Position numbers and translations under genes: made by a program. Positions 1 to 64,000 of a stretch of 64,000 nt of DNA are shown here, piece by piece. Within the stretch, counting starts at the first letter, position 1; each line of letters begins with the position of its first letter. Under the pieces are notes generated by a model. It made no database searches. It was not told the origin of the DNA and worked only from the letters and a program-made list of their open reading frames with translations. The stretch is from Bacteroides sp. M10. Lineage in GTDB: Bacteria > Bacteroidota > Bacteroidia > Bacteroidales > Bacteroidaceae. Location of the stretch: the NCBI RefSeq assembly GCF_014334015.1, contig NZ_CP060488.1:310001-374000 (forward strand), in the 5' to 3' direction.

Positions 1-1037
1 GCGGCGAAAGCCGGGTACCGCTTCAGCAGTGCGATGCGGTCGGGTATCTCGTCGAACACATCGTCCGAGAGGTAGCGGGAGCCGGTACGGGGATAGCTCA
101 ACACCTTCTTCTCGTAAAGCGACTGGGCGACGGAGAGGGTCTTGTCCGCCGAGAAGCCGTACCTGCCGTTCGCCTCTTTCTGCAAGGCGGTCAGATCGTA
201 GAGCAAGGGAGGCTCTTGGCTCACTTCCCTGCGCTGCACGTCGGCAACCTGCACCGTCCCCGTTGCGGTAACAGCGGCGAGGGCGGCGTTTGCCGCCGGA
301 AGGGTTTCGTAACGCAATTCAGAGATGGCGGCGAAGGGCGTGCCGTCCTTTTCCGCCGTAACCTTCAGCCGGAAATAGGTCTGCGGGGTGAAATCCCTGT
401 TCTCCAGATAACGGGAGCAGATCATCATCAAGGTGGGCGTCTGCACCCGTCCGAGGGAGTAGATGCCCTGCCCGGCGGCGATGGAAAGCGCTTGAGTCGC
501 ATTCAATCCAATCTCCCAGTCGGCGATGGCACGGGCTTCGGCGGCACGGTAGAGGTTGTCGTAGTCGCTGCCGGGCTTGAGGTTATCCAGCCCCTCCCGG
601 ATGGCACGGTCGGTCAGCGAGGAGATCCAGAGGCGCAGGCAGGGCTTGCGGCAGCCAAGGTAATTGTAGATGTACCGATGAATGGCTTCGCCCTCACGCC
701 CGGCATCGGTCGCCACGACGATACGGTCGGAACGGTCGAAAACCTCCTTGATGACCTTCAACTGTTTGAGCACACCGGGATCGGGCTTGTACTCCTTGCC
801 CTCCCGTATCTGGCGGGGGATGTACTTGAACTCCTGCGGCAGAATGGGCAGGTTCTCACGCCGGAAGCCCGTGTAGCCGTATGCTTCGGGCATGGCGAGC
901 TGGACGAGATGGCCGAACGCCCAGGTAACGAGGTAGCCGTTACCTGAGAGGTAGCCATCGTGCCGCTCCCGGACATTCAACACGTTTGCTATATCCTTCG
1001 CTACGGAAGGCTTTTCAGCGATGACTGCTGTAATCAT
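1..1037 (-). CDS. topB: DNA topoisomerase III, N-terminal part (runs off the window)
   Basis: Type IA topoisomerase that nicks and passes single DNA strands. Read on the minus strand from the ATG at 1037, the frame stays open to the window edge, giving about 345 residues of a protein usually near 700. The N-terminus has the TOPRIM start MITAVIAEKPSVAKDIA and the acidic TOPRIM motif ATDAGREGEAI. The active-site tyrosine lies in VLSYPRTGSRYL (Tyr about residue 315). TopB-type enzymes are standard ICE cargo in Bacteroidetes; Exc of CTnDOT is the known example. It follows the DUF4099/DUF3945-type gene with an 89-bp gap, so the two may be cotranscribed. The C-terminal zinc-finger region is outside the window. 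Confidence 0.93.
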   Translation of the reverse strand, partial: MITAVIAEKPSVAKDIANVLNVRERHDGYLSGNGYLVTWAFGHLVQLAMPEAYGYTGFRRENLPILPQEFKYIPRQIREGKEYKPDPGVLKQLKVIKEVFDRSDRIVVATDAGREGEAIHRYIYNYLGCRKPCLRLWISSLTDRAIREGLDNLKPGSDYDNLYRAAEARAIADWEIGLNATQALSIAAGQGIYSLGRVQTPTLMMICSRYLENRDFTPQTYFRLKVTAEKDGTPFAAISELRYETLPAANAALAAVTATGTVQVADVQRREVSQEPPLLYDLTALQKEANGRYGFSADKTLSVAQSLYEKKVLSYPRTGSRYLSDDVFDEIPDRIALLKRYPAFA

Positions 1038-1126
1038 ATTTCTTTAATTTTTAACGGTTTGACAAAAGTTATCCCGCCGCTCGGACGGGATAACCGGGTA
1101 ATTCATTTACAGAATGGCGGGGGAAA

Positions 1127-2647
1127 TCATCGGCGGACACCCCGGCTGCGCTTGGGCTTGTCGGGCTGCTCCTGCTTCTGTGCCTGTTTCCGGTCCTCTT
1201 TCTGCTCCTGCCTGCGCTCCTGCTGCTGTTTCTGCTCCCCGGTGGGGCGCTGCTGTGCGGATTGCAGGGCTTCTTTCAGGTTGCGGGTAGCCTCGACGGT
1301 CTTGCCCTCGGAATTGACCGCCACCTGCACCTCGTTCTCCACGGCGGGCTTGACACACCCCTCTTCGAGCGCCGCCTTGTAGTCCTTGGGGAACATGAAG
1401 GCGGGCTTCTCGCCGGGCTTCCATGTGATGTAGCCTTGGTAGGCTTTTCCTTTCTTGTCCACCAAGCCGGAGACCTTGACCGTTCCCCCGGCTTCGAGTT
1501 CGAGGCGGGACTTCTCGGTAAGCTCCTGCTTGCGGAAGGTCTTCGGCACCTCCTGATTGGCGGTCTGTTTCAGGTTCGCCTTGTACGCATCCATCGCCAG
1601 CCTGCCCCGGTCGCCGAAGAGAAATTCGAGCTGCATCTTGGCTGCGCTGAACTGCACGGGTGCCGGGTAGAGCTTGGGCTGCTCCCCCTCCTTGGCTCTG
1701 GAAAGGAACTGGCAGACCACCGCCTCGCCCTGTTTGAGCCGGGCTATCTCGTCCGGTGTGAAGGTATGCCCGTTCTTCTCCGCCGGGATATTGACCTTGG
1801 AGAGCGGGAAGGCGACCAGCTCGTTGGTCTTGAGGTTGCGGCTGACAAGGGCTTCGACCTGCTCGCCCGCCCGGTTGGTGACAGTAGCCGGGTGTCCCAT
1901 GTTGCCCGTCTGCCGGAGCACCTGCTTGTCGGAGTCGGTGATGTCGTAGCCGAAGAACTGCTTCTGCATCTTCTCCGGGTCGAGGATGCCGTGGCTGCAC
2001 ACGGTCAGCCTGCCGTCCGTGCCGGGCTTGAGCGAAAGCTGGCTGTCGTTGCTGTGCGAGATGCCGTCGAAGTGGAAATGCACCCGGACGGTCTTGTCGG
2101 TCTGGAAGCCCCGTAGCATCTGGTCGAGCATCCCGTTGCCCTCGATCTGCTCCCGCTGCACGCCGAGGGCGGCGAGGCTGTTCCAGTCGATGTCCTCCGG
2201 GCGGTACTTGTACTGCGGGTTCTGTTCGGTCTGCCCGGCGGACTGCTGCGGCACACCCTCCGGCTGTTGCTGCTGCCCGGCTTGGGTCTGCTGCTGTGCC
2301 TGCACGGGCGGCTGCACCTCGTACTGCGCAACGAGCGGCTCGCCCGTCTTGACGGACTGGCTCTCCCGTTGCCGGAAATCGGCGGCTACCCGCTGCACCT
2401 CCTCTTCCGGCACACGGAAGAAATGGAAGCGGGTCGGGTCTTTCAACTGGTTCCAGAGGTTGGAAAAGAAATTCGAAAACATATCGCCGTGGCGATCCAC
2501 CCGCAGGAGGTCGTTGTTGTCCTCCAAGGGATTCTTGGTCTGTAACTCGCCGTCCTTTACTCCGCTGACGGCTTGGAGCGTGCCTTTCTCGTCCATGACG
2601 AGCAGGATGTCCATTAACTGCTGGCTGCTGTCCGGTCGTTCGTCCAT
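1127..2647 (-). CDS. DUF4099/DUF3945-type ICE protein
   Basis: A 506-residue hydrophilic protein of the type found next to topoisomerase genes on Bacteroidetes ICEs. The N-terminal 110 residues (MDERPDSSQQLMDILLVMDE and the FHFFRVPEEEVQ segment) resemble DUF4099. A Gln/Pro-rich linker follows (residues about 120-145), then a repeated DUF3945-like middle and C-terminal part with KAYQGYITWKPGEKPAFMFP. The C-terminus is very rich in Lys, Gln and Arg. There is no signal peptide or membrane segment. The ATG at 2647 was chosen over upstream in-frame starts because the conserved N-terminus begins there. A TATATTTA promoter-like element lies about 55 bp upstream on the same strand. The function is unknown; a DNA-processing role beside TopB is an inference. 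Confidence 0.85.
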   Translation of the reverse strand: MDERPDSSQQLMDILLVMDEKGTLQAVSGVKDGELQTKNPLEDNNDLLRVDRHGDMFSNFFSNLWNQLKDPTRFHFFRVPEEEVQRVAADFRQRESQSVKTGEPLVAQYEVQPPVQAQQQTQAGQQQQPEGVPQQSAGQTEQNPQYKYRPEDIDWNSLAALGVQREQIEGNGMLDQMLRGFQTDKTVRVHFHFDGISHSNDSQLSLKPGTDGRLTVCSHGILDPEKMQKQFFGYDITDSDKQVLRQTGNMGHPATVTNRAGEQVEALVSRNLKTNELVAFPLSKVNIPAEKNGHTFTPDEIARLKQGEAVVCQFLSRAKEGEQPKLYPAPVQFSAAKMQLEFLFGDRGRLAMDAYKANLKQTANQEVPKTFRKQELTEKSRLELEAGGTVKVSGLVDKKGKAYQGYITWKPGEKPAFMFPKDYKAALEEGCVKPAVENEVQVAVNSEGKTVEATRNLKEALQSAQQRPTGEQKQQQERRQEQKEDRKQAQKQEQPDKPKRSRGVRR

Positions 2648-2869
2648 AATCTAATGTTTTTAAATGGTGAATACTATTGGTTCTCAAGTGAAACCGGGCG
2701 TAAATATAGAGGGAGAAACACGGGGAACGTGCAACTCCGGGGCGGGCTGTCCGCACTTGTCGTCCGGTTCGCAGGTTTGTCGCAGCCCTTTCTTGTGAAA
2801 AATATCAAAAAATCATGCCCCGCACGCATTTTTCTCCTCCGGAAAACAGCGATAATTCGTTGTTTTCTC

Positions 2870-2877
2870 TATATTTG
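2870..2877 (+). promoter_or_regulatory. Probable -7 element for the array recombinase
   Basis: TATATTTG matches the Bacteroidetes -7 consensus TAnnTTTG and lies 48 bp before the recombinase ATG. No clear TTTG -33 element is seen at the expected distance. The same octamer is in the leaders of arrays 2 and 3. Confidence 0.5.
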
Positions 2878-2924
2878 TAAAATATGGGTAATGAGGGACA
2901 CGGTCTGTCATTGCCACCCATGCG

Positions 2925-4055
2925 ATGCGTATGAAAGTTTATCAGAGCAAACCGAGAATAACGCTTTCACCTGCCATCCGTGACGGGCAGAAATACGTGG
3001 AAGTGGAGTTCGACGAGGACGATGCCATCCGGCTGTCGCTGTCGAAAGAGAAGGGCGTGCGGTTCGAGGGGGACAGAGCCTACCTGCCGGAAGAAGGCTT
3101 CGACCTGTCCGGCTTTTTCGACCGCCATGTGGAAACGGCGTATATCAATTACTCCGCCCTGAAAAACACCTTGCCCAAGAAGAGCGGGAAAACCAGCCCC
3201 GCCATCCCGCCCGGCTATGCCGAGACGCTGCGGCAACTGCGGTACAGCGAGCATACCGTCCGTGCGTACACTGTCTATTTCAGGGAGTTCCAGCAATACT
3301 TTGCGGGAAGAAACCTTCGCTACATCCGACCGGAAGAAATCAACGCCTACATCGTACACCTGATTGACACACGGAGGATCTCGTCGTGCCAACAGAACTT
3401 GCGCATCAACTCGATCAAGTTTTATTTCGAGAAGGTGCTGGGACAGGAACGGAAATGTTACGAGGTAAAGCGAGCCAAACGGGAACGGACGCTGCCCGAC
3501 GTGCTGAGCAAGGAGGAGATAAAATCCATCCTTGACGCAACCGGTCCGGACATCCGGCTGTTCTGCATGTTCTCGTTGCTCTACTCCGCCGGGTTGAGAA
3601 TCAGCGAGCTGCTGGACTTGAAGCCCCACGACATCAACGTGAGCCGTTCGCTGATACGGGTACGGCAGGGCAAAGGGAGGAAAGACCGCTACACGCTGCT
3701 GTCGAAGCCCCTTGTCAGGAAGCTGACCGAGTACGCCAAGCTGTACAAGCCGCAGGAATGGCTGTTCGAGCGGTACAAGGGCGAGCCGTTCACGGAGAGC
3801 ATCGTGTCGAAGAAGCTGAAAGAGGCGGCGAAGGAAGCCGGAATCACCAAGCGGGTGTACCCCCACCTGTTGCGACACTCGTTCGCCACGCATCTGATCG
3901 AGCAAGGCACGGACTTGAAAATCGTAAAAGAGCTGTTGGGGCACAACCAACTGAAAACGACGGAAATGTACGTGCATATAGCCGACACTTTCAAGAGCAG
4001 CATCCGCACTCCATTGGATGATATTCTTGAAGGTGATAATGAGATAGTTAAATAA
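2925..4055 (+). CDS. XerD-like tyrosine recombinase heading cassette array 1
   Basis: A 376-residue tyrosine recombinase, the proposed enzyme that moves the cassettes. Residues 1-90 are an unusual N-terminal extension; 95-175 form the core-binding SAM-like domain; 190-360 form the catalytic domain. Catalytic residues are visible: Arg225 in AGLRISELL, Lys in GKGRKDR (about 250-253), His314 and Arg317 in HLLRHSFATHL, His340 in LLGHNQLKTTEMY and Tyr349. The extra helix of integron integrases is not recognisable. It points into the array and is followed within 10 bp by the attI-like site. A lone XerD gene heading a run of immunity genes is the hallmark of rAID-1 clusters. ATG 2925 is used; 2931 is an in-frame alternative. 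Confidence 0.92.
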   Translation: MRMKVYQSKPRITLSPAIRDGQKYVEVEFDEDDAIRLSLSKEKGVRFEGDRAYLPEEGFDLSGFFDRHVETAYINYSALKNTLPKKSGKTSPAIPPGYAETLRQLRYSEHTVRAYTVYFREFQQYFAGRNLRYIRPEEINAYIVHLIDTRRISSCQQNLRINSIKFYFEKVLGQERKCYEVKRAKRERTLPDVLSKEEIKSILDATGPDIRLFCMFSLLYSAGLRISELLDLKPHDINVSRSLIRVRQGKGRKDRYTLLSKPLVRKLTEYAKLYKPQEWLFERYKGEPFTESIVSKKLKEAAKEAGITKRVYPHLLRHSFATHLIEQGTDLKIVKELLGHNQLKTTEMYVHIADTFKSSIRTPLDDILEGDNEIVK

Positions 4056-4092
4056 GAAAATAACAGCGAAAACCGCTGATAATTACATGTTA
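4054..4092 (+). other. attI-like primary recombination site of array 1
   Basis: The segment has a CAGCG-AAAAC-CGCTG inverted repeat followed by GATAATTACATGTTA. The last 15-18 bases recur at the heads of arrays 2 (near 48539) and 3 (near 54452). Cassette 1 begins right after the TTA. In the duplicate of cassette 1 the base before this TTA is different, which places a likely crossover at ACATG/TTA. Confidence 0.72.
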
Positions 4093-4115
4093 TCGTCATT
4101 AAAATAAAAACGAAC

Positions 4116-4703
4116 ATGGAGAAAGGAATAAAAAGAATTGAGCAGAATGGTGTTCACGTTGCATATCTTACTTGTCCTCAAATCAAATTGAACAAGTATA
4201 AAAATGCAACCATGTTATCGTTGTGGCATATTAAAGGCAACTCAATGGATTTTATTTTGGATATGCCCGAATTGCAAGATATCAGGATGTATTCGTGTAA
4301 ATTCAATGACTATACAGCATTAAACAAATTGACACATCTAAAGAGATTATGTATTAATGGTATTGCCACAAAAGAAGAGCAAACATTTGATTATATAGCC
4401 AATCTTTCTCCTTTAGAAGAACTAATCATTTGTAACATAAAACCGTTTAGCAAATTCCCCAATTTATCGAACTTACATAGTTTATATTGGTTATTTATTT
4501 GGGAATGTAAAAATTTAGTTGATATAAAAAACATTGCCGATATTCCCAATTTGCGTGTATTTGATTGGTGTTGTTCTCAATTAAAGCCTACTGAATTGGA
4601 ATTTGTAATGCAAAAAGACAGTATTCAAAAAGTTGCTGCTCAATTTGGAGGAAAGAGGTTAAATGAAGAATTTAAATCATTATTAATGAAGTACAATTTA
4701 TGA
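4116..4703 (+). CDS. Cassette 1: leucine-rich-repeat-like protein
   Basis: A 195-residue protein with irregular leucine-rich repeats (LSPLEELIICNIKPF, LSNLHSLYWLFIWECKNL, IADIPNLRVFDWC) between residues 45 and 150, and no signal peptide or membrane segment. Leucine-rich proteins are frequent in interbacterial immunity arrays, where they probably bind a toxin directly; here that is inferred from context. It is the first cassette after the recombinase and should be transcribed best if the array has only the recombinase promoter. An identical copy is cassette 19. Confidence 0.85.
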   Translation: MEKGIKRIEQNGVHVAYLTCPQIKLNKYKNATMLSLWHIKGNSMDFILDMPELQDIRMYSCKFNDYTALNKLTHLKRLCINGIATKEEQTFDYIANLSPLEELIICNIKPFSKFPNLSNLHSLYWLFIWECKNLVDIKNIADIPNLRVFDWCCSQLKPTELEFVMQKDSIQKVAAQFGGKRLNEEFKSLLMKYNL

Positions 4704-4706
4704 CGA

Positions 4707-4754
4707 TAACAAGCGGATGAATCTCCCTAACGGTCGATTATCTGCCGGACATTA
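4707..4754 (+). repeat. attC-like site 1 (type I)
   Basis: TAACAAGCGGAT at the left pairs with ATCTGCCGGACATTA at the right; inner arms AATC and GATT. The preceding bases ATGACGA mirror the first bases of cassette 1, TCGTCAT. Confidence 0.8.
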
Positions 4755-4771
4755 GCATCAAATAAAAAAGA

Positions 4772-5293
4772 ATGAAAACAATAAAAGAATTGCTTGATGA
4801 AGTCATTGATTTAGAAGGTAAGGTTCAAATAAGCCAAGCTATCGACTTTCATAAGGGAGTGCCTACCCTTGAAAAAGGAGTTTATAGAAATGTCTCTCCT
4901 ATGTTGAAAATCAGGTATGGGGCATTTGGTAAATGGATTAATGCGACACATGGAGATTGGCTTGATACAAAAGAAATGGAAAGTCCATGGAATGAAGATG
5001 AAAAGGATGAACGGTTGATAGGAATTGTTCGCGACATAAAAGCTTCAAAGGATTATTGGGAAGACCATGCTACTGGACTATTTGCGCCAAACAGAATTTC
5101 CATTTTTGCAGCAAGCGATAATGGCTATGAAATGATTTGCCTAATATGGTTTGACGGTACAGAAGAACCGGAATTATGGGTATATGATTGCAACGGTGAA
5201 AGTCGATATAAAGATTTAGCTGCTTATTTGCAAGCATATATTGATGATGATGTATCAGCTTCTGAAGTAAAGTGGAAATTAGCTGATATGTGA
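4772..5293 (+). CDS. Cassette 2: SUKH-like candidate immunity protein
   Basis: 173 residues, acidic, cytosolic. The C-terminal half (ISIFAASDNGYEMICLIWFD, ELWVYDCNGESRYKDLAAYL) has the strand pattern and trailing helix of SMI1/KNR4 (SUKH) immunity proteins, but the classical N-terminal LP..Y..F motif is missing, so the family call is tentative. A 16-residue remnant of a close relative's C-terminus survives at the broken end of the array (19737-19787), so this cassette family has been present at least twice. Confidence 0.7.
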   Translation: MKTIKELLDEVIDLEGKVQISQAIDFHKGVPTLEKGVYRNVSPMLKIRYGAFGKWINATHGDWLDTKEMESPWNEDEKDERLIGIVRDIKASKDYWEDHATGLFAPNRISIFAASDNGYEMICLIWFDGTEEPELWVYDCNGESRYKDLAAYLQAYIDDDVSASEVKWKLADM

Positions 5294-5314
5294 TTCTTTT
5301 ATTAGAAGTGATGC

Positions 5315-5362
5315 TAACATACACCTTAATCGCCCAAAATGGCGATTAGCTGCCGAACATTA
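5315..5362 (+). repeat. attC-like site 2 (divergent hairpin)
   Basis: The inner arms TAATCGCC and GGCGATTA are a perfect 8-bp inverted repeat unrelated in sequence to the other types. The preceding GATGC mirrors the cassette start GCATC. Confidence 0.78.
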
Positions 5363-5377
5363 CCAATAAAGAAAAAT

Positions 5378-5704
5378 ATGAATGCTATCAAGTATAAACT
5401 AATTGTAGATGAACCGTGGGGCTTTACTCATAGTGGAAGTAATGTTTTTCATGGTGTAGTGGTAAAGCAACTTTCCCCTACGTTTCTTCTTTTCAAATCT
5501 GATAACTTAGTGAGTTTTGAAGGAAAAGAAAGCCATATCCTTATTTTGAAACCCAGATATGAGAAAGAGGTTTTTGATTTGGAAAGTGATGATGAAATTG
5601 TCGTAGGTGGTGCATTGTATCAGGAAAAAGAATACGAGGGTAAAGATGAAAAATATTTAATGTCACATAGTAAATATGTTGTTATTGGAAGACTAAAAAA
5701 ATAA
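5378..5704 (+). CDS. Cassette 3: small hypothetical protein
   Basis: 108 residues, not recognised. It has alternating hydrophobic residues typical of a beta-rich fold (KYKLIVDEPWGF, SPTFLLFKSD, SHILILKPRY, YVVIGRLKK) and no transmembrane stretch. The ATG at 5378 lies 15 bp after the end of attC-like site 2; an upstream in-frame start at 5339 falls inside that site and was rejected. An immunity role is inferred only from its place in the array. Confidence 0.72.
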   Translation: MNAIKYKLIVDEPWGFTHSGSNVFHGVVVKQLSPTFLLFKSDNLVSFEGKESHILILKPRYEKEVFDLESDDEIVVGGALYQEKEYEGKDEKYLMSHSKYVVIGRLKK

Positions 5705-5711
5705 ATATTGG

Positions 5712-5756
5712 TAACAATCACTTTAACAGCTAAACTCTGTTAGCTGAAACACATTA
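5712..5756 (+). repeat. attC-like site 3 (divergent hairpin)
   Basis: The inner arms CAGCTAA and TTAGCTG form a 7-bp inverted repeat; the right core is ACACATTA. The preceding TATTGG mirrors the cassette start CCAATA. Confidence 0.76.
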
Positions 5757-5763
5757 CCAATAA

Positions 5764-6099
5764 ATGAATATAATGACACAAGACATATACAATAGTATTC
5801 GAGAAATATTGCTGTGTGATGAAGATATAGATTTTTGTTGCAAACTTTTATTGAAAATAACATTTAACTGTGATGACTGGAAATGGATTCAGAACGTTTG
5901 CATTGATATTATCAACAGTAATAGAGAAAAGAATATATGTGGATTAGCAGTTACGTGTATCGGACATTTGGCTCGAATACACGGAAAAATAGAAAAAGAG
6001 AGAATCTTTGAAGTGTTTAATCAACAAAAAGATAATCCTTTCATCAATGACAGAATTGGAGATGCCATTGATGATATAGATATGTTTGTGCATGAATAA
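5764..6099 (+). CDS. Cassette 4: helical HEAT-like hypothetical protein
   Basis: 111 residues and mostly helical. The segment GLAVTCIGHLARIHGKIEKE followed by a helix ending DAIDDIDMFVHE resembles the HEAT-like small proteins often found in polymorphic-toxin immunity loci. No specific family is assigned. The start at 5764 gives MNIMTQD; the ATG at 5773 is equally possible. It lies 7 bp after the upstream recombination site, leaving almost no leader. Confidence 0.75.
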   Translation: MNIMTQDIYNSIREILLCDEDIDFCCKLLLKITFNCDDWKWIQNVCIDIINSNREKNICGLAVTCIGHLARIHGKIEKERIFEVFNQQKDNPFINDRIGDAIDDIDMFVHE

Positions 6100-6103
6100 T
6101 TGG

Positions 6104-6151
6104 TAACACACGGATAAATCTCCCCAAAGGTCGATTATCCGCCGAACATTA
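6104..6151 (+). repeat. attC-like site 4 (type I)
   Basis: CGGATAAATC on the left, GATTATCCG on the right, ending CCGAACATTA. The preceding ATTGG mirrors the cassette start CCAAT. Confidence 0.8.
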
Positions 6152-6171
6152 TCAATATTAAAATACCAAAT

Positions 6172-6699
6172 ATGCCAAGGTACACAAGAATTATAACATC
6201 ACTATCAGATTTCATCATTTTAATAGATGAAATCTTGACTAAATATGGAGCTTCTGTTTTTTTAGAAGATAAGACTAATGATGGCTTCATAAATAAACTT
6301 GTTGTAACTGACGATATAGTTCGTCTTGTGAAAAGTAATCGAGATAAAAACTTGAATTTCTTCATTACAACACTATCGTTAGAGTACGAGAATAGGTTTA
6401 ATTTCTATGATGATGCACAATGCAAGTTTGTGATAGAAGGCAGAGGTGGTAGAGAAAATGCAACAGAATTGGAAATGTTGCAATTAAGGGTTATCTCAAA
6501 AACACCGGATTGTCTTATCAATAAAATATCCAATGAGATAAATTTGAAGCTTAAAAAAGACTCTGGGTATGACAGTGAAATATTAAGAGGAAGCTATAAG
6601 GTGTTTTATAGTAAGGCATATTTGGGGAAAAAGAAATTTGTTTATGAAATAGACAATTCCCTATTGCCAATGATTGAAATAGGGAACAATGTGGATTAA
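6172..6699 (+). CDS. Cassette 5: hypothetical protein
   Basis: 175 residues, not recognised. Mixed alpha/beta, basic in the C-terminal half (NEINLKLKKDSGYDSEILRG), no signal peptide and no membrane segment. It starts 20 bp after the recombination site behind an AAAATA-rich leader, the usual Bacteroidetes arrangement without a Shine-Dalgarno sequence. Possible orphan immunity gene by context only. Confidence 0.75.
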   Translation: MPRYTRIITSLSDFIILIDEILTKYGASVFLEDKTNDGFINKLVVTDDIVRLVKSNRDKNLNFFITTLSLEYENRFNFYDDAQCKFVIEGRGGRENATELEMLQLRVISKTPDCLINKISNEINLKLKKDSGYDSEILRGSYKVFYSKAYLGKKKFVYEIDNSLLPMIEIGNNVD

Positions 6700-6710
6700 C
6701 GAAATATTGA

Positions 6711-6756
6711 TAACAAACAGCAGAACCGCTTAAAAACGGAATGCTGCCAGACATTA
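6711..6756 (+). repeat. attC-like site 5 (type II)
   Basis: Hairpin arms ACAGC and GCTG around an ACCG/CGGA inner pair. The preceding AATATTGA is the 8-bp mirror of the cassette start TCAATATT. Confidence 0.8.
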
Positions 6757-6781
6757 TCGTTGTCAACATTAGAATAAAAAA

Positions 6782-7294
6782 ATGAAAACAATAGAAGATA
6801 TGAAACTTGAATTATTGAGTGATAACTCAAATAAGTTCATGCAGACTCTAATAGATTATGACATAAAAAGTAAAGACAAATATGGCAGTAATCTACTTCA
6901 TTATTATATAATGAACTATGATAGTATTGTACATCCAGCAGGTGTGATTATATCCGAATTTATAAAAAAAGGATTGGATATAAATGATAAAAGAAAAGAC
7001 GGACGGACTGCATTATATCTTTCTGTTCAGTGTCAGCTACAAGATATTTTTGAAATACTCCTGAATAGCAATGCAGATTTGGATATACAAAATGTAAATG
7101 GGAATACTCCTTTATGGGAAGCCGTTATGCGATACCGTGGAGATGGCTTCTTTATCGAACAACTTTTGAAAAATGGGGCTAATCCCGATATAAAAAACAA
7201 CTATGGAGTATCTCCTAAATCATTGGCAAGAACTATCGCAAATTATGATGTAAGAAGATTCTTTAACAACGATAACAAACAGCAAACCGACTGA
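6782..7294 (+). CDS. Cassette 6: ankyrin-repeat protein
   Basis: 170 residues with about three ankyrin repeats: YGSNLLHYYIMNYDS, then KDGRTALYLSVQCQLQDIFEILLNS, then NGNTPLWEAVMRYRGDGFFIEQLLKNGANPDIKN. Ankyrin proteins bind other proteins and are recurrent immunity proteins beside toxins. The last residues (DNKQQTD) and the stop codon are encoded inside the following attC-like site, so the cassette relies on its own recombination site to end translation. Confidence 0.85.
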   Translation: MKTIEDMKLELLSDNSNKFMQTLIDYDIKSKDKYGSNLLHYYIMNYDSIVHPAGVIISEFIKKGLDINDKRKDGRTALYLSVQCQLQDIFEILLNSNADLDIQNVNGNTPLWEAVMRYRGDGFFIEQLLKNGANPDIKNNYGVSPKSLARTIANYDVRRFFNNDNKQQTD

Positions 7295-7319
7295 ACAAGC
7301 GGCACGCTGCCAAACATTA
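7273..7319 (+). repeat. attC-like site 6 (type II)
   Basis: ACAGC...GCTGCC arms and CCGACTGAACAAGCGG core. The preceding ACAACGA mirrors the cassette start TCGTTGT. It overlaps the 3' end of the ankyrin gene. Confidence 0.8.
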
Positions 7320-7337
7320 GTGTCATATAAAATTATA

Positions 7338-7739
7338 ATGAAACAGATAATAGAAAAAATCAATAAAAGTTGGCACTCCAATCCTCCATGTGATCAACAA
7401 ATAATGTTGAGTGTGGGAAAGTTGTTTCCATTACCCGATGATTATAAGGAATTTATGTTATGGAGTAATGGTGGAGAAGGTAATATTGGTAGTCAATATT
7501 TATCATTATGGAAGATTGAAGATTTGATGCAACTGAACAAAGAATACCAAATACAAAAGTATTTGTCGAAAAAATCTTTGGTTATTGGCACTGATGGAGG
7601 CGATAATTGTATCGGTTTTTATTTTGGAGAACCTACTTTTATTTTTTTACAACCATTAGGAGATTTAGACTTATCTGAGAATAGATTTTTATCCCAATCA
7701 TTTACAGATATGTTCATTAATTGGTTGAGAATAAGATAA
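7338..7739 (+). CDS. Cassette 7: SMI1/KNR4 (SUKH) family protein
   Basis: 133 residues. The signature is LFPLPDDYKEFMLWSNGGEG near residues 30-50, then a beta-rich core (GTDGGDNCIGFYF) and a closing helix SFTDMFINWL. This is the SUKH fold, whose members commonly neutralise nuclease and other contact-dependent toxins. The ATG at 7338 was chosen; the upstream in-frame GTG at 7320 overlaps the recombination-site border. No toxin gene accompanies it. Confidence 0.85.
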   Translation: MKQIIEKINKSWHSNPPCDQQIMLSVGKLFPLPDDYKEFMLWSNGGEGNIGSQYLSLWKIEDLMQLNKEYQIQKYLSKKSLVIGTDGGDNCIGFYFGEPTFIFLQPLGDLDLSENRFLSQSFTDMFINWLRIR

Positions 7740-7749
7740 AAAATGACAC

Positions 7750-7799
7750 TAACAAGCGGCTCAACCTCCCCTGAAAGGTCGGTTAGCCACCCAACATTA
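7750..7799 (+). repeat. attC-like site 7 (type I variant)
   Basis: CGGCTCAACC on the left and GGTTAGCC on the right: the changes relative to other type I sites keep the pairing. The preceding ATGACAC mirrors the cassette start GTGTCAT. Confidence 0.8.
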
Positions 7800-7815
7800 T
7801 CTGCCCATAAAAAGA

Positions 7816-8814
7816 ATGAATATGAAAATAGAATTAGAAAATTGTCAAAAAAGTCTTACTCTCAAAGATTTTGAAGAAGTTGAGAGCAAGTTGGGTCATG
7901 TTTTGCCGGAAAGACTGAAAGAGTTCTATTTACAATATAATGGAGGAGAACCTAAACAGCAAACCATCTCCATAAACAAATATTACGAAGTGGAAATTAG
8001 AATTTTCCAACCGTTCAAATATAATAAGAGTTTTAAGAATGCTCTTTTTCATACTGTTGAAGGAGAAACCTTGGAGCATCGTAGTTCTAATTCGATTTCT
8101 GACAATATTCTGCTATTTGCCAGTGGACATAACAATTTGAGAAATATTGGTGTAATTGCAATCAATATAAAAAACAGAGCTGTATATTTTTATAAAATTA
8201 TTGGTTTTGTAAAAAATAGCGATGCATTTATTTTTGATGAACCTCAATTGATAGCGGATTCAATAGATGATTTTTTCAATAATCTCGTTGCTTTCCCAAA
8301 AATCGAAGAGGAACAACAAACGGAGATTATAGAAATAGAAGGTGTAATGCCTGAACTTTCGGACTGTTCGGCTTCGCTAACAAAAGAAGATATAAAGAAT
8401 TTTGAGGTTGAGTTGAATGTAAAGATTCCGGCAGGCATGAAGAACTTTTACCTCAAGTTCAACGGTGGTATGCCATCACCATATTGTTTTCAACCGCAGG
8501 ACGAGGATTTGGATTGGGTGGAGATAAATGCGTTCTTTCCGATAAAGGAACGCACCAATGCTTTTGAAACAATTGAAGTCATAGCCAAAGACATGTGGAG
8601 CAGAAATCTAATGCCAAGCAACCTGTTGCCTTTTGCTATGGATTCGGGTGGAAACTATTATGCGTTGAACTTGAAGAATAAAAAGATTTACTATTACTTG
8701 ACTGACGAGTGGGACGAAAACGCTTCAAGAGAATACAACTTTGAAACAAATACTCGTTACATCGCCCAGTCATTCAATTACTTTATAAATCATTTTATCG
8801 AAGAAGAGGAATAA
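7816..8814 (+). CDS. Cassette 8: tandem two-domain SUKH protein
   Basis: 332 residues with two SMI1/KNR4 domains. Domain 1 (about 1-160) has LPERLKEFYLQYNGGEP; domain 2 (about 175-330) has IPAGMKNFYLKFNGGMPSP, each followed by a beta core and a helix before the end. A short Glu-rich linker joins them. Cassette 15 is a paralog with a nearly identical second domain and a divergent first domain. The cassette start TCTGCCC is shared with cassettes 15 and 27. Confidence 0.85.
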   Translation: MNMKIELENCQKSLTLKDFEEVESKLGHVLPERLKEFYLQYNGGEPKQQTISINKYYEVEIRIFQPFKYNKSFKNALFHTVEGETLEHRSSNSISDNILLFASGHNNLRNIGVIAINIKNRAVYFYKIIGFVKNSDAFIFDEPQLIADSIDDFFNNLVAFPKIEEEQQTEIIEIEGVMPELSDCSASLTKEDIKNFEVELNVKIPAGMKNFYLKFNGGMPSPYCFQPQDEDLDWVEINAFFPIKERTNAFETIEVIAKDMWSRNLMPSNLLPFAMDSGGNYYALNLKNKKIYYYLTDEWDENASREYNFETNTRYIAQSFNYFINHFIEEEE

Positions 8815-8824
8815 AGCGGGCAGA

Positions 8825-8872
8825 TAACAAGCGGATCAATCTCCTTTAATGATGATTATCCACCAAACATTA
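8825..8872 (+). repeat. attC-like site 8 (type I)
   Basis: CGGATCAATC...GATTATCCACC; right core AAACATTA. The preceding GGGCAGA mirrors the cassette start TCTGCCC. Confidence 0.8.
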
Positions 8873-8896
8873 GCAATTGACGAAAAAAAGAAAGCA

Positions 8897-9331
8897 ATGA
8901 GTGAAATTATAGAATACCGTCCAATTAATGAGGACGAACGAATAGAAATAGATCAGCTTGCGGCTAAAGGTTTAGTCCTTATAGGTTTGCAGGAAAGTGC
9001 TGAATCCTCTGCCATCCTTGATGGCATAAAGAACTATCTCAATAATTTTGAAAGTTCAGATGACGAGGAAATTACGGATAGGGCTTATGAGTTAGGTTCC
9101 CTGTTAGGAAACACCATCCAAAAGCACTATGGATGGAACTGGTTTTGTGTAGAGGAAAATACAGATGATTCTTTTCATTGTGTTGCTTCTAATAAAGAAC
9201 GAGCCTGCTGCGCCTGTCATGAATATATATACTCCATATTGACAAAACAGCATTCCAATAATGTAAAGTTGTTGTTCAATATGATAAAGAAGGACTATCC
9301 TAAAGAATGGCACTTCATGTTGCTTTCTTAA
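8897..9331 (+). CDS. Cassette 9: DUF3806-like hypothetical protein
   Basis: 144 residues. The centre (YELGSLLGNTIQKHYGWNWF, then SFHCVASNKE) resembles DUF3806-type proteins, small predicted immunity proteins in which a helix pair is followed by a Trp-containing strand; this is a weak call. There is a CCACH motif near residue 105 but no clear metal site. The ATG at 8897 was selected because the longer in-frame start at 8849 lies inside the recombination site. Confidence 0.72.
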   Translation: MSEIIEYRPINEDERIEIDQLAAKGLVLIGLQESAESSAILDGIKNYLNNFESSDDEEITDRAYELGSLLGNTIQKHYGWNWFCVEENTDDSFHCVASNKERACCACHEYIYSILTKQHSNNVKLLFNMIKKDYPKEWHFMLLS

Positions 9332-9339
9332 AAGATTGC

Positions 9340-9385
9340 TAACAAACAGATGAAACATTTAAGGCAGTTTATCTGCTAAACATTA
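9340..9385 (+). repeat. attC-like site 9 (type III)
   Basis: Arms CAGATGAAAC and GTTTATCTG form a third hairpin sequence class. The preceding ATTGC mirrors the cassette start GCAAT. Confidence 0.78.
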
Positions 9386-9422
9386 GCAATAAAATGTAAA
9401 ATGAATAAAATACCATTCAATT

Positions 9423-9857
9423 ATGCTGAGCAATAAAATAATAGAACATCTGAAACAACAAGGCATCTATTCTGAAAAGGAAGATGAAAAATACAAAGCA
9501 GCTTTAATCAATTTAGGTGTTGATTTGAATAGTGATTTTGCATTTTTCAATTTACATACTACTGAAATTACATTTCTTGGGCGGCATAGTGAAATGTATA
9601 ATGTATGTTGGTTCAGTATTTATTCGAACGATTTGAGTTATGCTATCGAATCTGCTCGGAATATCCTAAAGTTACCAGATGAATACCTTCCATTAGATAG
9701 TTTTGAAGCAGAAGGTGGTTTCTTTTATAATCGTAAAACAGAGGAAGTTCTTGAAATTGAATTGGGCGAAAAACTAATCAATTTCCAGAATGGAAAGTTA
9801 TTACCACAATGGAAAGACTTTAATTCTTTTTTGGAATGGTATTTTAAATTAGAATAA
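9423..9857 (+). CDS. Cassette 10: SUKH-like hypothetical protein
   Basis: 144 residues. The C-terminal portion (YLPLDSFEAEGGFFYNRKTE, then DFNSFLEWYFKLE) has the beta-hairpin and final aromatic helix of SMI1/KNR4-like proteins; the N-terminus is divergent, so the family is tentative. A preceding ATG at 9401 opens a different, short frame of 11 codons ending near this start, which could couple translation or be chance. Confidence 0.72.
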   Translation: MLSNKIIEHLKQQGIYSEKEDEKYKAALINLGVDLNSDFAFFNLHTTEITFLGRHSEMYNVCWFSIYSNDLSYAIESARNILKLPDEYLPLDSFEAEGGFFYNRKTEEVLEIELGEKLINFQNGKLLPQWKDFNSFLEWYFKLE

Positions 9858-9866
9858 AAATATTGC

Positions 9867-9914
9867 TAACAAGTAGATAAGCAACCCGAACAGGTTACTA
9901 TCTACATCCCATTA
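9867..9914 (+). repeat. attC-like site 10 (divergent hairpin)
   Basis: GTAGATA with AACC on the left pairs with GGTT and TATCTAC on the right. The right core is CCCATTA rather than AACATTA. The preceding TATTGC mirrors the cassette start GCAATA. Confidence 0.75.
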
Positions 9915-9928
9915 CCAACAATTACTTT

Positions 9929-10465
9929 ATGAATAAAGAAATAGAAATACTTATAGCAGCCATAACAAAAGCCGCAAGAATGGCTTTCCAAAAGTTGTTT
10001 AGCAATGGCGAACATTTTTATTATTGTGCGCTTCTGACGACAGGTGAAGGTTTTGCTCCTGTTATTTCTGCATGGTCGTGGGAAGCATTAGCCAGAGTAA
10101 CACAATTGAACTCTGAAACATATGCACAAAGTATAAAGTGGTCTTATGCAGACTCGCCATATTATGCTTTTGGCTACGACGAATATTTTAGTGATGTAAA
10201 ACAGCTCTTTGAACATCGAGCTAATATTGATAGTTTGAATGATGAAGATTGGGGAAAGGAGTTTGATGTCAGGCTAACTGCTATGGTGAAAGCAATGTCA
10301 ATTCTTGATAAAGAAGGACTTTTTGCACAAAACCAATCACGCCGCAGTATTTTGATAAATGTAGAATTAATGCCGCCTGATGCTTCAAATGTGCAAAGAG
10401 CATTAGAGCTAAACAACTCCGAAGATATTGAAGAATATCTTCAAGAAGCTGCTGAAAGTGAATAA
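9929..10465 (+). CDS. Cassette 11: DUF4303 family protein
   Basis: 178 residues matching the DUF4303 layout: an N-terminal helix (ITKAARMAFQKLFSNGEHFY), the strand YYCALLTTGEGFAPVISAWS, the motif KWSYADSPYYAFGYD, and the late block INVELMPPDASNVQRALELN. DUF4303 proteins are small cytosolic proteins repeatedly found in toxin-immunity neighbourhoods; biochemical function is not known. It starts 15 bp after the upstream recombination site. Confidence 0.85.
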   Translation: MNKEIEILIAAITKAARMAFQKLFSNGEHFYYCALLTTGEGFAPVISAWSWEALARVTQLNSETYAQSIKWSYADSPYYAFGYDEYFSDVKQLFEHRANIDSLNDEDWGKEFDVRLTAMVKAMSILDKEGLFAQNQSRRSILINVELMPPDASNVQRALELNNSEDIEEYLQEAAESE

Positions 10466-10474
10466 TAAAGTTGG

Positions 10475-10520
10475 TAACAAAGCGTGATAACGCTTGACAG
10501 CGTTCCCCGCTAAACCATTA
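10475..10520 (+). repeat. attC-like site 11 (divergent hairpin)
   Basis: AACGCT-TGAC-AGCGTT is a perfect inner inverted repeat; right core AACCATTA. The preceding GTTGG mirrors the cassette start CCAAC. Confidence 0.76.
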
Positions 10521-10540
10521 TAAACTCGTAAAATAAAAAT

Positions 10541-11035
10541 ATGATTGAAGCACTGAAAAATATAGGATTCATCGTTACAGAGCGATTGGAAAGAAAAGAA
10601 TTAAGCTCTGATTTACAAAATCGGTACTCCGAACTTCCTGCGGACTATCAGGAGTTTTTACAACGGTTTCAGACAATCACGAATGAAAGTGATAATGTTT
10701 GGTTTAATTCCATAGAGGACTTTAACGGAGAAAGCGATAGCGGATTCCGTTGGAATGAATTTGAGCTGATGGGACTTGAGGCGTTGGCAGATGATAAGGA
10801 ATCCTGTGATATGATACGCCTGTTTTGGGATAGCCATATTCCTATTCTTATGTCAGTAAAAGATGGATACCAATACTTGTGCATAGATTTATCTCCGGAA
10901 AATTACGGTAAAATCTATTATGGAGTTGAACCTGAATTTGAAGATTCGGCAGAATTTGTTTGCGATAGCTTTAATCATTTATTAGAAATGTTGTCTTCCA
11001 ATAAAAAGAATGATATACTGACAAATTTCAAATAG
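10541..11035 (+). CDS. Cassette 12: SUKH family protein (paralog of cassette 24)
   Basis: 164 residues. The SMI1/KNR4 motif LPADYQEFLQRFQTI at about 30-45, a beta core ending YQYLCIDLSPENYGKIYYG, and a C-terminal helix FVCDSFNHLLEML. Cassette 24 encodes the same protein with a single visible difference (Ile versus Val at residue 10), so this is a recent cassette duplication that has begun to diverge at silent sites and in the downstream recombination site. Confidence 0.85.
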   Translation: MIEALKNIGFIVTERLERKELSSDLQNRYSELPADYQEFLQRFQTITNESDNVWFNSIEDFNGESDSGFRWNEFELMGLEALADDKESCDMIRLFWDSHIPILMSVKDGYQYLCIDLSPENYGKIYYGVEPEFEDSAEFVCDSFNHLLEMLSSNKKNDILTNFK

Positions 11036-11040
11036 GTTTA

Positions 11041-11089
11041 TAACAAGCAGATAAATCTCTCTGAAAGATTGATTATCCACCGAACATTA
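11041..11089 (+). repeat. attC-like site 12 (type I)
   Basis: GCAGATAAATC...GATTATCCACC, right core CGAACATTA. The preceding GTTTA mirrors the cassette start TAAAC. Confidence 0.78.
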
Positions 11090-11116
11090 TGTGCCACAAA
11101 AAAAGAAAATGAGAAT

Positions 11117-11647
11117 ATGAAACAAGAATTTGAAGGTTTTGATTTTACAAACTTTTGGGATGATAATTACTATGCCCGCAAGGAGTATATCAGTGATGCC
11201 CCAACTGATGAATTGATAGCTGATGTAGAGAAAGAATTAGGATACAAGTTGCCAGCTTCCTATATATGGCTGATGAAGCAGCATAATGGAGGCATCCCTT
11301 TCAATACATGCTTCCCTACTGATTCACCCACAAATTGGGCTGAAGACCATATTGCTATAACTGGCATTTACGGTATAGGTAGGGAAAAGGACTATTCACT
11401 ATGTGGAGAAATTGGCAGTCAGTTTATGATTGATGAATGGGGATATCCGGAAATAGGTGTGGCTATTTGTGACTGTCCGAGTGCTGGGCATGATATGATT
11501 TTCTTGGATTATCGAGAATGTGGTCCATTCGGAGAACCAAAAGTTGTGCATATCGATCAAGAATCAGATTTCAAAATAACTACATTAGCAGAAAATTTTG
11601 AGGATTTTATACGAGGGCTTGAAAATGCTGAGAAATATGAGGAATAG
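11117..11647 (+). CDS. Cassette 13: SUKH-1 type protein
   Basis: 176 residues. Strong SMI1/KNR4 signature ELGYKLPASYIWLMKQHNGG, then a metal-like acidic core (GYPEIGVAICDCPSAGHDMI, FLDYRECGPFGEP) and the end helix LAENFEDFIRGL. This is the best-conserved SUKH form in the array. The start at 11117 follows two short blocked frames; the in-frame start at 11069 is inside the recombination site. Confidence 0.88.
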   Translation: MKQEFEGFDFTNFWDDNYYARKEYISDAPTDELIADVEKELGYKLPASYIWLMKQHNGGIPFNTCFPTDSPTNWAEDHIAITGIYGIGREKDYSLCGEIGSQFMIDEWGYPEIGVAICDCPSAGHDMIFLDYRECGPFGEPKVVHIDQESDFKITTLAENFEDFIRGLENAEKYEE

Positions 11648-11660
11648 TAAGTAAGGCACA

Positions 11661-11709
11661 TAACAAGCGGAAGAATCTCCCTAAATGGTCGATTATCCGC
11701 CGAACATTA
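11661..11709 (+). repeat. attC-like site 13 (type I)
   Basis: CGGAAGAATC...GATTATCCGCC, right core GAACATTA. The preceding GGCACA mirrors the cassette start TGTGCC. Confidence 0.8.
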
Positions 11710-11733
11710 GTTGCGGTCAAAAACGAAATAAAA

Positions 11734-12429
11734 ATGAATGTAATATCAGAAAAAGAATATTCGTTTTCAAATGCGCTTTTTTGGAACGTAATGTTACATC
11801 ATCATATTCGAGCCTTTGATGAAGAAAGGGATGCGAATTTTGATGAAGTATGGGATGAAGAACTTGTACCAACATTGTTGGATGAAAAGAAGTACAAGAA
11901 ATATTGGTGTTGGCTATCTCAAATTGATTTGAAAACATCCGAAAATCAAGGTGAAATAGAAAATCCAAGAACTCTAACACTTCCTATCGGCAGCGATATT
12001 GTATTGACAATAGAATTTCATCCTTGCTGTACATATTATTTTTTGAATGACACTTTAATCGGGGAAGTTAGTGGCAACTTTCACTTGAAGTATCTCACAT
12101 ATTCGGAATTAATGAGGATTACAAAAGAGAAATATGGAGATGTACTGTTCCATTTACTCTTACCTTTGTCTGCAATCAGGGAACAAGAAAAAGACATAGC
12201 ACTTAATGCAATAATCCAACGATTGCAACAAATTCCCTTATTCAAGGAACATTCCGCATATATAGGTAAATGTATCTTGAATGGATTATTAATATCCAAC
12301 TCTGACATACAAGAAATTCCCAAGATAGGAACGATATGTACAAGCAATCATTCATATAGAAATGCTTTGGTATATGATGATGAAAGGCAGGAAATAAAGG
12401 AGCTAAATATCCTTTTATCGAGATTATAA
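11734..12429 (+). CDS. Cassette 14: hypothetical protein, possibly Imm19-like
   Basis: 231 residues, cytosolic, acidic N-terminus with MLHHHIRAFDEERDANFDEV and a mid segment DIVLTIEFHPCCTYYFLNDT. The layout vaguely recalls the Imm19 immunity family, but I cannot confirm it. The C-terminal third is helical (EKDIALNAIIQRLQQIPL). Location in the array supports an immunity role by inference. Confidence 0.74.
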   Translation: MNVISEKEYSFSNALFWNVMLHHHIRAFDEERDANFDEVWDEELVPTLLDEKKYKKYWCWLSQIDLKTSENQGEIENPRTLTLPIGSDIVLTIEFHPCCTYYFLNDTLIGEVSGNFHLKYLTYSELMRITKEKYGDVLFHLLLPLSAIREQEKDIALNAIIQRLQQIPLFKEHSAYIGKCILNGLLISNSDIQEIPKIGTICTSNHSYRNALVYDDERQEIKELNILLSRL

Positions 12430-12438
12430 ATATGCAAC

Positions 12439-12487
12439 TAACAAGCGGATTAATCTCCTATAAAGGTCGATTATCCACAGAACATTA
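12439..12487 (+). repeat. attC-like site 14 (type I)
   Basis: CGGATTAATC...GATTATCCAC, right core AGAACATTA. The preceding GCAAC mirrors the cassette start GTTGC. Confidence 0.78.
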
Positions 12488-12503
12488 TCTGCCCATAAAA
12501 AGA

Positions 12504-13499
12504 ATGAATATGAAAATAGAATTAGAAAATTGCCAAAAAAGTCTTACTCTCAAAGATTTTGAAGAAATAGAGAGTAAATTGGGTTATGCCTTGCCGGAAA
12601 GACTGAAAGAGTTCTATTTACAATATAATGGAGGTTCTACGAAACAGACCGCAAGCATAAATAAATATCAAGAGGTGGAAATTGAAGATTTCTTCCCATT
12701 CAAATATAACAAGGATTTTAAGAATGACCCCAGATATACGGCAGAAGGCGAAACATTAGAGTTAAGAAAAGCTGGAGCTATATCTGATAGCATTCTTATT
12801 TTTGCTATGGAATCTACCGATGAAGGTCGGATTACCATAGACTTGGTTAATGGAAAGATCTATCTTTACCCTATTGTGGGGATGCAAGATGTAATCTTCA
12901 ATTTTGGAGAGCCACGACTTGTTGCAAATTCAATAGATGATTTCTTTGACAATCTCGTTGTTTTGGACGGGCACAAAGCAATTCCAGCAATAGAAGAAAT
13001 CGAAGAGGGACAAACGGAGACAGCAGGTGTAATGCCTGAACTTTCGGACTGTTCGGCTTCGCTAACAAAAGAAGATATAAAGAATTTTGAGGTTGAGTTG
13101 AATGTAAAGATTCCGGCAGGCATGAAGAACTTTTACCTCAAGTTCAACGGTGGTATGCCATCACCATATTGTTATCAACCGCAGGACGAGGATTTGGATC
13201 GGGTGGAGATAAATGCGTTCTTTCCGATAAAGGAACGCACCAATGCTTTTGAAACAATTGAAGTCATAGCCAAAGATATATGGAGTAGGAATTTAATGCC
13301 ATGCAATCTGTTGCCTTTTGCTATGGATTCGGGTGGAAACTATTATGCGTTGAACTTGAAGAATAAAAAGATTTACTATTACTTGACTGACGAGTGGGAC
13401 GAAAACGCTTCAAGAGAATACAACTTTGAAACAAATACTCGTTACATCGCCCAGTCATTCAATTACTTTATAAATCATTTTATCGAAGAAGAGGAATAA
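12504..13499 (+). CDS. Cassette 15: tandem two-domain SUKH protein (paralog of cassette 8)
   Basis: 331 residues with the same two-domain design as cassette 8. Residues from about 180 to the end are almost identical to cassette 8 (only a few changes such as FQPQDEDLDW to YQPQDEDLDR), while residues 45-165 differ heavily (for example VEIEDFFPFKYNKDFKNDP). The sharp change points to domain replacement or gene conversion. The ATG at 12504 was chosen; the longer in-frame start reads through the recombination site. Confidence 0.85.
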   Translation: MNMKIELENCQKSLTLKDFEEIESKLGYALPERLKEFYLQYNGGSTKQTASINKYQEVEIEDFFPFKYNKDFKNDPRYTAEGETLELRKAGAISDSILIFAMESTDEGRITIDLVNGKIYLYPIVGMQDVIFNFGEPRLVANSIDDFFDNLVVLDGHKAIPAIEEIEEGQTETAGVMPELSDCSASLTKEDIKNFEVELNVKIPAGMKNFYLKFNGGMPSPYCYQPQDEDLDRVEINAFFPIKERTNAFETIEVIAKDIWSRNLMPCNLLPFAMDSGGNYYALNLKNKKIYYYLTDEWDENASREYNFETNTRYIAQSFNYFINHFIEEEE

Positions 13500-13509
13500 A
13501 GCGGGCAGA

Positions 13510-13557
13510 TAACAAGCGGATCAATCTCCTTTAATGATGATTATCCACCGAACATTA
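13510..13557 (+). repeat. attC-like site 15 (type I)
   Basis: Almost identical to site 8, differing in the right arm (CACCGAAC versus CACCAAAC). The preceding GGGCAGA mirrors the cassette start TCTGCCC. Confidence 0.8.
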
Positions 13558-13570
13558 TTCGCAAAAACAA

Positions 13571-14194
13571 ATGGAAGAAAAAAACTATATATCAAACTTT
13601 GATTGCTCGCTTTGGCAAATTGATGATTGGGGACTATATACAGCCAAATCTCCTATCTATATCAATTCTTTGGGCAGCGATTTTAATGTGTGGTTTGATG
13701 TGGACGGCGAGAGTTTTCCTACCGACAAACAGCTTGTTGCATGGGCGGGATTTTGCAATATTAATTCAAATGAAATAAAAGAAATGATGATTGACGGTCT
13801 TACAAAGTTAGTAGATAAAATGGATGTCTTGCCAAATGATGTAGAGCCGGAATTTGGTCCGATATATAGACCTATGGCGATTTCGAGAAATGCCAAACGC
13901 TCTATTGAAGCTGTAAGACATAGTAGAAAGACATTAGGTAAAGTGGCAAAATCCACCTTAAAATGCAATTCGGTTGTTGTACCGTTACAAGATAAAGCTC
14001 CAGTTAGATTTATTGTAATGAACTTTGAAATTGGTCGTCGCCCTTATGAAATGGAAGCTGTTTTTTGTAATGAAAAGATGCTTATGGTCGGTGAAAACTC
14101 TGGCATTTGGACTCGCCTTGAATGGATAAATGAGTTTAATGTTCCAATGTTTAATATTGGAACGGCATTACATCCATATTGGCGACCCGAATAA
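13571..14194 (+). CDS. Cassette 16: hypothetical protein
   Basis: 207 residues, not recognised. Several Trp-containing strands (LWQIDDWGLYTAKSP, DFNVWFDVDG) are followed by a basic helix (AISRNAKRSIEAVRHSRKTL) and a late beta part (VRFIVMNFEIGRRPYEMEAV). No membrane segment. It begins 14 bp after the upstream recombination site. Confidence 0.75.
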   Translation: MEEKNYISNFDCSLWQIDDWGLYTAKSPIYINSLGSDFNVWFDVDGESFPTDKQLVAWAGFCNINSNEIKEMMIDGLTKLVDKMDVLPNDVEPEFGPIYRPMAISRNAKRSIEAVRHSRKTLGKVAKSTLKCNSVVVPLQDKAPVRFIVMNFEIGRRPYEMEAVFCNEKMLMVGENSGIWTRLEWINEFNVPMFNIGTALHPYWRPE

Positions 14195-14202
14195 TATGCG
14201 AA

Positions 14203-14248
14203 TAACATGCACCTGTTCCGCCTAACGGCGGCAAGCTGCAAACCATTA
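14203..14248 (+). repeat. attC-like site 16 (divergent hairpin)
   Basis: CCGCC-TAA-CGGCGG inner hairpin; right core AACCATTA. The preceding TGCGAA mirrors the cassette start TTCGCA. Confidence 0.76.
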
Positions 14249-14278
14249 GTCGCTTGAAAAAATAAAAGAAAAAAGAAT

Positions 14279-14860
14279 ATGAGTGCGTTTACAGAAATAA
14301 AGAAATACATTCAGACTTTTGAAAAGTATGGATGTAAAGAATATGAAAACGGGACAAAAGAATATGGTCATGCACCTTTCATTGCTCCTGAAGCATATAA
14401 TTTTTGCGTCTTTGCTACGCTAAATGAAGATGATATTGTTGAGTTAGAGCGAGATTTGAAAAGAGAGATTCCGGCTCAATTCCGCTCGTTTTTAATGACT
14501 GATTCCAATGGCTTACATCTTTTCTTCCATTTCAGTTTGTATGGAATGAGAAAATCATATAATCGAAATCCAAACGCGACTCCAGAGCCTTATGGCTTAA
14601 TTGAGTCAAACATTTACGAAAGACCTAAAAACGCAAAAGATACTTATTTTTTCATTGGAGGATATAGATATGATGGCTCAAAGCTCTATATAGATTCTGA
14701 AAATGGAAAGGTTCATTTCTGTAAAAGTAGAGATGCTACCTCTCTCTTGTCATGGGATTCTTTTGAAGATATGCTCATATCAGAATCCCAAAGACTATTT
14801 ACGCTTTACGATGATAGAGGTAGAATGCTTGTGTCAAGAGAAAAAACACTACCGATATAG
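14279..14860 (+). CDS. Cassette 17: SUKH-like protein
   Basis: 193 residues. SMI1/KNR4-type motif LERDLKREIPAQFRSFLMTD near 60-80, then a beta core (YFFIGGYRYDGSKLYIDSEN) and the end helix SWDSFEDMLISESQRL. The N-terminal 55 residues are extra relative to the minimal fold. Inferred orphan immunity protein. Confidence 0.82.
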   Translation: MSAFTEIKKYIQTFEKYGCKEYENGTKEYGHAPFIAPEAYNFCVFATLNEDDIVELERDLKREIPAQFRSFLMTDSNGLHLFFHFSLYGMRKSYNRNPNATPEPYGLIESNIYERPKNAKDTYFFIGGYRYDGSKLYIDSENGKVHFCKSRDATSLLSWDSFEDMLISESQRLFTLYDDRGRMLVSREKTLPI

Positions 14861-14870
14861 AATAAGCGAC

Positions 14871-14915
14871 TAACAAACAGCAAACCGACTAAAAGCGGAA
14901 CGCTGCCAAACATTA
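14871..14915 (+). repeat. attC-like site 17 (type II)
   Basis: ACAGC...GCTGCC with CCGACTAAAAGCGG core. The preceding AGCGAC mirrors the cassette start GTCGCT. Confidence 0.8.
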
Positions 14916-14933
14916 GCCACCGAGGAAATAAAT

Positions 14934-15338
14934 ATGAAAAAGGAACTTATAGAACGATTGAGAAGATTTCTAACGGCACATGATATGATTGGGACACCTG
15001 CATCTGATGAGCAGGTATTATGTGCGGAACAAGAGTTAGGAGTAAAATTTAGTTCTGACTATATAGACTTTATCAAGAATTTCGGAACAGCATACGCAGG
15101 AATGATGATTAATGCTTTAGACGGCAATGAAAATGTGGTCGAAGAAACTAAATCATTAAGAGAAGTTCATCCTGAAGTTACAGATACTTATGTGATTTCA
15201 GATGATGGTTCTGGCAATCCCATAATGATAAATTCTAAAGGAGAGGTCGAAATATACTATCATGATAGTGATGCCGAAATAAAAACCATCGCTCCATCGT
15301 TAGAACAATATATAGAAGATAATTTTCCTGAATGGTAA
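14934..15338 (+). CDS. Cassette 18: SUKH family protein
   Basis: 134 residues, a minimal SMI1/KNR4 domain: EQELGVKFSSDYIDFIKNFG, then TYVISDDGSGNPIMINSKGE and the final helix SLEQYIEDNFPEW. It is the one cassette besides 20 whose ends are clearly not complementary (starts GCCACC, ends GGTTGC), which suggests the ends have been exchanged or mutated. Confidence 0.85.
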   Translation: MKKELIERLRRFLTAHDMIGTPASDEQVLCAEQELGVKFSSDYIDFIKNFGTAYAGMMINALDGNENVVEETKSLREVHPEVTDTYVISDDGSGNPIMINSKGEVEIYYHDSDAEIKTIAPSLEQYIEDNFPEW

Positions 15339-15348
15339 AAGCGGTTGC

Positions 15349-15394
15349 TAACAAACAGATGAAACATTGAAGGCGGTTTATCTGCCGGACATTA
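15349..15394 (+). repeat. attC-like site 18 (type III)
   Basis: CAGATGAAAC...GTTTATCTG arms; right core GGACATTA. The preceding bases GGTTGC do not mirror the cassette start GCCACC. Confidence 0.75.
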
Positions 15395-15417
15395 TCGTCA
15401 TTAAAATAAAAACGAAC

Positions 15418-16005
15418 ATGGAGAAAGGAATAAAAAGAATTGAGCAGAATGGTGTTCACGTTGCATATCTTACTTGTCCTCAAATCAAATTGAACAAGTA
15501 TAAAAATGCAACCATGTTATCGTTGTGGCATATTAAAGGCAACTCAATGGATTTTATTTTGGATATGCCCGAATTGCAAGATATCAGGATGTATTCGTGT
15601 AAATTCAATGACTATACAGCATTAAACAAATTGACACATCTAAAGAGATTATGTATTAATGGTATTGCCACAAAAGAAGAGCAAACATTTGATTATATAG
15701 CCAATCTTTCTCCTTTAGAAGAACTAATCATTTGTAACATAAAACCGTTTAGCAAATTCCCCAATTTATCGAACTTACATAGTTTATATTGGTTATTTAT
15801 TTGGGAATGTAAAAATTTAGTTGATATAAAAAACATTGCCGATATTCCCAATTTGCGTGTATTTGATTGGTGTTGTTCTCAATTAAAGCCTACTGAATTG
15901 GAATTTGTAATGCAAAAAGACAGTATTCAAAAAGTTGCTGCTCAATTTGGAGGAAAGAGGTTAAATGAAGAATTTAAATCATTATTAATGAAGTACAATT
16001 TATGA
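15418..16005 (+). CDS. Cassette 19: leucine-rich-repeat-like protein, exact copy of cassette 1
   Basis: 195 residues, identical in sequence to the cassette 1 product. The duplicated DNA runs from the TTA of the upstream recombination site to the end of the downstream one and no further, so the copied unit is a whole cassette. Its presence at two distant positions indicates recent cassette movement or re-insertion rather than tandem slippage. Confidence 0.87.
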   Translation: MEKGIKRIEQNGVHVAYLTCPQIKLNKYKNATMLSLWHIKGNSMDFILDMPELQDIRMYSCKFNDYTALNKLTHLKRLCINGIATKEEQTFDYIANLSPLEELIICNIKPFSKFPNLSNLHSLYWLFIWECKNLVDIKNIADIPNLRVFDWCCSQLKPTELEFVMQKDSIQKVAAQFGGKRLNEEFKSLLMKYNL

Positions 16006-16008
16006 CGA

Positions 16009-16056
16009 TAACAAGCGGATGAATCTCCCTAACGGTCGATTATCTGCCGGACATTA
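16009..16056 (+). repeat. attC-like site 19 (type I, identical to site 1)
   Basis: Same sequence as site 1, including the mirrored ATGACGA before it; identity stops two bases after the final ATTA. Confidence 0.82.
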
Positions 16057-16079
16057 GCCACTTAAAAATAATAATAAAA

Positions 16080-16940
16080 ATGACACATAACGAAGCCATA
16101 GAACTATTGTTGAAAGAGTACACTTCTTCTGACAAGAAGCGGCTTACTGAGCTATTCATACAAACCTTGCCAATAGGTCGGATTCATTTTGGGCTTCAAG
16201 TTTTGTCGAAAATGAAAACATATTATGTTCATTCATATTCAATATACGACATTCCTAAAACAGGTGATTTTTACAAAGACGAGAGGTTGTGGATAAAAGA
16301 AAATAAAAAACTATTCTTAGAAAGAAAATACCTCTCCTTTGAGAATATGACCGTAGAACAACAAAGAGAAATTATGGATGAACCTACAATAAACTCTTGT
16401 TATATTTGTTCGTCTTCCTTTGAGAAAGATATTGAAAAATATCCATTCAATCCCAAATATGGGGTGAATGAATCTGATGTTTTTCACATGGTACAATGCT
16501 TACAGCAAGAGAATAGGGAAAGTGTGAATTTCCTGTATGATCCCAAACAACAAAAGGAAGGGCTGAGTATTCTTAAAGAAATCTTTGAGACTATCACATC
16601 CGTGCAGGAATCAGACGGGATTCGTTATGTGTACAAATTGTTGAAGAAAAAAGAATTTTTCAAGCATTGGAAGAAAGAGGAAAAGCGTATAAGTGTTAAG
16701 TTTGCAGAATTAGCTTTACAACGTCTGTTGGAAATAATGGGATACCTTAGTATTCTCCACACTGAAAAATATAGAGGTTCCTTTTATGAGTTTAATGAAG
16801 GATGTACTCCAAGAAGCAGCCGAAGTTCTGATTGGAATTACCCAGTGGATTTTTGGAGAGGCAAAAACGGCATTGATAAGATAGCTTTTCAGTATTGGTT
16901 TGGAGAGTATGATGAACTTGAAAAATTCTGGAAACAATAG
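16080..16940 (+). CDS. Cassette 20: hypothetical protein
   Basis: 286 residues, among the largest cassette products, and not recognised. Mostly helical and charged (KKKEFFKHWKKEEKRISVKF), with a Cys pair in NSCYICSSSF but no zinc-finger pattern and no membrane segment. Its ends (start GCCACT, end AGCGAC) are only partly complementary. It could be a defence effector rather than an immunity protein; nothing in the sequence decides this. Confidence 0.75.
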   Translation: MTHNEAIELLLKEYTSSDKKRLTELFIQTLPIGRIHFGLQVLSKMKTYYVHSYSIYDIPKTGDFYKDERLWIKENKKLFLERKYLSFENMTVEQQREIMDEPTINSCYICSSSFEKDIEKYPFNPKYGVNESDVFHMVQCLQQENRESVNFLYDPKQQKEGLSILKEIFETITSVQESDGIRYVYKLLKKKEFFKHWKKEEKRISVKFAELALQRLLEIMGYLSILHTEKYRGSFYEFNEGCTPRSSRSSDWNYPVDFWRGKNGIDKIAFQYWFGEYDELEKFWKQ

Positions 16941-16946
16941 AGCGAC

Positions 16947-16993
16947 TAACAAACGGATTAATCTACCAACAGCCGATTATCCACCTAACATTA
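16947..16993 (+). repeat. attC-like site 20 (type I variant)
   Basis: CGGATTAATC...GATTATCCACC with a changed loop; right core CTAACATTA. Confidence 0.76.
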
Positions 16994-17004
16994 TCAACTT
17001 ATTA

Positions 17005-17466
17005 ATGAATAAAATGAAAAAAGACAAACATATAAAAGTGCTATTCCACTTGGAACAAGATGAAGATGGCTATCCACCATTTTCTATTGAAGGTTTGTGG
17101 TGCAAAAAGGCAAGTAATGATACCTATATTGTCGATAATGTGCCATTCTATACCTATGGAATCAGTTTGGGGGATGAGATATGTGTTACAGAAGAAGATG
17201 GCGAATATCATTTTCAATCCATAGTGAATCCCTCTGGAAATAGCACATTGAGGGTACATTTTAACGATAAACGTATGCAGATGGTCAGAGACAAACTACT
17301 TGATATGGGATGCAAGGTAGAGATTTCTAATCTCTCTTCATTCGTATCCATAAATGTACCACAAGAAGTTTCCTTAAAAGTGGTCGAAGATGTTCTGACC
17401 AATATGCAAAAAGAATGTGATAGTTTGGCTTATGAACATGGTGTTGTCAGACAAAATATAAGTTGA
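17005..17466 (+). CDS. Cassette 21: DUF4265 family protein
   Basis: 153 residues. The DUF4265 pattern is clear: VLFHLEQDEDGYPPFSIEGLW, then NVPFYTYGISLGDEICVTEE and the late ferredoxin-like half NSTLRVHFNDKRMQMVRDKL. The family is frequent in immunity arrays; activity unknown. The stop TGA overlaps the left end of the following recombination site. ATG 17005 is used; 17014 is possible. Confidence 0.86.
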   Translation: MNKMKKDKHIKVLFHLEQDEDGYPPFSIEGLWCKKASNDTYIVDNVPFYTYGISLGDEICVTEEDGEYHFQSIVNPSGNSTLRVHFNDKRMQMVRDKLLDMGCKVEISNLSSFVSINVPQEVSLKVVEDVLTNMQKECDSLAYEHGVVRQNIS

Positions 17467-17513
17467 TAACAAACAGCAGACCGACTGAATAAGCGGAACG
17501 CTGCCGAACATTA
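17467..17513 (+). repeat. attC-like site 21 (type II)
   Basis: ACAGCAGACCG...CGGAACGCTGCC; the preceding AAGTTGA mirrors the cassette start TCAACTT. The stop codon of cassette 21 ends at its border. Confidence 0.8.
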
Positions 17514-17539
17514 TAAACTCTGGATATAAGGATGAATGT

Positions 17540-18031
17540 ATGAATAATCAATATGCAGTTTTAATAAGTAGTGAAATCCCTGAACTTGGAGAATTGGACT
17601 TACTGCGCTCAATTTACCGAGAGTTGAATGGTTATATGGAAGATTACAATAACCAAATCAACTTAGATGATTTGGGAGATTGGAAACTTCTCATACAGAT
17701 AAATCTTCGAAATACTAATGGGGGGATTGGGATTTTCAAACGGGCAAAACGTTTCCCATCTAATAAAGAGTTTGAAATATCTATTTCCATACCAGTACCA
17801 AATTTGGAGGAAGCACGCTATGGAATATCCGATATGACGGGGATTTATATTCCTTTAAATATTAAAAACTTCTACATTCTTTCTCCATGCTTTAGTAAAT
17901 ATGATAATTTGTATCATTATATTCTTGAGAGTGCAAAACAAACCATAGATGCAGCTTTTACTTATGGCTTTACATGTAACGGCAAAAGAATAAAGAAAAA
18001 AGAGTTTATAACAAACAGCACTACCGACTGA
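17540..18031 (+). CDS. Cassette 22: hypothetical protein, possibly Imm9-like
   Basis: 163 residues. The N-terminal strand YAVLISSEIPELGELDLLRS and the middle KEFEISISIPVPNLEEARYG vaguely resemble Imm9-type immunity proteins; the match is weak. The last residues (ITNSTTD) and the stop codon are encoded inside the recombination site, so the C-terminus would change if the cassette were recombined in another register. Confidence 0.75.
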   Translation: MNNQYAVLISSEIPELGELDLLRSIYRELNGYMEDYNNQINLDDLGDWKLLIQINLRNTNGGIGIFKRAKRFPSNKEFEISISIPVPNLEEARYGISDMTGIYIPLNIKNFYILSPCFSKYDNLYHYILESAKQTIDAAFTYGFTCNGKRIKKKEFITNSTTD

Positions 18032-18057
18032 ATAAGGCGGAACGCTGCAAACCATTA
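18009..18057 (+). repeat. attC-like site 22 (type II)
   Basis: ACAGC...GCTGC arms and CCGACTGAATAAGGCGG; right core AACCATTA. The preceding AGAGTTTA is an 8-bp mirror of the cassette start TAAACTCT. Confidence 0.8.
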
Positions 18058-18066
18058 GTAATAAAT

Positions 18067-18573
18067 ATGAAATCTGAATTTCACAGTGTTATAAATGAAT
18101 TTCAACGTTTACTCAATGAGTATAACTTTAAGTGCCCTAAGAAATTATGGTATGATGATCTTATATGTTTAAGTAAACATATCATTGATATATATTATTG
18201 TTATATAATAGCACGAGTATATAAACATAATGGCTCATTAGAAGTAACAATGTGGGTTGGTGTCATTGATCGTCCGGATGATGGGCTTGAAAATCTGTCA
18301 GCAAACATTAAGATCCAGATTGGATATAACCAAACCTGCGATGAAACTTTTTTCAAAGAATGCGAAGGTAAAATAGTCAATATTATTGAAAGCGGCAGTT
18401 TGGTTAATTTAATTAATGTGTCTCAAATAGAAATGAAGACACCTTCTTTTCATAATGGGCGATATGAGGTGTTTACCTTATATCTCATGCCGTTTTATAA
18501 GATGGTCTTGGAACAGGCTAATTACAATAAGAAGATACTAAACAGTAAAAAAAAACTGCCGGGTTATTATTGA
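18067..18573 (+). CDS. Cassette 23: hypothetical protein
   Basis: 168 residues, not recognised. It has an N-terminal helix (VINEFQRLLNEYNFKCPKKL), a Tyr-rich strand (IIDIYYCYIIARVYK) and a long beta-containing middle. The overall layout is similar to cassettes 22 and 25, which may form a loose family. Unusually for this array, the stop is followed by about 120 bp of non-coding DNA before the recombination site, opening with a perfect palindrome. Confidence 0.74.
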   Translation: MKSEFHSVINEFQRLLNEYNFKCPKKLWYDDLICLSKHIIDIYYCYIIARVYKHNGSLEVTMWVGVIDRPDDGLENLSANIKIQIGYNQTCDETFFKECEGKIVNIIESGSLVNLINVSQIEMKTPSFHNGRYEVFTLYLMPFYKMVLEQANYNKKILNSKKKLPGYY

Positions 18574-18593
18574 AAATATTTTCAATAATAACC
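18562..18593. repeat. Perfect 32-bp palindrome
   Basis: GGTTATTATTGAAAAT followed directly by its exact reverse complement. It overlaps the stop codon of cassette 23. It could be a terminator stem (no T-tract follows) or a protein-binding site. Confidence 0.7.
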
Positions 18594-18695
18594 TATCAGG
18601 GGAAATGAAAATGTTCTTTGATAAACTTGGGCTAAATTCCACTATTGACATAATTTGGGAGTTATGTTACATTTATTCTCTGTGAAATATATTAC
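18594..18695. other. Non-coding tail of cassette 23
   Basis: About 100 bp between the palindrome and the recombination site. A 26-codon frame from ATG 18605 (MKMFFDKLGLNSTIDIIWEL then CYIYSL) is present but unsupported and may be a gene remnant. Confidence 0.4.
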
Positions 18696-18743
18696 TAACA
18701 AGGTCGATATAACAGCTAAACGCTGTCCCTCACCAACCCATTA
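18696..18743 (+). repeat. attC-like site 23 (divergent hairpin)
   Basis: ACAGC-TAAAC-GCTGT inner inverted repeat; right core ACCCATTA. The preceding TATTAC mirrors the cassette start GTAATA. Confidence 0.76.
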
Positions 18744-18763
18744 TAAACTCGTAAAATAAAAAT

Positions 18764-19258
18764 ATGATTGAAGCACTGAAAAATATAGGATTCGTCGTTA
18801 CAGAACGATTGGAAAGAAAAGAATTAAGCTCTGATTTACAAAATCGGTACTCCGAACTTCCTGCGGACTATCAGGAGTTTTTACAACGGTTTCAGACAAT
18901 CACGAATGAAAGTGATAATGTTTGGTTTAATTCCATAGAGGATTTTAACGGAGAAAGCGATAGTGGATTCCGTTGGAATGAATTTGAGCTGATGGGACTT
19001 GAGGCGTTGGCAGATGATAAGGAATCCTGTGATATGATACGCCTGTTTTGGGATAGCCATATTCCTATTCTTATGTCAGTAAAAGATGGATACCAATATT
19101 TGTGCATAGATTTATCTCCGGAAAATTACGGTAAAATCTATTATGGAGTTGAACCTGAATTTGAAGATTCGGCAGAATTTGTTTGCGATAGCTTCAATCA
19201 TTTATTGGAAATGTTGTCTTCCAATAAAAAGAATGATATACTGACAAATTTCAAATAG
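18764..19258 (+). CDS. Cassette 24: SUKH family protein (paralog of cassette 12)
   Basis: 164 residues, the same protein as cassette 12 except Val for Ile at residue 10. Several silent changes are visible in the gene, and the downstream recombination sites differ at a few bases, so this duplication is older than that of cassettes 1 and 19. Both copies share the cassette start TAAACTCG and its mirrored end. Confidence 0.85.
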   Translation: MIEALKNIGFVVTERLERKELSSDLQNRYSELPADYQEFLQRFQTITNESDNVWFNSIEDFNGESDSGFRWNEFELMGLEALADDKESCDMIRLFWDSHIPILMSVKDGYQYLCIDLSPENYGKIYYGVEPEFEDSAEFVCDSFNHLLEMLSSNKKNDILTNFK

Positions 19259-19263
19259 GTTTA

Positions 19264-19312
19264 TAACAAGCAGATAAATCTCTCTGAAAGATTGATTGTC
19301 CGCCAAACATTA
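19264..19312 (+). repeat. attC-like site 24 (type I)
   Basis: Differs from site 12 by GTCCGCCAAAC in place of ATCCACCGAAC in the right arm. The preceding GTTTA mirrors TAAAC. Confidence 0.78.
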
Positions 19313-19331
19313 CTAACGATAACAAATTTGT

Positions 19332-19715
19332 ATGAAAGTTTTTATTGGAGGTGAATTGGAACATAGTATTTCTGATAAGTTTCGTAAAGCAAGAAACTCT
19401 GTAATAGAATATATGGATTGTCTATGTGATATTTCATATATTAATGAACTAAGTTTCTATGTATTCTGCTTAAAAGGATTTACTGCAAATCCATTAAGTA
19501 GATATTCGAAAAAACGTAATCGGATAGAATTGGAAATTCTACTCCCATTTGATAAATTTGAAACAGCAAATGATTCTCAATGCGTTGAGATATTGAAACA
19601 AAGTATTCTTGATGCTATTGAGAACTATAAAAATAAAAACATTCCACAACAATATATTGATGTAATTGTAGAAAAAATGAAAGCATCAATTAATGAATTC
19701 GTTAGTAACAAATAG
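19332..19715 (+). CDS. Cassette 25: Imm44-like protein
   Basis: 127 residues. The opening MKVFIGGELEHSISDKFRKA and the segment RNRIELEILLPFDKFE are reminiscent of the Imm44 immunity family (moderate confidence, from memory). The stop codon is inside the truncated recombination site that follows. It is the last complete cassette of array 1. Confidence 0.76.
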   Translation: MKVFIGGELEHSISDKFRKARNSVIEYMDCLCDISYINELSFYVFCLKGFTANPLSRYSKKRNRIELEILLPFDKFETANDSQCVEILKQSILDAIENYKNKNIPQQYIDVIVEKMKASINEFVSNK

Positions 19716-19738
19716 CACTACTGCTTAAAGCGGAACGA
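19706..19738 (+). repeat. Truncated attC-like site 25
   Basis: Left half of a type II site (TAACAAATAGC...AAGCGGAAC), broken before the GCTGCC arm and ACATTA core. The preceding GTTAG mirrors the cassette start CTAAC. The break after GCGGAAC is at the same place as in site 36. Confidence 0.75.
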
Positions 19739-19787
19739 TGATGATGTTTCGGCTTCTGCCGTGAAATGGAAATTAGCCGATATGTAA
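19737..19787 (+). pseudogene. C-terminal remnant of a cassette-2 relative
   Basis: The frame reads DDDVSASAVKWKLADM and a stop. This matches the last 16 residues of the cassette 2 product with one change. It is joined directly to the broken recombination site, so a deletion has removed the right half of that site and most of a further cassette, ending array 1. Confidence 0.82.
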
Positions 19788-19830
19788 GTAATCCCAGAGA
19801 TAGAACCGATGCTTATTCTCCTGCCGTTTA

Positions 19831-20226
19831 TCATGCCCAATGTATAAACCCGAAGTGAAACATCAGTGCGACATTCACCACGGTCAGGGCGATAGCGATA
19901 AGGACTATTTTGGCGAGCTTCCTGCCGGGATGTTTCATCTTTCCGTAATATTCACGAAGTGCTTCACGCCGCCCGGCTGTGTAGCGGAGCTGACAGAACA
20001 AGTCGGGAAGAAAGCAAAGAATCATCACTATGGCAAAAGCAACAATCCAACTGAAATAGCGAAACATCAACGGTGTTCCAAGCGGTACGAGTATGGCAAA
20101 GAGCCAGCAAAAGAGCAACAGCATACGCCCGTTAAGGTTGGTATGCTCCCTTTCGTGCCATATCTCGGCTACATACCACATATAGTCGATGAAGCAGAAC
20201 CGGTATTTGCGATTGTCCTTATCCAT
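19831..20226 (-). CDS. Small membrane protein
   Basis: 131 residues with four predicted membrane segments (LLLFCWLFAILVPLGTP, SWIVAFAIVMILCFLPD, KIVLIAIALTVVNVALM and a weaker first one). The N-terminus YRFCFIDYMWYVAEIWHE and the layout resemble the N-terminal half of the cassette 38 product (YYFFDYLFWLGEMAQWHY), so the two are probable distant relatives. It lies downstream of mobC on the same strand, separated by a terminator. The ATG at 20226 is preferred to 20256. Function unknown. Confidence 0.72.
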   Translation of the reverse strand: MDKDNRKYRFCFIDYMWYVAEIWHEREHTNLNGRMLLLFCWLFAILVPLGTPLMFRYFSWIVAFAIVMILCFLPDLFCQLRYTAGRREALREYYGKMKHPGRKLAKIVLIAIALTVVNVALMFHFGFIHWA

Positions 20227-20295
20227 ATCATTACAAAAATAATGTTTTCTACCCACTTAACCATTACTTCATGCCGAAAAACACCATACCCGATA

Positions 20296-20336
20296 AAAAG
20301 AACCTCGCCGGCTTGTTCTTGCCGACGGGGTATTTT
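20296..20336 (-). terminator. Terminator downstream of mobC
   Basis: On the minus strand CCCCGTCGGC and GCCGGCGAGG form a stem with an 8-base loop, followed by a TTCTTTTTAT run just past the mobC stop. Confidence 0.7.
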
Positions 20337-20341
20337 TATCC

Positions 20342-21430
20342 TCACTTGTCCTTAATCAGATGCGACAGCTCCGGGTCTGCTTTGATGCGCCCGATCTCGT
20401 CGGCGACAATCTGCCTGACCTCGCTCTTGATGCGGTAGTAGTTGGCGTCGATCTGCTGCTGCATGGTGTCGTTGCCGTCCTTGTCGGTGAAGTCGATGAT
20501 CTGCGGTATCTTCACGTAGCGGGCGGTCTCCCGCCTGACCTTCTCGTTATCCACGACAATCTCGGCATGGAAAATCTTCTGCTCGATACGCTCGTCGAAA
20601 TTGTCGGCTACCGCCCCGACGAACATACCCTGTGTGAGGTTGGAAATCTTGCTTGCCGGAATGAGGCTGTCCATCTGGGTATTGATGGAGACGGAGGTCT
20701 CGTTCCGGTTGATAGTCATGTTCTGCCGTTTCTGCAAGACCTTGCCGAAACGCTCGGAGAGCGTCTTGGCAGTTTCGGCAACTACCTGACCTGCAAAGAC
20801 ATTGCCGACCGTATTGCAAATAACAGCGGACTCTTTGTCTCCATAATCACGCTTTAGCTGGCTGAAATCCTGAAAGCCGAGCATGACGGCTACCTTGTTG
20901 CTTCGGGCGGTGGCAATGAGGTTGTCCAGTCCACGCATATAGATGGTGGGCAGCTCGTCGATAATCACGGCGGATTTGAGCCGCTTCTTCTTGTTGATGA
21001 GTTTCACGATGCGGGAGTTGTACAGTCCCAACGCCGCCCCGTAGATGCCCTGACGGTCGGGGTTGTTACCGACTACGAGCACCTTCGGCTCTTCGGGATT
21101 GTTGATGTCGAGGGTGAAATCGTCCGCCGTCATCACCCAGTAGAGCGCCGGGGAGATCATGCGGGAAAGCGGTATCTTGGCACTGGCTATCTGCCCCTGC
21201 AACTGCTCCACCGCCGAGGATTCCCATGCGTCCATGAAGGGAGAAAGGTAGTTCTCCAACTCCGGGTACGAGGTGAGGATGGGGAAAATGTCGGCGTACT
21301 TGCGGTTCAGGAACTCAATGGCATGGGGGAAGGTGCAATACTTGCCGTTCTTGTAGATTTTGAGATACCATATAATGCTGGCTAACAGAATGATAGGCGA
21401 TTCTACGAAGAAATCGCCCTGTTTGGAAAT
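20342..21430 (-). CDS. mobC: MobC/TraG-type coupling protein, exon 2
   Basis: C-terminal 362 residues of the type IV coupling protein, resuming after the group II intron at ISKQGDFFVESPIILL. It carries the Walker B-like VIIDELPTIY and the conserved RGLDNLIATARSNKVAVMLG and QDFSQLK blocks of VirD4/TraG ATPases. Joined to exon 1 the frame is kept, giving a 668-residue protein of normal family length. The coupling protein docks the relaxase-DNA complex at the secretion channel. Stop at 20342, with the terminator just beyond. Confidence 0.9.
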   Translation of the reverse strand: MSKQGDFFVESPIILLASIIWYLKIYKNGKYCTFPHAIEFLNRKYADIFPILTSYPELENYLSPFMDAWESSAVEQLQGQIASAKIPLSRMISPALYWVMTADDFTLDINNPEEPKVLVVGNNPDRQGIYGAALGLYNSRIVKLINKKKRLKSAVIIDELPTIYMRGLDNLIATARSNKVAVMLGFQDFSQLKRDYGDKESAVICNTVGNVFAGQVVAETAKTLSERFGKVLQKRQNMTINRNETSVSINTQMDSLIPASKISNLTQGMFVGAVADNFDERIEQKIFHAEIVVDNEKVRRETARYVKIPQIIDFTDKDGNDTMQQQIDANYYRIKSEVRQIVADEIGRIKADPELSHLIKDK

Positions 21431-23846
21431 ATCGGGTAAGTCAAGGGCATTGCTGCCCCCTTCTCCCCTAAGAACCGTACATGAGAGTTTCCCCTCATAC
21501 GGCTCAAGCAACTCAATATTTCTATTTGTTGTTAGAAATCGGCTCATACTTTCAACATTTTCGTTTATTTCGCTTGTAGCAGTTGTTGTGGACAAGTTGC
21601 CGTACAATCGAACCACCAACAGATATTTCGTTGACGTTCCATGCTTTTGTACAATCTATTTCCTTGCCACATAACGGACAAATCCGGTTCTGCTTGTTCC
21701 ATAAATATAAGAGAGACTTACGTCCCTTGAGAGATTCCAGCATTTGTTGCTCCTTTCGCTGAAAGAAATAATCATCGTATTCCGGGTCGAAAGGGTTTGC
21801 CTCACCTTTGATTTGCTTGTACGGGGTATAATGTATATCCGACAACCTTTTAAGGGTCAGGTAGTTCACTTTCTTGCTCTTGGTTTCATATTTCCATGCA
21901 AACGTCCATTTACGCCCCCGAATTTCATGCCAATATTTGTCTGCAACCCAAGACTTGCGTTTCTTTGGATGGCGACGTAAAGCCCATTTCTTCGTGAGAT
22001 TGTAAATGTGATTGTCACAACCATGAAAAGCATCGGTTGATGCACCATATCGGTAATAGTTGCCCCAACCTGTGATTACAGGATTAAGCATTCGTATCAG
22101 CGATTCCTGCTTACACATTTTATGTCCTTTAACGATGTCACCGATTTTTGCCCTGAAGCGTTTCTGTGCATCTTTGGACGGGGATGTGTATAGCCTTTTG
22201 CCAAACTTCCTCACATTGAAACCTAAGAAATCAAAACCGTCGTATATGTTCGTAATGGTAGTTTTCTCTTCGGATAAGGTCAGCCCTCTTTCTTTGAGAA
22301 ATTCTATCACGATAGGTTTGACTTCGTTTTCCAATAGCTCCTTATCTCGACCTGTGATTATAAAGTCATCCGCATAACGAATAAGGTTTACCTTGTAGTG
22401 GAATGTCTTATTGTTGCGCCATAATCTTTTGAATCTTTCAGCCAAGAGTGGTTGAAGTCCGTCAAGTGCTATATTTGCAAGTGTCGGTGATATGATACCT
22501 CCTTGTGGTGTACCCTCTTCTGTCGGAAATAGTTTGCCATTGAATACAGCTCCACATTTCAGCCATTTTCTGAGTATCGTCTTATCCATAGGGATATGAT
22601 TAAGAAGCCAGTCGTGGCTGATATGGTCGAAGCAGCCTTTAATGTCTCCCTCCAAAATCCATTCGGGGGAATGCTGGCGGTTTAGAACCGTATCAATCTG
22701 ACGGATAGCGTCCATTGTCCTGCGTTTCTTGCGGAAACCATAAGAAAAGCGGTCGCCTGTCGTTTCGGCTATCGGTTCCAATGCCATGAGATATAATGCC
22801 TGCATCGCCCTGTCTTTCATTGTCGGTATTCCCAACGGTCGGAGTTTACCGTTCTTTTTCTTGATGTGAACCCTACGAAGCGGCTGCGGATTGTAACCAC
22901 GACGTTTCAGTTCACCGATTGCTTTGTACTTGCGCTTGGGAGAATCCCAAAGCTGTTTATCTACTCCAGACGTTTTCTTCCCTTTGTTGGAAGTAACCCT
23001 CTTTACCGCCAATGCCTTGGCGTAAAAAGAGTGGGTCAGCATCCACTGCAAGGCTTTCACCTTGTTATGTCTGCCTTCCTTTTGAGCCTTTACAATACGC
23101 GCTTGTAGCTTTCGGACATAGGCTTCACACTTGGACCAGTCCATGCCGTCCCAAGTTAGATTCCTACTATCAGCAGGCGCACACGATGTTTTAGTTTCGT
23201 TCATTTGCTTTCCTCCTTTTGAAAGTTCTAAAAGTTATCTTGTAAAGAGTTACCATATACGGAAGTCTGCCCACTTTCGTGTCGGATGATGTCACCAATA
23301 ACAACCCGTGATGTTGATTCAATCCGTATCCACCCCATTACAGGGTGGCATTCGCTTTTTCCGTTATCTCATACCTGCACCCCATTCGGCTTGCCTTGCG
23401 GTTCGCTTACTCGCATTCTTACGAGAGAGATACAGGCTTGCCCTGTTCCACGTAATTGACAAACGGATAGTTTAGGTTCTGCCAAGTCCGCCGGCAGTGC
23501 TGTGTCCGTGTAACCCCAACATGGGCAAGGGTTATCCGACTGCTTACCTTTTGGTGAGAGCTAAAGTATCTTGCGCTCCTTCAAACCTTACGACGGCTAA
23601 AGTCAGTTCACTTACGTTAACCATGCTATCCAGCCTCGCCACTCAACGGTATGATACTAACCGTCCTTGACATTCCCTCACGGTTCAGTCTTGTCCTTTC
23701 GGAAAGTGTACTTTGTCCTATAAGCTTGGCACAACCCATCACTGGAGATGCACCTTATAGTAGGCTACCGCTGACGGAACAGCGGGTTAAATCATGCAAT
23801 TAATATCACTGTCTAACAATCAATTACGTGACTTTACAGGTCACAC
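21431..23846 (-). mobile_element. Group II intron inserted in mobC
   Basis: A 2416-bp retroelement in sense orientation with mobC. Its 5' end is GTGTGACC, matching the GUGYG rule. Its 3' end shows domain V (GAGCCGTATGAGGGGAAACT, then CTCATGTACGGTTC) and domain VI ending ACCCGAT. Excision joins RTW to ISKQGDFF with no frame change, so mobC should work after splicing. The maturase lies in domain IV; about 640 bp upstream of it (23205-23846) hold ribozyme domains I-III without genes. Confidence 0.9.
21552..23204 (-). CDS. ltrA: Group II intron reverse transcriptase/maturase
   Basis: 550 residues. Order: RT N-terminal domain (about 20-90), RT fingers-palm with LRPLGIPTMKDRAMQALY, EGDIKGCFDHISHDWL, GTPQGGIISPTLANIALDG and the catalytic RYADDFIITG, maturase X domain (about 350-450), and a C-terminal HNH-like zinc region starting CPLCGKEI and ending LVHNNCYKR. 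The usual HH pair of the HNH nuclease is not visible, so endonuclease activity may be lost while splicing activity is kept. It should help the intron splice and retrohome. It begins at the ATG at 23204 inside the intron. Confidence 0.93.
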   Translation of the reverse strand: MNETKTSCAPADSRNLTWDGMDWSKCEAYVRKLQARIVKAQKEGRHNKVKALQWMLTHSFYAKALAVKRVTSNKGKKTSGVDKQLWDSPKRKYKAIGELKRRGYNPQPLRRVHIKKKNGKLRPLGIPTMKDRAMQALYLMALEPIAETTGDRFSYGFRKKRRTMDAIRQIDTVLNRQHSPEWILEGDIKGCFDHISHDWLLNHIPMDKTILRKWLKCGAVFNGKLFPTEEGTPQGGIISPTLANIALDGLQPLLAERFKRLWRNNKTFHYKVNLIRYADDFIITGRDKELLENEVKPIVIEFLKERGLTLSEEKTTITNIYDGFDFLGFNVRKFGKRLYTSPSKDAQKRFRAKIGDIVKGHKMCKQESLIRMLNPVITGWGNYYRYGASTDAFHGCDNHIYNLTKKWALRRHPKKRKSWVADKYWHEIRGRKWTFAWKYETKSKKVNYLTLKRLSDIHYTPYKQIKGEANPFDPEYDDYFFQRKEQQMLESLKGRKSLLYLWNKQNRICPLCGKEIDCTKAWNVNEISVGGSIVRQLVHNNCYKRNKRKC

Positions 23847-24764
23847 CCACGTGCGGTTCAAATTTAACATAATCGTGTAGGCACTCTCGTAGGCATCGGA
23901 TATGTCGGTCATGAAGTCCGGGTGGATGGGGTTGCAGCGGTGGCTCTCCCTCGGATTGTCGAAGTTTATCACGTAGAACTTGGGCTTGACCTTGTAGCCG
24001 TCCAAATGGGCGAGCAGGTGGTTGTAGGCTATCTCGGAGAGGTCGGGGTACTTGAAATCATACAGGAAAAGCGAATAGCCCTTCTCGATGGTCTGTTTGA
24101 TATACTGGTTGATTATCGCATAGGACTTGCCCGAACCGGGCGTGCCCAAGACCATCGTCGCACGGAAGGGATTGACAAGGTTGATCCATCCGTCATACGC
24201 CCTGCCCCTGAACCAGAAGCGGGTGCGAAGGTTGACGGAATACTCGTTCTCCTTCAACTCGGTCTCCTGCATGAAGGATTCGTTCTCGACGTTGAACACG
24301 TCTTCGAGCAGGTCGGTCTTCAGCAGACGGGACATCCACAGTCCCGCCATGAGCAGGCAGATATACCCTGCGGTAAGGGTGGCGATATACAGCACGGTGT
24401 CCGCCGGAAGCGGCAGAGGAAGGGTGAGCAACCACCCGTTGCCGAAAAAGAGCAGCAAGCCGGACACGCCGCAAAGGATGATCCTGCGCCACGTGATTTT
24501 CTGTTCCTTCACGCCCTTTGTGCCGAGGCAGCTAAGGGCGAGGAACAGCACGGCGAAGAGCTTCGTCCAGAGGATATTGGAGAACAGCCCGGCGGTACGC
24601 TGGAAGCCGAGCAATATCCTATCGACAACGCCGATGTCGATGCCCCACTCCCGGACGGACTGGTAACAGAACCAGTAAATATTTACCACTACAAATAAAA
24701 TGCTTATCGCACGCATGAACTCCATGACTTTGGCGAGTCCACGCAAATCGTCTTCGTTTTGCAT
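23847..24764 (-). CDS. mobC: MobC/TraG-type coupling protein, exon 1
   Basis: N-terminal 306 residues. Four membrane segments (AISILFVVVNIYWF, LFAVLFLALSCLG, IILCGVSGLLLFFGNGWLL, LYIATLTAGYICLLMAGLW) are followed by the start of the ATPase domain with Walker A GTPGSGKS at 207-214. Without splicing the frame stops two codons into the intron after RTWV. It starts 22 bp downstream of the mobB stop in the mobA-mobB-mobC order usual for Bacteroides ICEs. Confidence 0.9.
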
Positions 24765-24786
24765 AATTCGTTGAATTTTAAGTTGA

Positions 24787-26085
24787 TTATTGTTGCCTGC
24801 CGTACTTGCGCCTCTTTTTCTTTTTGCGTTGCGGAGGTACGGGCTGGTCGCCGGACGCTCCGCCGGGTACGGGGGCAAAGAGGTTGAAGGCGGCCGCCAC
24901 GTTCTGGGTGGTGCCGTCCTTGTGGTCGGGACGATAGCCGGTATCGTGTCCGTCCCATTGGGATGCGCCCGTATGCTCCTGCTGCCGGGTGGGATGTTCC
25001 ACTCCGGCGGAGGGTTGTGGCAAGTGAATACCTTCCTGCCCGGCGAAAAGGTCGTTGAACACGCCTGCGGAGAACTCCTTGCCCAGACGGGAGCCGTTGA
25101 AGACGGCTTTGGCGGCATGGTCGATGAAGGTCGCCCCATAGATGCGCCCGGCTTCATTCTGACGGAATACCACGCCGATTCCCTGCCGCATGAGTTCCCG
25201 CTCGAACTGCGCCCGGTCATGCCCTGCGGTCTGCATGGCGGCGGAAACCTTTCCGGCGGTGGCGGCGGCGACTTCCTTGTGGGTCTTTTCCCATGCGGCA
25301 GCGTTGTGCATCCGCCTTTCGAGGGCTGCGACGCCCGCCTCCTTGCCGAACACGGAGGACTTGAAGGGCTTGCCGACCTTGTTGCCCTCCCTGTCGGTTG
25401 CCGAATAGGTCAAGCCGTGATACTCCCGCCCGCCGTATTCCCCCTTCACCTCGTCCACCGTGATGCCGTAGAGCGAAAGCACCGCCCGGTATTCTCCCAG
25501 TGTACGGAAACGCCACTCCCGGGCAAGCGGGCGGATGACTCCCGCCAACTGCCCCTTGAGGTTGCCGTCCCCGTAACCGACGGGCGACAAGGGCAGCCCC
25601 TCCTTCCACTGCTTGGGCGTAGCCGGGACAAGACCGAACTGCCTCTCCAGCTCCCGGCAGACCTTCATCGAACGCCCGTGCTCGTAGCTGTCGGAAATCG
25701 CACGCCCGGTTTCGTCCACCCGGACGGAGACGATGTGCAGGTGCTCCCGCCCGATGTCGTTGTGGCGATAGACGATATAGGGCTGGTCGCCGAAGCCCAT
25801 GCGCCGCATGTACTCCTCCGCCAAGCTGACAAACCGCTCCTCGCTCAAGCAATCCTTCGGGTCGGGATTGAGGGAGATATGCAGGACGGGCTTCTCGGTC
25901 TTGCGGTTGGCTGTGAGGTAGTCACCGAACGAGCGGGAAAGATGCCCTATCGTGTAGGGAGCATCGCCCTGCGGCTCGATAATCCGGCTGGTGAAAAGCA
26001 CGTCGGCGTGCCGCTCGTCCACCTTCAACTGGTTGTAGGCAAGCACCCCGTACAGGCTGCTGCCGTGCGAGATCTTGGCTATCAT
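24787..26085 (-). CDS. mobB: MobB relaxase
   Basis: 432 residues; MOBP-type relaxase that nicks oriT and stays bound to the transferred strand. The N-terminus MIAKISHGSSLYGVLAYNQL is typical, and the metal-binding His cluster is YRHNDIGREHLHIVSVRVD (about 130-150). The C-terminal third is a variable, Gly- and Lys-rich tail ending KKKKRRKYGRQQ. The start at 26085 overlaps the mobA stop by 4 bp, indicating translational coupling; longer upstream starts lack support. Confidence 0.92.
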   Translation of the reverse strand: MIAKISHGSSLYGVLAYNQLKVDERHADVLFTSRIIEPQGDAPYTIGHLSRSFGDYLTANRKTEKPVLHISLNPDPKDCLSEERFVSLAEEYMRRMGFGDQPYIVYRHNDIGREHLHIVSVRVDETGRAISDSYEHGRSMKVCRELERQFGLVPATPKQWKEGLPLSPVGYGDGNLKGQLAGVIRPLAREWRFRTLGEYRAVLSLYGITVDEVKGEYGGREYHGLTYSATDREGNKVGKPFKSSVFGKEAGVAALERRMHNAAAWEKTHKEVAAATAGKVSAAMQTAGHDRAQFERELMRQGIGVVFRQNEAGRIYGATFIDHAAKAVFNGSRLGKEFSAGVFNDLFAGQEGIHLPQPSAGVEHPTRQQEHTGASQWDGHDTGYRPDHKDGTTQNVAAAFNLFAPVPGGASGDQPVPPQRKKKKRRKYGRQQ

Positions 26086-26513
26086 CGGACGGGGTATTTG
26101 CTCCGGAACTCCTCCACCAGTGCGGAAATCCGCTTGCTTAACTCGACCAGTTCGAGGGTGTGCCGCTCCAGCTTGTAGAGGAAAGCGAGGGCTTTCTTCT
26201 CCGAGAAATTGGATTTGAGCGCACGCACGCATTGGTTGTAGTTCGTGCCTATGGCACGGAACTGCGAGTGGAAGGTGGTCAGGCGCATGTAGAAATCCTG
26301 CGTCCCCTTATCCAGTTTAATGACCTTAATCTCCCTGCCGAAAAGTGCGGAAACGATAAACTCCGCCTTGGTCGCCTTGCCCGACTCGTCGAAAAGCGCG
26401 AGGAAACGGGCGTTGTCCCCGTCGTCCAGACGGAACACGTAGCGGTGGCGCATCTTGTCGGGCTTGGGCTTTCGCCCGTGGTTGCCCGCATACTTCTTCT
26501 GATTGTCCATCAT
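26082..26513 (-). CDS. mobA: MobA, relaxosome accessory protein
   Basis: 143 residues, basic. RKPKPDKMRHRYVFRLDDGD and the following helix (KATKAEFIVSALFGREIKVI) look like a ribbon-helix-helix-type DNA-binding domain; the C-terminal coiled region has RAIGTNYNQCVRALKS. MobA proteins of Bacteroides ICEs bind near oriT and help the relaxase. First gene of the mob operon; a second ATG three bases on is equally possible. Confidence 0.88.
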   Translation of the reverse strand: MMDNQKKYAGNHGRKPKPDKMRHRYVFRLDDGDNARFLALFDESGKATKAEFIVSALFGREIKVIKLDKGTQDFYMRLTTFHSQFRAIGTNYNQCVRALKSNFSEKKALAFLYKLERHTLELVELSKRISALVEEFRSKYPVR

Positions 26514-26576
26514 CCTGTAAAATTTTAAGTGAAACATGGTCTGAAAACGCCGTATGCCTACGGCTCTCCCCCGTGA

Positions 26577-26603
26577 GCATCCCCCGACTCCGGAGGGGGA
26601 TGC
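26577..26603. repeat. GC-rich inverted repeat near mobA, candidate oriT element
   Basis: Perfect 9-bp arms GCATCCCCC and GGGGGATGC around a 9-base spacer that itself holds TCCGGA. It lies 64 bp upstream of mobA. Confidence 0.6.
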
Positions 26604-26939
26604 CACATCGAGGGGGCAAGGTGGTGGTGAGGCACGAAATTCATTTCGAGTGCCGCAGCACACAACTTGCCATTTTCGTTTGAAAATAAAATCCGTCCTG
26701 CCGGACAGATTGGGGATGCCCTTGCCTGCTGCGGAGTGCCGGGGCACTCCCTCGGGCGGTTGCCGCTCTTCTCCATTCTTACTCCATTTTGGTTTCCGCC
26801 TGCAAAGTAACAGCCCTTTTCCCGTCCGGACACCATACCCGGATGCGACAAACCTACGGGTGGAAAGACAATGCACGACACGCTGATAATCAAACGGATA
26901 AACTACCGGTATTTTGATATTCCTTTGCGCCGTGGAAGC

Positions 26940-27200
26940 GGTGAAACGACTGTCCGGATAGACAAGGAAACAACCGGATAGCCGACCGGACGGACAGCCG
27001 AACGGCTGACGGTCTTGCCGGACAAACGGACGGACAACCGGATAACCAGCCGGACGATCGGCTAAACAGCCAAACGGTTAAATGACTAAACGGCTAAACG
27101 GTCAAACGGCTGAACAGCCGGATGATTGGATGAACGGATGCCTGAACGAATGAACGGACGAATGACCGGCAAAGTGGCTGAAAGGCTGACTGATTGAGTG
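26940..27200. repeat. Degenerate decamer tract upstream of traA
   Basis: A run of imperfect 8-12 bp units of the form CGG(A/C)TAAACGG, for example AAACGGCTAAACGGTCAAAC. A shorter similar tract lies at 32190-32325. Confidence 0.65.
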
Positions 27201-27229
27201 AACAGAGAAGCGGCTGCACGGGCAGCCGG

Positions 27230-28033
27230 ATGAATAACCAACAGAATGACGATATGGACAGACAGACATTGAACGTGGCTTTCGCCACACAGAAAGGCGG
27301 CAGCGGCAAGACGGCTATCACGGTGCTGGTGGCGGGCTACCTGCACTACCGTCTGGGGTGTCCGTTAGCGGTGATCGACTGCGACTTCCCGCAGTACAGC
27401 CTGTACGAGATGCGGGAGCGGGACAGCCGGGCGGTACTGGAGAACGAACACCTGAAACGGGCGGCTTACGAACAGATGCGGCAGCCGGGGCGTGCCGCCT
27501 ATCCGGTGCGCAAGTGCCGGGTGGAGCAAGCCCCTGACACGGCAAGGGAGCTGGCGGCGGAAGGCTGCTACGACCTGCTCTTCTTCGACCTGCCGGGCAC
27601 GGTGAACTCGGCGGGCATCCTGCGCACGATCGCACAGATGGACTACATCTTCGCCCCGGTGAGTGCGGACAAGGCGGTGCTGGAAAGCACGCTCTCCTTC
27701 CTCGACGTGCTGCAACGGATGATGCTGGGCAAGGAGACGAGCCGTCTGAAGGGGCTTTACCTTTTCTGGAACCAAGTCGATAAGCGGGAAACGAGCGGGC
27801 TGTACGAGAAGTACGGGCAGGTAGTCGCCGACATGAGGCTGCCGATGCTGCAAACCCGCATCCCCGACACGAAACGCTTCCGCAAGGAGGCGGACAGTAC
27901 GGGACGGACGGTGTTCCGCTCCACGCTGCTGGCTCCCGACAGGCGGATGCTGGCAGGCAGCGGCATCCCCGAACTGACCCGTGAGATAGCAACCATCCTC
28001 AAACTGGAAGGCTATGAAGAAGCAGCGGAATGA
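27230..28033 (+). CDS. traA: TraA, ParA-family ATPase
   Basis: 267 residues. Deviant Walker A motif ATQKGGSGKTAITVLVAGYL near residue 20, Walker A' region VIDCDFPQYSL and Walker B LLFFDLPGTVNSAG: a ParA/MinD-type ATPase. It opens the transfer operon as in CTnDOT; its job there is not well established (element positioning or transfer-apparatus assembly). A later ATG at 27254 is also possible. It overlaps traB by 20 bp. Confidence 0.9.
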   Translation: MNNQQNDDMDRQTLNVAFATQKGGSGKTAITVLVAGYLHYRLGCPLAVIDCDFPQYSLYEMRERDSRAVLENEHLKRAAYEQMRQPGRAAYPVRKCRVEQAPDTARELAAEGCYDLLFFDLPGTVNSAGILRTIAQMDYIFAPVSADKAVLESTLSFLDVLQRMMLGKETSRLKGLYLFWNQVDKRETSGLYEKYGQVVADMRLPMLQTRIPDTKRFRKEADSTGRTVFRSTLLAPDRRMLAGSGIPELTREIATILKLEGYEEAAE

Positions 28034-28418
28034 GAAGCCCATCGACGAGGAGCTGCTGATGCGGATGATGGCGGGCGAGGCGGCGGGAACGGGAGAACCG
28101 GGAACCGGAAAGGGGGAAACTGCCGTGCCGGTGGAAAAGGCGCAGGAAGGGAAGGCGGCGGACACAAGACGGCGCAAGGGAAGGCAGGCGGACTACGAGA
28201 CGACCTTCTTTAAAGGCATGGACATCCCCGCCCGTTACGGCAAGCCGGTCTATGTGCGCCGTGAGTACCACGAGCGCATCGCCAAAATCTCGGTGATGCT
28301 GACGGGCGGCAAGGTGTCGCTCTCGGCATACATCGACAACGTGCTGGCACAGCACTTCGAGCAATACCGGGAGGAGATCGAGGCGGCATACGCCGGGAAA
28401 CTGGAGAACCTCTTTTAA
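28014..28418 (+). CDS. traB: TraB, DUF3408 protein
   Basis: 134 residues. The variable charged N-terminus is followed by the conserved DUF3408 block YETTFFKGMDIPARYGKPVY, then VRREYHERIAKISVML and the C-terminal SLSAYIDNVLAQHFEQYREE. The C-terminal half resembles a small ribbon-helix-helix DNA-binding unit. Paired with TraA as ParB-like partner in position, though this is inference. Confidence 0.87.
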   Translation: MKKQRNEKPIDEELLMRMMAGEAAGTGEPGTGKGETAVPVEKAQEGKAADTRRRKGRQADYETTFFKGMDIPARYGKPVYVRREYHERIAKISVMLTGGKVSLSAYIDNVLAQHFEQYREEIEAAYAGKLENLF

Positions 28419-28437
28419 AAAGGAAGGAGGAAACGGC

Positions 28438-29025
28438 ATGATACTGAAATTATCGCTCACCGTCCTGCTGCTCTATTACCTCGCTGTGCTGTGGAAATAC
28501 TACCGGCAGGACATCGCCGGGATATTCGGGACAGCGGAGACGGACGAAGACACGGACGGAACGGGAAAGGAACCGGGGCAACCGGGTGAGCCGTACACGG
28601 TCATGGGAGAAAGCACCTACCTGCCCTTCGGAGCGGAGGACGGGGAGGAAGCGGTAGCCGGAGCCGTGGACGAACTCGCAGCGGAGGACGACGGGGCGGA
28701 CTACTCCGACATCGAGCCGGAGGAGGACGAGGAGGAAACGGACTATGAACCCACGCCGGAGGAGATCCGGGAACTGGAGGAGGAAGAGGAATTAGGGGCT
28801 TATTACCCGGACGGCAACCCCGACTTCGCCACGGGGTACTCCTTCGATGACCTGAAAAAGGTGCGCCGGGTACTGGTGTCGGACGATGCGGACGAAAAGG
28901 CGGAGCGGGAAGCCCGTGAGGTGCTGCCGTCCGTGATGGGGTCGGACATCTGGGAGGCGATGCTGGACGAGTTCGAGGGCGCACGTGAGCGTGTCGCCCG
29001 GCTGATGGACAACCATAATGTTTAA
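28438..29025 (+). CDS. Conjugative-element membrane-anchored acidic protein (TraD position)
   Basis: 195 residues. One N-terminal membrane helix (LKLSLTVLLLYYLAVLWKYY) is followed by a long, very acidic stretch (EEDEEETDYEPTPEEIRELE) and a conserved end (GYSFDDLKKVRRVLVSDDAD, MGSDIWEAMLDEFEGARERV). Genes of this layout sit between TraB and TraE in Bacteroidetes ICEs; function unknown. Its codon use is GC-rich like the rest of the operon. Confidence 0.82.
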   Translation: MILKLSLTVLLLYYLAVLWKYYRQDIAGIFGTAETDEDTDGTGKEPGQPGEPYTVMGESTYLPFGAEDGEEAVAGAVDELAAEDDGADYSDIEPEEDEEETDYEPTPEEIRELEEEEELGAYYPDGNPDFATGYSFDDLKKVRRVLVSDDADEKAEREAREVLPSVMGSDIWEAMLDEFEGARERVARLMDNHNV

Positions 29026-29043
29026 TTAAAATTTTAAAGACAA

Positions 29044-29343
29044 ATGAAACAGAAAAGAATCTTTTTTACGGCGGCCTGCATACTGGCTGCCGTGGGCGCA
29101 ATGGCGCAGGGAAACGGGCAGGCGGGCATCACCGAAGCCACGCAGATGGTCACTTCGTATTTTGAGCCGGGGACGAAACTGATTTACGCCATCGGTGCGG
29201 TGGTCGGCTTGATCGGCGGGGTGAAAGTGTACGGGAAGTTCAGCGCCGGCGATCCGGACGTGAGCAAAGTCGCCGCAAGCTGGTTCGGAGCCTGCATCTT
29301 CCTGATCGTGGCGGCTACCATCCTCCGTTCGTTCTTCCTGTAA
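29044..29343 (+). CDS. traE: TraE, DUF4134 (VirB2-like pilin candidate)
   Basis: 99 residues. Signal peptide (FFTAACILAAVGAMAQ), then two membrane helices (LIYAIGAVVGLIGGVKVYGK and WFGACIFLIVAATILRSFFL), the standard DUF4134 form. Size and topology match VirB2-type pilins. Confidence 0.92.
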   Translation: MKQKRIFFTAACILAAVGAMAQGNGQAGITEATQMVTSYFEPGTKLIYAIGAVVGLIGGVKVYGKFSAGDPDVSKVAASWFGACIFLIVAATILRSFFL

Positions 29344-29354
29344 AACAGCGGACT

Positions 29355-29678
29355 ATGGACTTGGAAATCAACAAGGGGATCGGCAGGAACGTGGAGTTCA
29401 AGGGGCTGGAAAGCCAGTACCTCTTCATCTTCTGCGGCGGTCTGCTCGCCGTGTTCGTGGTGTTCGTCATCCTGTACATGGCGGGCGTGAGCCAGTGGGT
29501 GTGCATCGGCTTCGGCGTGGTTGCGGCTACGCTGCTGGTATGGCTGACCTTCCGGCTGAACGCCCGGTACGGCACGCACGGGCTGATGAAGGCAGCCGCC
29601 CGCAGGCGGCATCCGAGGTACGTGGTGAACCGGCTGAAAATCCCCCGATTATTCACCTTTAAACACTGGCAAGAATGA
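29355..29678 (+). CDS. traF: TraF, DUF4133 (VirB3-like)
   Basis: 107 residues with two close membrane helices (LFIFCGGLLAVFVVFVILYM and VCIGFGVVAATLLVWLTF) after the motif INKGIGRNVEFKGLESQYL, and a basic tail. VirB3-type inner-membrane component, normally tied to the VirB4 ATPase encoded next; the two genes overlap by 4 bp. Confidence 0.92.
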   Translation: MDLEINKGIGRNVEFKGLESQYLFIFCGGLLAVFVVFVILYMAGVSQWVCIGFGVVAATLLVWLTFRLNARYGTHGLMKAAARRRHPRYVVNRLKIPRLFTFKHWQE

Positions 29679-32176
29679 GAAACGTAATGAAAGCGGCGAC
29701 GCTCGAAAGCAAGTTCCCGCTGCTGGCGGTGGAGAACGGCTGCATCGTGAGCAAGGAGGCGGACGTGACGGTCGCCTTCAGGGTGGAACTGCCGGAACTG
29801 TTCTCCGTCACGGGAAGCGAGTACGAGGCGGTCCACTCGGCTTGGCACAAGGCGGTGAAGGTGCTGCCGGAGTATTCCATCGTGCACAAGCAGGACTTCT
29901 TCATCGAGGAGAAGTACCGGCCGGAAACGGACAGGGACGACCTTAGCTTCCTGAGCCGGAGCTTTGAGAGGCACTTCAACGAACGCCCGTTCCTGAACCA
30001 CTTCTGCTACCTGTTCCTTACCAAGACGACGAAGGCACGGAGCCGTCAGGAAAGCACGTTCTCCACCCTCTGCAAGGGCAGGCTTGTCCCCAAGGAGATC
30101 GAGGACCGGGAGACGGTTACGAGGTTCATCGAAGCGGTCGGTCAGTTCGAGAAGATCATGAACGACAGCGGTTTCGTTACGCTGCGCCGCCTCACGACGG
30201 ACGAGATCACCGGGACGGAAACGGCGGCGGGCATCGTGGAGAAGTACCTCTCGCTCTCGCAGCACGACACGACGGTGCTGAAGGACATCCAGTTGAACCC
30301 GGAGGAGATGCGCATCGGCGACGACATCCTCTGCCTGCACACCCTCTCGGACACGGAAGACCTGCCGGGCAAGGTGGCGACGGACAGCCGCTACGAGCGG
30401 CTCTCGACCGACCGCTCGGACTGCCGGCTGTCGTTCGCCGCCCCGGTGGGCTTGCTGCTGGACTGCAACCACTGCTACAACCAGTACATCTTCATCGACG
30501 ACCACGGGGAGAACCTGAAACGCTTCGAGCAGACCGCCCGGAACATGCACTCGCTCTCCCGCTACTCCCGCTCCAACCAGATCAACAAGGCATGGATCGA
30601 GGAATACCTGAACGAGGCGCACTCGAAAGGGCTGACCTCGGTGCGCTGCCACTGCAACGTGATGGCGTGGAGCGACGACCGGGAGGAGCTTAGGCGCATC
30701 AAGAACGAGGTGGGCAGCCAGCTCGCCCTGATGGAGTGCAAACCGAGGCACAACACGGTGGACGTGCCGACGCTGTTCTGGGCGGCGATACCGGGCAACG
30801 AGGGGGACTTCCCCTTCGAGGAGAGCTTCTACACGTTCATCCCGCAAGCCCTGTGCTTCTTCACCGAGGAGACGAACTACAAGGACTCGCTCTCGCCCTT
30901 CGGCATCAAGATGGCGGACAGGATGACGGGCAGACCGCTGCATCTGGACATCAGCGACCTGCCGATGAAGAAAGGGGTGATCTCGAACCGCAACAAGTTC
31001 GTCCTCGGTCCGAGCGGGAGCGGCAAGTCGTTCTTCATGAACCACCTCGTGCGCCAGTATTACGAGCAAAACAGCCACATCGTGCTGATCGACACGGGCA
31101 ACTCGTACCAAGGGCTGTGCGAGCTGATCCACCGCAAGACCAAGGGCGAGGACGGAATTTATTACACGTACACGGAGGAGAAGCCCATCAGCTTCAACCC
31201 CTTCTTCACGGACGACTACAAGTTCAGCGTGGAGAAGAAGGACAGCATCAAGACGCTGCTGCTGGCACTGTGGAAGGGCGAGGACGAGAAAATCACGAAG
31301 ACGGAGAGCGGCGAGCTGGGCAGTGCGGTGTCGGCGTACATCCGCCGGATACAACAGAACCGGGACATCGCCCCCTCGTTCGACACCTTCTACGAGTACA
31401 TGCTGAACGATTACCGGAAGGAGCTGGCTGCAAGGGACATCAAGGTGAGCCGGGAGGATTTCAACATCGACAACTTCCTGACCACGCTCCGGCAGTATTA
31501 CAAGGGCGGGCGCTACGACTTCCTGCTGAACTCGAACGAGAACATCGACCTGCTGCACAAGCGGTTCATCGTATTTGAAATTGACAGTATAAAAGATAAC
31601 GCCGAGCTGTTCCCCGTGGTTACGATCATCATCATGGAAGCCTTCATCAACAAGCTGCGCCGCCTGAAAGGGGTGCGGAAGATGCTGATCTGCGAGGAGG
31701 CTTGGAAAGCCCTTTCCTCGCCGAGCATGAGTGAGTATTTGAAGTACATGTACAAGACCGTCAGGAAATATTTCGGCGAGGCGATTGTCGTCACGCAGGA
31801 AGTCGATGATATTATCTCGTCCCCCATCGTGAAGGAGGCTATCATCACCAACTCGGACTGCAAAATCCTTTTGGACCAGAAGAAGTACATGAACAAGTTC
31901 GACGGCATCCAGTCGATGCTCGGGCTGACGGACAAGGAGAAGTCGCAGATACTCTCCATCAACCTCGCCAACCATCCCGGACGGAAGTACAAGGAGGTGT
32001 GGATCGGTCTGAACGGGGTGCAGTCGGCGGTGTACGCCACGGAGGTGTCGGCTGCCGAGTACCTGACCTATACCACCGAGGAGAGCGAGAAGACGGAGGT
32101 GTTCGCACTGGCGGAAGAGTTGGGCGGCGACTTGGAGCTTGCCATCAAGCGGCTGGCGGAGACGAAGTATAAATAA
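29675..32176 (+). CDS. traG: TraG, VirB4-type conjugation ATPase
   Basis: 833 residues, normal length. The N-terminal half is the VirB4/TraC domain; the ATPase half has Walker A GPSGSGKS at 445-452, and Walker B MLICEEAWKALSS. The tail includes ILLDQKKYMNKFDGIQSML. It energises pilus assembly and substrate transfer at the inner membrane. It follows the VirB3-like gene with an overlapping ATGA. Confidence 0.95.
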   Translation: MRNVMKAATLESKFPLLAVENGCIVSKEADVTVAFRVELPELFSVTGSEYEAVHSAWHKAVKVLPEYSIVHKQDFFIEEKYRPETDRDDLSFLSRSFERHFNERPFLNHFCYLFLTKTTKARSRQESTFSTLCKGRLVPKEIEDRETVTRFIEAVGQFEKIMNDSGFVTLRRLTTDEITGTETAAGIVEKYLSLSQHDTTVLKDIQLNPEEMRIGDDILCLHTLSDTEDLPGKVATDSRYERLSTDRSDCRLSFAAPVGLLLDCNHCYNQYIFIDDHGENLKRFEQTARNMHSLSRYSRSNQINKAWIEEYLNEAHSKGLTSVRCHCNVMAWSDDREELRRIKNEVGSQLALMECKPRHNTVDVPTLFWAAIPGNEGDFPFEESFYTFIPQALCFFTEETNYKDSLSPFGIKMADRMTGRPLHLDISDLPMKKGVISNRNKFVLGPSGSGKSFFMNHLVRQYYEQNSHIVLIDTGNSYQGLCELIHRKTKGEDGIYYTYTEEKPISFNPFFTDDYKFSVEKKDSIKTLLLALWKGEDEKITKTESGELGSAVSAYIRRIQQNRDIAPSFDTFYEYMLNDYRKELAARDIKVSREDFNIDNFLTTLRQYYKGGRYDFLLNSNENIDLLHKRFIVFEIDSIKDNAELFPVVTIIIMEAFINKLRRLKGVRKMLICEEAWKALSSPSMSEYLKYMYKTVRKYFGEAIVVTQEVDDIISSPIVKEAIITNSDCKILLDQKKYMNKFDGIQSMLGLTDKEKSQILSINLANHPGRKYKEVWIGLNGVQSAVYATEVSAAEYLTYTTEESEKTEVFALAEELGGDLELAIKRLAETKYK

Positions 32177-32189
32177 TGTGCCGATGCGC

Positions 32190-32325
32190 TGAAGTGGCGG
32201 ACAGGTTGCCGGACGGGTGGTTGATTGACCGGACGAACGGCTGAAGGGTCGGATGATTGACCAAACGGCTAAACGGTCAAACGGTTAAACAGTTAAACGG
32301 CTGGATGTACAAACGGCTAAACGGC
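32190..32325. repeat. Degenerate decamer tract after traG
   Basis: Repeated CGGCTAAACGGTCAAACGG-like units, similar to the tract before traA. It fills most of the 196-bp gap between traG and the DUF3876 gene. Confidence 0.65.
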
Positions 32326-32372
32326 ATGGAGAGAATAAAATTTTGTAAAACTTAAAAAAAAACGGAATCAAG

Positions 32373-32735
32373 ATGAGACGATTGAATTTAATCCTGCTGC
32401 TGTCGGCGGTGACGGCGGCGCTGGCGTTTGTCATTTCCTGCAAGGAGACAAATGCGGAACGGTTGGAAAAGATGTGCGGCGAATGGGTCAGCACGGGCGG
32501 AAAGCCGCCCTTCACCCTCTGGGAAGAGGACGGCAGGTACCGTGTGACGGTCATGCACAGGAACCACACGGGCGGCAGTGAAGCGGAGACCTACCTCGTC
32601 CGGGAAACGGAAGGGGTGCTGTTCATCGAGACGGGCTTCGCCGTGATGATGGACTATGACCGGGAGAAAGACCGCATCCGGCTGTCGCCGGGCGGAGAGT
32701 ACAGGAGAAAGAGTGACGGAACCCTAAAACAGTAA
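32373..32735 (+). CDS. DUF3876 lipoprotein
   Basis: 120 residues. Lipoprotein-like signal (LLLSAVTAALAFVISCKETN, Cys about residue 23), then CGEWVSTGGKPPFTLWEEDG and FIETGFAVMMDYDREKDRIR, the DUF3876 pattern. Found at this place in Bacteroides ICE transfer operons; exact role unknown. It stops 4 bp before the next gene. Confidence 0.85.
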   Translation: MRRLNLILLLSAVTAALAFVISCKETNAERLEKMCGEWVSTGGKPPFTLWEEDGRYRVTVMHRNHTGGSEAETYLVRETEGVLFIETGFAVMMDYDREKDRIRLSPGGEYRRKSDGTLKQ

Positions 32736-32739
32736 GGAC

Positions 32740-33369
32740 ATGAGAACGATAAAGGCAATCATCGTGGGCGTGGCGTGCCTGACGGCAGGTGCGGCCAACG
32801 CCCAGTGGGTCGTACACGATCCCGGCAATCTGGCGCAGGGCATCATCAACACGACCAAGGAGATCGTGGAGACCTCCGCCACCGCACAGCACACGCTGGA
32901 CGGGTTCAAGGAGACGGCGAAGATATTCGAGCAGGGACGGAAGTATTACGATGCGCTCAAGGCGGTGCATGACGTGGTGAAAGGTGGCGTGAAGGTGAAG
33001 AAGTCCATCGAGATGGTGGCGGACATCTCGGAAATCTACGTGCGCAACTACCAGAAGATGCTCGGCGACCCGAACTACACGCCGGACGAGCTGTCAACCA
33101 TCTCGTTCGGGTACGCCAAGCTGCTGAGCGAGAGTGCGGACATCCTGCAAGATCTGAAGAACGTGGTGAACGTGACGGGGATGTCGCTCTCGGACGCCGA
33201 GCGGCTGGCGATCATCGACCAGAGCTACAAGCGGCTGCTGGAGTACCGCAACCTCGTACAGTATTACACGGACAAGAACATCTCGGTGAGCTACCTGCGG
33301 GCGAAGAAGAAAAAGGACGCCGACCGGGTGGTGGCTCTCTACGGGGATGCGGAAGACCGTTACTGGTGA
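32740..33369 (+). CDS. traI: TraI, DUF4141 (VirB5-like)
   Basis: 209 residues with a cleavable signal peptide (AIIVGVACLTAGAANAQ) and long amphipathic helices, including ATAQHTLDGFKETAKIFEQG and YAKLLSESADILQDLKNVV. This is the DUF4141 family, which by position and helical form is the likely VirB5 equivalent: a periplasmic or pilus-tip protein. Confidence 0.88.
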   Translation: MRTIKAIIVGVACLTAGAANAQWVVHDPGNLAQGIINTTKEIVETSATAQHTLDGFKETAKIFEQGRKYYDALKAVHDVVKGGVKVKKSIEMVADISEIYVRNYQKMLGDPNYTPDELSTISFGYAKLLSESADILQDLKNVVNVTGMSLSDAERLAIIDQSYKRLLEYRNLVQYYTDKNISVSYLRAKKKKDADRVVALYGDAEDRYW

Positions 33370-33421
33370 GGCGGGCAAATATATAATAATGTATGCGTAC
33401 ATATAATAAAAATACAGGACT

Positions 33422-34426
33422 ATGTTGTTAGCGATAGACTTCACGAACCTGCACGAGATATTGCAGGCATTGTATCAGGACATGATGCCGCTCTGCGAGA
33501 AGCTGACGGGTGTAGCCAAGGGAATCGCCGGGCTGGGTGCGCTGTTCTACGTAGCCGCCAAGGTGTGGCAGGCGCTCGCCCGTGCCGAGCCCATCGACGT
33601 GTACCCGCTGCTGCGCCCGTTCGCCATCGGGCTGTGCATCCTCTTCTTCCCCACCTTCGTCATCGGCACGATCAACACGGTGCTCTCGCCCGTGGTGAAG
33701 GGCTGCCACGGGATGCTCGAATCACAGACCTTCGACATGAACCGATACCGGGAACAGAAGGAGACGCTGGAGAGGGAGGCGTTCCGCCGTGACCCGGAGA
33801 AGGCGTATCTGGCGAGCAAGGAGGACTTCGACAAGAAGCTCGACGAGCTGGGCTGGTCGCCCAAGGACTTGAAGACGATGGCGGTGATGTACATTGACCG
33901 GACGGAGTACAACATGAAGCGGAGCATCCGGCTGTGGTTCCAAGAACTGCTCGAACTGCTGTTCCAGTCGGCTGCGCTGGTCATCGACACGATACGGACG
34001 TTCTTCCTGATCGCCCTCTCCATCCTCGGTCCGATAGCGTTCGCCCTCTCGGTCTATGACGGGTTCCAGAGCACGCTCACGCAGTGGATAACGAGGTACA
34101 TCTCCATCTACATGTGGCTGCCCGTGAGCGACCTGTTCAGCTCGGTGCTGGCACGCATCCAAGTGCTGATGCTCACCCGTGACATCGAGGCGATGAGCGA
34201 CCCGACCTTCATCCCGGACAGCTCGAACACGGTGTACATCATCTTTTTAATCATCGGGATATTCGGGTACTTCACCATACCGACCGTCGCCAACTGGATC
34301 ATCATGGCGGGCGGGGTGAGCCACGCCAACCGTGCGATGAACCAGACCGCCACGAAGGTAGGCAACGTCGCCGCCGCAGGTGCGGGCGCAGCCGTGGGGA
34401 ACATCGCCGGAAGGATCGTCAAGTAG
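33422..34426 (+). CDS. traJ: TraJ, VirB6-like inner-membrane protein
   Basis: 334 residues. Membrane segments include GIAGLGALFYVAAKVWQAL, PFAIGLCILFFPTFVIGTI, FFLIALSILGPIAFALSVYD and IIFLIIGIFGYFTIPTVANW, ending in an Ala/Gly-rich tail. Standard TraJ of Bacteroidetes ICEs, forming the inner-membrane channel core. Confidence 0.92.
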   Translation: MLLAIDFTNLHEILQALYQDMMPLCEKLTGVAKGIAGLGALFYVAAKVWQALARAEPIDVYPLLRPFAIGLCILFFPTFVIGTINTVLSPVVKGCHGMLESQTFDMNRYREQKETLEREAFRRDPEKAYLASKEDFDKKLDELGWSPKDLKTMAVMYIDRTEYNMKRSIRLWFQELLELLFQSAALVIDTIRTFFLIALSILGPIAFALSVYDGFQSTLTQWITRYISIYMWLPVSDLFSSVLARIQVLMLTRDIEAMSDPTFIPDSSNTVYIIFLIIGIFGYFTIPTVANWIIMAGGVSHANRAMNQTATKVGNVAAAGAGAAVGNIAGRIVK

Positions 34427-34475
34427 CGGCGGATGTCCCAAGAACATGAGTCATAACGAATAAAAAACCGGAAAC

Positions 34476-35099
34476 ATGGAATTTAAAAGTTTGAAAAATA
34501 TCGAAACGAGCTTCAGGCAGATACGGCTCTTCACGCTGGTATTCGCCTGCCTGTGCGCCGTGGTGACGGGCTTCGCCCTGTGGAAGTCGTACAGCTTCGC
34601 CGAGGCGCAGCGGCAGAAGATCTACGTGCTGGACAACGGCAAGAGCCTGATGCTGGCACTTTCGCAGGACGTGCGGCAGAACCGCCCGGTGGAGGCACGG
34701 GAGCACGTGCGCCGCTTCCACGAGCTGTTCTTCACGCTCTCGCCCGACAAGTCGGCTATCGAGGGCAACATCAGGCGTTCGCTGCTGCTGGCGGACAAGA
34801 GCGCCTTCAACTACTACAAGGACCTCTCGGAAAAGGGGTATTACAACCGCATAATCAGCGGTAATATCAACCAGATGATAGAGATAGACAGCCTGCGGTG
34901 CGACTTCGACAAGTACCCGTACAGCGTGCGGACATTCGCCCGGCAGATCATCCTTAGGGAAAGCTCTGTTACGGAGCGCAGCCTTGTAACCCGCTGCCGC
35001 CTGCTGGATGCGGTCAGGAGCGACAACAACCCGCAGGGCTTCATCATCGAGGGCTTCGAGGTCACGGAGAACAAGGATTTGCAGACCCTCAAACGCTGA
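34476..35099 (+). CDS. traK: TraK, VirB8-like protein
   Basis: 207 residues. Opens with MEFKSLKNIETSFRQIRLFT, then a single membrane helix (LVFACLCAVVTGFALW) and a periplasmic VirB8-type domain (LTPDK-like FFTLSPDKSAIEGNIRRSLL and YNRIISGNINQMIEIDS). VirB8 proteins nucleate the inner-membrane complex. Confidence 0.92.
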   Translation: MEFKSLKNIETSFRQIRLFTLVFACLCAVVTGFALWKSYSFAEAQRQKIYVLDNGKSLMLALSQDVRQNRPVEAREHVRRFHELFFTLSPDKSAIEGNIRRSLLLADKSAFNYYKDLSEKGYYNRIISGNINQMIEIDSLRCDFDKYPYSVRTFARQIILRESSVTERSLVTRCRLLDAVRSDNNPQGFIIEGFEVTENKDLQTLKR

Positions 35100-35104
35100 C
35101 GGCT

Positions 35105-35389
35105 ATGATAAGGAAATTCATCACAAAGGCGCAGGACTGGGCGGACGGGAAGCTCCGCCGCCTCGCCGGGCGTATCTCGCCCGACATGCGTGTGGCAATC
35201 ATCCTCGTGATGCTGGCGGCGTTCGGCGCACTGTCGGTCTATATGACCGTCGCCTCCATCTACCGCATCGGCAGGAACGACGGGAAGGAACTGGGGATAG
35301 AGCATGTCAGGCGCCTGCAATTGCCCAATGACAGTATTATCAACCCTTTTGAAAGCGGACGGCATGGGACTGGCGGAGAGGTTGAGTGA
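35105..35389 (+). CDS. traL: TraL, DUF3989
   Basis: 94 residues with one membrane helix (VAIILVMLAAFGALSVYMTV) in the DUF3989 arrangement, and the tail HVRRLQLPNDSIINPFESGR. Small inner-membrane component of the ICE secretion system. The next gene begins inside its 3' end (26-bp overlap). Confidence 0.88.
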   Translation: MIRKFITKAQDWADGKLRRLAGRISPDMRVAIILVMLAAFGALSVYMTVASIYRIGRNDGKELGIEHVRRLQLPNDSIINPFESGRHGTGGEVE

Positions 35390-36530
35390 GTGGCTGCTCC
35401 GCCGCCGGGAGCGGCAGGAGGAGCGGAACATGAGGCAGGTGACGGCGTATTTCGGAAGCCTGCTGAAAAAGAGGCGTGCGGATGCCGGCGCAATCCTCCA
35501 GTCCGTCAAGGACTACCGGGACTGCCCGGAGGTGACAAGGAAACAGGCGGAGCTGCTGCTGGAACACAGGTTCTTCCGGTACGTGTACCAGACGGGCTAT
35601 CCCGAATGGCGGGCGGTCATGGACGCCCTGAAAGAGACCCGTTACGGGATGCGTGAGGGGGCGGCAATCCCCCGGAGCGTGAGGGAGGCGGCGGAAAGCC
35701 CGATGCTGCGTCTGGCGGCGCAATACAAGGTGCTGGAGCACGAGTACACGAGGCGCAACGCCCCGCAGCCGCTATCCCCCGAAGCGCAGGCGGAACGGGA
35801 TGCGGCGCACCGGCTGCTGAACTGCTGCATGAGGGAGGGCGACCTCGACGCACTGAAAAGGCTTGCCTTGAAAGGCGAGAAACCGGACGACTCGGTGGCC
35901 ATCCGCCACGGGTTGGCGGAAGGCTACCGCAGGCTCGAAGAACTGAGCCGGGAATGGAACGAGGAGATGCGGGGCGACAACCACACCATCATGGAACAGA
36001 TCGAGTTGCGGGAGGCGGACGAGCGGGGCAGGCTGATGCGGCAAGCCGCCGCCCTCTACGAGAGGAAGACGGGCGGCAGACTGCCCGGCGACTATCTGGA
36101 AGCGGTGAAGGCGGAACGGGCGCTGCTCCACGGGCTCGCCCGCCACGGCTGGGACGGTCAGCGGGAAGTCCCGAAGGAGACGGTGGAGAAGTACGGGCTG
36201 ACGGAGGATTTTGCCGGCATCGCCCGGCTGAGGTGGGACTACCACCTGAGCGAGGACAACGGGGACCTCTCCCGTGACTACCCGGAAGCCGCCATCGGAA
36301 GCCACAACCGTGCCATCCGGGAGCGGGCGGCGAAAGAACTGGCAGGTCTGGAAGCGAGGCTGTTTCCCGAAAAGGCGGCAAGCCGGGAACGGAAGGCTGC
36401 ACACCTGCGGGCGGACAACCGGGCAAGCCCCACGGCATCGCTCAAACGGGAACGGAAGGAGCCGCCCGGCAAGCGGCAAGCCGGGGAGACAGACAGGCGG
36501 AAGCCCCCGGTAAGGAGAATCAGAATGTAG
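35364..36530 (+). CDS. Hypothetical coiled protein between TraL and TraM
   Basis: 388 residues, highly charged and helical with a Pro/Arg/Lys-rich tail (KRERKEPPGKRQAGETDRRK). No membrane segment, signal or recognised domain. It is not part of the classical CTnDOT tra set; the overlap with traL and the intact reading frame suggest a true, cotranscribed gene added to this operon. ATG 35364 was chosen from the overlap and the start MGLAERLSEWLLRRRERQ. Confidence 0.78.
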   Translation: MGLAERLSEWLLRRRERQEERNMRQVTAYFGSLLKKRRADAGAILQSVKDYRDCPEVTRKQAELLLEHRFFRYVYQTGYPEWRAVMDALKETRYGMREGAAIPRSVREAAESPMLRLAAQYKVLEHEYTRRNAPQPLSPEAQAERDAAHRLLNCCMREGDLDALKRLALKGEKPDDSVAIRHGLAEGYRRLEELSREWNEEMRGDNHTIMEQIELREADERGRLMRQAAALYERKTGGRLPGDYLEAVKAERALLHGLARHGWDGQREVPKETVEKYGLTEDFAGIARLRWDYHLSEDNGDLSRDYPEAAIGSHNRAIRERAAKELAGLEARLFPEKAASRERKAAHLRADNRASPTASLKRERKEPPGKRQAGETDRRKPPVRRIRM

Positions 36531-36550
36531 GACAACCATAAATTTTTGAC

Positions 36551-37942
36551 ATGATGGAAGAACAGAACCAAGAAAAAGCAACGGCAACGCAGCACGTAAA
36601 GGCGGCGGATGCCGCAGCCCCGGAGACGGGGAACGGAAAGAAGGAGGACAAGGGCGGCGGGAAAAAGGAGAAGAAGACTGCCAAGCCGCTCACCCCGAAA
36701 CAGTTGCAGCAACGGAAGAAGCTGATGGTATATCCGCTGATGGGCTTGCTGTTCCTCGGCTCGATGTGGCTGATATTCGCGCCTTCGGAAAAGCGGGAGG
36801 TGAACCGGGACACCGTGGGGGCGTTCAACGCCGACATCCCCCTGCCGGAGAACGACGGGATCATCGGCGACAAGCGGAAAGCCTACGAGCAGGCGCAGGC
36901 GGAAAGGCGGCAGGCAGAGAAGGTGCGCTCGCTGGAGGACTTCGCCTTCTCCGAAGAGAGCGATGCGGACGGGGTGGAAATGGAACTGCCGGACAGCGAG
37001 CCGGAACGGGAACCGTTCAGGGACTACTCGGGCAACGGCGGCCGCCGCTCCTCCGTCGCCGCCTACCGGGACATCAACCGGAAACTCGGCTCGTTCTACG
37101 AGGAGCCGAAGGTGGACGGGGAAAAGGAGGAGCTGAAAAGGCAGGTGGAGGAACTGACCGCCAAACTGGAAGAAAGGGAACGGCAGGCGGGCGGAATCGA
37201 CGATCAGGTGGCACTGATGGAGAAGAGCTACGAGCTTGCCGCCAAGTACATGGGGCAGAACGGGCAGGACGGCGCAACCGTGCAGGCACCCGCCACCGGG
37301 CAGGGCGGCAACGGTCTGGGACAGCCCGCCGTGGCGGTGCAGGCGGCACGGGAGCGGACGGTATCGGGGCTGCAACAGCCATTGAGCGATGCGGAGTTCA
37401 TGCGGCGGTACAGCCAGCCGAGGAACTACGGCTTCAACACGGCGGTGGGCAGCGGGTACGCCCTCGGGAAGAACACGATAGCCGCCTGCATCCACCAAGA
37501 CCAGACGGTTATGGACGGTCAGCAGGTGAAGCTCCGGCTGCTCGAACCGTTGCAGGCGGGAAACTTGACCATCCCACGCAATACGGTGGTATCCGGTACA
37601 GGCAAGGTGCAGGGGGAACGGCTCGACATCACGGTATCGTCCGTCCAGTACCAAGGTAACATATTGCCGGTGGAATTGGCGGTCTATGACAACGAGGGAA
37701 TGAAAGGGCTGTGCATAGAAACCTCACTGGAGCGGGAAGCGGCAAAGGAGGCGATGGCGAACATCGGCGGCGGGCTGGGAACGAGCATCTCGTTCGCACG
37801 GAGCGCCGGGCAACAGGTGGCGATGGACATCACCCGTGGGCTGATGCAGGGCGGCAGCCAGTACCTCGCCAAGAAGTTCCGCACGGTAAAGGTGCACCTG
37901 AAAGCGGGTGATCCGCTGATGCTCTACGCCAAACAACAATAA
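36551..37942 (+). CDS. traM: TraM, VirB10-like protein
   Basis: 463 residues. Cytoplasmic Lys/Glu-rich N-terminus, one membrane helix (LMVYPLMGLLFLGSMWLIF, about 58-76), a coiled-coil and Gln/Gly linker, then the C-terminal TraM domain with IAACIHQDQTVMDGQQVKLR and YQGNILPVELAVYDNEGMKG. VirB10-type bridge between inner and outer membranes. Confidence 0.93.
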   Translation: MMEEQNQEKATATQHVKAADAAAPETGNGKKEDKGGGKKEKKTAKPLTPKQLQQRKKLMVYPLMGLLFLGSMWLIFAPSEKREVNRDTVGAFNADIPLPENDGIIGDKRKAYEQAQAERRQAEKVRSLEDFAFSEESDADGVEMELPDSEPEREPFRDYSGNGGRRSSVAAYRDINRKLGSFYEEPKVDGEKEELKRQVEELTAKLEERERQAGGIDDQVALMEKSYELAAKYMGQNGQDGATVQAPATGQGGNGLGQPAVAVQAARERTVSGLQQPLSDAEFMRRYSQPRNYGFNTAVGSGYALGKNTIAACIHQDQTVMDGQQVKLRLLEPLQAGNLTIPRNTVVSGTGKVQGERLDITVSSVQYQGNILPVELAVYDNEGMKGLCIETSLEREAAKEAMANIGGGLGTSISFARSAGQQVAMDITRGLMQGGSQYLAKKFRTVKVHLKAGDPLMLYAKQQ

Positions 37943-37978
37943 ATCAACAGATTATAAAACCATTAAAAAGTAAAGACA

Positions 37979-38917
37979 ATGAAAAAGATTTTTGGATGGG
38001 TCGCCCTGCTTGTGGGCATGGTGACGGGTGCGAACGCACAGGTGAACGACACGATACAGCGGACCACGGGCAATGACCTGTATCAGGGGATTACACGGAA
38101 GCTACCCTACCGGCAGATGGTTACGCCCCACGGGGTGCAGGTGACGTTCGCCAAGACGGTGCATATCATCTTCCCCTCGGCGGTGCGGTACGTGGATTTG
38201 GGAAGCGACCGGATTATCGCCGGGAAAGCGGACGGTGCGGAGAACGTGATCCGGGTGAAGGCGACGACCGAGGGGTTTCCGGGGGAAACGAACTTTTCCG
38301 TCATCTGCGAGGACGGGAGCTTCTATTCGTTCAATGCCCGGTATGCGCATGAGCCGGAGATGCTGAACATCGAGATGAAGGATTTTTTGGAGAACGGGGA
38401 CACGACGGACTTTTCGCATACCCGCATGAACATCCATTTCCGTGAGCTGGCAGGCGAAAGCCCGCTCTTGGTGAAGCTGATCATGCAGAGCATCTACAAG
38501 GAGGACAGGCGGGAGATCCGGCACTTGGGCTGCAAACGCTTCGGGGTGCAGTTCCTCCTGAAATCCATCCACTCGCACAACGGGCTGTTCTATTTCCACA
38601 CGGAAACGAGGAACAGGTCGAACGTGGCTTTCCGGACGGACTTTATCCGGTTCAAGATCGTGGACAAGAAAGTGCCGAAGCGCACCGCCATTCAGGAGCG
38701 GGTGATAGACCCGGTGCGCAGCTACAACGAGGTGCTGGTGACGGAGGGGAAAAGCGACGTGCGCACGGTGTATGCCGTCCCGCAGTTCACCATACCGGAC
38801 GACAAGCTGCTGGTCATCGAGCTGTTCGAGAAGGACGGCGGCAGGCACCAGACCATCCGGGTGGAGAACGCCGACCTCGTGGCGGCAAGACAGATTAACG
38901 AACTGAAAATTAAGTAA
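37979..38917 (+). CDS. traN: TraN, DUF4138 (VirB9-like)
   Basis: 312 residues. Signal peptide (ALLVGMVTGANAQ), then the conserved N-terminal beta domain (VTFAKTVHIIFPSAVRYVDL, GSDRIIAGKADGAENVIRVK) and a C-terminal domain. Outer-membrane core component pairing with TraM. Confidence 0.93.
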   Translation: MKKIFGWVALLVGMVTGANAQVNDTIQRTTGNDLYQGITRKLPYRQMVTPHGVQVTFAKTVHIIFPSAVRYVDLGSDRIIAGKADGAENVIRVKATTEGFPGETNFSVICEDGSFYSFNARYAHEPEMLNIEMKDFLENGDTTDFSHTRMNIHFRELAGESPLLVKLIMQSIYKEDRREIRHLGCKRFGVQFLLKSIHSHNGLFYFHTETRNRSNVAFRTDFIRFKIVDKKVPKRTAIQERVIDPVRSYNEVLVTEGKSDVRTVYAVPQFTIPDDKLLVIELFEKDGGRHQTIRVENADLVAARQINELKIK

Positions 38918-38920
38918 GCG

Positions 38921-39502
38921 ATGAAAAGGTTACTGTTCATTATCCTGCTTTTCGGGGTGTGCCTGCATGTGAACCAGGCACACGCCCAACGGTGCCTGCC
39001 CGGAATGAGGGGCATACAGCTCACGGGCGGGCTGTCGGACAACATGCGCTGGAAAAACGGCGACGGCTTCGGCTACCACGCCGGGATAGCGGTGAGCACC
39101 TACACGAAGAACGCCCACCATTGGGTGGTCGGTGCGGAATACTTGGAGAAGCGGTACGGCTACCGGGACTGCCTCTATCCGGCGAGCCAGTTCACGGGCG
39201 AGGGCGGCTATTACCTGAACTTCCTGTCAGACCGGAAGAAGACGTTCTTCGCCGCACTGGGGCTGTCCGCCCTTGCCGGGTACGAGACGGTGAACTGGGG
39301 CGAGAGCCTGCTGCCGGACGGCTCCCGGCTCACGGATGAGGACAATTTCATCTACGGGGGTGCGCTGACGCTGGAGCTGTCCGCCTACGTGACGGACAAG
39401 ATTGTCTTGCTGGTAAACGGTCGCCAAAGGGTGCTGTTCGGCGGCGACTGCGGGAAGTTCCACACGCAGGTCGGCGTGGGAATACGTTTTATGATTCGAT
39501 AA
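38921..39502 (+). CDS. traO: TraO, outer-membrane-associated conjugation protein
   Basis: 193 residues. Signal peptide (LLFIILLFGVCLHVNQAHAQ) and a beta-rich body with LTGGLSDNMRW and KIVLLVNGRQRVLFG, ending in the aromatic-containing GVGIRFMIR typical of outer-membrane barrel ends. TraO family of Bacteroidetes ICEs. It begins 3 bp after traN. Confidence 0.9.
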   Translation: MKRLLFIILLFGVCLHVNQAHAQRCLPGMRGIQLTGGLSDNMRWKNGDGFGYHAGIAVSTYTKNAHHWVVGAEYLEKRYGYRDCLYPASQFTGEGGYYLNFLSDRKKTFFAALGLSALAGYETVNWGESLLPDGSRLTDEDNFIYGGALTLELSAYVTDKIVLLVNGRQRVLFGGDCGKFHTQVGVGIRFMIR

Positions 39503-39526
39503 CTGCTATATTATAATAATGTATAT

Positions 39527-39976
39527 ATGAGGACAATGATTTATAAAATACTCACGGGCTGCTACATCGTGGCCGCCCTCGTGCTGGTCGCAGCCTGTAA
39601 TGACGGGCTGGACATTCAGACGAAATACCCGTTCACGGTGGAGACGATGCCCGTCCCGAAGGAGCTGAAAGTGAACGAGACAGCGGAGATACGGTGCGAG
39701 CTGAAACGGGAAGGACGCTGGGAGGACACCCGGTACACGATCCGCTGGTTCCTCTTCGACGGGGAAGGGACGCTCAAACTGGATGACGGCACGGTGCTGC
39801 TGCCCAATGACCGCTACCCGCTGGAGAAAGAGACGTTCCGGCTCTATTACACCCCGCTGTCGGACGAACAGAGCGGCTTCACCGTCTGGGTGGAGGACTC
39901 GGACGGTCAGGCGGTCGAGCTGGAGTTCGACTTCAATGCGGACAACGACAAGGAGGACGGGTATGGAACGGAATGA
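39527..39976 (+). CDS. traQ: TraQ, DUF3872 lipoprotein
   Basis: 149 residues. Lipoprotein signal (YIVAALVLVAACNDGLDIQ) followed by one Ig-like DUF3872 domain with YPFTVETMPVPKELKVNETA and RYTIRWFLFDGEGTLKLDDG. In CTnDOT the primase TraP lies between TraO and TraQ; here it is absent, so TraQ follows TraO directly. Confidence 0.88.
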   Translation: MRTMIYKILTGCYIVAALVLVAACNDGLDIQTKYPFTVETMPVPKELKVNETAEIRCELKREGRWEDTRYTIRWFLFDGEGTLKLDDGTVLLPNDRYPLEKETFRLYYTPLSDEQSGFTVWVEDSDGQAVELEFDFNADNDKEDGYGTE

Positions 39977-40619
39977 ACTGGTTCTATACCTCGACATACC
40001 GGAATTTTCCGAAGCCCTGCATGCCTCGAAGTGGCGGACGGACATTGTCCTTCCACAAGCGGGGGACAATATATGTCCGGAAAACCTGTTGTCGGAGAAA
40101 ACGCTCGCCATGCTGGAGACGGTTTCCGCCGGGGAGGTCTGGGAAGACATGAAGGACGACTGCCGGACCATGCGCCGGGTCGTGGAGCACGAGCTGTTCC
40201 GGGTGACGGAACGGGGATTTCACCTGCGCAGGGACGGGACACCGTGCTGCACGCTGACGCTGCAAAGATACCGTGTGCACGATGCCGGAAGGCGGATGAA
40301 AACAGAAGTGCCGCCACCTTGTCCAGCCCGGGGCGTGGAACGGAAAAGCGGGAAAATCCGGTTTTATTTCCGGAAATACTTTGTGCATATCGACGTGCCG
40401 GACACGCTGTCGCAATACCCGGAGGTGCGTGAGTTCGTGAACATAAAGTCGCTGCTCTCGGAGGCGGATAGAAAACTGCTGGCGGAAACGGAATGCGATG
40501 AAGCGGAAAGCCTGCTGGAACGGATAGAGAATGAAGGCTATTGCCATGTCCGGGCGAGGTGCTGGACGCCGGACGAGGAGAGCGGCGGATGGATGTGCGT
40601 GTTGTCGGTGGATGTTTAA
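39963..40619 (+). CDS. Hypothetical protein after traQ
   Basis: 218 residues, not recognised, cytosolic. It overlaps traQ by 14 bp. Notable segments: the N-terminus ELVLYLDIPEFSEALHASKW and the centre KIRFYFRKYFVHIDVPDTLS. The overlap and GC-rich codon use argue for a real operon gene. It lies where other ICEs have TraP, lysozyme-like or similar accessory genes. Confidence 0.75.
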   Translation: MERNELVLYLDIPEFSEALHASKWRTDIVLPQAGDNICPENLLSEKTLAMLETVSAGEVWEDMKDDCRTMRRVVEHELFRVTERGFHLRRDGTPCCTLTLQRYRVHDAGRRMKTEVPPPCPARGVERKSGKIRFYFRKYFVHIDVPDTLSQYPEVREFVNIKSLLSEADRKLLAETECDEAESLLERIENEGYCHVRARCWTPDEESGGWMCVLSVDV

Positions 40620-40650
40620 AGGGGTTTATAACAAGAAAAAATGTAAAAAC

Positions 40651-41499
40651 ATGGAACGAGAAGAAAGAATGTATCAGGTGCCTTTAGAGATGATATGCAG
40701 GCACGACCGCACGGCGGAGGTCTGCCGTGCCGCCGTTGAAGAGGACGGCTGGCAGTTGGAGAACGTGCCCGAAGAGTTGAAGACGCCGGAACTGTGCCGG
40801 AAGGCGCTGGAAACGGAAGCGGGGTTCGGGAACGACTTCCACCGGGGGCTGGTCCAGCATATCCCGTCCCCGGAGGTGTGCATGGAGGTGCTGAAGGAGT
40901 GCCGGGAGAACAACCCGGAAGAACTCTACGGGGTGGCGGTGGCTATCCGCCCGGAGGTGATGAACGGCGAAATGGCGGACTTCCTGCTGCCGCTGGACGG
41001 CAGGTGCATCAGCATCCTGCCCGTACACCTGCAAACGCCGGAGCGGGTGCGGGTGGCGGTGGAAACGTCGGGGATGTCCGCCGTCGGGCGTGGCGGAGTG
41101 CCGAAAAGCCTGCTCACGCCCGAGGTGTATGTCAGGTGCGCCGCCCACAGCCGGGAGTCGCTGATGATGATCCCGTGGGCGGAACGCTCGCCGGAGGTCT
41201 GCCTGATGGCGAAGACACTGTACCCGGACTGGGTGAGGAATCACCCGGAGTTCGTGCCGGAGAGCGTGCGTAACCAAGACAGCATCTACACGCTGAACAG
41301 CCTGATGGAAAGCCTGACGGGGGAAAAGTTCAGCTACCGGCAAATGACGGACTTCTACAACGGGAAGCCGCTGGAGGTGAAACGGATGGAGACGCCGGAC
41401 GGCGTGCAGAAGGACAAGTCGGTGAAGTTCGACAAGGAGACGGGGAAGTTCTCCTTCTCCGACATCCGGCAGGAGCGGAAACGGGGGTTGAAGATGTAG
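40651..41499 (+). CDS. DUF4116-like repeat protein
   Basis: 282 residues made of repeated units with the pattern TPE-(L/V)C-(R/M)-(K/E)AL, such as LKTPELCRKALETEAGFGND, IPSPEVCMEVLKECRENNPE and RSPEVCLMAKTLYPDWVRNH. These resemble DUF4116 helical repeats. The C-terminal 80 residues are different (KFSYRQMTDFYNGKPLEVKR). Last gene of the tra operon, followed by a terminator. Function unknown. Confidence 0.8.
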   Translation: MEREERMYQVPLEMICRHDRTAEVCRAAVEEDGWQLENVPEELKTPELCRKALETEAGFGNDFHRGLVQHIPSPEVCMEVLKECRENNPEELYGVAVAIRPEVMNGEMADFLLPLDGRCISILPVHLQTPERVRVAVETSGMSAVGRGGVPKSLLTPEVYVRCAAHSRESLMMIPWAERSPEVCLMAKTLYPDWVRNHPEFVPESVRNQDSIYTLNSLMESLTGEKFSYRQMTDFYNGKPLEVKRMETPDGVQKDKSVKFDKETGKFSFSDIRQERKRGLKM

Positions 41500-41517
41500 C
41501 GTGAGCCGGACGAAATG

Positions 41518-41545
41518 GAAAGCATCCTTCGGGATGCTTTTTTCA
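41518..41545 (+). terminator. Rho-independent terminator of the tra operon
   Basis: GCATCC-TTC-GGGATGC stem followed by TTTTTT, about 20 bp after the last tra-operon stop. Confidence 0.85.
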
Positions 41546-41567
41546 TATCCGCCCTGCCGCTTTCCGG

Positions 41568-41622
41568 TTTCTTTTGCTTCTTGTTCTTTTCCCGCCCCGC
41601 TCACGAAAGAAAAGAAGTGCGA
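41568..41622. repeat. TTTCTTT/AAAGAAA intergenic hairpin repeat, copy 1
   Basis: TTTCTTTTGCTTCTTGTTCT, then CCGCCCCGCTCACGAAAGAA: inverted pyrimidine/purine arms around a GC-rich centre with GCTCACGAAAGAAA. Other copies near 42310, 43322 and 45182. Confidence 0.65.
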
Positions 41623-41650
41623 AACGGATAGCGAATAAAAAAGGGGACGC

Positions 41651-42094
41651 TTAAAGCATCCCCTCGTCCGTGTAGCTGAGGTAGGTGTCCTCGGTCAGTA
41701 TGATGTGGTCCAAAAGCTGTATGCCGATTGCCTCGCAGCCTTTCTTCAACTGGCTGGTCAGGTTGTTGTCCGGCGTGCTCGCCACGGTCGAGCCGGAAGG
41801 GTGGTTGTGCGAGAGGATGATTCCCGAGGCGTGGGAGACGAGAGCCGTCTGGAGGACGATGCGTATGTCCACCACCGTGCTGTTCATGCCGCTGCGTGAG
41901 ACGCACGAGACGCCCAGCAGCCTGCCTGCGCCGTTCAGGTACATCGCCCAGCACTCCTCGTGGTGCTGCATACAGTCCTCGTAGAAGGTCTTGAGGATGT
42001 CGTAAGACTCCTTGGAAGAGTGGATTCTAACTCTCTTGGATGCGTCAGCGTCCTTGTAACTTACGGTGATTTGAGGAAAAGACAGTGTATTCAT
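41651..42094 (-). CDS. radC: RadC-like JAB-domain protein
   Basis: 147 residues, the C-terminal RadC/JAMM domain only. The metal motif is SHNHPSGS with a following Asp (TPDNNLT), plus the opening block VSRSGMNSTVVDIRIVLQTA. Such short RadC-like proteins are common on mobile elements of Bacteroidetes. Their role is not known; a true DNA-repair role is doubtful. Confidence 0.9.
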   Translation of the reverse strand: MNTLSFPQITVSYKDADASKRVRIHSSKESYDILKTFYEDCMQHHEECWAMYLNGAGRLLGVSCVSRSGMNSTVVDIRIVLQTALVSHASGIILSHNHPSGSTVASTPDNNLTSQLKKGCEAIGIQLLDHIILTEDTYLSYTDEGML

Positions 42095-42471
42095 AATGCA
42101 AAAAATTAAAAGTGAAACATTTATTTTTTGCTTTGGGGCACGGGGAAAGAACGGACTTCATGCAAGGCTTTTGCGTGGAATACGACCCGAAGGTGTGGAG
42201 ATTGCGCGCAAAACCGTCAGGTTCAGCCTTGCTACTTGTCCGTTTTTCCCCGTAGGTTTGCTAAAAAATGAGTGTGGAGCTTGGCTAAAAATCCGGTGGG
42301 TCAAAGGGTTTCTTTTTGCTTCTTTGTCTTTTCCCGCCCACGGCTCACCGAAAGAAAAAGAAGTGCGTCCGAAAATCGGGTCAATCCTTTCCCACGGGCG
42401 GGTAAAAATAGAAGTCCGGGCGGATCGCTACCCGTCCCGGACTTCCGGCGATGAAACATAGAGGGGGAATG
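42095..42471. other. Intergenic region upstream of radC
   Basis: 377 bp with an open frame (42096-42461) of low-complexity codon use that I do not accept. It contains copy 2 of the TTTCTTT/AAAGAAA hairpin repeat (about 42306-42367). Nothing else seen. Confidence 0.5.
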
Positions 42472-42693
42472 TTATGGCTTGATTTCCCCCGTTGCGATTA
42501 AATTCCCGTCCGAATAATACGCTATCTTCCCGTAGGTAAATCCCATGTCGGGAATGGCTACGAAAGCGATATAGTCCGAATACTCCCTGCCTTTGAGGTT
42601 CTTCCCGACAAGGTTGTTGAATATCATGGGGATGCTATGACCGTCCCCGCTGTAAAGGACGGTTTTCCCGTTCTGTCTGATTTCCCGCTTCAT
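42472..42693 (-). CDS. Small hypothetical ICE protein
   Basis: 73 residues: MKREIRQNGKTVLYSGDGHS then YIAFVAIPDMGFTYGKIAYY. Beta-rich, no known domain. The start overlaps the stop of the preceding gene (42690) by 4 bp, indicating coupled translation and supporting it as real. Confidence 0.72.
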   Translation of the reverse strand: MKREIRQNGKTVLYSGDGHSIPMIFNNLVGKNLKGREYSDYIAFVAIPDMGFTYGKIAYYSDGNLIATGEIKP

Positions 42694-43292
42694 GCCGTTT
42701 CCTTGAAAAGTGTCCCGTCGATAAGGTACTCCCAATTATTCCTGTGGCTCTCGTCCGTGAAATATTCCTCGCTCTCGCAATACTCGCAATCGTCACGGCA
42801 CGAGCGGAAGAAGTTTTCCAGACAGTCACGCATGAGTTCCTTGAAATTCCGTGTGTCGGGCGAGCGCATGAAGTCCATGAGGGGTTGCAAGATGATTTCG
42901 TCCGACACAACGCCCGTGAAGGGGCATTCGCAAGTGACGGAGATACGGCTCCTGCGCCTTTTCTTGCGGTCTTTCGTCCAATAGACCTTGGGCTTGTACA
43001 ACCCCGCATGGAAGTTGTTATAGAGGTAAGCCAGCAAACGGACGCCTGAAAGTTCCTCCGTGTCCGCCTCGTGCTTGGTATAGAAACGGTAAGCGTATGT
43101 GCAACTGTCGTAACGGTAGTTGGTGCAGACGATACGAAAAAGATTGCAGAAGGCTTCGAGCGTGTCGCAGTTCTCGGAAGCATACGGGTAATCGTTTCCC
43201 TTGGCAAGCCAGTCGGTATAGGCTCTCTGACGGGCTTCGTCCTCCAGTTCCGCAATGCCGAATAGTGTATAGGTTCTCTGTACGGTTCGCAT
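42690..43292 (-). CDS. Hypothetical ICE protein
   Basis: 200 residues, Tyr- and Cys-rich, not recognised. Features are an N-terminal helix (LEDEARQRAYTDWLAKGNDY) and a late CRDDCEYCESEEYF cluster that could bind a metal. It belongs to a kind of accessory protein common on Bacteroides conjugative elements without assigned role. It follows the ParB-like gene on the same strand. Confidence 0.74.
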   Translation of the reverse strand: MRTVQRTYTLFGIAELEDEARQRAYTDWLAKGNDYPYASENCDTLEAFCNLFRIVCTNYRYDSCTYAYRFYTKHEADTEELSGVRLLAYLYNNFHAGLYKPKVYWTKDRKKRRRSRISVTCECPFTGVVSDEIILQPLMDFMRSPDTRNFKELMRDCLENFFRSCRDDCEYCESEEYFTDESHRNNWEYLIDGTLFKETA

Positions 43293-43321
43293 AAGTTTGA
43301 AAATTTGAAAGTTTGAAAATC

Positions 43322-43389
43322 GGTTTCTTTGCTATCTTTCTTTTTCGCCACGGCTCACGAAAGAAAGTAGCGGGCGGATTTCTCCGCCC
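43322..43389. repeat. Intergenic hairpin repeat, copy 3, with GGGCGGA hairpin
   Basis: GCTATCTTTCTTT pairs with AAAGAAAGTAGC across the CGGCTCACG centre; a second small hairpin GGGCGGA-TTTC-TCCGCCC follows. Downstream of the ParB-like gene. Confidence 0.7.
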
Positions 43390-43401
43390 TGCCCTTTGTC
43401 C

Positions 43402-45114
43402 TTAGGCTGCAATCTCTTCGGGTTGCGGTTGTTCCTCGGGTTGCGTTACCTTGCGCTCCCTTGCCCGTTCCTGTACCAAGAGGACGGCTTTCTTTTCCTC
43501 GATGCGCTGGTGACGCTTCTCGTACACCCCGTTGTACTCCCTTTCGATGTTGGCGAGTTCCTCCGGCATGTGCCTGCGTGCGAAGTCAAGCAAGAGGGTC
43601 GCCACGGTGTTGTTCCCATACGCTCCCTTGAAGTTGGCTACAAGGAAGTCCCTGCGGATGATGGTCTTCATCCTCACGGTGAGGTTGCCGATAATCCCCA
43701 TCTTGTCCTCGTCCGTGATATACGGCTTGTCTTCCGCAATCCCCACGGCTGCGAAGTGTTCCTTTCGGAGCGAGGACAGAAGGAAGAAGTACAACATGGT
43801 ATCTTCATCGGCACTGAACTTACCGCCCGTGATGTCGGCTTCGAGGATTTGCTTCTTGGTGTCCTCCACCGTGCGTTCGAGTGCGATTTCCTTATTGCGC
43901 TCGTCCTGCTTCTCCAACTTCTCCACGGGTGAGAGCGGTGCGGGTCCGGGCGTTCCGTCCGCTGTCTGCGCTTCGGTCATGTTCTCCACGTAACAGAATG
44001 TAATTTCCTTCTGCCCGATTTTGGCATAGACGGTGATTTCCCCCGCTCCGCTCCTGCGGGTGATTTCCTCCTCCTGCTCCATGTAGTCCGCCCATTGCTG
44101 CTCGTAGCGGGTGCGGGCTTCCCCGTAGCGTTCGGGGTCGTTGAAATTTTCGGCTTTGGGTTCTTTGGGGCAGCTTGAAAAGGCGGTGTACCTGTCAAGG
44201 GTCTCCACCTCGTAGCCCGAAGCGGTTAGCCGTTCTACCACCGTCTCGTTGGTAGTGTAGCGGTCACGGCAGAGCGACACCTCCGGCTGGTTCCGCATGA
44301 TTTGCACGGCTCGCTCCATGAGGTAGGATGCGTTCATCTCGGCAAGGCACGTGCGGTTGGCGCAATGCCCGCACCCGCCATCACGGAACAACAGCAAGTT
44401 ATTGGTGTTGTGTGCGCACGTGGCGCACTCGGTCTTGTCGAAGCGGTAGTATTGCAGGTCGGTGGTGAAGTTCTGTTCGATGCGCCTTGCGACATCGGCG
44501 GCTTTCAGTCCCCGCCAACTGTTGTACGTTCCCTCGTCCTGCAAATGCTTTTCGTACACCTCACGCTGAATGTCCTCCCCGTATCGGCAGATTTCAGCCG
44601 CCACGCTGATGGTGATTTCATCCGCATCCAAGAGGGCGGCGATTTCGGGGATAAGGGCGGTGAATTTCAGCCGTGTGCGGATGTAGTTCTCGTTCTTTCC
44701 GAAGAGTTGCGCCAAGGTCTGCACGGTGTGGCGTCCGCTCTCGATAAGCCGCTGATAGGCTGCGGCTTCCTCCACGGGTGTCACGTCCTTGCGCTGCAAG
44801 TTCTCGGTAATCGCCATTTCCTCGGCTTCCTCGTCCGACAACTCGGTTACGATTGCGGGAATTTCGTCCCTGCCCGCAATGACGGACGCACGGTAACGGC
44901 GTTCCCCGAAAACAATCCCGTAACGGTCTGTCCCGTCAACGGGGCGCACGGTGATGGGCTGCAACACGCCCTGCTGCTTGATGCTCTCTGCAAGCTCGTA
45001 AAGGCTCGTTTCATCGAAACGCTTGCGTGGGTTGAAACCGCTCGGCTGAATGTCTGCCAACGCTACCATCGTGATGTTTCTCTCTGCTGCTGATTGATTT
45101 GCTTTTGTCTTCAT
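43402..45114 (-). CDS. ParB-like nuclease-domain protein
   Basis: 570 residues. N-terminal ParB/Spo0J core: VALADIQPSGFNPRKRFDET, GVLQPITVRPV, the box GERRYRASVIAG and EMAITENLQRKDVTPVEEAA, then a KorB-like helix-turn-helix (TVQTLAQLFGKNENYIRTRL). A Cys-rich middle (CATCAHNTNNLLLFRDGGCG) may bind zinc. The C-terminus is variable. Large ParB-like proteins of this kind are frequent on Bacteroides ICEs and may help element maintenance. Confidence 0.9.
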   Translation of the reverse strand: MKTKANQSAAERNITMVALADIQPSGFNPRKRFDETSLYELAESIKQQGVLQPITVRPVDGTDRYGIVFGERRYRASVIAGRDEIPAIVTELSDEEAEEMAITENLQRKDVTPVEEAAAYQRLIESGRHTVQTLAQLFGKNENYIRTRLKFTALIPEIAALLDADEITISVAAEICRYGEDIQREVYEKHLQDEGTYNSWRGLKAADVARRIEQNFTTDLQYYRFDKTECATCAHNTNNLLLFRDGGCGHCANRTCLAEMNASYLMERAVQIMRNQPEVSLCRDRYTTNETVVERLTASGYEVETLDRYTAFSSCPKEPKAENFNDPERYGEARTRYEQQWADYMEQEEEITRRSGAGEITVYAKIGQKEITFCYVENMTEAQTADGTPGPAPLSPVEKLEKQDERNKEIALERTVEDTKKQILEADITGGKFSADEDTMLYFFLLSSLRKEHFAAVGIAEDKPYITDEDKMGIIGNLTVRMKTIIRRDFLVANFKGAYGNNTVATLLLDFARRHMPEELANIEREYNGVYEKRHQRIEEKKAVLLVQERARERKVTQPEEQPQPEEIAA

Positions 45115-45181
45115 AATCCGTTTGTTTTTAAGTTGATTGTTTATTCTTGTTCTTTTTGATAATTTTTTCCGTTCGGGTAAT

Positions 45182-45250
45182 CGGTTTCTTTGCTATCTTT
45201 CTTTCCCCGCTCCGGCTCACGAAAGAAAGTAGCGGGCGGAAAATCCGCCC
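45182..45250. repeat. Intergenic hairpin repeat, copy 4, with GGGCGGA hairpin
   Basis: Near-identical to copy 3: GCTATCTTTCTTT and AAAGAAAGTAGC arms, then GGGCGGA-AAA-TCCGCCC. Downstream of the SLOG-like gene. Confidence 0.7.
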
Positions 45251-45257
45251 TTGCGGG

Positions 45258-45806
45258 CTACCTGCGGTTGTAGCATACGTTCGCGAACTTCTTCTTTTGC
45301 TCTACCGCCCGTTTGAGGGTGTAGAACGTACCGCCCACGGCTACCGCATCGTAATAGACCATCAGAAAAGCGGAGTTTTCCAAAAGGTAGTCGTTACGTC
45401 GTAGGAAACAGCCCTCGGTATATCCGTCCTGCAAGGTTACCACTTCATCGGCTTGCGCCAAAATGGTGTCGTAACGCCGCTTGTCGGCTTGGGTGTACCG
45501 CTCGGCTTGTCCCTTGAAGGGAACAACGCATTTCAGCCGGATATGTGGGTATTCCTTTTTGAGGTTCAAGACTTCCTCTGCTGCGATAAGGTCGAAGCCC
45601 TCGCACATTCCCGACAAAAAGGTGTCGTAGCCTTTTTTGATGCAATAACTCTCGATGGCTACAAATGTATCGAACGCCACCTCCCTGAAGAGTTTCTCAC
45701 GGTCTGCCGTGAACTTGGCTATACGGTTGGTGCGGTGTCCCGAAAAGGCTACCGTCTTTTCCTTGGTAACGGGTGTTCCGTTTTCTGTCCATGTCCTTGT
45801 TTCCAT
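45258..45806 (-). CDS. SLOG/DUF1273-like protein
   Basis: 182 residues. VAFSGHRTNRI at the start, then SGMCEGFDLIAAEEVLNLKK and QADEVVTLQDGYTEGCFLRR form a Rossmann-type SLOG pattern as in YpsA/DUF1273. SLOG proteins are thought to bind nucleotide-type ligands and occur in defence and mobile-element contexts. ATG 45806 was chosen where similarity begins. Confidence 0.82.
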   Translation of the reverse strand: METRTWTENGTPVTKEKTVAFSGHRTNRIAKFTADREKLFREVAFDTFVAIESYCIKKGYDTFLSGMCEGFDLIAAEEVLNLKKEYPHIRLKCVVPFKGQAERYTQADKRRYDTILAQADEVVTLQDGYTEGCFLRRNDYLLENSAFLMVYYDAVAVGGTFYTLKRAVEQKKKFANVCYNRR

Positions 45807-45817
45807 ATCGGTAAATT

Positions 45818-46027
45818 TTAGAGTATTAAAAGAATGATTATCAGTACGAACACGAAACCGACAAACAGACGCCACGCAAGGGCGAGAACAAGCCGTGCCA
45901 CGAAGTAAAACAGAGCCACGACAAGCGACAAGGCGAAAAACCGCCCTGCGGTGGTGGTGAGGAAATAAACCACCGAAGCCCAAAGGATTAGGCGGTATAT
46001 CCGTTTGTAAACAAATGTCGTTTTCAT
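45818..46027 (-). CDS. Small two-helix membrane protein
   Basis: 69 residues, almost wholly hydrophobic (YRLILWASVVYFLTTTAGRF, FALSLVVALFYFVARLVLAL, LFVGFVFVLIIILLIL). It fits exactly between two accessory genes on the same strand. No family recognised; moderately sure it is real. Confidence 0.6.
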   Translation of the reverse strand: MKTTFVYKRIYRLILWASVVYFLTTTAGRFFALSLVVALFYFVARLVLALAWRLFVGFVFVLIIILLIL

Positions 46028-46043
46028 GTTCTTGGGTTTTGTC

Positions 46044-46061
46044 GGGCGGATTGCTCCGCCC
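46044..46061. repeat. GGGCGGA-TTGC-TCCGCCC hairpin
   Basis: Perfect 7-bp stem with 4-base loop between two minus-strand genes; the same stem occurs after three other genes of this block. No T-tract follows. Confidence 0.65.
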
Positions 46062-46069
46062 GTGGTTGT

Positions 46070-46720
46070 TTAATAGTTTCCTTTCGGGATATAGCGGTTA
46101 TCAGCCAACAGCCGGAAAGTGTCGTAATCAGCCGTTCCCCGATAACTTAGGGACAGTTCAAAGGAGAGGTGTCCTTTCTCTATGTAGAAAGTGAAGCGCA
46201 AGCCGTTGCGGGTTATCGTCCCTTTCGCATAGTTTCTACGTTCCCAGCTTACGGGTTCGTTCTCGATACTTTTCAAGAAGTCGGCTACCTTTTTCGAGTT
46301 CTCCGCATTTTCCTGCTCCACCTGCCTGTATATCTGCGTGCAGTAGTTTATCCAATCGTTTATTTTCTTGGCGGTGAACACGCCGATATTGCACGGCTTT
46401 TCGTATTGGCTGCCCGCCCTTTCGATGTCGTAGCGGTTGACATACTCAAAATGCTCCATGTCGGTGGCTATCCTGTATTTGTTCTCTTTGTTTATCCTGT
46501 ACACATGGAAACGGATGCCGTTGTACGTGAACTCTATGCGCACGCCGTAAAATGCGGGGTATTCACCGCTTACCACGTGGTAGCCGTATTCCGCTTGGGG
46601 TATGTACTTCCTTACCTCCTGCATGAGTGGAGACAGTTCTTTTTTTGCCTGTTCCACCTTCTCGGTAAACATAGCTTTTATGTTTAACCCGTTAAATTCC
46701 TTTTCTGATAATGTTTTCAT
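46070..46720 (-). CDS. Hypothetical ICE accessory protein
   Basis: 216 residues, beta-rich with two similar halves (YGVRIEFTYNGIRFHVYRIN and TITRNGLRFTFYIEKGHLSF), so probably an internal duplication. Helical joint with KKINDWINYCTQIYRQVEQE. No signal or membrane segment. Unknown function. Confidence 0.75.
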   Translation of the reverse strand: MKTLSEKEFNGLNIKAMFTEKVEQAKKELSPLMQEVRKYIPQAEYGYHVVSGEYPAFYGVRIEFTYNGIRFHVYRINKENKYRIATDMEHFEYVNRYDIERAGSQYEKPCNIGVFTAKKINDWINYCTQIYRQVEQENAENSKKVADFLKSIENEPVSWERRNYAKGTITRNGLRFTFYIEKGHLSFELSLSYRGTADYDTFRLLADNRYIPKGNY

Positions 46721-46738
46721 CGTCTTATGTCTTTAGTG

Positions 46739-46756
46739 GGGCGGACTGCTCCGCCC
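46739..46756. repeat. GGGCGGA-CTGC-TCCGCCC hairpin
   Basis: Same stem as the 46044 hairpin, located between the antirestriction gene stop and the next gene's start. Confidence 0.65.
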
Positions 46757-46790
46757 GTTGGTTTATACTCTTGTTCCTTTGCCGTCCCGC

Positions 46791-47765
46791 TTAGGCTGCT
46801 GCGGGTTCGTTTATCGGTTCGATTACCTTGTCGGCAATCATCTTCGCCGCCTTGTTCACGTCCCCCAATATCTCCACCAAAAAGGCGGGTTCTTCCTTTA
46901 GCTTGGTGAGCCAGTGTTTCAGATAGGCGGCGTTGTTCTCCTGCGGTGCGGCTGCGTAGCCGAAGAACGCACCGCAAAGGGCTGCGGTAAGTTCGGCGAC
47001 AAGTTCCTCACGGGCATAGAGCGCATCCCCGAAGAAGCTGCCGAACGTGCGGTTCAGCCGTTGGGGGCTTCCCGTGCTGTGCGCCATCTCGTGCAGGAGC
47101 GTGCCGTAATATTCCGCTCCCTGCGGGAACTGCTCACGCTGCGGGCAAATGATATGGTCGGAAGAGGGCGAATAGTAGGCACTGTCCGAATACTGCACCT
47201 TGATGGGGCAATACCAATTTTGCAGATAGACAAGCTCGTCCAACGCCTCGTAAATCATTCCGTCCGAATAGTCTTCGGGTTGCTCCCCCTTCTTCATACG
47301 CTCGTAGCGTTCGGGCTGCTTTTCGGCAAAATCGGTCTGGTCGATGTTGAAGACATTGTAATACTTCATCTGCGGGATGACCTTGTAATTTTCCTGCTCG
47401 GTTGCGGACAGTTTGCGGTATTCCTCGTACTTGATTGTCTTTTTCGTTTCCTTGTGTACCACGAACTTAAACCAATAATAGACGGGAAACGAGCGTGCGC
47501 CCTTGCAAACACTTAAATCCTCTTCCTTCGCTTGGTTGAACGTGAGGAACACGGGCAAAGTGAATTTCATGAACTCGGTGTAGAACAATAACATCAAGAC
47601 ATTTCCGCCGTTATAGAGCGTCCCTCTGATGTTGCGGGGCAAACCTTGTTCAAGGCTCGCAATCCACGGCTTTTGCCAATCCGTTTTCAAGCACTCGATT
47701 TTCTTGATTAACAAATCGGTGAACATCGGTGCAATCTTTTCGATGGTGCTGTTCGTTGTTGCCAT
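46791..47765 (-). CDS. ArdC-like antirestriction protein
   Basis: 324 residues. N-terminal ArdC ssDNA-binding domain (KTDWQKPWIASLEQGLPRNI, RGTLYNGGNVLMLLFY), linker with SFPVYYWFKFVVHKETKKTI, then a zincin-like metallopeptidase with HEMAH in YYGTLLHEMAHSTGSPQRLN and the third ligand region AREELVAELTAALCG. ArdC-type proteins protect incoming single-stranded plasmid or ICE DNA. First gene of the minus-strand accessory block. Confidence 0.9.
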   Translation of the reverse strand: MATTNSTIEKIAPMFTDLLIKKIECLKTDWQKPWIASLEQGLPRNIRGTLYNGGNVLMLLFYTEFMKFTLPVFLTFNQAKEEDLSVCKGARSFPVYYWFKFVVHKETKKTIKYEEYRKLSATEQENYKVIPQMKYYNVFNIDQTDFAEKQPERYERMKKGEQPEDYSDGMIYEALDELVYLQNWYCPIKVQYSDSAYYSPSSDHIICPQREQFPQGAEYYGTLLHEMAHSTGSPQRLNRTFGSFFGDALYAREELVAELTAALCGAFFGYAAAPQENNAAYLKHWLTKLKEEPAFLVEILGDVNKAAKMIADKVIEPINEPAAA

Positions 47766-48178
47766 AACTCACAAATTTTAATCGTTATTACTCTGTTTTC
47801 ATCGCTTGTCGCCCCAACCAATTTTTTTCCCTTGGCTGATTGGGAAGAACATTGACCATCATTGAAAGCGGAAAAGGTGAATTGCAACCATCTGAAAAAA
47901 TGGTAAATACTACCCGCAGGGTGGAGATTTGGCATTTTTTGCGGATTTGCTTTCACCTCCGCCTACCTTCGTCAATGTTTTTCCAATCAGCTTAGGGAAA
48001 AAATGCCCTGTCAGTCTATTCCAGTCAATGGTAAGTTACTTGCCGGGTGCGGGAAGAAGAAGCCTTCCGGAGAGCCGGGAACGCCCGTTTCCCAAGGCAA
48101 GGAGATACGGGCGGGAGAAGTATATGGGAGCACGGTCAGGTTTCGGCTGCCGGACAAACGCCGGGGAACTCTTTCGGG
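47766..48178. other. Intergenic region between ardC-like gene and leader A
   Basis: About 410 bp. Open frames here (for example 47929-48297) lack a credible codon pattern and run into the repeated leader, so none is accepted. It should hold the antirestriction promoter; none is clear. Confidence 0.5.
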
Positions 48179-48539
48179 CGGCACGGACGGATGTGTTCCG
48201 TTTGTCCTTCCGCCCGATGTCCGGCTTCGGCCATGCAGCCTGCCGGAATGGTCGGAAACGGACGCCGGGACGGGACAGCCCGTGCGCCAAGGTTTAAGCG
48301 CAAGACAGTGAAATCCCTTTCACCCACGTTAGGGATTGCAGGGGAAAGCCCACAGCATAGCGAGGACTTGCAGCGGAAAGCCCGACCCGAAGGGGAACGC
48401 CCAAACAACCGCCCGCAAAAACTGCTTTTAAGCATACCTTGAAAAAAGGAAGACCGAATATTCCGAAGTTTCGCCCTTATGATATATATTTGTAATTGAG
48501 CGAAGATAATAGCGGAAAACGTGGATAATTACATGTCAG
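48179..48539 (+). repeat. Leader repeat A with promoter and attI-like end (heads array 2)
   Basis: A 361-bp copy of a conserved leader found three times here. It contains two nearly identical 16-mers, TTGCAGGGGAAAGCCC and TTGCAGCGGAAAGCCC, 32 bp apart. It has a TATATTTG promoter element (48485-48492) and ends AGCGGAAAACGTGGATAATTA then CATGTCA, matching the attI-like site of array 1. The left 110 bp are shared only with leader B. Confidence 0.78.
48485..48492 (+). promoter_or_regulatory. Probable -7 element in leader A
   Basis: TATATTTG, 60 bp before the first gene of array 2 and conserved in leaders B and C. No good TTTG -33 element is visible. Confidence 0.5.
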
Positions 48540-48544
48540 TGATT

Positions 48545-49171
48545 ATGAATCAAAAAAAGGAAATATTAGAAAAATTGGCTTTCATAAGACGCCATAAAGA
48601 ATTTGCATCTTTTGGAGTAAAGGAACAAGAGGTATCTTATAATCCTTGTCTATCTGAAGAAGATATTAAGGGGTTTGAGCATAAACATTGTATAACTCTT
48701 CCTGATGATTACAGAACTTTTATTTCTGAAATAGGAAATGGAGGTTTCGGACCGGGATATGGATTATTGCCTCTTGATAAAGCTATTGTTGATTTCAAAT
48801 TAAGAGACAAACCTAATATTTCCTTGAATGAAAAATTCCCATATCAAGATAGTTGGAATGAAGAATGGATAACCTCCTTTAATTGGAACGAGGGATACCC
48901 GGAAACGGAAATTGTTAATGCGTATATTAGTACCGCACATATTGCAGGCTGTCTGCAAATAAGTCATTTCGGACATGGATGTACATTTCTATTGGTGGTG
49001 AATGGAAATGAAAAAGGACATATTTGGTTTGATGGACGAGCTGATTATAGTGGACTTGTACCGAAATTGAAAGATGGGCAAAGAATATCATTTATAGAAT
49101 GGTATGTAACCTTTCTTGATATGGAAATTGAGAACATAAATGAATCACTAACACACAGCACTACCGCTTAA
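48545..49171 (+). CDS. Cassette 26: SUKH-1 type protein
   Basis: 208 residues. Clear SMI1/KNR4 signature ITLPDDYRTFISEIGNGGFG near 60-80 with PGYGLLPLDKAI, then ISHFGHGCTFLLVVNGNEKG and the closing helix FIEWYVTFLDMEIEN. First cassette of array 2, directly after the attI-like end of leader A. The ATG at 48545 was taken; earlier in-frame starts lie in the recombination site. Its last residues and stop lie in the recombination site. Confidence 0.86.
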   Translation: MNQKKEILEKLAFIRRHKEFASFGVKEQEVSYNPCLSEEDIKGFEHKHCITLPDDYRTFISEIGNGGFGPGYGLLPLDKAIVDFKLRDKPNISLNEKFPYQDSWNEEWITSFNWNEGYPETEIVNAYISTAHIAGCLQISHFGHGCTFLLVVNGNEKGHIWFDGRADYSGLVPKLKDGQRISFIEWYVTFLDMEIENINESLTHSTTA

Positions 49172-49193
49172 AGCGGAACGCTGTCGGACATTA
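49149..49193 (+). repeat. attC-like site 26 (type II)
   Basis: CACAGC...GCTGTC arms with CCGCTTAAAGCGG core; right core GGACATTA. The preceding AATCAC mirrors the cassette start GTGATT. Confidence 0.78.
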
Positions 49194-49225
49194 TCTGCCC
49201 AATAATATGAACTAAAAAAAGTGAT

Positions 49226-49915
49226 ATGGAAACTAAAGCGGAAGTCCTAAAATACATGTTTACAAGAATACAAGAGATGCTTCCTGTAAATGTGGTCAAA
49301 GCAAAAAAGAATAAAGACTACTTTACTTACATAGTGGAAAACGATTGTAGTATTGAGTTTTACTTTCAAACAACCCAAGGTGGATATGCCGGTAAAAACA
49401 CTTTTTGTATGGGTGTATCAGCTAAAATAAAGAATCCATATTTATGTAGTCTTGTATTAGAACCATTAAATAAAAAAGACGCTGGTGGTAACATCATAGT
49501 TTGCTTTGATAATAATATTGATTGGTTTAAGCAGCATCTAATGGATATGGATTATTTTTTCGGGAATAAGAGTGACAAGACTCCTAACGTTGAGAGATTC
49601 TTAAACGATTTGAAAAAGGATTTTTTTCCGTATATCATACCTTTTGTCAAACAATATACAAAAATTATAGATTTTTACTCAAATTCGGGTCATATTCAAC
49701 ATATATATGCAGATAAACAGTTTAGCTTAGGAGTAATCTGTTCTCTCTTGTGCAACCATGAAGAGTTCATTGAAGAAACTTTGGTTCCATTAGCCAAAGC
49801 AAGTGAAGGAGGTTGGATATTTAGAGAATTTTTTAAGTGCACAAACTACGTTACCGATATAGTTGAGCCGATTAAGAAATATGTCGCAGAGAATAATATC
49901 CATTTTGAACAATGA
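49226..49915 (+). CDS. Cassette 27: hypothetical protein
   Basis: 229 residues, not recognised. N-terminal beta part (TYIVENDCSIEFYFQTTQGG, FCMGVSAKIKNPYLCSLVLE) and helical C-terminus (FREFFKCTNYVTDIVEPIKK). No membrane segment. The cassette start TCTGCCC is the same heptamer as in cassettes 8 and 15 of array 1, whose genes are unrelated. Confidence 0.75.
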   Translation: METKAEVLKYMFTRIQEMLPVNVVKAKKNKDYFTYIVENDCSIEFYFQTTQGGYAGKNTFCMGVSAKIKNPYLCSLVLEPLNKKDAGGNIIVCFDNNIDWFKQHLMDMDYFFGNKSDKTPNVERFLNDLKKDFFPYIIPFVKQYTKIIDFYSNSGHIQHIYADKQFSLGVICSLLCNHEEFIEETLVPLAKASEGGWIFREFFKCTNYVTDIVEPIKKYVAENNIHFEQ

Positions 49916-49934
49916 GAAGAATAGAATGGGCAGA

Positions 49935-49984
49935 TAAAAGCGGATTAATTGCTCTCGAAATGGTCGGTTATCCACCAAACATTA
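49935..49984 (+). repeat. attC-like site 27 (type I variant)
   Basis: Left end TAAAAGCGG lacks the usual C; inner arms AATT/GGTT only partly pair. Right core AAACATTA. The preceding GGGCAGA mirrors TCTGCCC. Confidence 0.7.
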
Positions 49985-50005
49985 TCCGTCAAAATAAAAA
50001 ATAAA

Positions 50006-50419
50006 ATGGAACTTGAATTTAACAATAAATCAGAATCAATTACAGCTAAGGATATAGCTGATGTTGAGCGGAAAAACAAATTTATTTTCCCGCAGGAAAT
50101 CAAATCGTTCCTTCTTGCCAATAACGGAGGTCAACCAAATAAAACGATATACACTCAAAATAGTCAGGATTATGTGGTGGATTTCTTTCTGCCCATAAAG
50201 TCCACAGAATTTGAAGACTTGACGTATTCGGCGACAATAACTGATTTGAGTGATATAATCCCGAATACTGTAATACCATTTGCTATAGATCCATTCGGCA
50301 ATTATTTCGTTTTTGACAAAGCTGAAGGTAAAATCTATTTCTTGGAAATGGAAGAAGTAGCTCTTTCCTTATTGGCGAGTGATTTTGAATCGTTTATTTC
50401 ATCATTAAAAAAGGAATGA
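50006..50419 (+). CDS. Cassette 28: SUKH family protein
   Basis: 137 residues. SMI1/KNR4 motif FIFPQEIKSFLLANNGGQPN near 30-50, the strand VIPFAIDPFGNYFVFDKAEG and the closing helix LASDFESFISSL. Similar in layout to the single domains of cassettes 8 and 15. The start at 50006 follows the recombination site by 21 bp; a longer in-frame start lies inside it. Confidence 0.86.
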   Translation: MELEFNNKSESITAKDIADVERKNKFIFPQEIKSFLLANNGGQPNKTIYTQNSQDYVVDFFLPIKSTEFEDLTYSATITDLSDIIPNTVIPFAIDPFGNYFVFDKAEGKIYFLEMEEVALSLLASDFESFISSLKKE

Positions 50420-50424
50420 GACGG

Positions 50425-50473
50425 ATAACAAGCGGATCAATCTCATTTAATGATGATTATCCACCAGACATTA
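50425..50473 (+). repeat. attC-like site 28 (type I)
   Basis: CGGATCAATC...GATTATCCACC, right core AGACATTA. The preceding GACGGA mirrors the cassette start TCCGTC. Confidence 0.8.
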
Positions 50474-50496
50474 GCAACCCTGTAAATACAAATTAT

Positions 50497-51420
50497 ATGT
50501 TCATTGAAAAATTAAATCAATATACAGAAGAACAGATTATCGGATTAAAGCATGAAGATAATAAGTTGCGATTGTTGATAGAAGAACAACCTGACATAGA
50601 GAAATTGAAACTTCTAAAAGAAGCTATAATCAATGAAACGACAGAAGTAACATTGGTAATGCGTTCAAATAACAACAATCTGATTGCTTTCTCCTATTTT
50701 GAATGTATAAGTGACAATATAATAGGAGTTGAATCGTATAATTACACCGAGAATATTCTGAAAACAATTGAAGGAATTTCAATATTCAGAAATTTGAGGA
50801 GTATAGTTATTGATGCACTATATGATAATAAACTCTGTATTGACGAACTTGTTTCATTGGAGAAACTGGAAGAACTCTGTATGAGTTTTTATCCTATAAC
50901 GAAATATCAATATCCTACATTGAACAAGCTGAACAGACTGAAACGATTAAAAATAAAAGGGTTAGATTCGAACATGTTGTCCTGCTTACCAAACTTGGAA
51001 ACATTAACTTGTTTTAATTTAAAGGATGGGACACATTTAGGTATTAAGACACCAAATTTAAGAAGCATAGATATATACCGTTCTCCGAAAATATTGAATC
51101 TTAATTTTTTATTGGACTTGAAAGAACTAAGATCTATTGGTTTAGACGGACTTAGCAATGTTGAAGAAATGCCGGATTTAAGCAACCTTCATTCTTTAAC
51201 CGGTATGTCTCTTGCCAATATGAAACGGTTACAAAGTTTTCCTTTATACCACGAGAATTTAAAAAACTTACTCTTGCAATTGCCTTTTGATGTATTGGAT
51301 AATATAATTCCTGAAAATCTTCCTAACCTCAAGCATATAAGTGTAAATTTGGGAAGTGATAAAAAAAACGGAATGGTATTAGATAGATTCAAGGGTATTT
51401 GTGAAGTTGGTATATGGTAA
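50497..51420 (+). CDS. Cassette 29: leucine-rich-repeat protein
   Basis: 307 residues with at least seven leucine-rich repeats (LVSLEKLEELCMSFYPI, LNKLNRLKRLKIKGLDS, LPNLETLTCFNLKDG, FLLDLKELRSIGLDGLSNVE, LSNLHSLTGMSLANMKRLQS). Related in type to cassettes 1/19 but much longer. The ends match only partly (GCAACC against ATTGC), and its recombination site is a chimera. Confidence 0.84.
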   Translation: MFIEKLNQYTEEQIIGLKHEDNKLRLLIEEQPDIEKLKLLKEAIINETTEVTLVMRSNNNNLIAFSYFECISDNIIGVESYNYTENILKTIEGISIFRNLRSIVIDALYDNKLCIDELVSLEKLEELCMSFYPITKYQYPTLNKLNRLKRLKIKGLDSNMLSCLPNLETLTCFNLKDGTHLGIKTPNLRSIDIYRSPKILNLNFLLDLKELRSIGLDGLSNVEEMPDLSNLHSLTGMSLANMKRLQSFPLYHENLKNLLLQLPFDVLDNIIPENLPNLKHISVNLGSDKKNGMVLDRFKGICEVGIW

Positions 51421-51434
51421 AAAAACAAGATTGC

Positions 51435-51479
51435 TGACAAACAGATGAAACATTTAAAGCGGAACGCTGCAAAACATTA
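51435..51479 (+). repeat. attC-like site 29 (type III/type II chimera)
   Basis: The left half (CAGATGAAACATTTAA) is type III, the right half (AAGCGGAACGCTGC) type II, so the long arms no longer pair. The first base pattern is TGACAA rather than TAACAA. Confidence 0.75.
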
Positions 51480-51493
51480 TAACCAATCATATC

Positions 51494-52042
51494 ATGATAA
51501 CGCTATATAAACAAATTGAAACAAAAGGTCTATACTACAAGGAAATGTGGTATGAAAATGCCGATAAGGTTCTAATTGAGCATTCTGGAAAAGTTGGATA
51601 TGTTGGAACTATTGCGAAAACAAGTATGACAGAGAAAGAAGCAGCTATACGTTTACAGGATTTTAGTAATGTATGTGCGAGTGAAGGATATACAAAGTTG
51701 TCCGAAAATCAATTATGTACGATAGTAGTTCAATATCTATTGAAAAGCAAGGATGGGAACAAACGGGATAAATGGTTAAAAGACAAAGTTTCAGAGTATC
51801 TAAAAGAACATTTGGGCTGGCGAGGTATAGGTGTAGTCGAAAGTTTTGCAATAGATAACGGCAAATTGAATATTTATTGTATAGTCGTGGAGGAAGAACG
51901 GGCTGTATCCGCAATCAAATCATGCCTTAAAACATATCGGCTGGATTTGACACATGCGATTATCGCTGCCCGAAACTGGGATGATGAAGGCTTTAGGGTG
52001 AAATACTCTTATAAGCCTATTAATGATTTTTCGGTGATATGA
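51494..52042 (+). CDS. Cassette 30: hypothetical protein
   Basis: 182 residues. N-terminal strand-rich part with DKVLIEHSGKVGYVGTIAKT and a C-terminal mixed part (LGWRGIGVVESFAIDNGKLN, IYCIVVEEERAVSAIKSCLK). No family recognised and no membrane segment. The ends match with one mismatch (TAACCAATC versus GATTGATTA). Confidence 0.75.
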   Translation: MITLYKQIETKGLYYKEMWYENADKVLIEHSGKVGYVGTIAKTSMTEKEAAIRLQDFSNVCASEGYTKLSENQLCTIVVQYLLKSKDGNKRDKWLKDKVSEYLKEHLGWRGIGVVESFAIDNGKLNIYCIVVEEERAVSAIKSCLKTYRLDLTHAIIAARNWDDEGFRVKYSYKPINDFSVI

Positions 52043-52049
52043 TTGATTA

Positions 52050-52096
52050 TAACAAACAGCAAGCCGACTGAACAAGCGGAAGGTTGCCGAACACTA
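52050..52096 (+). repeat. attC-like site 30 (type II)
   Basis: ACAGCAAGCCG...CGGAAGGTTGCC with a variant core GAACACTA. It is the last site of array 2. Confidence 0.74.
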
Positions 52097-52126
52097 CGAC
52101 TCTTTTCCGTAACTTTGAAACCTCTA

Positions 52127-54019
52127 ATGAACATGGTTATGAATAGAAACATACTCACCTTTTTAAATGAATATGCGGAAATACCCGATCCGCAATATGC
52201 CATCATGTTGCGAGGTGCTTGGGGATGCGGCAAAACGTTTTTCATCCGCCAATGGATGGAGCAACTGAAAAGCAACAGAGATGCGGACAAGTTAAAATGG
52301 CAGCCCATTTATGTGTCTTTATACGGTTTGACCACTACCCAGCAAATCACAGAACAAATCAACAAGGAAATATCCCCGTGGCTGTACAGCAAGGGAATGA
52401 AAATAGCCAAGAATATATTAAAAGCCGCCTCGAAAATCGCTTTGAAATACGACATTGACGGTGATGGCAAGGATGAAGGGAGTGTAACCTGTGACTTGGA
52501 CTCCATTTTGTTGTTGAAAGAAGAAAATTCCGAAATAAAAGGAAACAAGATTCTGATTTTTGACGACCTTGAAAGATGTGATGTAAAACTGGAAACCTTG
52601 TTGGGATACATCAATTACTTTTCGGAACATTGTAAATGCAAGGTCATCATCATTGGCGATGAGAACAAGATTTCCGAAAAAGAGGGCGAAAAATCTAATT
52701 TGAAATTCAAGGATTTCAAGGAAAAGACCATCGGGCGCACTTTCGAGATCAAAGTGAATATAGAGGAGACACTTGATTTTTTCATTGGCGAAATATCCGC
52801 CAACAACAGAAACCTATTGTCTGAAAACAAAGAGCTTATCATCAAGATATTCCACGCCTCTAAATTCGATAATTTAAGAGTCCTTCGGCAATGTCTGAAC
52901 GATTACCACAGGATAATCATGGCTTTGCCGGAACATTATCATGAATCTCCCAAATACAAACTTATCATAACATCACTATTGGCAAATTTTGTCGCCGTTT
53001 ACTGCGAGTATAAGGGTGGAAATACCGAAATTGCGAGCCTGTTCAACAGCCTGTACAATATGTTCCCAGATAAAGAGAAAAATGAGGAGCGTGAAAAAAT
53101 CCTCTCCAAATACCATTTTATAGAGATAGGCAAGCGGTTGGATATTTTCAGTGATTTTATCGTCAATGAAATTGTCTGCTATCTGGAAAGCGGGTATTTT
53201 GACACAACCTATTTGCAGCAATACTTTGCTGCCGAAGACGCAAGTTTGAATAGTTGGGACTATCTGTATGATTATTGGAGACTGGATAACGAAGAATACG
53301 AGAAACATTACGAGGAAACGGTACGGTATTACTTTGCGGATAAAAGCGTTGATCTAAAAGAATTGTTTGTCATTATATCTATACTATCGGTTTTATATAG
53401 CGACAACCTTGTTCACGTATCCGAGGAAGACATCATTGCCCAAGGCAAGCACTCCATAGACAGGCTGATGGAAGGTATCAACGACATGGAGGGTTTGTTG
53501 AATTGTAGCTCAAAGGTACATGCGGGTACAAGAAGGAATCATTCTAATATTGGTTCAGATCGAATTTTGAATGTACTGGTTGCGTATTTTCAAAAACTAT
53601 TCGAGCAAAGATTTGAGAAATGTCCTAATAAAGTGTCTGCCATGCTGGAAAATCTGACGGATGAAACTTGCGAACGCCTGAATCTGGCATTGAATGATGC
53701 AATCCCGGTCAAACAGCGTCTTTATAGGGATACTTCAATATTCCAAGAGGCTGATGCGGACAAGGTTTCAAAAAGTATTTTGGGATTGTCTAACGAATCA
53801 CGCAACACCTTTCTGCATTTTTTGCAGTCTCGTTATAAATATACCTCCTATGGCACTGAAATAGAATACTTGAACGAATGCTGTCAATCGGATCTGCCCC
53901 AACTAAAATTAATCAATGAGAAATTAAAGACAGAAGCGGCAACCAGAAGATTGATAGAAAAGTATTCCATTGAGAAAATTACAAACCTGATAGATGAAAT
54001 TACCGCAAAAGTGAAATAG
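52127..54019 (+). CDS. Cassette 31: KAP-family P-loop NTPase
   Basis: 630 residues. Walker A is RGAWGCGKTFFIRQW near 20-35; Walker B is KILIFDDLERCDVKLE near 140-155, the KAP NTPase arrangement. The C-terminal half is helical with no membrane segment. KAP-type NTPases occur in anti-phage and anti-plasmid defence, so this may be a defence gene rather than a toxin-immunity gene. It differs from the other cassettes in size, has no recombination site after it, and is followed by a remnant of the phosphoribosyltransferase gene and leader B. Confidence 0.85.
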   Translation: MNMVMNRNILTFLNEYAEIPDPQYAIMLRGAWGCGKTFFIRQWMEQLKSNRDADKLKWQPIYVSLYGLTTTQQITEQINKEISPWLYSKGMKIAKNILKAASKIALKYDIDGDGKDEGSVTCDLDSILLLKEENSEIKGNKILIFDDLERCDVKLETLLGYINYFSEHCKCKVIIIGDENKISEKEGEKSNLKFKDFKEKTIGRTFEIKVNIEETLDFFIGEISANNRNLLSENKELIIKIFHASKFDNLRVLRQCLNDYHRIIMALPEHYHESPKYKLIITSLLANFVAVYCEYKGGNTEIASLFNSLYNMFPDKEKNEEREKILSKYHFIEIGKRLDIFSDFIVNEIVCYLESGYFDTTYLQQYFAAEDASLNSWDYLYDYWRLDNEEYEKHYEETVRYYFADKSVDLKELFVIISILSVLYSDNLVHVSEEDIIAQGKHSIDRLMEGINDMEGLLNCSSKVHAGTRRNHSNIGSDRILNVLVAYFQKLFEQRFEKCPNKVSAMLENLTDETCERLNLALNDAIPVKQRLYRDTSIFQEADADKVSKSILGLSNESRNTFLHFLQSRYKYTSYGTEIEYLNECCQSDLPQLKLINEKLKTEAATRRLIEKYSIEKITNLIDEITAKVK

Positions 54020-54026
54020 CTATTCC

Positions 54027-54088
54027 CGTTCATCCTCGAAAGCGATGGTCTGGCAAGGGATATGCCGATGATGAACTTCATTCCGTGT
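54027..54088 (-). pseudogene. 3' remnant of the phosphoribosyltransferase-like gene
   Basis: TCCTCGAAAGCGATGGTCTG, then GGCAAGGGATATGCCGATGA, closely matches 60662-60723, the 3' end of the intact gene at the end of the last array. It marks an old array border that has been cut by the insertion of leader B and array 3. Confidence 0.75.
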
Positions 54089-54089
54089 G

Positions 54090-54452
54090 ACGGCACGGAC
54101 GGACGTGTTCCGTTTGTCCTTCCGCCCCGATGTCCGGCTTCGGCCATGCAGCCTCACGGAGTGGTCGGAAACGGACGCCGGGACGGGACAGCCCGTGCGC
54201 CAAGGTTTAAGCGCAAGACAGTGAAAACCCTTTCACCCACGTTAGGGATTGCAGGGGAAAGCCCACAGCATAGCGAGGACTTGCAGCGGAAAGCCCGACC
54301 CGAAGGGGAACGCCCAAACAACCGCCCGCAAAAACTGCTTTTGAGCATACCTTGAAAAAAGGAAGACCGAATATTCCGAAGTTTCGCCCTTATGATATAT
54401 ATTTGTAATTGAGCGAAGATAATAGCGGAAAACGTAGATAATTACATGTTAA
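54090..54452 (+). repeat. Leader repeat B with promoter and attI-like end (heads array 3)
   Basis: Nearly identical to leader A over its full length, including the paired 16-mers, a TATATTTG element (about 54401-54408) and the attI-like end AGATAATTACATGTTA. Cassette 32 starts at the next base. Confidence 0.78.
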
Positions 54453-54463
54453 CGGACTGAAAT

Positions 54464-55039
54464 ATGAATTATTACCGTGTACATTCAAGAGATAATGATA
54501 CTTGTTTCTATTATGACAAGGACGAACAAGTACAGTTGGAATATTGTCCGACTTGTGGACTGCTCACTAATCGGGAAAAAGCAAGAGAACAAAGTATCGC
54601 AATTTATCGTAAAAAAGGAAAATATTTAATGTCGGATACATGGGATGGAGAAACGATTGTATCAGAGCGTTTCGTTGAAATATATAATAAATACAATCTT
54701 AAAGGGCTTGATTTTATCCCATTACCTAAAAGTCCGCATTATTTTCTATTACGCTGTAATAATATAGTCAGATATGACTATGATTATAATACCAATCTTT
54801 ACATGAAAGACAAATGTCCAACTTGTAATCAATGGTATGAAATATGTCCTCAAGGTATCTTAAACATAAGAATGGAGGATGAAGCTATTATGGAAGCTGA
54901 CACATTCTATGTCAGTGATATAATAATAGGAGAAAAAGTTGCCCGACGCAGAATATTGTATGCGACAGACAATATACCATCTTATTTTAAGATAGAAAAA
55001 GGAAGAATATTTTTTAATAAGATAGAAAGAGTCCGTTAA
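54464..55039 (+). CDS. Cassette 32: double-CXXC protein, possibly Imm43/SitI6-like
   Basis: 191 residues with CPTCGLLTNREKAREQ near 28 and CPTCNQWYEICPQG near 118, two CPTC pairs that should bind one zinc. The spacing recalls double-CXXCG immunity proteins of Myxococcus (SitI6) and Imm43, but this is only a resemblance. First cassette of array 3. The mirrored ends ACGGACT and AGTCCGT are perfect. Confidence 0.76.
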   Translation: MNYYRVHSRDNDTCFYYDKDEQVQLEYCPTCGLLTNREKAREQSIAIYRKKGKYLMSDTWDGETIVSERFVEIYNKYNLKGLDFIPLPKSPHYFLLRCNNIVRYDYDYNTNLYMKDKCPTCNQWYEICPQGILNIRMEDEAIMEADTFYVSDIIIGEKVARRRILYATDNIPSYFKIEKGRIFFNKIERVR

Positions 55040-55083
55040 CAAACAGCAAACCGACTGAATAAGCGGAACGCTGCCAAACATTA
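55037..55083 (+). repeat. attC-like site 32 (type II)
   Basis: ACAGCAAACCG...CGGAACGCTGCC; right core AAACATTA. The preceding AGTCCGT mirrors the cassette start ACGGACT. Confidence 0.8.
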
Positions 55084-55104
55084 TCGACCTGAAAAGAACA
55101 AGAA

Positions 55105-55779
55105 ATGAAACCAAGAGATATATTTATTAAAGCCTGCAATGAGATAGCTATTCCTTTTATCGCAATGGGATTTAAGCCGTCTAAAAATGGACAATGTTTG
55201 AAAAAGATTTCAAAAGACAAAAATTTGACTTTTGAAATATGGTTTCGTTCAAGTGTATATAATTCATCTTGTAGTGTGGCTATATATCCACTGATTACGA
55301 TTACCTGTAAAAACTTGAAAAAGTGGGTGCAAGAAGAGAATCTCAATGTCAATGATGATGGCTTAGTATATCATAATCATATTGGATACCTATCGCCAAT
55401 AAATCAATATCAATCTTGGGATCTTGCCGGACTAAGCTATGCTCCATCAATAAAAACAATAATTGATTTACTTGAAAAATATGCTTGTCCGATATTTGAT
55501 TTATTTGAGAATAGACAAATGGCTATTGACTTCATTACGCAACATGGCTGTTGTTTCAATCAATACACGAAAGACTCTCTCCTTGCCCTGCCATATATGT
55601 TGAGATATGGTGAAAAGGAACAAGCCGAGAACTACTTCAATCATTACATACATTCAAGTAAATGTCGAAATAGATTTGTAAAAGCCTATTCTCAATTAGA
55701 AAAGAATGATGTAATTGATTGTGGATTAGATAATCGTTTTGTAATACTTGCATATAGTCAAAAACTAAAAATAAAATAG
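55105..55779 (+). CDS. Cassette 33: DUF4304-like protein
   Basis: 224 residues. The N-terminus (FIKACNEIAIPFIAMGFKPS, then GQCLKKISKDKNLTFEIWFR) matches the DUF4304 pattern of a helix followed by a beta sheet carrying FEI-F. The C-terminus is helical. DUF4304 proteins are regular members of immunity loci. Confidence 0.82.
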   Translation: MKPRDIFIKACNEIAIPFIAMGFKPSKNGQCLKKISKDKNLTFEIWFRSSVYNSSCSVAIYPLITITCKNLKKWVQEENLNVNDDGLVYHNHIGYLSPINQYQSWDLAGLSYAPSIKTIIDLLEKYACPIFDLFENRQMAIDFITQHGCCFNQYTKDSLLALPYMLRYGEKEQAENYFNHYIHSSKCRNRFVKAYSQLEKNDVIDCGLDNRFVILAYSQKLKIK

Positions 55780-55784
55780 GTCGA

Positions 55785-55830
55785 TAACAAACAGATGAAA
55801 CTTTTAAGGTGGTTTATCCGCCGAACATTA
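55785..55830 (+). repeat. attC-like site 33 (type III variant)
   Basis: CAGATGAAAC on the left pairs with GTTTATCCG on the right; core CCGAACATTA. The preceding AGGTCGA mirrors the cassette start TCGACCT. Confidence 0.78.
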
Positions 55831-55851
55831 GCATCATATAAAATTGAAATT

Positions 55852-56205
55852 ATGAAAGAATTAGAATTAAGAAAACCATATCGTTTACAAGAAATTATCG
55901 AAATAGTTTCTAAAAATATAGCTAATAATGGCTTCACTGACTCTAACTATTGCTTATACTCCAATGAGGGTACAGCCCAATTGAATCAATTATGCTATTT
56001 GGAACTATATCCTACGATAGATGATAATGATGAGGAAGTATATCCAGATTTTGTAAGAGATAAGTCTTTGGATTTATTTTATTACGGGCAACAATTTGAA
56101 GATGTATTGATGTCCGTATTTGATCAAAAAGAAACTGCATCAATTAATGACTATATTGATGCGTTGAACTATTATATGGAAAATGATACGTTTATGGATT
56201 TCTGA
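55852..56205 (+). CDS. Cassette 34: small acidic hypothetical protein
   Basis: 117 residues, very acidic in the C-terminal half (VFDQKETASINDYIDALNYY). The pattern YCLYSNEGTAQLNQLCYLEL and the final region vaguely recall DUF7716-type small proteins; not secure. The start at 55852 lies 22 bp after the recombination site. Confidence 0.72.
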   Translation: MKELELRKPYRLQEIIEIVSKNIANNGFTDSNYCLYSNEGTAQLNQLCYLELYPTIDDNDEEVYPDFVRDKSLDLFYYGQQFEDVLMSVFDQKETASINDYIDALNYYMENDTFMDF

Positions 56206-56211
56206 TGATGC

Positions 56212-56258
56212 TAACAAACAGCAAACCGACTGAATAAGCGGAACGCTGCCAAACATTA
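56212..56258 (+). repeat. attC-like site 34 (type II)
   Basis: Identical in core to site 32. The preceding ATGATGC mirrors the cassette start GCATCAT. Confidence 0.8.
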
Positions 56259-56283
56259 TCTATTTAATAATAAGCATAAAACT

Positions 56284-56790
56284 ATGAGATTCTTAAAAAT
56301 TATGGGAATATTTACTTCTATCTTAAGTTTATTGAGTTGCGGGCATGGGAATAAACGAGTGACGCAAAACGACGGTATAAACTCCAATATCCCGGTTGCT
56401 GCCCGGATTACGATAGACAAACTGCCGGATGTATTGAGAAACGTGCAGGCAGGAAATACTGATTATGATTTTATAGGTATTTGTTCCAATGGTGTGGACT
56501 GCATCTACTTTGTGCTGGAGAACGGAAAGTTTTACATAGATTTTGAAGCTATGGGTAAAGAGCAGCTTCCCTACATAGATACCTTGAAACAGTTCGCAAA
56601 GGAACATAATTATCCTATTGTCGAAACAACCTATAACAATACTCCGGTCGATTACGAACATCTGAAATACGCTCCCGTCCTTAGCCTGAAAGTCAATGCT
56701 GACATAGACAGCATCGTAAAGGTCGGAAAACAGATTGAGCAGACCATTTTCAGGAACAACGAACGAACCGTTTACGAAATAGTGCCTTGA
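56284..56790 (+). CDS. Cassette 35: lipoprotein of unknown function
   Basis: 168 residues. Lipoprotein signal with a C-terminal LSLLSC box (Cys about residue 19), so it is likely anchored in the cell envelope. The mature part has CIYFVLENGKFYIDFEAMGK. Most array proteins are cytosolic; a lipoprotein would fit immunity to a toxin acting in the periplasm. The GC content is higher than in neighbouring cassettes. Confidence 0.8.
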   Translation: MRFLKIMGIFTSILSLLSCGHGNKRVTQNDGINSNIPVAARITIDKLPDVLRNVQAGNTDYDFIGICSNGVDCIYFVLENGKFYIDFEAMGKEQLPYIDTLKQFAKEHNYPIVETTYNNTPVDYEHLKYAPVLSLKVNADIDSIVKVGKQIEQTIFRNNERTVYEIVP

Positions 56791-56819
56791 TTTTGCCAAT
56801 AAAGACATTAAGATTTAGA

Positions 56820-56864
56820 TAACAAACAGCACTGCCGCTTAAAGCGAAACGCTGCCAAGCATTA
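56820..56864 (+). repeat. attC-like site 35 (type II variant)
   Basis: ACAGC...GCTGCC with CCGCTTAAAGCG core; right core AAGCATTA. The preceding TAGA mirrors the first four bases of the cassette, TCTA; beyond that the match is partial. Confidence 0.74.
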
Positions 56865-56879
56865 CCGATAAGAAATAAA

Positions 56880-57215
56880 ATGAAAGATATAATTGAGTTA
56901 TTACAAAAAGAACGAATAAAAACTGTTGATGCCCTGAAGCATGGCAATCAGCAGGAACTTTCCTATCTTCAACAAATAGATAAGGCTTTAGGATGGTTGA
57001 AACGGATTGAAGAAAAAGGATTGGAAGATGTTGGATGTTATGACATACATAGTCTGCCGGATTTACCTCAAGAAAATTCCGGTCTATACTCCTTTTATCA
57101 TATAATGATGGATTATGAAAGTCCCAACATTGAAGATTGGAAAGAATATAGACCAAACGGTCAGTCTTTGCCATTAAGTTTTGATGATATTGTAATAACT
57201 CGAAAAAACAGATAG
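56880..57215 (+). CDS. Cassette 36: small hypothetical protein
   Basis: 111 residues: a helical N-terminus (IIELLQKERIKTVDALKHGN) and a C-terminal region (YSFYHIMMDYESPNIEDWKE). Not recognised. The gene ends at the left border of a broken recombination site. Confidence 0.72.
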   Translation: MKDIIELLQKERIKTVDALKHGNQQELSYLQQIDKALGWLKRIEEKGLEDVGCYDIHSLPDLPQENSGLYSFYHIMMDYESPNIEDWKEYRPNGQSLPLSFDDIVITRKNR

Positions 57216-57243
57216 CAAACAGCACTACCGCTTAAAGCGGAAC
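57213..57243 (+). repeat. Truncated attC-like site 36
   Basis: TAGCAAACAGC...AAGCGGAAC; the right arm and ACATTA core are missing. It breaks at the same GCGGAAC position as site 25. Confidence 0.72.
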
Positions 57244-57260
57244 AATAATAAAGGAAAGTA

Positions 57261-57914
57261 ATGAAGAAGTTATTTGATGCGATAAATAAAGGAGATTTCG
57301 ATACAGTTAAGCAAGTGATAGAAAAAAATCCTGTTCTTATCAATAGCATAGAAAAAGGATGGCGCAAAAGGGATGAAGGTTTGTGCCCTTTACGCATAGC
57401 AATCAAGAATTGTCACTATGATATTGTCTGTTTCTTAATAGATGCGGGTGCGAATGTAAATGACTATACTCCCAAAGATGATATGTATATAAGTCACCAA
57501 GCTGTCTATACCGCTGTTACACATTGCATACCCAAATATGGGTTACAATGCGGTACATACGAAGATTCTTTAAAAATATTGAAGTATCTTATTGAACATC
57601 GGATGGACATCAACCTTACAGATAACAAGGGGGTTAATAGTTTCTTTCATGGAGTAAATCTCTCTCACTCAATGATACATTCGACATCGGATATGTTTGA
57701 ATCCGATCTGCCTGATACTCTAATTTGGAATCCGGAATTTGATGTAAATATAGCTTATCAAAGATTCAAAGAAGTATTCACACTCCTTTTGGAGCATGGT
57801 GCCAATACTGATATCCCTGATTATTGGAAAGAGCAGTCTGCATCTTGGGAGGGGTTTAATGCAAAAATCAAATGGGCTAAGAATTTATTAAATCTATGCA
57901 ATAGAGAAAAGTAG
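57261..57914 (+). CDS. Cassette 37: ankyrin-repeat protein
   Basis: 217 residues. Ankyrin-like units: NKGDFDTVKQVIEKNPVLIN, LRIAIKNCHYDIVCFLIDAG, LKILKYLIEHRMDINLTDNK and EVFTLLLEHGANTDIPDYW. Similar in type to cassette 6 but not a close relative. It begins soon after the broken site 36, so it may have lost its own left border. Confidence 0.84.
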   Translation: MKKLFDAINKGDFDTVKQVIEKNPVLINSIEKGWRKRDEGLCPLRIAIKNCHYDIVCFLIDAGANVNDYTPKDDMYISHQAVYTAVTHCIPKYGLQCGTYEDSLKILKYLIEHRMDINLTDNKGVNSFFHGVNLSHSMIHSTSDMFESDLPDTLIWNPEFDVNIAYQRFKEVFTLLLEHGANTDIPDYWKEQSASWEGFNAKIKWAKNLLNLCNREK

Positions 57915-57915
57915 G

Positions 57916-58026
57916 ATGTACGATATGATTGGATATGAAAATGAAGATGATTATCACATTCATCTTGATGGGCTTTATGATATAAATGAGGAAAACAAGG
58001 TATTTACAATAAATAAAAGTAAATAG
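57916..58026 (+). pseudogene. Short frame after cassette 37, possible gene remnant
   Basis: A 36-residue frame, MYDMIGYENEDDYHIHLDGL then YDINEENKVFTINKSK. It resembles the end of a small acidic immunity protein and may be the last part of a deleted cassette, or a genuine microprotein. Low support. Confidence 0.4.
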
Positions 58027-58037
58027 TAGGCGGTTTA

Positions 58038-58078
58038 ATAGCAAACTGGCTGAATAAGCGGAGCACTATCAAACATTA
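58038..58078 (+). repeat. Degenerate attC-like site 37
   Basis: TAGCAAACTGGCTGAATAAG, then CGGAGCACTATCAAACATTA: a decayed type II site whose arms no longer pair but which keeps the AAACATTA core. Confidence 0.68.
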
Positions 58079-58097
58079 CCCATGCAATATATTTAGA

Positions 58098-58934
58098 ATG
58101 AAGAAACGGGAATATAAGGAGCAAGAACGACAACGGCATTATTATTTCTTCGACTATCTGTTCTGGTTGGGAGAAATGGCACAATGGCATTATAAGGGTG
58201 AGCCAAGACGCCCCGACGGGGAGTCCATGCTGATGCTTTGCATCATGATATTTATCTATGAGCCGATATTCCTTACAACCGCTCATTTTCTTTACGGTTC
58301 CCCGGCATTTGGGTGGTTTACAGTCGCCATGATAGTTGGAATCGTCGTAGTCCATCACTGTGTTTCGCGCGGCTGGATATACCCGTTTTCACGAAGGCAA
58401 GCGGTCATGCAGCACTATGAAGGACGCAGGTTCAGCCCCTTCAGATGTTACTTCTTCCTGTTCTCCCTCGTCTTTCTGATTATTGCCGAAATTAACCTGT
58501 TGCCAAGCACACTGATGCGGATAGACGGGCGCAAGGCGGAGCCGGTGGAGAACACACGGACGGAAGTTCCACAAAGGTGGAGGGATTACCTTGCGCTGCA
58601 TATCACGGTAGGAGCCCGTCAGGAAGTACCCAGCGAAGCCTTGCTATATCTGATCAATCAGGACGGTCGCACCTCCCGCTACGGGCAACCGGTCTATGTC
58701 ATGCAGGTAAGGGCAACAGAGGGAGATATGGGCGGAGAGTTTCGTGCAGGGTTGCTGAACCACGCCACCTTTGAGGAAATCCAAGACGGCAGACGGAAGT
58801 TTGTCGAATGCACATGGGTCAAGGGATATACGCCGGACAGCATAAGGGTACTGCTGACCGGGTGGTACGAAGTGAATAACGCCGGACTTTGTCCGGTGGA
58901 CTCTCTGGAATGGACAGAAGATACGGAATTTTGA
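58098..58934 (+). CDS. Cassette 38: membrane protein
   Basis: 278 residues. Three or four membrane segments in the first 150 residues (MLMLCIMIFIYEPIFLTTAH, WFTVAMIVGIVVVHHCVSRG, CYFFLFSLVFLIIAEINLLP) are followed by a soluble domain of about 120 residues with HITVGARQEVPSEALLYLIN. The N-terminus YYFFDYLFWLGEMAQWHY resembles the gene at 19831. GC-rich relative to other cassettes. Could protect against a membrane or envelope toxin; not recognised. Confidence 0.78.
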   Translation: MKKREYKEQERQRHYYFFDYLFWLGEMAQWHYKGEPRRPDGESMLMLCIMIFIYEPIFLTTAHFLYGSPAFGWFTVAMIVGIVVVHHCVSRGWIYPFSRRQAVMQHYEGRRFSPFRCYFFLFSLVFLIIAEINLLPSTLMRIDGRKAEPVENTRTEVPQRWRDYLALHITVGARQEVPSEALLYLINQDGRTSRYGQPVYVMQVRATEGDMGGEFRAGLLNHATFEEIQDGRRKFVECTWVKGYTPDSIRVLLTGWYEVNNAGLCPVDSLEWTEDTEF

Positions 58935-58962
58935 ATAATCAGCAACATACCCAATAAATAGA

Positions 58963-59040
58963 ATGAAGAAATCTGTCATAACATTGTTTTTAGCGGTTGT
59001 ATCCGGAGATCCACCCATGTCGCCGTGCGCCAAGGTGTAA
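58963..59040 (+). pseudogene. Truncated lipoprotein gene fragment
   Basis: The frame reads MKKSVITLFLAVVSGDPPMS then PCAKV and stops. The first 21 residues are similar to the start of the lipoprotein at 60021 (CGEPPMPP versus SGDPPMSP), after which leader C interrupts the gene. Confidence 0.72.
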
Positions 59041-59245
59041 GCGCAAGATAGTGAAAGCCCTTTCACCCACGTTAGGGATTGCAGGGGAAAGCCCACAGCA
59101 TAGCGAGGACTTGCAGCGGAAAGCCCGACCCGAAGGGGAACGCCCAAACAACCGCCCGCAAAAACTGCTTTTGAGCATACCTTGAAAAAAGGAAGACCGA
59201 ATATTCCGAAGTTTCGTCCTTATGGTATATATTTGTAATTGAACG
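59024..59245 (+). repeat. Leader repeat C
   Basis: Third copy of the conserved leader, lacking the left 110 bp present in A and B and inserted into a lipoprotein gene. It keeps the paired 16-mers and a TATATTTG element (about 59228-59235). The attI-like end has decayed to something like AAGATTACAGCGAAAA (59277-59295) with no ACATGTTA. Confidence 0.74.
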
Positions 59246-59330
59246 GAAAAAATAGCTGCATATCAAGGCTTGAAGCGAAGATTACAGCGAAAAAGCAAAT
59301 CACTACCTATTTTTGAAAAGAATTGCATTT

Positions 59331-60002
59331 ATGGAAAAATACAAAGTAGATTATAGTGAGTTTTCTTATTTTAAAGGCATAACGATAGATTTTGATTCTT
59401 TAGAAGAAGGTCTTGATTATGCCCAAAGACATAATATCAAAGATGTTTTAGTCCGCTCTGAAAAGAATGATATAAAAAGAGTTGTAAACTTTGATTTTCT
59501 AAATAGGCGGGATTTTATACAAACATTTCATTGGATCGTTTCTCTTTCTAAAAGGTCGAACATTACTGGATTATATCATCTTTCAAAACTGAAAGATTTC
59601 CGTTGGGGAGTAGATAATAATTTTGACTTGGATTTATCTCTTTTTCCAGTATTAGAGAAAGTCAATATCAGTTATGATGCAAAAATCAGTGGTTGGGAAA
59701 TGCTGCATCAATTAAATTGGCTTCAGCTAAGTAAAGTTAGGACAGACAACCTTTCATTTTTAGAAAAGACCATTAGTTTACAGTATTTGCGTATTATCGG
59801 AGGTTCATTTACTTCGATCGAAGGTTTGGAAAAGTGTGTCAATCTAAAAACTCTTTTTCTACAAAGGTGTACGGCTCTCACAAACCTAAAACCAACAATC
59901 GCAAATTTGTATAATTTAGAGAGATTGAATTTGGAAGCATGCCGAAAAGTCAGTGTAGAAGAACTCAAAGGCATTGCTGTCAGATATATATCAGTAATTT
60001 GA
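59331..60002 (+). CDS. Leucine-rich-repeat-like protein after leader C
   Basis: 223 residues with irregular leucine-rich repeats in the C-terminal half (LHQLNWLQLSKVRTDNLSF, LEKTISLQYLRIIGGSFTSI, LEKCVNLKTLFLQRCTALTN, ANLYNLERLNLEACRKVSVE). Related in type to cassettes 1, 19 and 29. No recombination site follows, so it is either the first cassette of a lost array or a fixed gene. The ATG at 59331 was preferred to an upstream TTG. Confidence 0.82.
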   Translation: MEKYKVDYSEFSYFKGITIDFDSLEEGLDYAQRHNIKDVLVRSEKNDIKRVVNFDFLNRRDFIQTFHWIVSLSKRSNITGLYHLSKLKDFRWGVDNNFDLDLSLFPVLEKVNISYDAKISGWEMLHQLNWLQLSKVRTDNLSFLEKTISLQYLRIIGGSFTSIEGLEKCVNLKTLFLQRCTALTNLKPTIANLYNLERLNLEACRKVSVEELKGIAVRYISVI

Positions 60003-60020
60003 AAAACATTGGGAGCAAAA

Positions 60021-60611
60021 ATGAAAATACCCATCACAATCCTGCTTTTAGCAAGCCTGTTTGCCGCAAGTTGCGGAGAGCCGCCCATGCCGCCGAGCGA
60101 CGAGGAAATGATACGCCACTTCGCCACGCACGAGGCGGCGTTCCGTAAGGTGTACAAAATCATGGCAGAGAGTTCAGAAGGCAGTTTCCACTATCCGCCG
60201 CTTTCTCCGGAAGAGGTCATTATACTTGATTCAACAGAGCAAAGCGATACATCCCATGAAACGAATGACGAAGAAGACCTCCCGGTATATGGGCTGCTGA
60301 AGCCAGACCGAATACAGCTCGATTCCTTGTTGTCAGAGATTGGATGCGGTCTTGTCCTTGTTGACCGCAGGGAATGGGAAACGGCGGATTCGGTATACGT
60401 GAGCCTCGTTATGCCGTACTATTCCCACGGCATCGTGGATGCGGGAACATCCAAGAGTTTCGTTTACGACCCCGGATTGAGAAGCCGCCGGAACATCCGT
60501 ATCACCGAACACGGCGACCTGAACGAGATCTACCGCAGGACATACAACGACACCACGCTGTACAAGCCCGTCAAGGGAGACTGGTACATCGAGTTAGACC
60601 ATTCACGATAA
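60021..60611 (+). CDS. Lipoprotein of unknown function
   Basis: 196 residues. Lipoprotein signal ITILLLASLFAASCGEPPMP with Cys about residue 17. The mature part includes EEMIRHFATHEAAFRKVYKI and GCGLVLVDRREWETADSVYV. It ends with YKPVKGDWYIELDHSR, typical of small Bacteroides lipoproteins. A truncated relative lies at 58963. Base composition is like the ICE backbone, not the cassettes. Confidence 0.82.
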   Translation: MKIPITILLLASLFAASCGEPPMPPSDEEMIRHFATHEAAFRKVYKIMAESSEGSFHYPPLSPEEVIILDSTEQSDTSHETNDEEDLPVYGLLKPDRIQLDSLLSEIGCGLVLVDRREWETADSVYVSLVMPYYSHGIVDAGTSKSFVYDPGLRSRRNIRITEHGDLNEIYRRTYNDTTLYKPVKGDWYIELDHSR

Positions 60612-60645
60612 CCTGAAATGATAAACGCATGAGAGCTTTCTCGCC

Positions 60646-61599
60646 TTATTCCTTCCGCCCGTCCTCGAAGGCAATGGTCTTGGCAAGGAACATGCCGATG
60701 ACGAACTTTGCCCCGTACCTGATCAGCTTGCGCCGCAACGCTATGAAAGTAGCCCCGGTAGTAAGCACGTCGTCCACAAGCAAGACGCACTTCCCCCTGA
60801 ACCGTTCGGGATGGAACTCCAGATTGGCGGTGCGGTCTCCGTTCCCGTGCGTGCCCTTGTATTGCGCCCGGTCATAAGCGACGGTTATCGCCCCGTACCC
60901 GTCGGCTACTCCCATATCCGCCGAGAGCTTGCGGCAGAACGCCTCGTACCGGGTGCGGTGCTTCTCCCGTGTGGATGCCGGGACGGGAACCAGCACGGCA
61001 CGGTGCCTGTTCTCCTGAACCGCCCGGATGCGGCTGGCGGCGATGGAGAAGAGCTTGACGAAAAGGTCGGTCTGCTCGCCGCTCTTGAAACGCCAGACGG
61101 CGTTCGACACCTTCTTCCCCTCGAAGGTGATCTTGTCGTTCCGCCGGACGGGGCAATAGTCATAAAGGTACAAACACAAGCTGCCGTCCAAGCGGAAGAA
61201 TCCCTGAAAGCGGTTGTCGAGCGGAAAGAACGCCTTGCGGAAGTCATTGAAGAAAGTGAAGACAAGGATATTGTTCCAGAAACGTGCCTCGTCCTCGCTG
61301 CCGGAATCGAGCCTGTACATGAAGCCCGCCAAGTTCCCGCTCTCGTACAAGCCCATGCCGATGGTCAGGCGGCTGTTGAAGTCGGTCTGGCTGACGATGT
61401 ACCAGCCGCACCGGGCGAAATGCTCCTCGTAGCCGGAACGGGTCTCCAAAAGGAAATAGAACTTGCCGTCGTCCTCGAAACGGATGACGTACTCGCAACG
61501 CAGGCGGCGTGCGATCTTGCCCAAGATGCGGCTCTCCTCCTCGATGACCGCAGGAGTGGCAAGGAAGGTGTATTGAGCGATAAAGACAGCCTCTTCCAT
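60646..61599 (-). CDS. Phosphoribosyltransferase-domain protein
   Basis: 317 residues. The C-terminal domain has the PRPP-binding loop CVLLVDDVLTTGATFIALRR of type I phosphoribosyltransferases, as in ComF-like proteins; the N-terminal 200 residues are specific to Bacteroidetes elements. It may act in nucleotide salvage or DNA-uptake-like functions; not certain. A 3' fragment of a relative lies at 54027-54088. The ATG at 61599 fits the conserved start MEEAVFIAQYTFLATPAVIE. Confidence 0.82.
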   Translation of the reverse strand: MEEAVFIAQYTFLATPAVIEEESRILGKIARRLRCEYVIRFEDDGKFYFLLETRSGYEEHFARCGWYIVSQTDFNSRLTIGMGLYESGNLAGFMYRLDSGSEDEARFWNNILVFTFFNDFRKAFFPLDNRFQGFFRLDGSLCLYLYDYCPVRRNDKITFEGKKVSNAVWRFKSGEQTDLFVKLFSIAASRIRAVQENRHRAVLVPVPASTREKHRTRYEAFCRKLSADMGVADGYGAITVAYDRAQYKGTHGNGDRTANLEFHPERFRGKCVLLVDDVLTTGATFIALRRKLIRYGAKFVIGMFLAKTIAFEDGRKE

Positions 61600-61799
61600 A
61601 GTGATGATGTTTGGTCGGTTACAAATATGCGAAATGTCCGGCACACGGCAAGCGGAAAGGGCGGGAAATATGCGGAAGGGCGTGCGGATATGTAGAGCTT
61701 CTCCCTGCTTTTCACCGCCCGGAACGTGACAAGGCTACAAACGTGAAGCAAAACGAGGACAAGCGGTACGGTTTTGATACACGGACATATACAGACCGG

Positions 61800-61807
61800 T
61801 ATATTTG
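61800..61807 (+). promoter_or_regulatory. Probable -7 element upstream of the HTH genes
   Basis: TATATTTG, 35 bp before the first HTH gene, with a TTTG at 61773-61776 that is slightly far for a -33 element. Confidence 0.5.
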
Positions 61808-61841
61808 CAGGGAAGTATAACCATAAAAACGTATCGGGACA

Positions 61842-62135
61842 ATGGAAATAGTAAGCATCGAGAGAAAGACCTTCGAGGAGATGAAGGAACGGTTCGGCAG
61901 CTTCTCGCAGCACGTGAGGGAGCTTTGCGCCCGCTACCGCCCGCCCGAAAAGATGAACTGGATGGACGGGGCGGACGTGTGCGAGAAACTGGGCATCAGC
62001 AAGCGGACATTGCAGACCTACCGTGACCGGGGGCTGCTGCCGTACAGCCAGATCAACCACAAGATTTACTACCGGACGGAGGACGTGGAGGCGTTCGTGG
62101 AAGCCATGAGCCGGGAAATGACGGAGGACGAGTGA
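61842..62135 (+). CDS. HTH protein 1, candidate excisionase/directionality factor
   Basis: 97 residues. C-terminal winged-helix region: MNWMDGADVCEKLGISKRTL then QTYRDRGLLPYSQINHKIYY, the MerR/excisionase-like pattern used by Xis-type proteins. Placed next to the integrase and 1 bp before a similar gene, as expected for recombination directionality factors; inference. Confidence 0.85.
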   Translation: MEIVSIERKTFEEMKERFGSFSQHVRELCARYRPPEKMNWMDGADVCEKLGISKRTLQTYRDRGLLPYSQINHKIYYRTEDVEAFVEAMSREMTEDE

Positions 62136-62136
62136 G

Positions 62137-62454
62137 ATGGAAGTGATCACAAGGGACACGGAGGAGGTACGGGCGTACTTCGAGGCGTTGGAAGAGGGCA
62201 TGAGGTACCTCGACACGGTAACGGCGCACTTCCGCCCGGCGATGAACGGCGAGGTCTATCTCACGGGCGAGGACGTGTGCAGGCTGCTGCACATCACGCC
62301 GAGGACGTTGCAGGACTACCGCACGCAACGGCTGATCCCGTACATATCGCTGCCGGGCAAGACGCTCTACCGCCAGTCGGATCTGCTGCGTATGCTGGAG
62401 GAGAACTACGTGGACATGCGCCCAAAGCGCAAACGGGGGAAAAGTCCAACATAA
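62137..62454 (+). CDS. HTH protein 2, candidate excisionase/directionality factor
   Basis: 105 residues, related in layout to the preceding gene: an N-terminal helix (EEVRAYFEALEEGMRYLDTV) then VYLTGEDVCRLLHITPRTLQ and DYRTQRLIPYISLPGKTLYR. The pair probably arose by duplication; in CTnDOT two such proteins (Xis2c, Xis2d) act in excision. Confidence 0.86.
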   Translation: MEVITRDTEEVRAYFEALEEGMRYLDTVTAHFRPAMNGEVYLTGEDVCRLLHITPRTLQDYRTQRLIPYISLPGKTLYRQSDLLRMLEENYVDMRPKRKRGKSPT

Positions 62455-62547
62455 ACGCACGGGGGTGTGCATCGGGAAATGCAGCGAAAGCAGGGACACC
62501 GCATCGGAAGTTCCTGCCTTTGCCGCATTCTGCACCGGGGGAAGGCG

Positions 62548-63843
62548 TCAAGCCGTTTCCCGGAGGGAGCGGCGCACCCGCTTTCCGTCCTGTCTCCTGT
62601 CCTTCTTCTCCAGCACGCTCCGCTGCATGGCGGCGAGGTTGCCGGAGATCGCCCGGAAATCGGAGCTTACCATCCTGTTGGTCACCTCGGCGTAGATCTG
62701 GGTCGTGGAAATGTGCTTGTGCCCGAGTATCTTGGAGAGCGCCTCGATGGTGCCGCCGTTGCAGAGATAGACGGTCGTGGCGAAGGTGTGGCGGCTTAGG
62801 TGGAAGCCGATCTCCTTGTGGATGCCGCAGGCTTTGGCTATCTGTTTGAGATGCCTGTTGCACACGCTGTTGCTGGGCATGGGAAAGACAAGGTCGCCTC
62901 CGGCAAGCCCTCTGTAACGTTCTATCAGCTCCTTGGCAATCTCCATGAGGGGGACGTTGCTCGACACACGGGTCTTGGTGCGCCGGGTGATGATCCATTC
63001 CTCGCCGTCGAAGTCCATGCGCTGTATCTTGTCATGGGTGAGCGTCTTTATGTCAATGTAGCTAAGCCCGGTGAAACACCCGAAGAGGAACATGTCCCGC
63101 ACGAGGCTGGTCTGTTTCTTGACGAACACGGCGTTAGCCAAGGTGCGCAGCTCCTCTTCCGTGAGATAGCCCCGGTCGGTCTCCTGCATCTCAAGGCTGT
63201 ACTCGCCGAAGGGGTCGGTGCGGACGATGCCCCGCCGCCACGCCTTGTCGGTCAGGCTGAGCAGGGGCATGGTGTATATCCAGAGGGTGTTGGCGCTCAA
63301 TCCCTTCTCCACCCGCAGGTACTTGTCGAAATCGGCGATGATCTCCTTGGTCAGCTCCTTGTAAGCCATGTCGGTGCGCTTCTTCTTCTCCCAAAGGAAG
63401 GTCTTGAAATGGTTGTAAACAGCCAGATACTTGTTGTAGGTGGACTTGGCTCGCTGCCCTTTCTCGACCATCGCCTCAAACTCCCGGTTCATGTTCCCGA
63501 AGTCTTTGAGGATGCAGTTCTCCATCACGCCGACACCGAGGAAGGCGTTGCGCAGCTTCTCGGCTGTGACGAAATCCTCTTCCCGGAGGATGCGGTGGTA
63601 GTGGTTGGTGAGCCGGGCGGAGACCTCCTTCAGTTGCCCGTTTATCTCGTTTGCCTCTGCGGACTTGCCTTTCGCCTTGCCGTTCTCCCAGAGGTCGGGA
63701 GTGACGAACAGCTTGGTTCCCACCGCCTTGTCATCCCCGTCAACGGAGATTTTCACCATGATGGGGGCTTTCCCGTCCCGGTTTCTCACTGCGGATCTCT
63801 TGATGTAGAACGAGGTCGCAAACGTACTTCTCTTTGTTTCCAT
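62548..63843 (-). CDS. int: ICE integrase, tyrosine recombinase
   Basis: 431 residues. N-terminal arm-binding domain (about 1-100, TSFYIKRSAVRNRDGKAPIM), SAM-like core-binding domain (about 110-210) and catalytic domain. Catalytic motifs: box with FTGLSYIDIKTLTHD, where Ser stands in the place of the usual first Arg as in IntDOT; then TRRTKTRVSSNVPL, HLSRHTFATTVYL and LGHKHISTTQIYAEV with the nucleophile Tyr. It should integrate and excise the whole ICE. This is a different family branch from the array recombinase. Confidence 0.92.
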   Translation of the reverse strand: METKRSTFATSFYIKRSAVRNRDGKAPIMVKISVDGDDKAVGTKLFVTPDLWENGKAKGKSAEANEINGQLKEVSARLTNHYHRILREEDFVTAEKLRNAFLGVGVMENCILKDFGNMNREFEAMVEKGQRAKSTYNKYLAVYNHFKTFLWEKKKRTDMAYKELTKEIIADFDKYLRVEKGLSANTLWIYTMPLLSLTDKAWRRGIVRTDPFGEYSLEMQETDRGYLTEEELRTLANAVFVKKQTSLVRDMFLFGCFTGLSYIDIKTLTHDKIQRMDFDGEEWIITRRTKTRVSSNVPLMEIAKELIERYRGLAGGDLVFPMPSNSVCNRHLKQIAKACGIHKEIGFHLSRHTFATTVYLCNGGTIEALSKILGHKHISTTQIYAEVTNRMVSSDFRAISGNLAAMQRSVLEKKDRRQDGKRVRRSLRETA

Positions 63844-64000
63844 AACTCTAAAATTTTCGTTTCTAAAGGTAGTTACTTATTTCTTACCAAGAGCTATGCA
63901 AAACAAGGCAAATCGATGAAACAGAACTTGTTATGCTGTATATACCCCGTTTCGGAACCGGTAGCTGTTTAGTAGCCGAACTTTGTCCGAAAGGGGTGTT
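63844..64000. other. Right edge of the window, beyond the integrase
   Basis: 157 bp with the integrase upstream region and no gene. The ICE end (att site) is expected near here, but neither a CTnDOT-type GTAnnTTTGC core nor a tRNA 3' end is recognisable. Confidence 0.35.

What the first reader, a model, noticed from the sequence alone, without database searches (positions are those of the whole stretch)
2925..19787. Integron-like immunity-gene cassette array run by a XerD-type recombinase
A tyrosine recombinase gene, an attI-like site and 25 one-gene cassettes, each closed by a 45-50 bp site starting TAACAA and ending ACATTA. The cassette content looks like immunity genes without toxins. The gene context matches known rAID-1 clusters; the integron-like site architecture goes beyond ordinary descriptions of immunity islands. 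The recombinase lacks recognisable IntI features, which suggests convergent evolution of a cassette system.
Basis: partly seen in the sequence, partly recalled or inferred. Interest (0 to 1): 0.95.

Follow-up and report, generated by a model that had tools for sequence, protein, structure and literature searches.

The report
Integron-like capture array for immunity genes
A mobile DNA element of the kind found in gut Bacteroidales carries 25 one-gene units, many of them predicted to neutralise rival bacteria's toxins, whose exact borders and shuffled orders in relatives show that they move as cassettes, likely driven by a neighbouring recombinase that lacks the hallmark insertion of classical integron enzymes.

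Summary
After a tyrosine recombinase (2925-4055) lie an attI-like site (4061-4092) and 25 co-oriented cassettes, closed by 24 full sites (45-50 bp) and one truncated site. The first 8-12 nt of a cassette are the reverse complement of its own last nt in 23 of 25 cassettes (mean run 9.0, against 3.65 between different cassettes; 0 of 100,000 permutations). 20 of 25 cassettes recur (93% identity or more), in other orders, in 8 other arrays. Where neighbours differ, identity stops at or next to a TTA trinucleotide. Six loci with nearly the same recombinase share one attI-like sequence up to G|TTA and carry six different first cassettes. Sites are predicted to fold into hairpins with a one-sided 1-nt bulge.

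The locus is a rAID (recombinase-associated immunity array), a known kind. New here: integron-like exchange mapped to the base, with a recombinase below the IntI cut-off, without the IntI insertion, and grouping outside IntI and Xer in the best tree. Related recombinases border cassette arrays in five other Bacteroidota families. Recombination itself, circular cassettes and single-strand substrates are inferred, not shown.

The parts
2925..4055 (+). tyrosine recombinase, 376 aa, RKHRHY catalytic residues (R225 K250 H314 R317 H340 Y349), about 95-aa N-terminal extension
4061..4092 (+). attI-like insertion site TAACAGCGAAAACCGCTGATAATTACATG|TTA
   Evidence: identical in 6 loci with 6 different first cassettes
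4090..4751 (+). cassette C1 (LRR protein 4116-4703), site 4707-4754; duplicate of C19
4752..5359 (+). cassette C2 (ORF 4772-5293, no Pfam match), site 5315-5362
5360..5753 (+). cassette C3 (ORF 5378-5704, no Pfam match), site 5712-5756
5754..6148 (+). cassette C4 (ORF 5764-6099, no Pfam match), site 6104-6151
6149..6753 (+). cassette C5 (ORF 6172-6699, no Pfam match), site 6711-6756
6754..7316 (+). cassette C6 (ankyrin repeats 6782-7294), site 7273-7319
7317..7796 (+). cassette C7 (SUKH 7338-7739), site 7750-7799
7797..8869 (+). cassette C8 (two SUKH stretches 7816-8814), site 8825-8872
8870..9382 (+). cassette C9 (ORF 8897-9331, no Pfam match), site 9340-9385
9383..9911 (+). cassette C10 (ORF 9423-9857, no Pfam match), site 9867-9914
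9912..10517 (+). cassette C11 (DUF4303 9929-10465), site 10475-10520
10518..11086 (+). cassette C12 (SUKH 10541-11035), site 11041-11089; near-duplicate of C24
11087..11706 (+). cassette C13 (SUKH 11108-11647), site 11661-11709
11707..12484 (+). cassette C14 (Imm19 11734-12429), site 12439-12487
12485..13554 (+). cassette C15 (two SUKH stretches 12504-13499), site 13510-13557
13555..14245 (+). cassette C16 (ORF 13571-14194, no Pfam match), site 14203-14248
14246..14912 (+). cassette C17 (SUKH 14279-14860), site 14871-14915
14913..15391 (+). cassette C18 (SUKH 14934-15338), site 15349-15394; arm run only 5
15392..16053 (+). cassette C19 (LRR protein 15418-16005), site 16009-16056
16054..16990 (+). 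cassette C20 (ORF 16080-16940, no Pfam match), site 16947-16993; arm run only 4
16991..17510 (+). cassette C21 (DUF4265 17005-17466), site 17467-17513
17511..18054 (+). cassette C22 (Imm9 17540-18031), site 18009-18057
18055..18740 (+). cassette C23 (Imm25 18067-18573), site 18696-18743
18741..19309 (+). cassette C24 (SUKH 18764-19258), site 19264-19312
19310..19737 (+). cassette C25 (Imm44 19332-19715) with truncated site from 19706; arm run 10

Best explanation
This is an immunity-gene cassette array of the rAID kind that likely works as an integron: its recombinase would excise single-gene cassettes as circles and insert them at the adjacent attI-like site. Shown directly: cassette borders, sites, cassette-specific self-complementary ends, shuffled orders and duplicates, and a crossover region confined to the few bases around the TTA at each junction. 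Inferred: that the neighbouring recombinase does this; that a cassette leaves as a circle in which its two ends pair into an 8-9 bp outer stem; that one strand of that site folds into an attC-like hairpin which the recombinase reads by shape; that cassettes have no promoter of their own and are read from upstream; and that the proteins neutralise toxins delivered by neighbours (shown by others for some rAID genes, PMC12247911). The recombinase belongs to a group that in the best tree is separate from IntI and that borders cassette arrays in several Bacteroidota families.
For: Own-end complementarity: 23 of 25 window cassettes with a run of 8 or more. From 15 loci parsed, 14 gave cassettes: 187 in all (window C1-C24 included, C25 not), 117 distinct, run of 8 or more in 90 of 117, against 1.7% between cassettes. 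Arm positions 4-8 are Watson-Crick in 106-109 of 117, against 35-59 expected, falling to expectation by position 11. Near base-exact exchange: 118 copy pairs with different right neighbours lose identity exactly after TTA in 66 and within 6 bases of its first T in 115; 117 pairs with different left neighbours lose it within 5 bases left of TTA in 104. Homologous recombination inside a 47-bp site would scatter these points. attI: 6 loci, one sequence up to G|TTA, 6 first cassettes; a second attI ending AACG|TTA in 5 loci carries 4 different first cassettes. 20 of 25 window cassettes have a copy of 93% or more in another array. Hairpins: 127 distinct sites, mean z -2.11, z below -1 in 98, above +1 in 0; of 104 with a single hairpin, a 1-nt bulge on the 5' arm in 66 and on the 3' arm in 6. 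Circle junctions fold better than array junctions in 121 of 133. Catalytic residues intact. Foldseek best match 2a3v, an integron integrase (E 1.0e-15), with XerA 5hxy next (1.3e-15).
Against: No recombination was observed and no circular cassette was sought in reads. 23 of 127 sites do not fold as one hairpin, and in 53 of 133 circle junctions the best fold pairs fewer than 9 of the 12 outer positions. C18 and C20 have broken arms. Among 22 pairs of related but distinct cassettes, 14 keep the same arms and only 1 of 9 differing positions is compensated on both sides, so pairing is seen across unrelated cassettes rather than as compensatory change within lineages. The site differs between copies in 42 of 118 pairs with a changed right neighbour. 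The IntI insertion is missing; a paper on tyrosine recombinases calls it essential for integron function, though not fully conserved in the integron-like subgroup (PMC8138268, passages). My site finder used arm matches in scoring, which favours matched arms in the other arrays; the window sites were found by motif alone.
Confidence: 0.85

Rival explanations
1. Cassettes are reshuffled by ordinary homologous recombination between the similar 47-bp sites and between copies of cassettes; the recombinase only moves the larger element.
For: The sites are alike (mean column identity 64%), duplicates exist (C1/C19), and the block C17-C25 is shared whole with P. gordonii L142.
Against: Breakpoints fall at or next to TTA, not along the site, and the site is identical in 76 of 118 pairs with a changed right neighbour; attI and the cassettes that follow it share only TTA across the 6 loci.
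Confidence: 0.08
2. Double-strand, Xer/dif-like module exchange: the recombinase acts on short duplex core sites around TTA, and the hairpin is irrelevant to recombination (for example an mRNA feature).
For: The recombinase is as close to XerA (139 bits) as to IntI4 (134 bits); it lacks the IntI insertion; crossover mapping does not tell duplex from folded strand.
Against: Site sequence varies while a hairpin with a one-sided bulge is kept in most sites; each cassette's ends match each other rather than a common core sequence, which a fixed duplex binding site would not need.
Confidence: 0.2
3. The array is a static immunity island whose matched ends are mRNA 5'-3' pairing or terminator features.
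For: Arms lie near the ends of each gene; genes are co-oriented (24 of 24).
Against: Orders differ between loci and first cassettes differ in 6 of 6 loci with nearly the same recombinase; the matched ends are centred on the mapped crossover.
Confidence: 0.03
4. A true integron whose IntI has merely diverged and lost its insertion.
For: TIGR02249 scores 204 bits; the AU test does not reject rAID and IntI as one clade (p 0.193); a true IntI integron (L198) shows the same cassette-specific ends and a TAACAAGCG site start.
Against: Below the IntI cut-off of 265; the best tree puts it in a 54-row group outside IntI (97/87).
Confidence: 0.2

Closest known systems
rAID (recombinase-associated acquired interbacterial defence) of Bacteroidales
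   Same: Tyrosine recombinase followed by co-oriented short, low-GC orphan immunity genes with conserved intergenic motifs (PMC12247911, passages); the recombinase in B. fragilis Q1F2 (L007) is 75% identical.
   Different: [quoted passage not shown] the words integron, attC and cassette do not occur in that paper's main text. The founding paper (Nature 2019, recalled) is not held, and I could not check whether it draws the integron comparison.
Integrons (IntI, attI, attC), sedentary and mobile
   Same: Array of single-gene cassettes, insertion beside the recombinase gene at G|TT, attC-like predicted hairpin with a one-sided extra base, cassette ends complementary to each other (also seen in the true IntI integron L198).
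   Different: Recombinase below the IntI cut-off and without the insertion; sites short (TAAC to TTA median 47 nt; attC 57-141 bp by PMC3053210, passages, measured between slightly wider end points); array junctions read A|TTA rather than G|TTRRRY; the recombinase gene reads in the same direction as the array.
Xer/dif modules (pdif modules of Acinetobacter plasmids; recalled, not looked up)
   Same: Tyrosine recombinase sites flank single genes or small modules.
   Different: Those use host XerC/XerD and a fixed duplex site of about 28 bp; here each cassette has its own matched ends and the array has a dedicated recombinase gene.

Membership tests
rAID | tyrosine recombinase upstream of two or more co-directional genes below 41% GC | tested here: met
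   24 of 24 forward; array GC 0.34 over the whole stretch, not per gene; definition from PMC12247911
rAID | conserved intergenic motifs | tested here: met
rAID | recombinase homologous to the B. fragilis reference recombinase | tested here: inconclusive
   75% to B. fragilis Q1F2; the protein of the reference strain NCTC 9343 was not compared
rAID | immunity gene content | tested here: met
   SUKH 8 and Imm 4 of 25 by Pfam
Integron | IntI integrase above the curated cut-off | tested here: not met
   TIGR02249 204 bits, cut-off 265
Integron | IntI-specific insertion in the catalytic domain | tested here: not met
   58 residues between R255 and H314 in 7 of 7 rAID recombinases, 100 in 10 of 10 IntI; the insertion is said not to be fully conserved in the integron-like subgroup (PMC8138268)
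Integron | attI site next to the recombinase gene | tested here: met
   (by comparison of loci; insertion not observed)
Integron | attC: RYYYAAC...GTTRRRY | tested here: inconclusive
   NNNTAAC...ATTANNN in the array, G|TTA at attI
Integron | folded site with extra base on one side | tested here: met
   predicted only; 66 against 6 of 104 single-hairpin sites, 23 further sites branch
Integron | circular cassette and strand-specific recombination | not testable with these tools
   needs an experiment or reads
XerC/XerD | curated equivalog cut-offs | tested here: not met
   XerC 188 bits (cut-off 335), XerD 185 bits (cut-off 330)

The most novel reading that the evidence does not exclude
Bacteroidota hold a second lineage of integrons, run by recombinases without the IntI insertion, from arrays of 47-nt sites with immunity genes in Bacteroidales to arrays of 50-130-nt sites in Prolixibacteraceae, Cyclobacteriaceae, Flavobacteriaceae, Sphingobacteriaceae and Saprospiraceae. 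Cassette pools are shared between at least two recombinase types. Because the outer stem pairs only when a cassette's own ends meet, a free cassette folds into a full site while a resident one, facing a stranger's end, does not: a capture ratchet that would let arrays grow.
Probability: 0.4. Interest if true: 0.93.

Novelty: new variant of a known kind. Interest (0 to 1): 0.8.

Why it matters
rAID arrays protect gut bacteria from type VI secretion toxins, and the mechanism by which they arise is called an area of active research (PMC12247911, passages). Here the border, insertion point and likely substrate are given nearly to the base, so circle PCR and an attI assay become direct tests. If the recombinase acts on folded single strands without the IntI insertion, the stated requirement for integron recombination has to be revised, and integrons in Bacteroidota would be far commoner than a survey based on IntI reports (IntegronFinder 2.0 names one complete integron in Bacteroidetes proper, in Salinibacter ruber, beside those of Chlorobi and Ignavibacteriae; PMC9024848, passages).

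Tried and rejected
Loose chain detection of arrays in distant loci gave about as much in shuffled sequence as in real sequence and was dropped; stricter versions are. A pattern for a Bacteroides-type promoter found none between 2600 and 4120 and 5 in the array, all at positions inside ORFs: not informative. Compensatory change within related cassettes was tested and is weak (1 of 9 positions). Viral contigs gave one distant relative only (22%) and phage records none at E 1e-40. Cassette content outside Bacteroidales is mixed: of 10 cassette ORFs scanned, one SUKH, one Cass2 integron-associated protein, one esterase, three DUFs, four without a match, so immunity content is not a mark of the wider group. 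Literature searches for rAID or Bacteroidetes together with integron, attC or cassettes; none of the listings showed a paper describing rAID as an integron, but the founding paper is not held.
Full report
1. What is there. The window holds a tyrosine recombinase gene (2925-4055), an attI-like site (4061-4092) and 25 cassettes up to about 19737. Array GC is 0.34 against 0.55 in the recombinase gene and 0.54-0.60 in the flanks. The flanks look like a conjugative element: DUF3945/DUF4099 upstream, TraG-type coupling protein and YWFCY downstream. The site motif search gave 26 raw matches; two were dropped (a 56-nt overlapping match at 7264 and a match inside a gene at 12707).

2. Cassette ends. 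The first bases of each cassette, starting at the TTA of the previous site, are the reverse complement of that cassette's own last bases ending in TAA of its own TAAC. Runs are 8 or more in 23 of 25 cassettes; C18 (5) and C20 (4) are the exceptions. Between different cassettes a run of 8 or more occurs in 15 of 600 ordered pairs, and in 2 of 24 neighbouring pairs as they stand in the array. No permutation of 100,000 reached the observed sum (an earlier run, misplaced the C25 end by two bases and so scored C25 as 0). Over 117 distinct cassettes from 14 loci, arm positions 4 to 8 are Watson-Crick paired in 106-109 cassettes with three or four pair types in use at each, position 9 in 83, position 10 in 55 (34 expected), and positions 11 onward near the expected rate. 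The arm is therefore mostly 8-9 bp including TTA.

3. Where exchange happens. Cassettes of 95% or more identity form 36 groups with more than one copy (106 copies). In 117 copy pairs with different left neighbours, identity ends at 0 bases left of TTA in 12 (the base before TTA differs, as at attI), at 2-5 bases in 92, further in 13. In 118 pairs with different right neighbours it ends right after TTA in 66, at 4-6 bases in 49, further in 3; a few bases beyond TTA are what two unrelated cassettes can share by chance. The site itself is identical in 76 of those 118 pairs. The attI-like sequence is the same up to ACATG|TTA in the window, L131, L132, L113, L142 and L003/L111, each with a different first cassette; a second type ends AACG|TTA in L134, L136, L137, L138 and L139 (L136 and L139 share the first cassette), and L135 has something else there. 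The window shares C17-C24 with P. gordonii L142 in the same order at 99.8-100% and C25 with the flank at 100%, while the proximal parts differ in order and content. This is the polarity expected of insertion next to the recombinase, but L136 and L139 share proximal and differ in distal cassettes, so deletion or block exchange also occurs.

4. The folded site. With DNA parameters, 127 distinct sites have a mean z of -2.11 against 60 dinucleotide shuffles each (98 below -1, none above +1). Of these, 104 fold as one hairpin in the circular junction, 23 branch. A single-base bulge sits on the 5' arm in 66 and on the 3' arm in 6. The common plan is: outer arm, unequal internal loop, short stem, one bulged base on the left, inner stem, loop. 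This resembles the attC plan in the papers of which I saw passages (inverted repeats, extrahelical bases on one side, unpaired spacer, variable end; PMC8946536; PMC3053210); those name two extrahelical bases, here one is clear. Junctions built from a cassette's own ends have mean energy -10.2, against -6.5 for junctions as they stand in arrays and -6.6 with a random cassette's start; own is lower than array in 121 of 133. In 80 of 133 the best fold pairs at least 9 of the 12 outer positions.

5. The recombinase. NCBIfam: XerA_Arch 215 (cut-off 220), integron integrase 204 (265), XerC 188 (335), XerD 185 (330). PDB by sequence: XerA 139 bits, IntI4 134 in two pieces with chain residues 186-241 unmatched. 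Between R255 and H314 there are 58 residues in 7 of 7 rAID-type recombinases, 59-66 in 10 Xer, 100 in 10 of 10 IntI. In a tree of 74 proteins, IntI (10 rows), Xer (10) and rAID (7) are each one clade at bootstrap 100; rAID lies in a 54-row group separate from IntI and Xer (97/87), and this group joins IntI against Xer at 100/99. Holding rAID and its nearest pair with IntI is not rejected (AU p 0.193). An AlphaFold model (mean pLDDT 81.8, pTM 0.53, 28 sequences) has a separate small N-terminal alpha/beta domain and best matches 2a3v in Foldseek, with XerA close behind; with that pTM, domain placement is unsure.

6. How far it reaches. At E 1e-110 to 1e-115 the recombinase was found in 3 of 123 genomes of one family and 10 of 399 of another. 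A second type, 45-47% identical, heads arrays of mostly 44-48-nt sites; in a P. distasonis and a B. ovatus record these hold genes annotated SMI1/KNR4, Imm26, PoNi-like and Tdi1-type immunity. Five of 31 of its cassettes, as parsed, are 100% identical to cassettes in rAID arrays; all five lie in one block shared by L145 and L136, and one of them is also in L139. Further out, a chain detector with 10 controls flagged 21 of 75 loci; 3 are rAID, 5 are clear (L004 Prolixibacteraceae, L021 Cyclobacteriaceae, L054 Saprospiraceae, L059 Flavobacteriaceae, L077 Sphingobacteriaceae; at least 5 chained cassettes, sites about 50-130 nt), the other 13 are weak and many look like chance (sequences). The remaining 54 loci showed nothing above controls. 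L054 sits on a long branch. As a comparator, of 10 true IntI loci fetched, 3 exceeded controls, of which L194 and L198 look real: runs 8-11 and 6-11. Cassette-specific matched ends are thus shared with true integrons.

7. Reading. The locus is an rAID by content and layout and behaves like an integron in the comparative tests of borders, insertion point, shuffling and site folding. It fails the integron test on the integrase. I therefore file it as an rAID with integron-like cassette exchange, not as an integron. Mechanism steps shown: borders, crossover region, attI, shuffling. Inferred: recombinase identity, circle, folded strand, lack of cassette promoters (TTA to ATG is a median of 23 nt in the window and 25 over 183 cassettes), protective function.

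8. Novelty. [quoted passage not shown] The 2019 paper that named rAID-1 is not in the library; I recall only that its abstract speaks of a structure suggestive of active gene acquisition. A prior integron comparison there is likely enough that I do not claim the analogy itself as new.

Noticed in passing
window 21431-23786, minus strand: A group II intron (two Rfam matches; reverse transcriptase with maturase domain) lies between the TraG-type coupling protein piece and the YWFCY protein of the element.
   Followed up: partly
window 19706-19790: The last site of the array is cut short and followed by what reads like the 3' remnant of a C2-like gene; the same end is present in P. gordonii L142 at 100% identity.
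   Followed up: partly
L135, just after the recombinase gene: The attI-like site continues with GTTCAAGAC instead of GTTA and an unlike stretch, as if another element had inserted at attI.
   Followed up: no
L007 10001-11105: The recombinase of B. fragilis Q1F2 gave no single open frame over the matched stretch in my ORF script; left as it is.
   Followed up: no
L059 1336-1812 (minus): A cassette of a Flavobacterium covae array encodes a Cass2 (integron-associated effector-binding) domain protein.
   Followed up: no
L132 1345-2000: A near-identical recombinase is followed by what reads as a single cassette, resembling one in L138 by its ends and site, whose site ends CATCA instead of CATTA.
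   Followed up: partly
window 43402-45114: A ParB-type protein is encoded on the same stretch of DNA.
   Followed up: no
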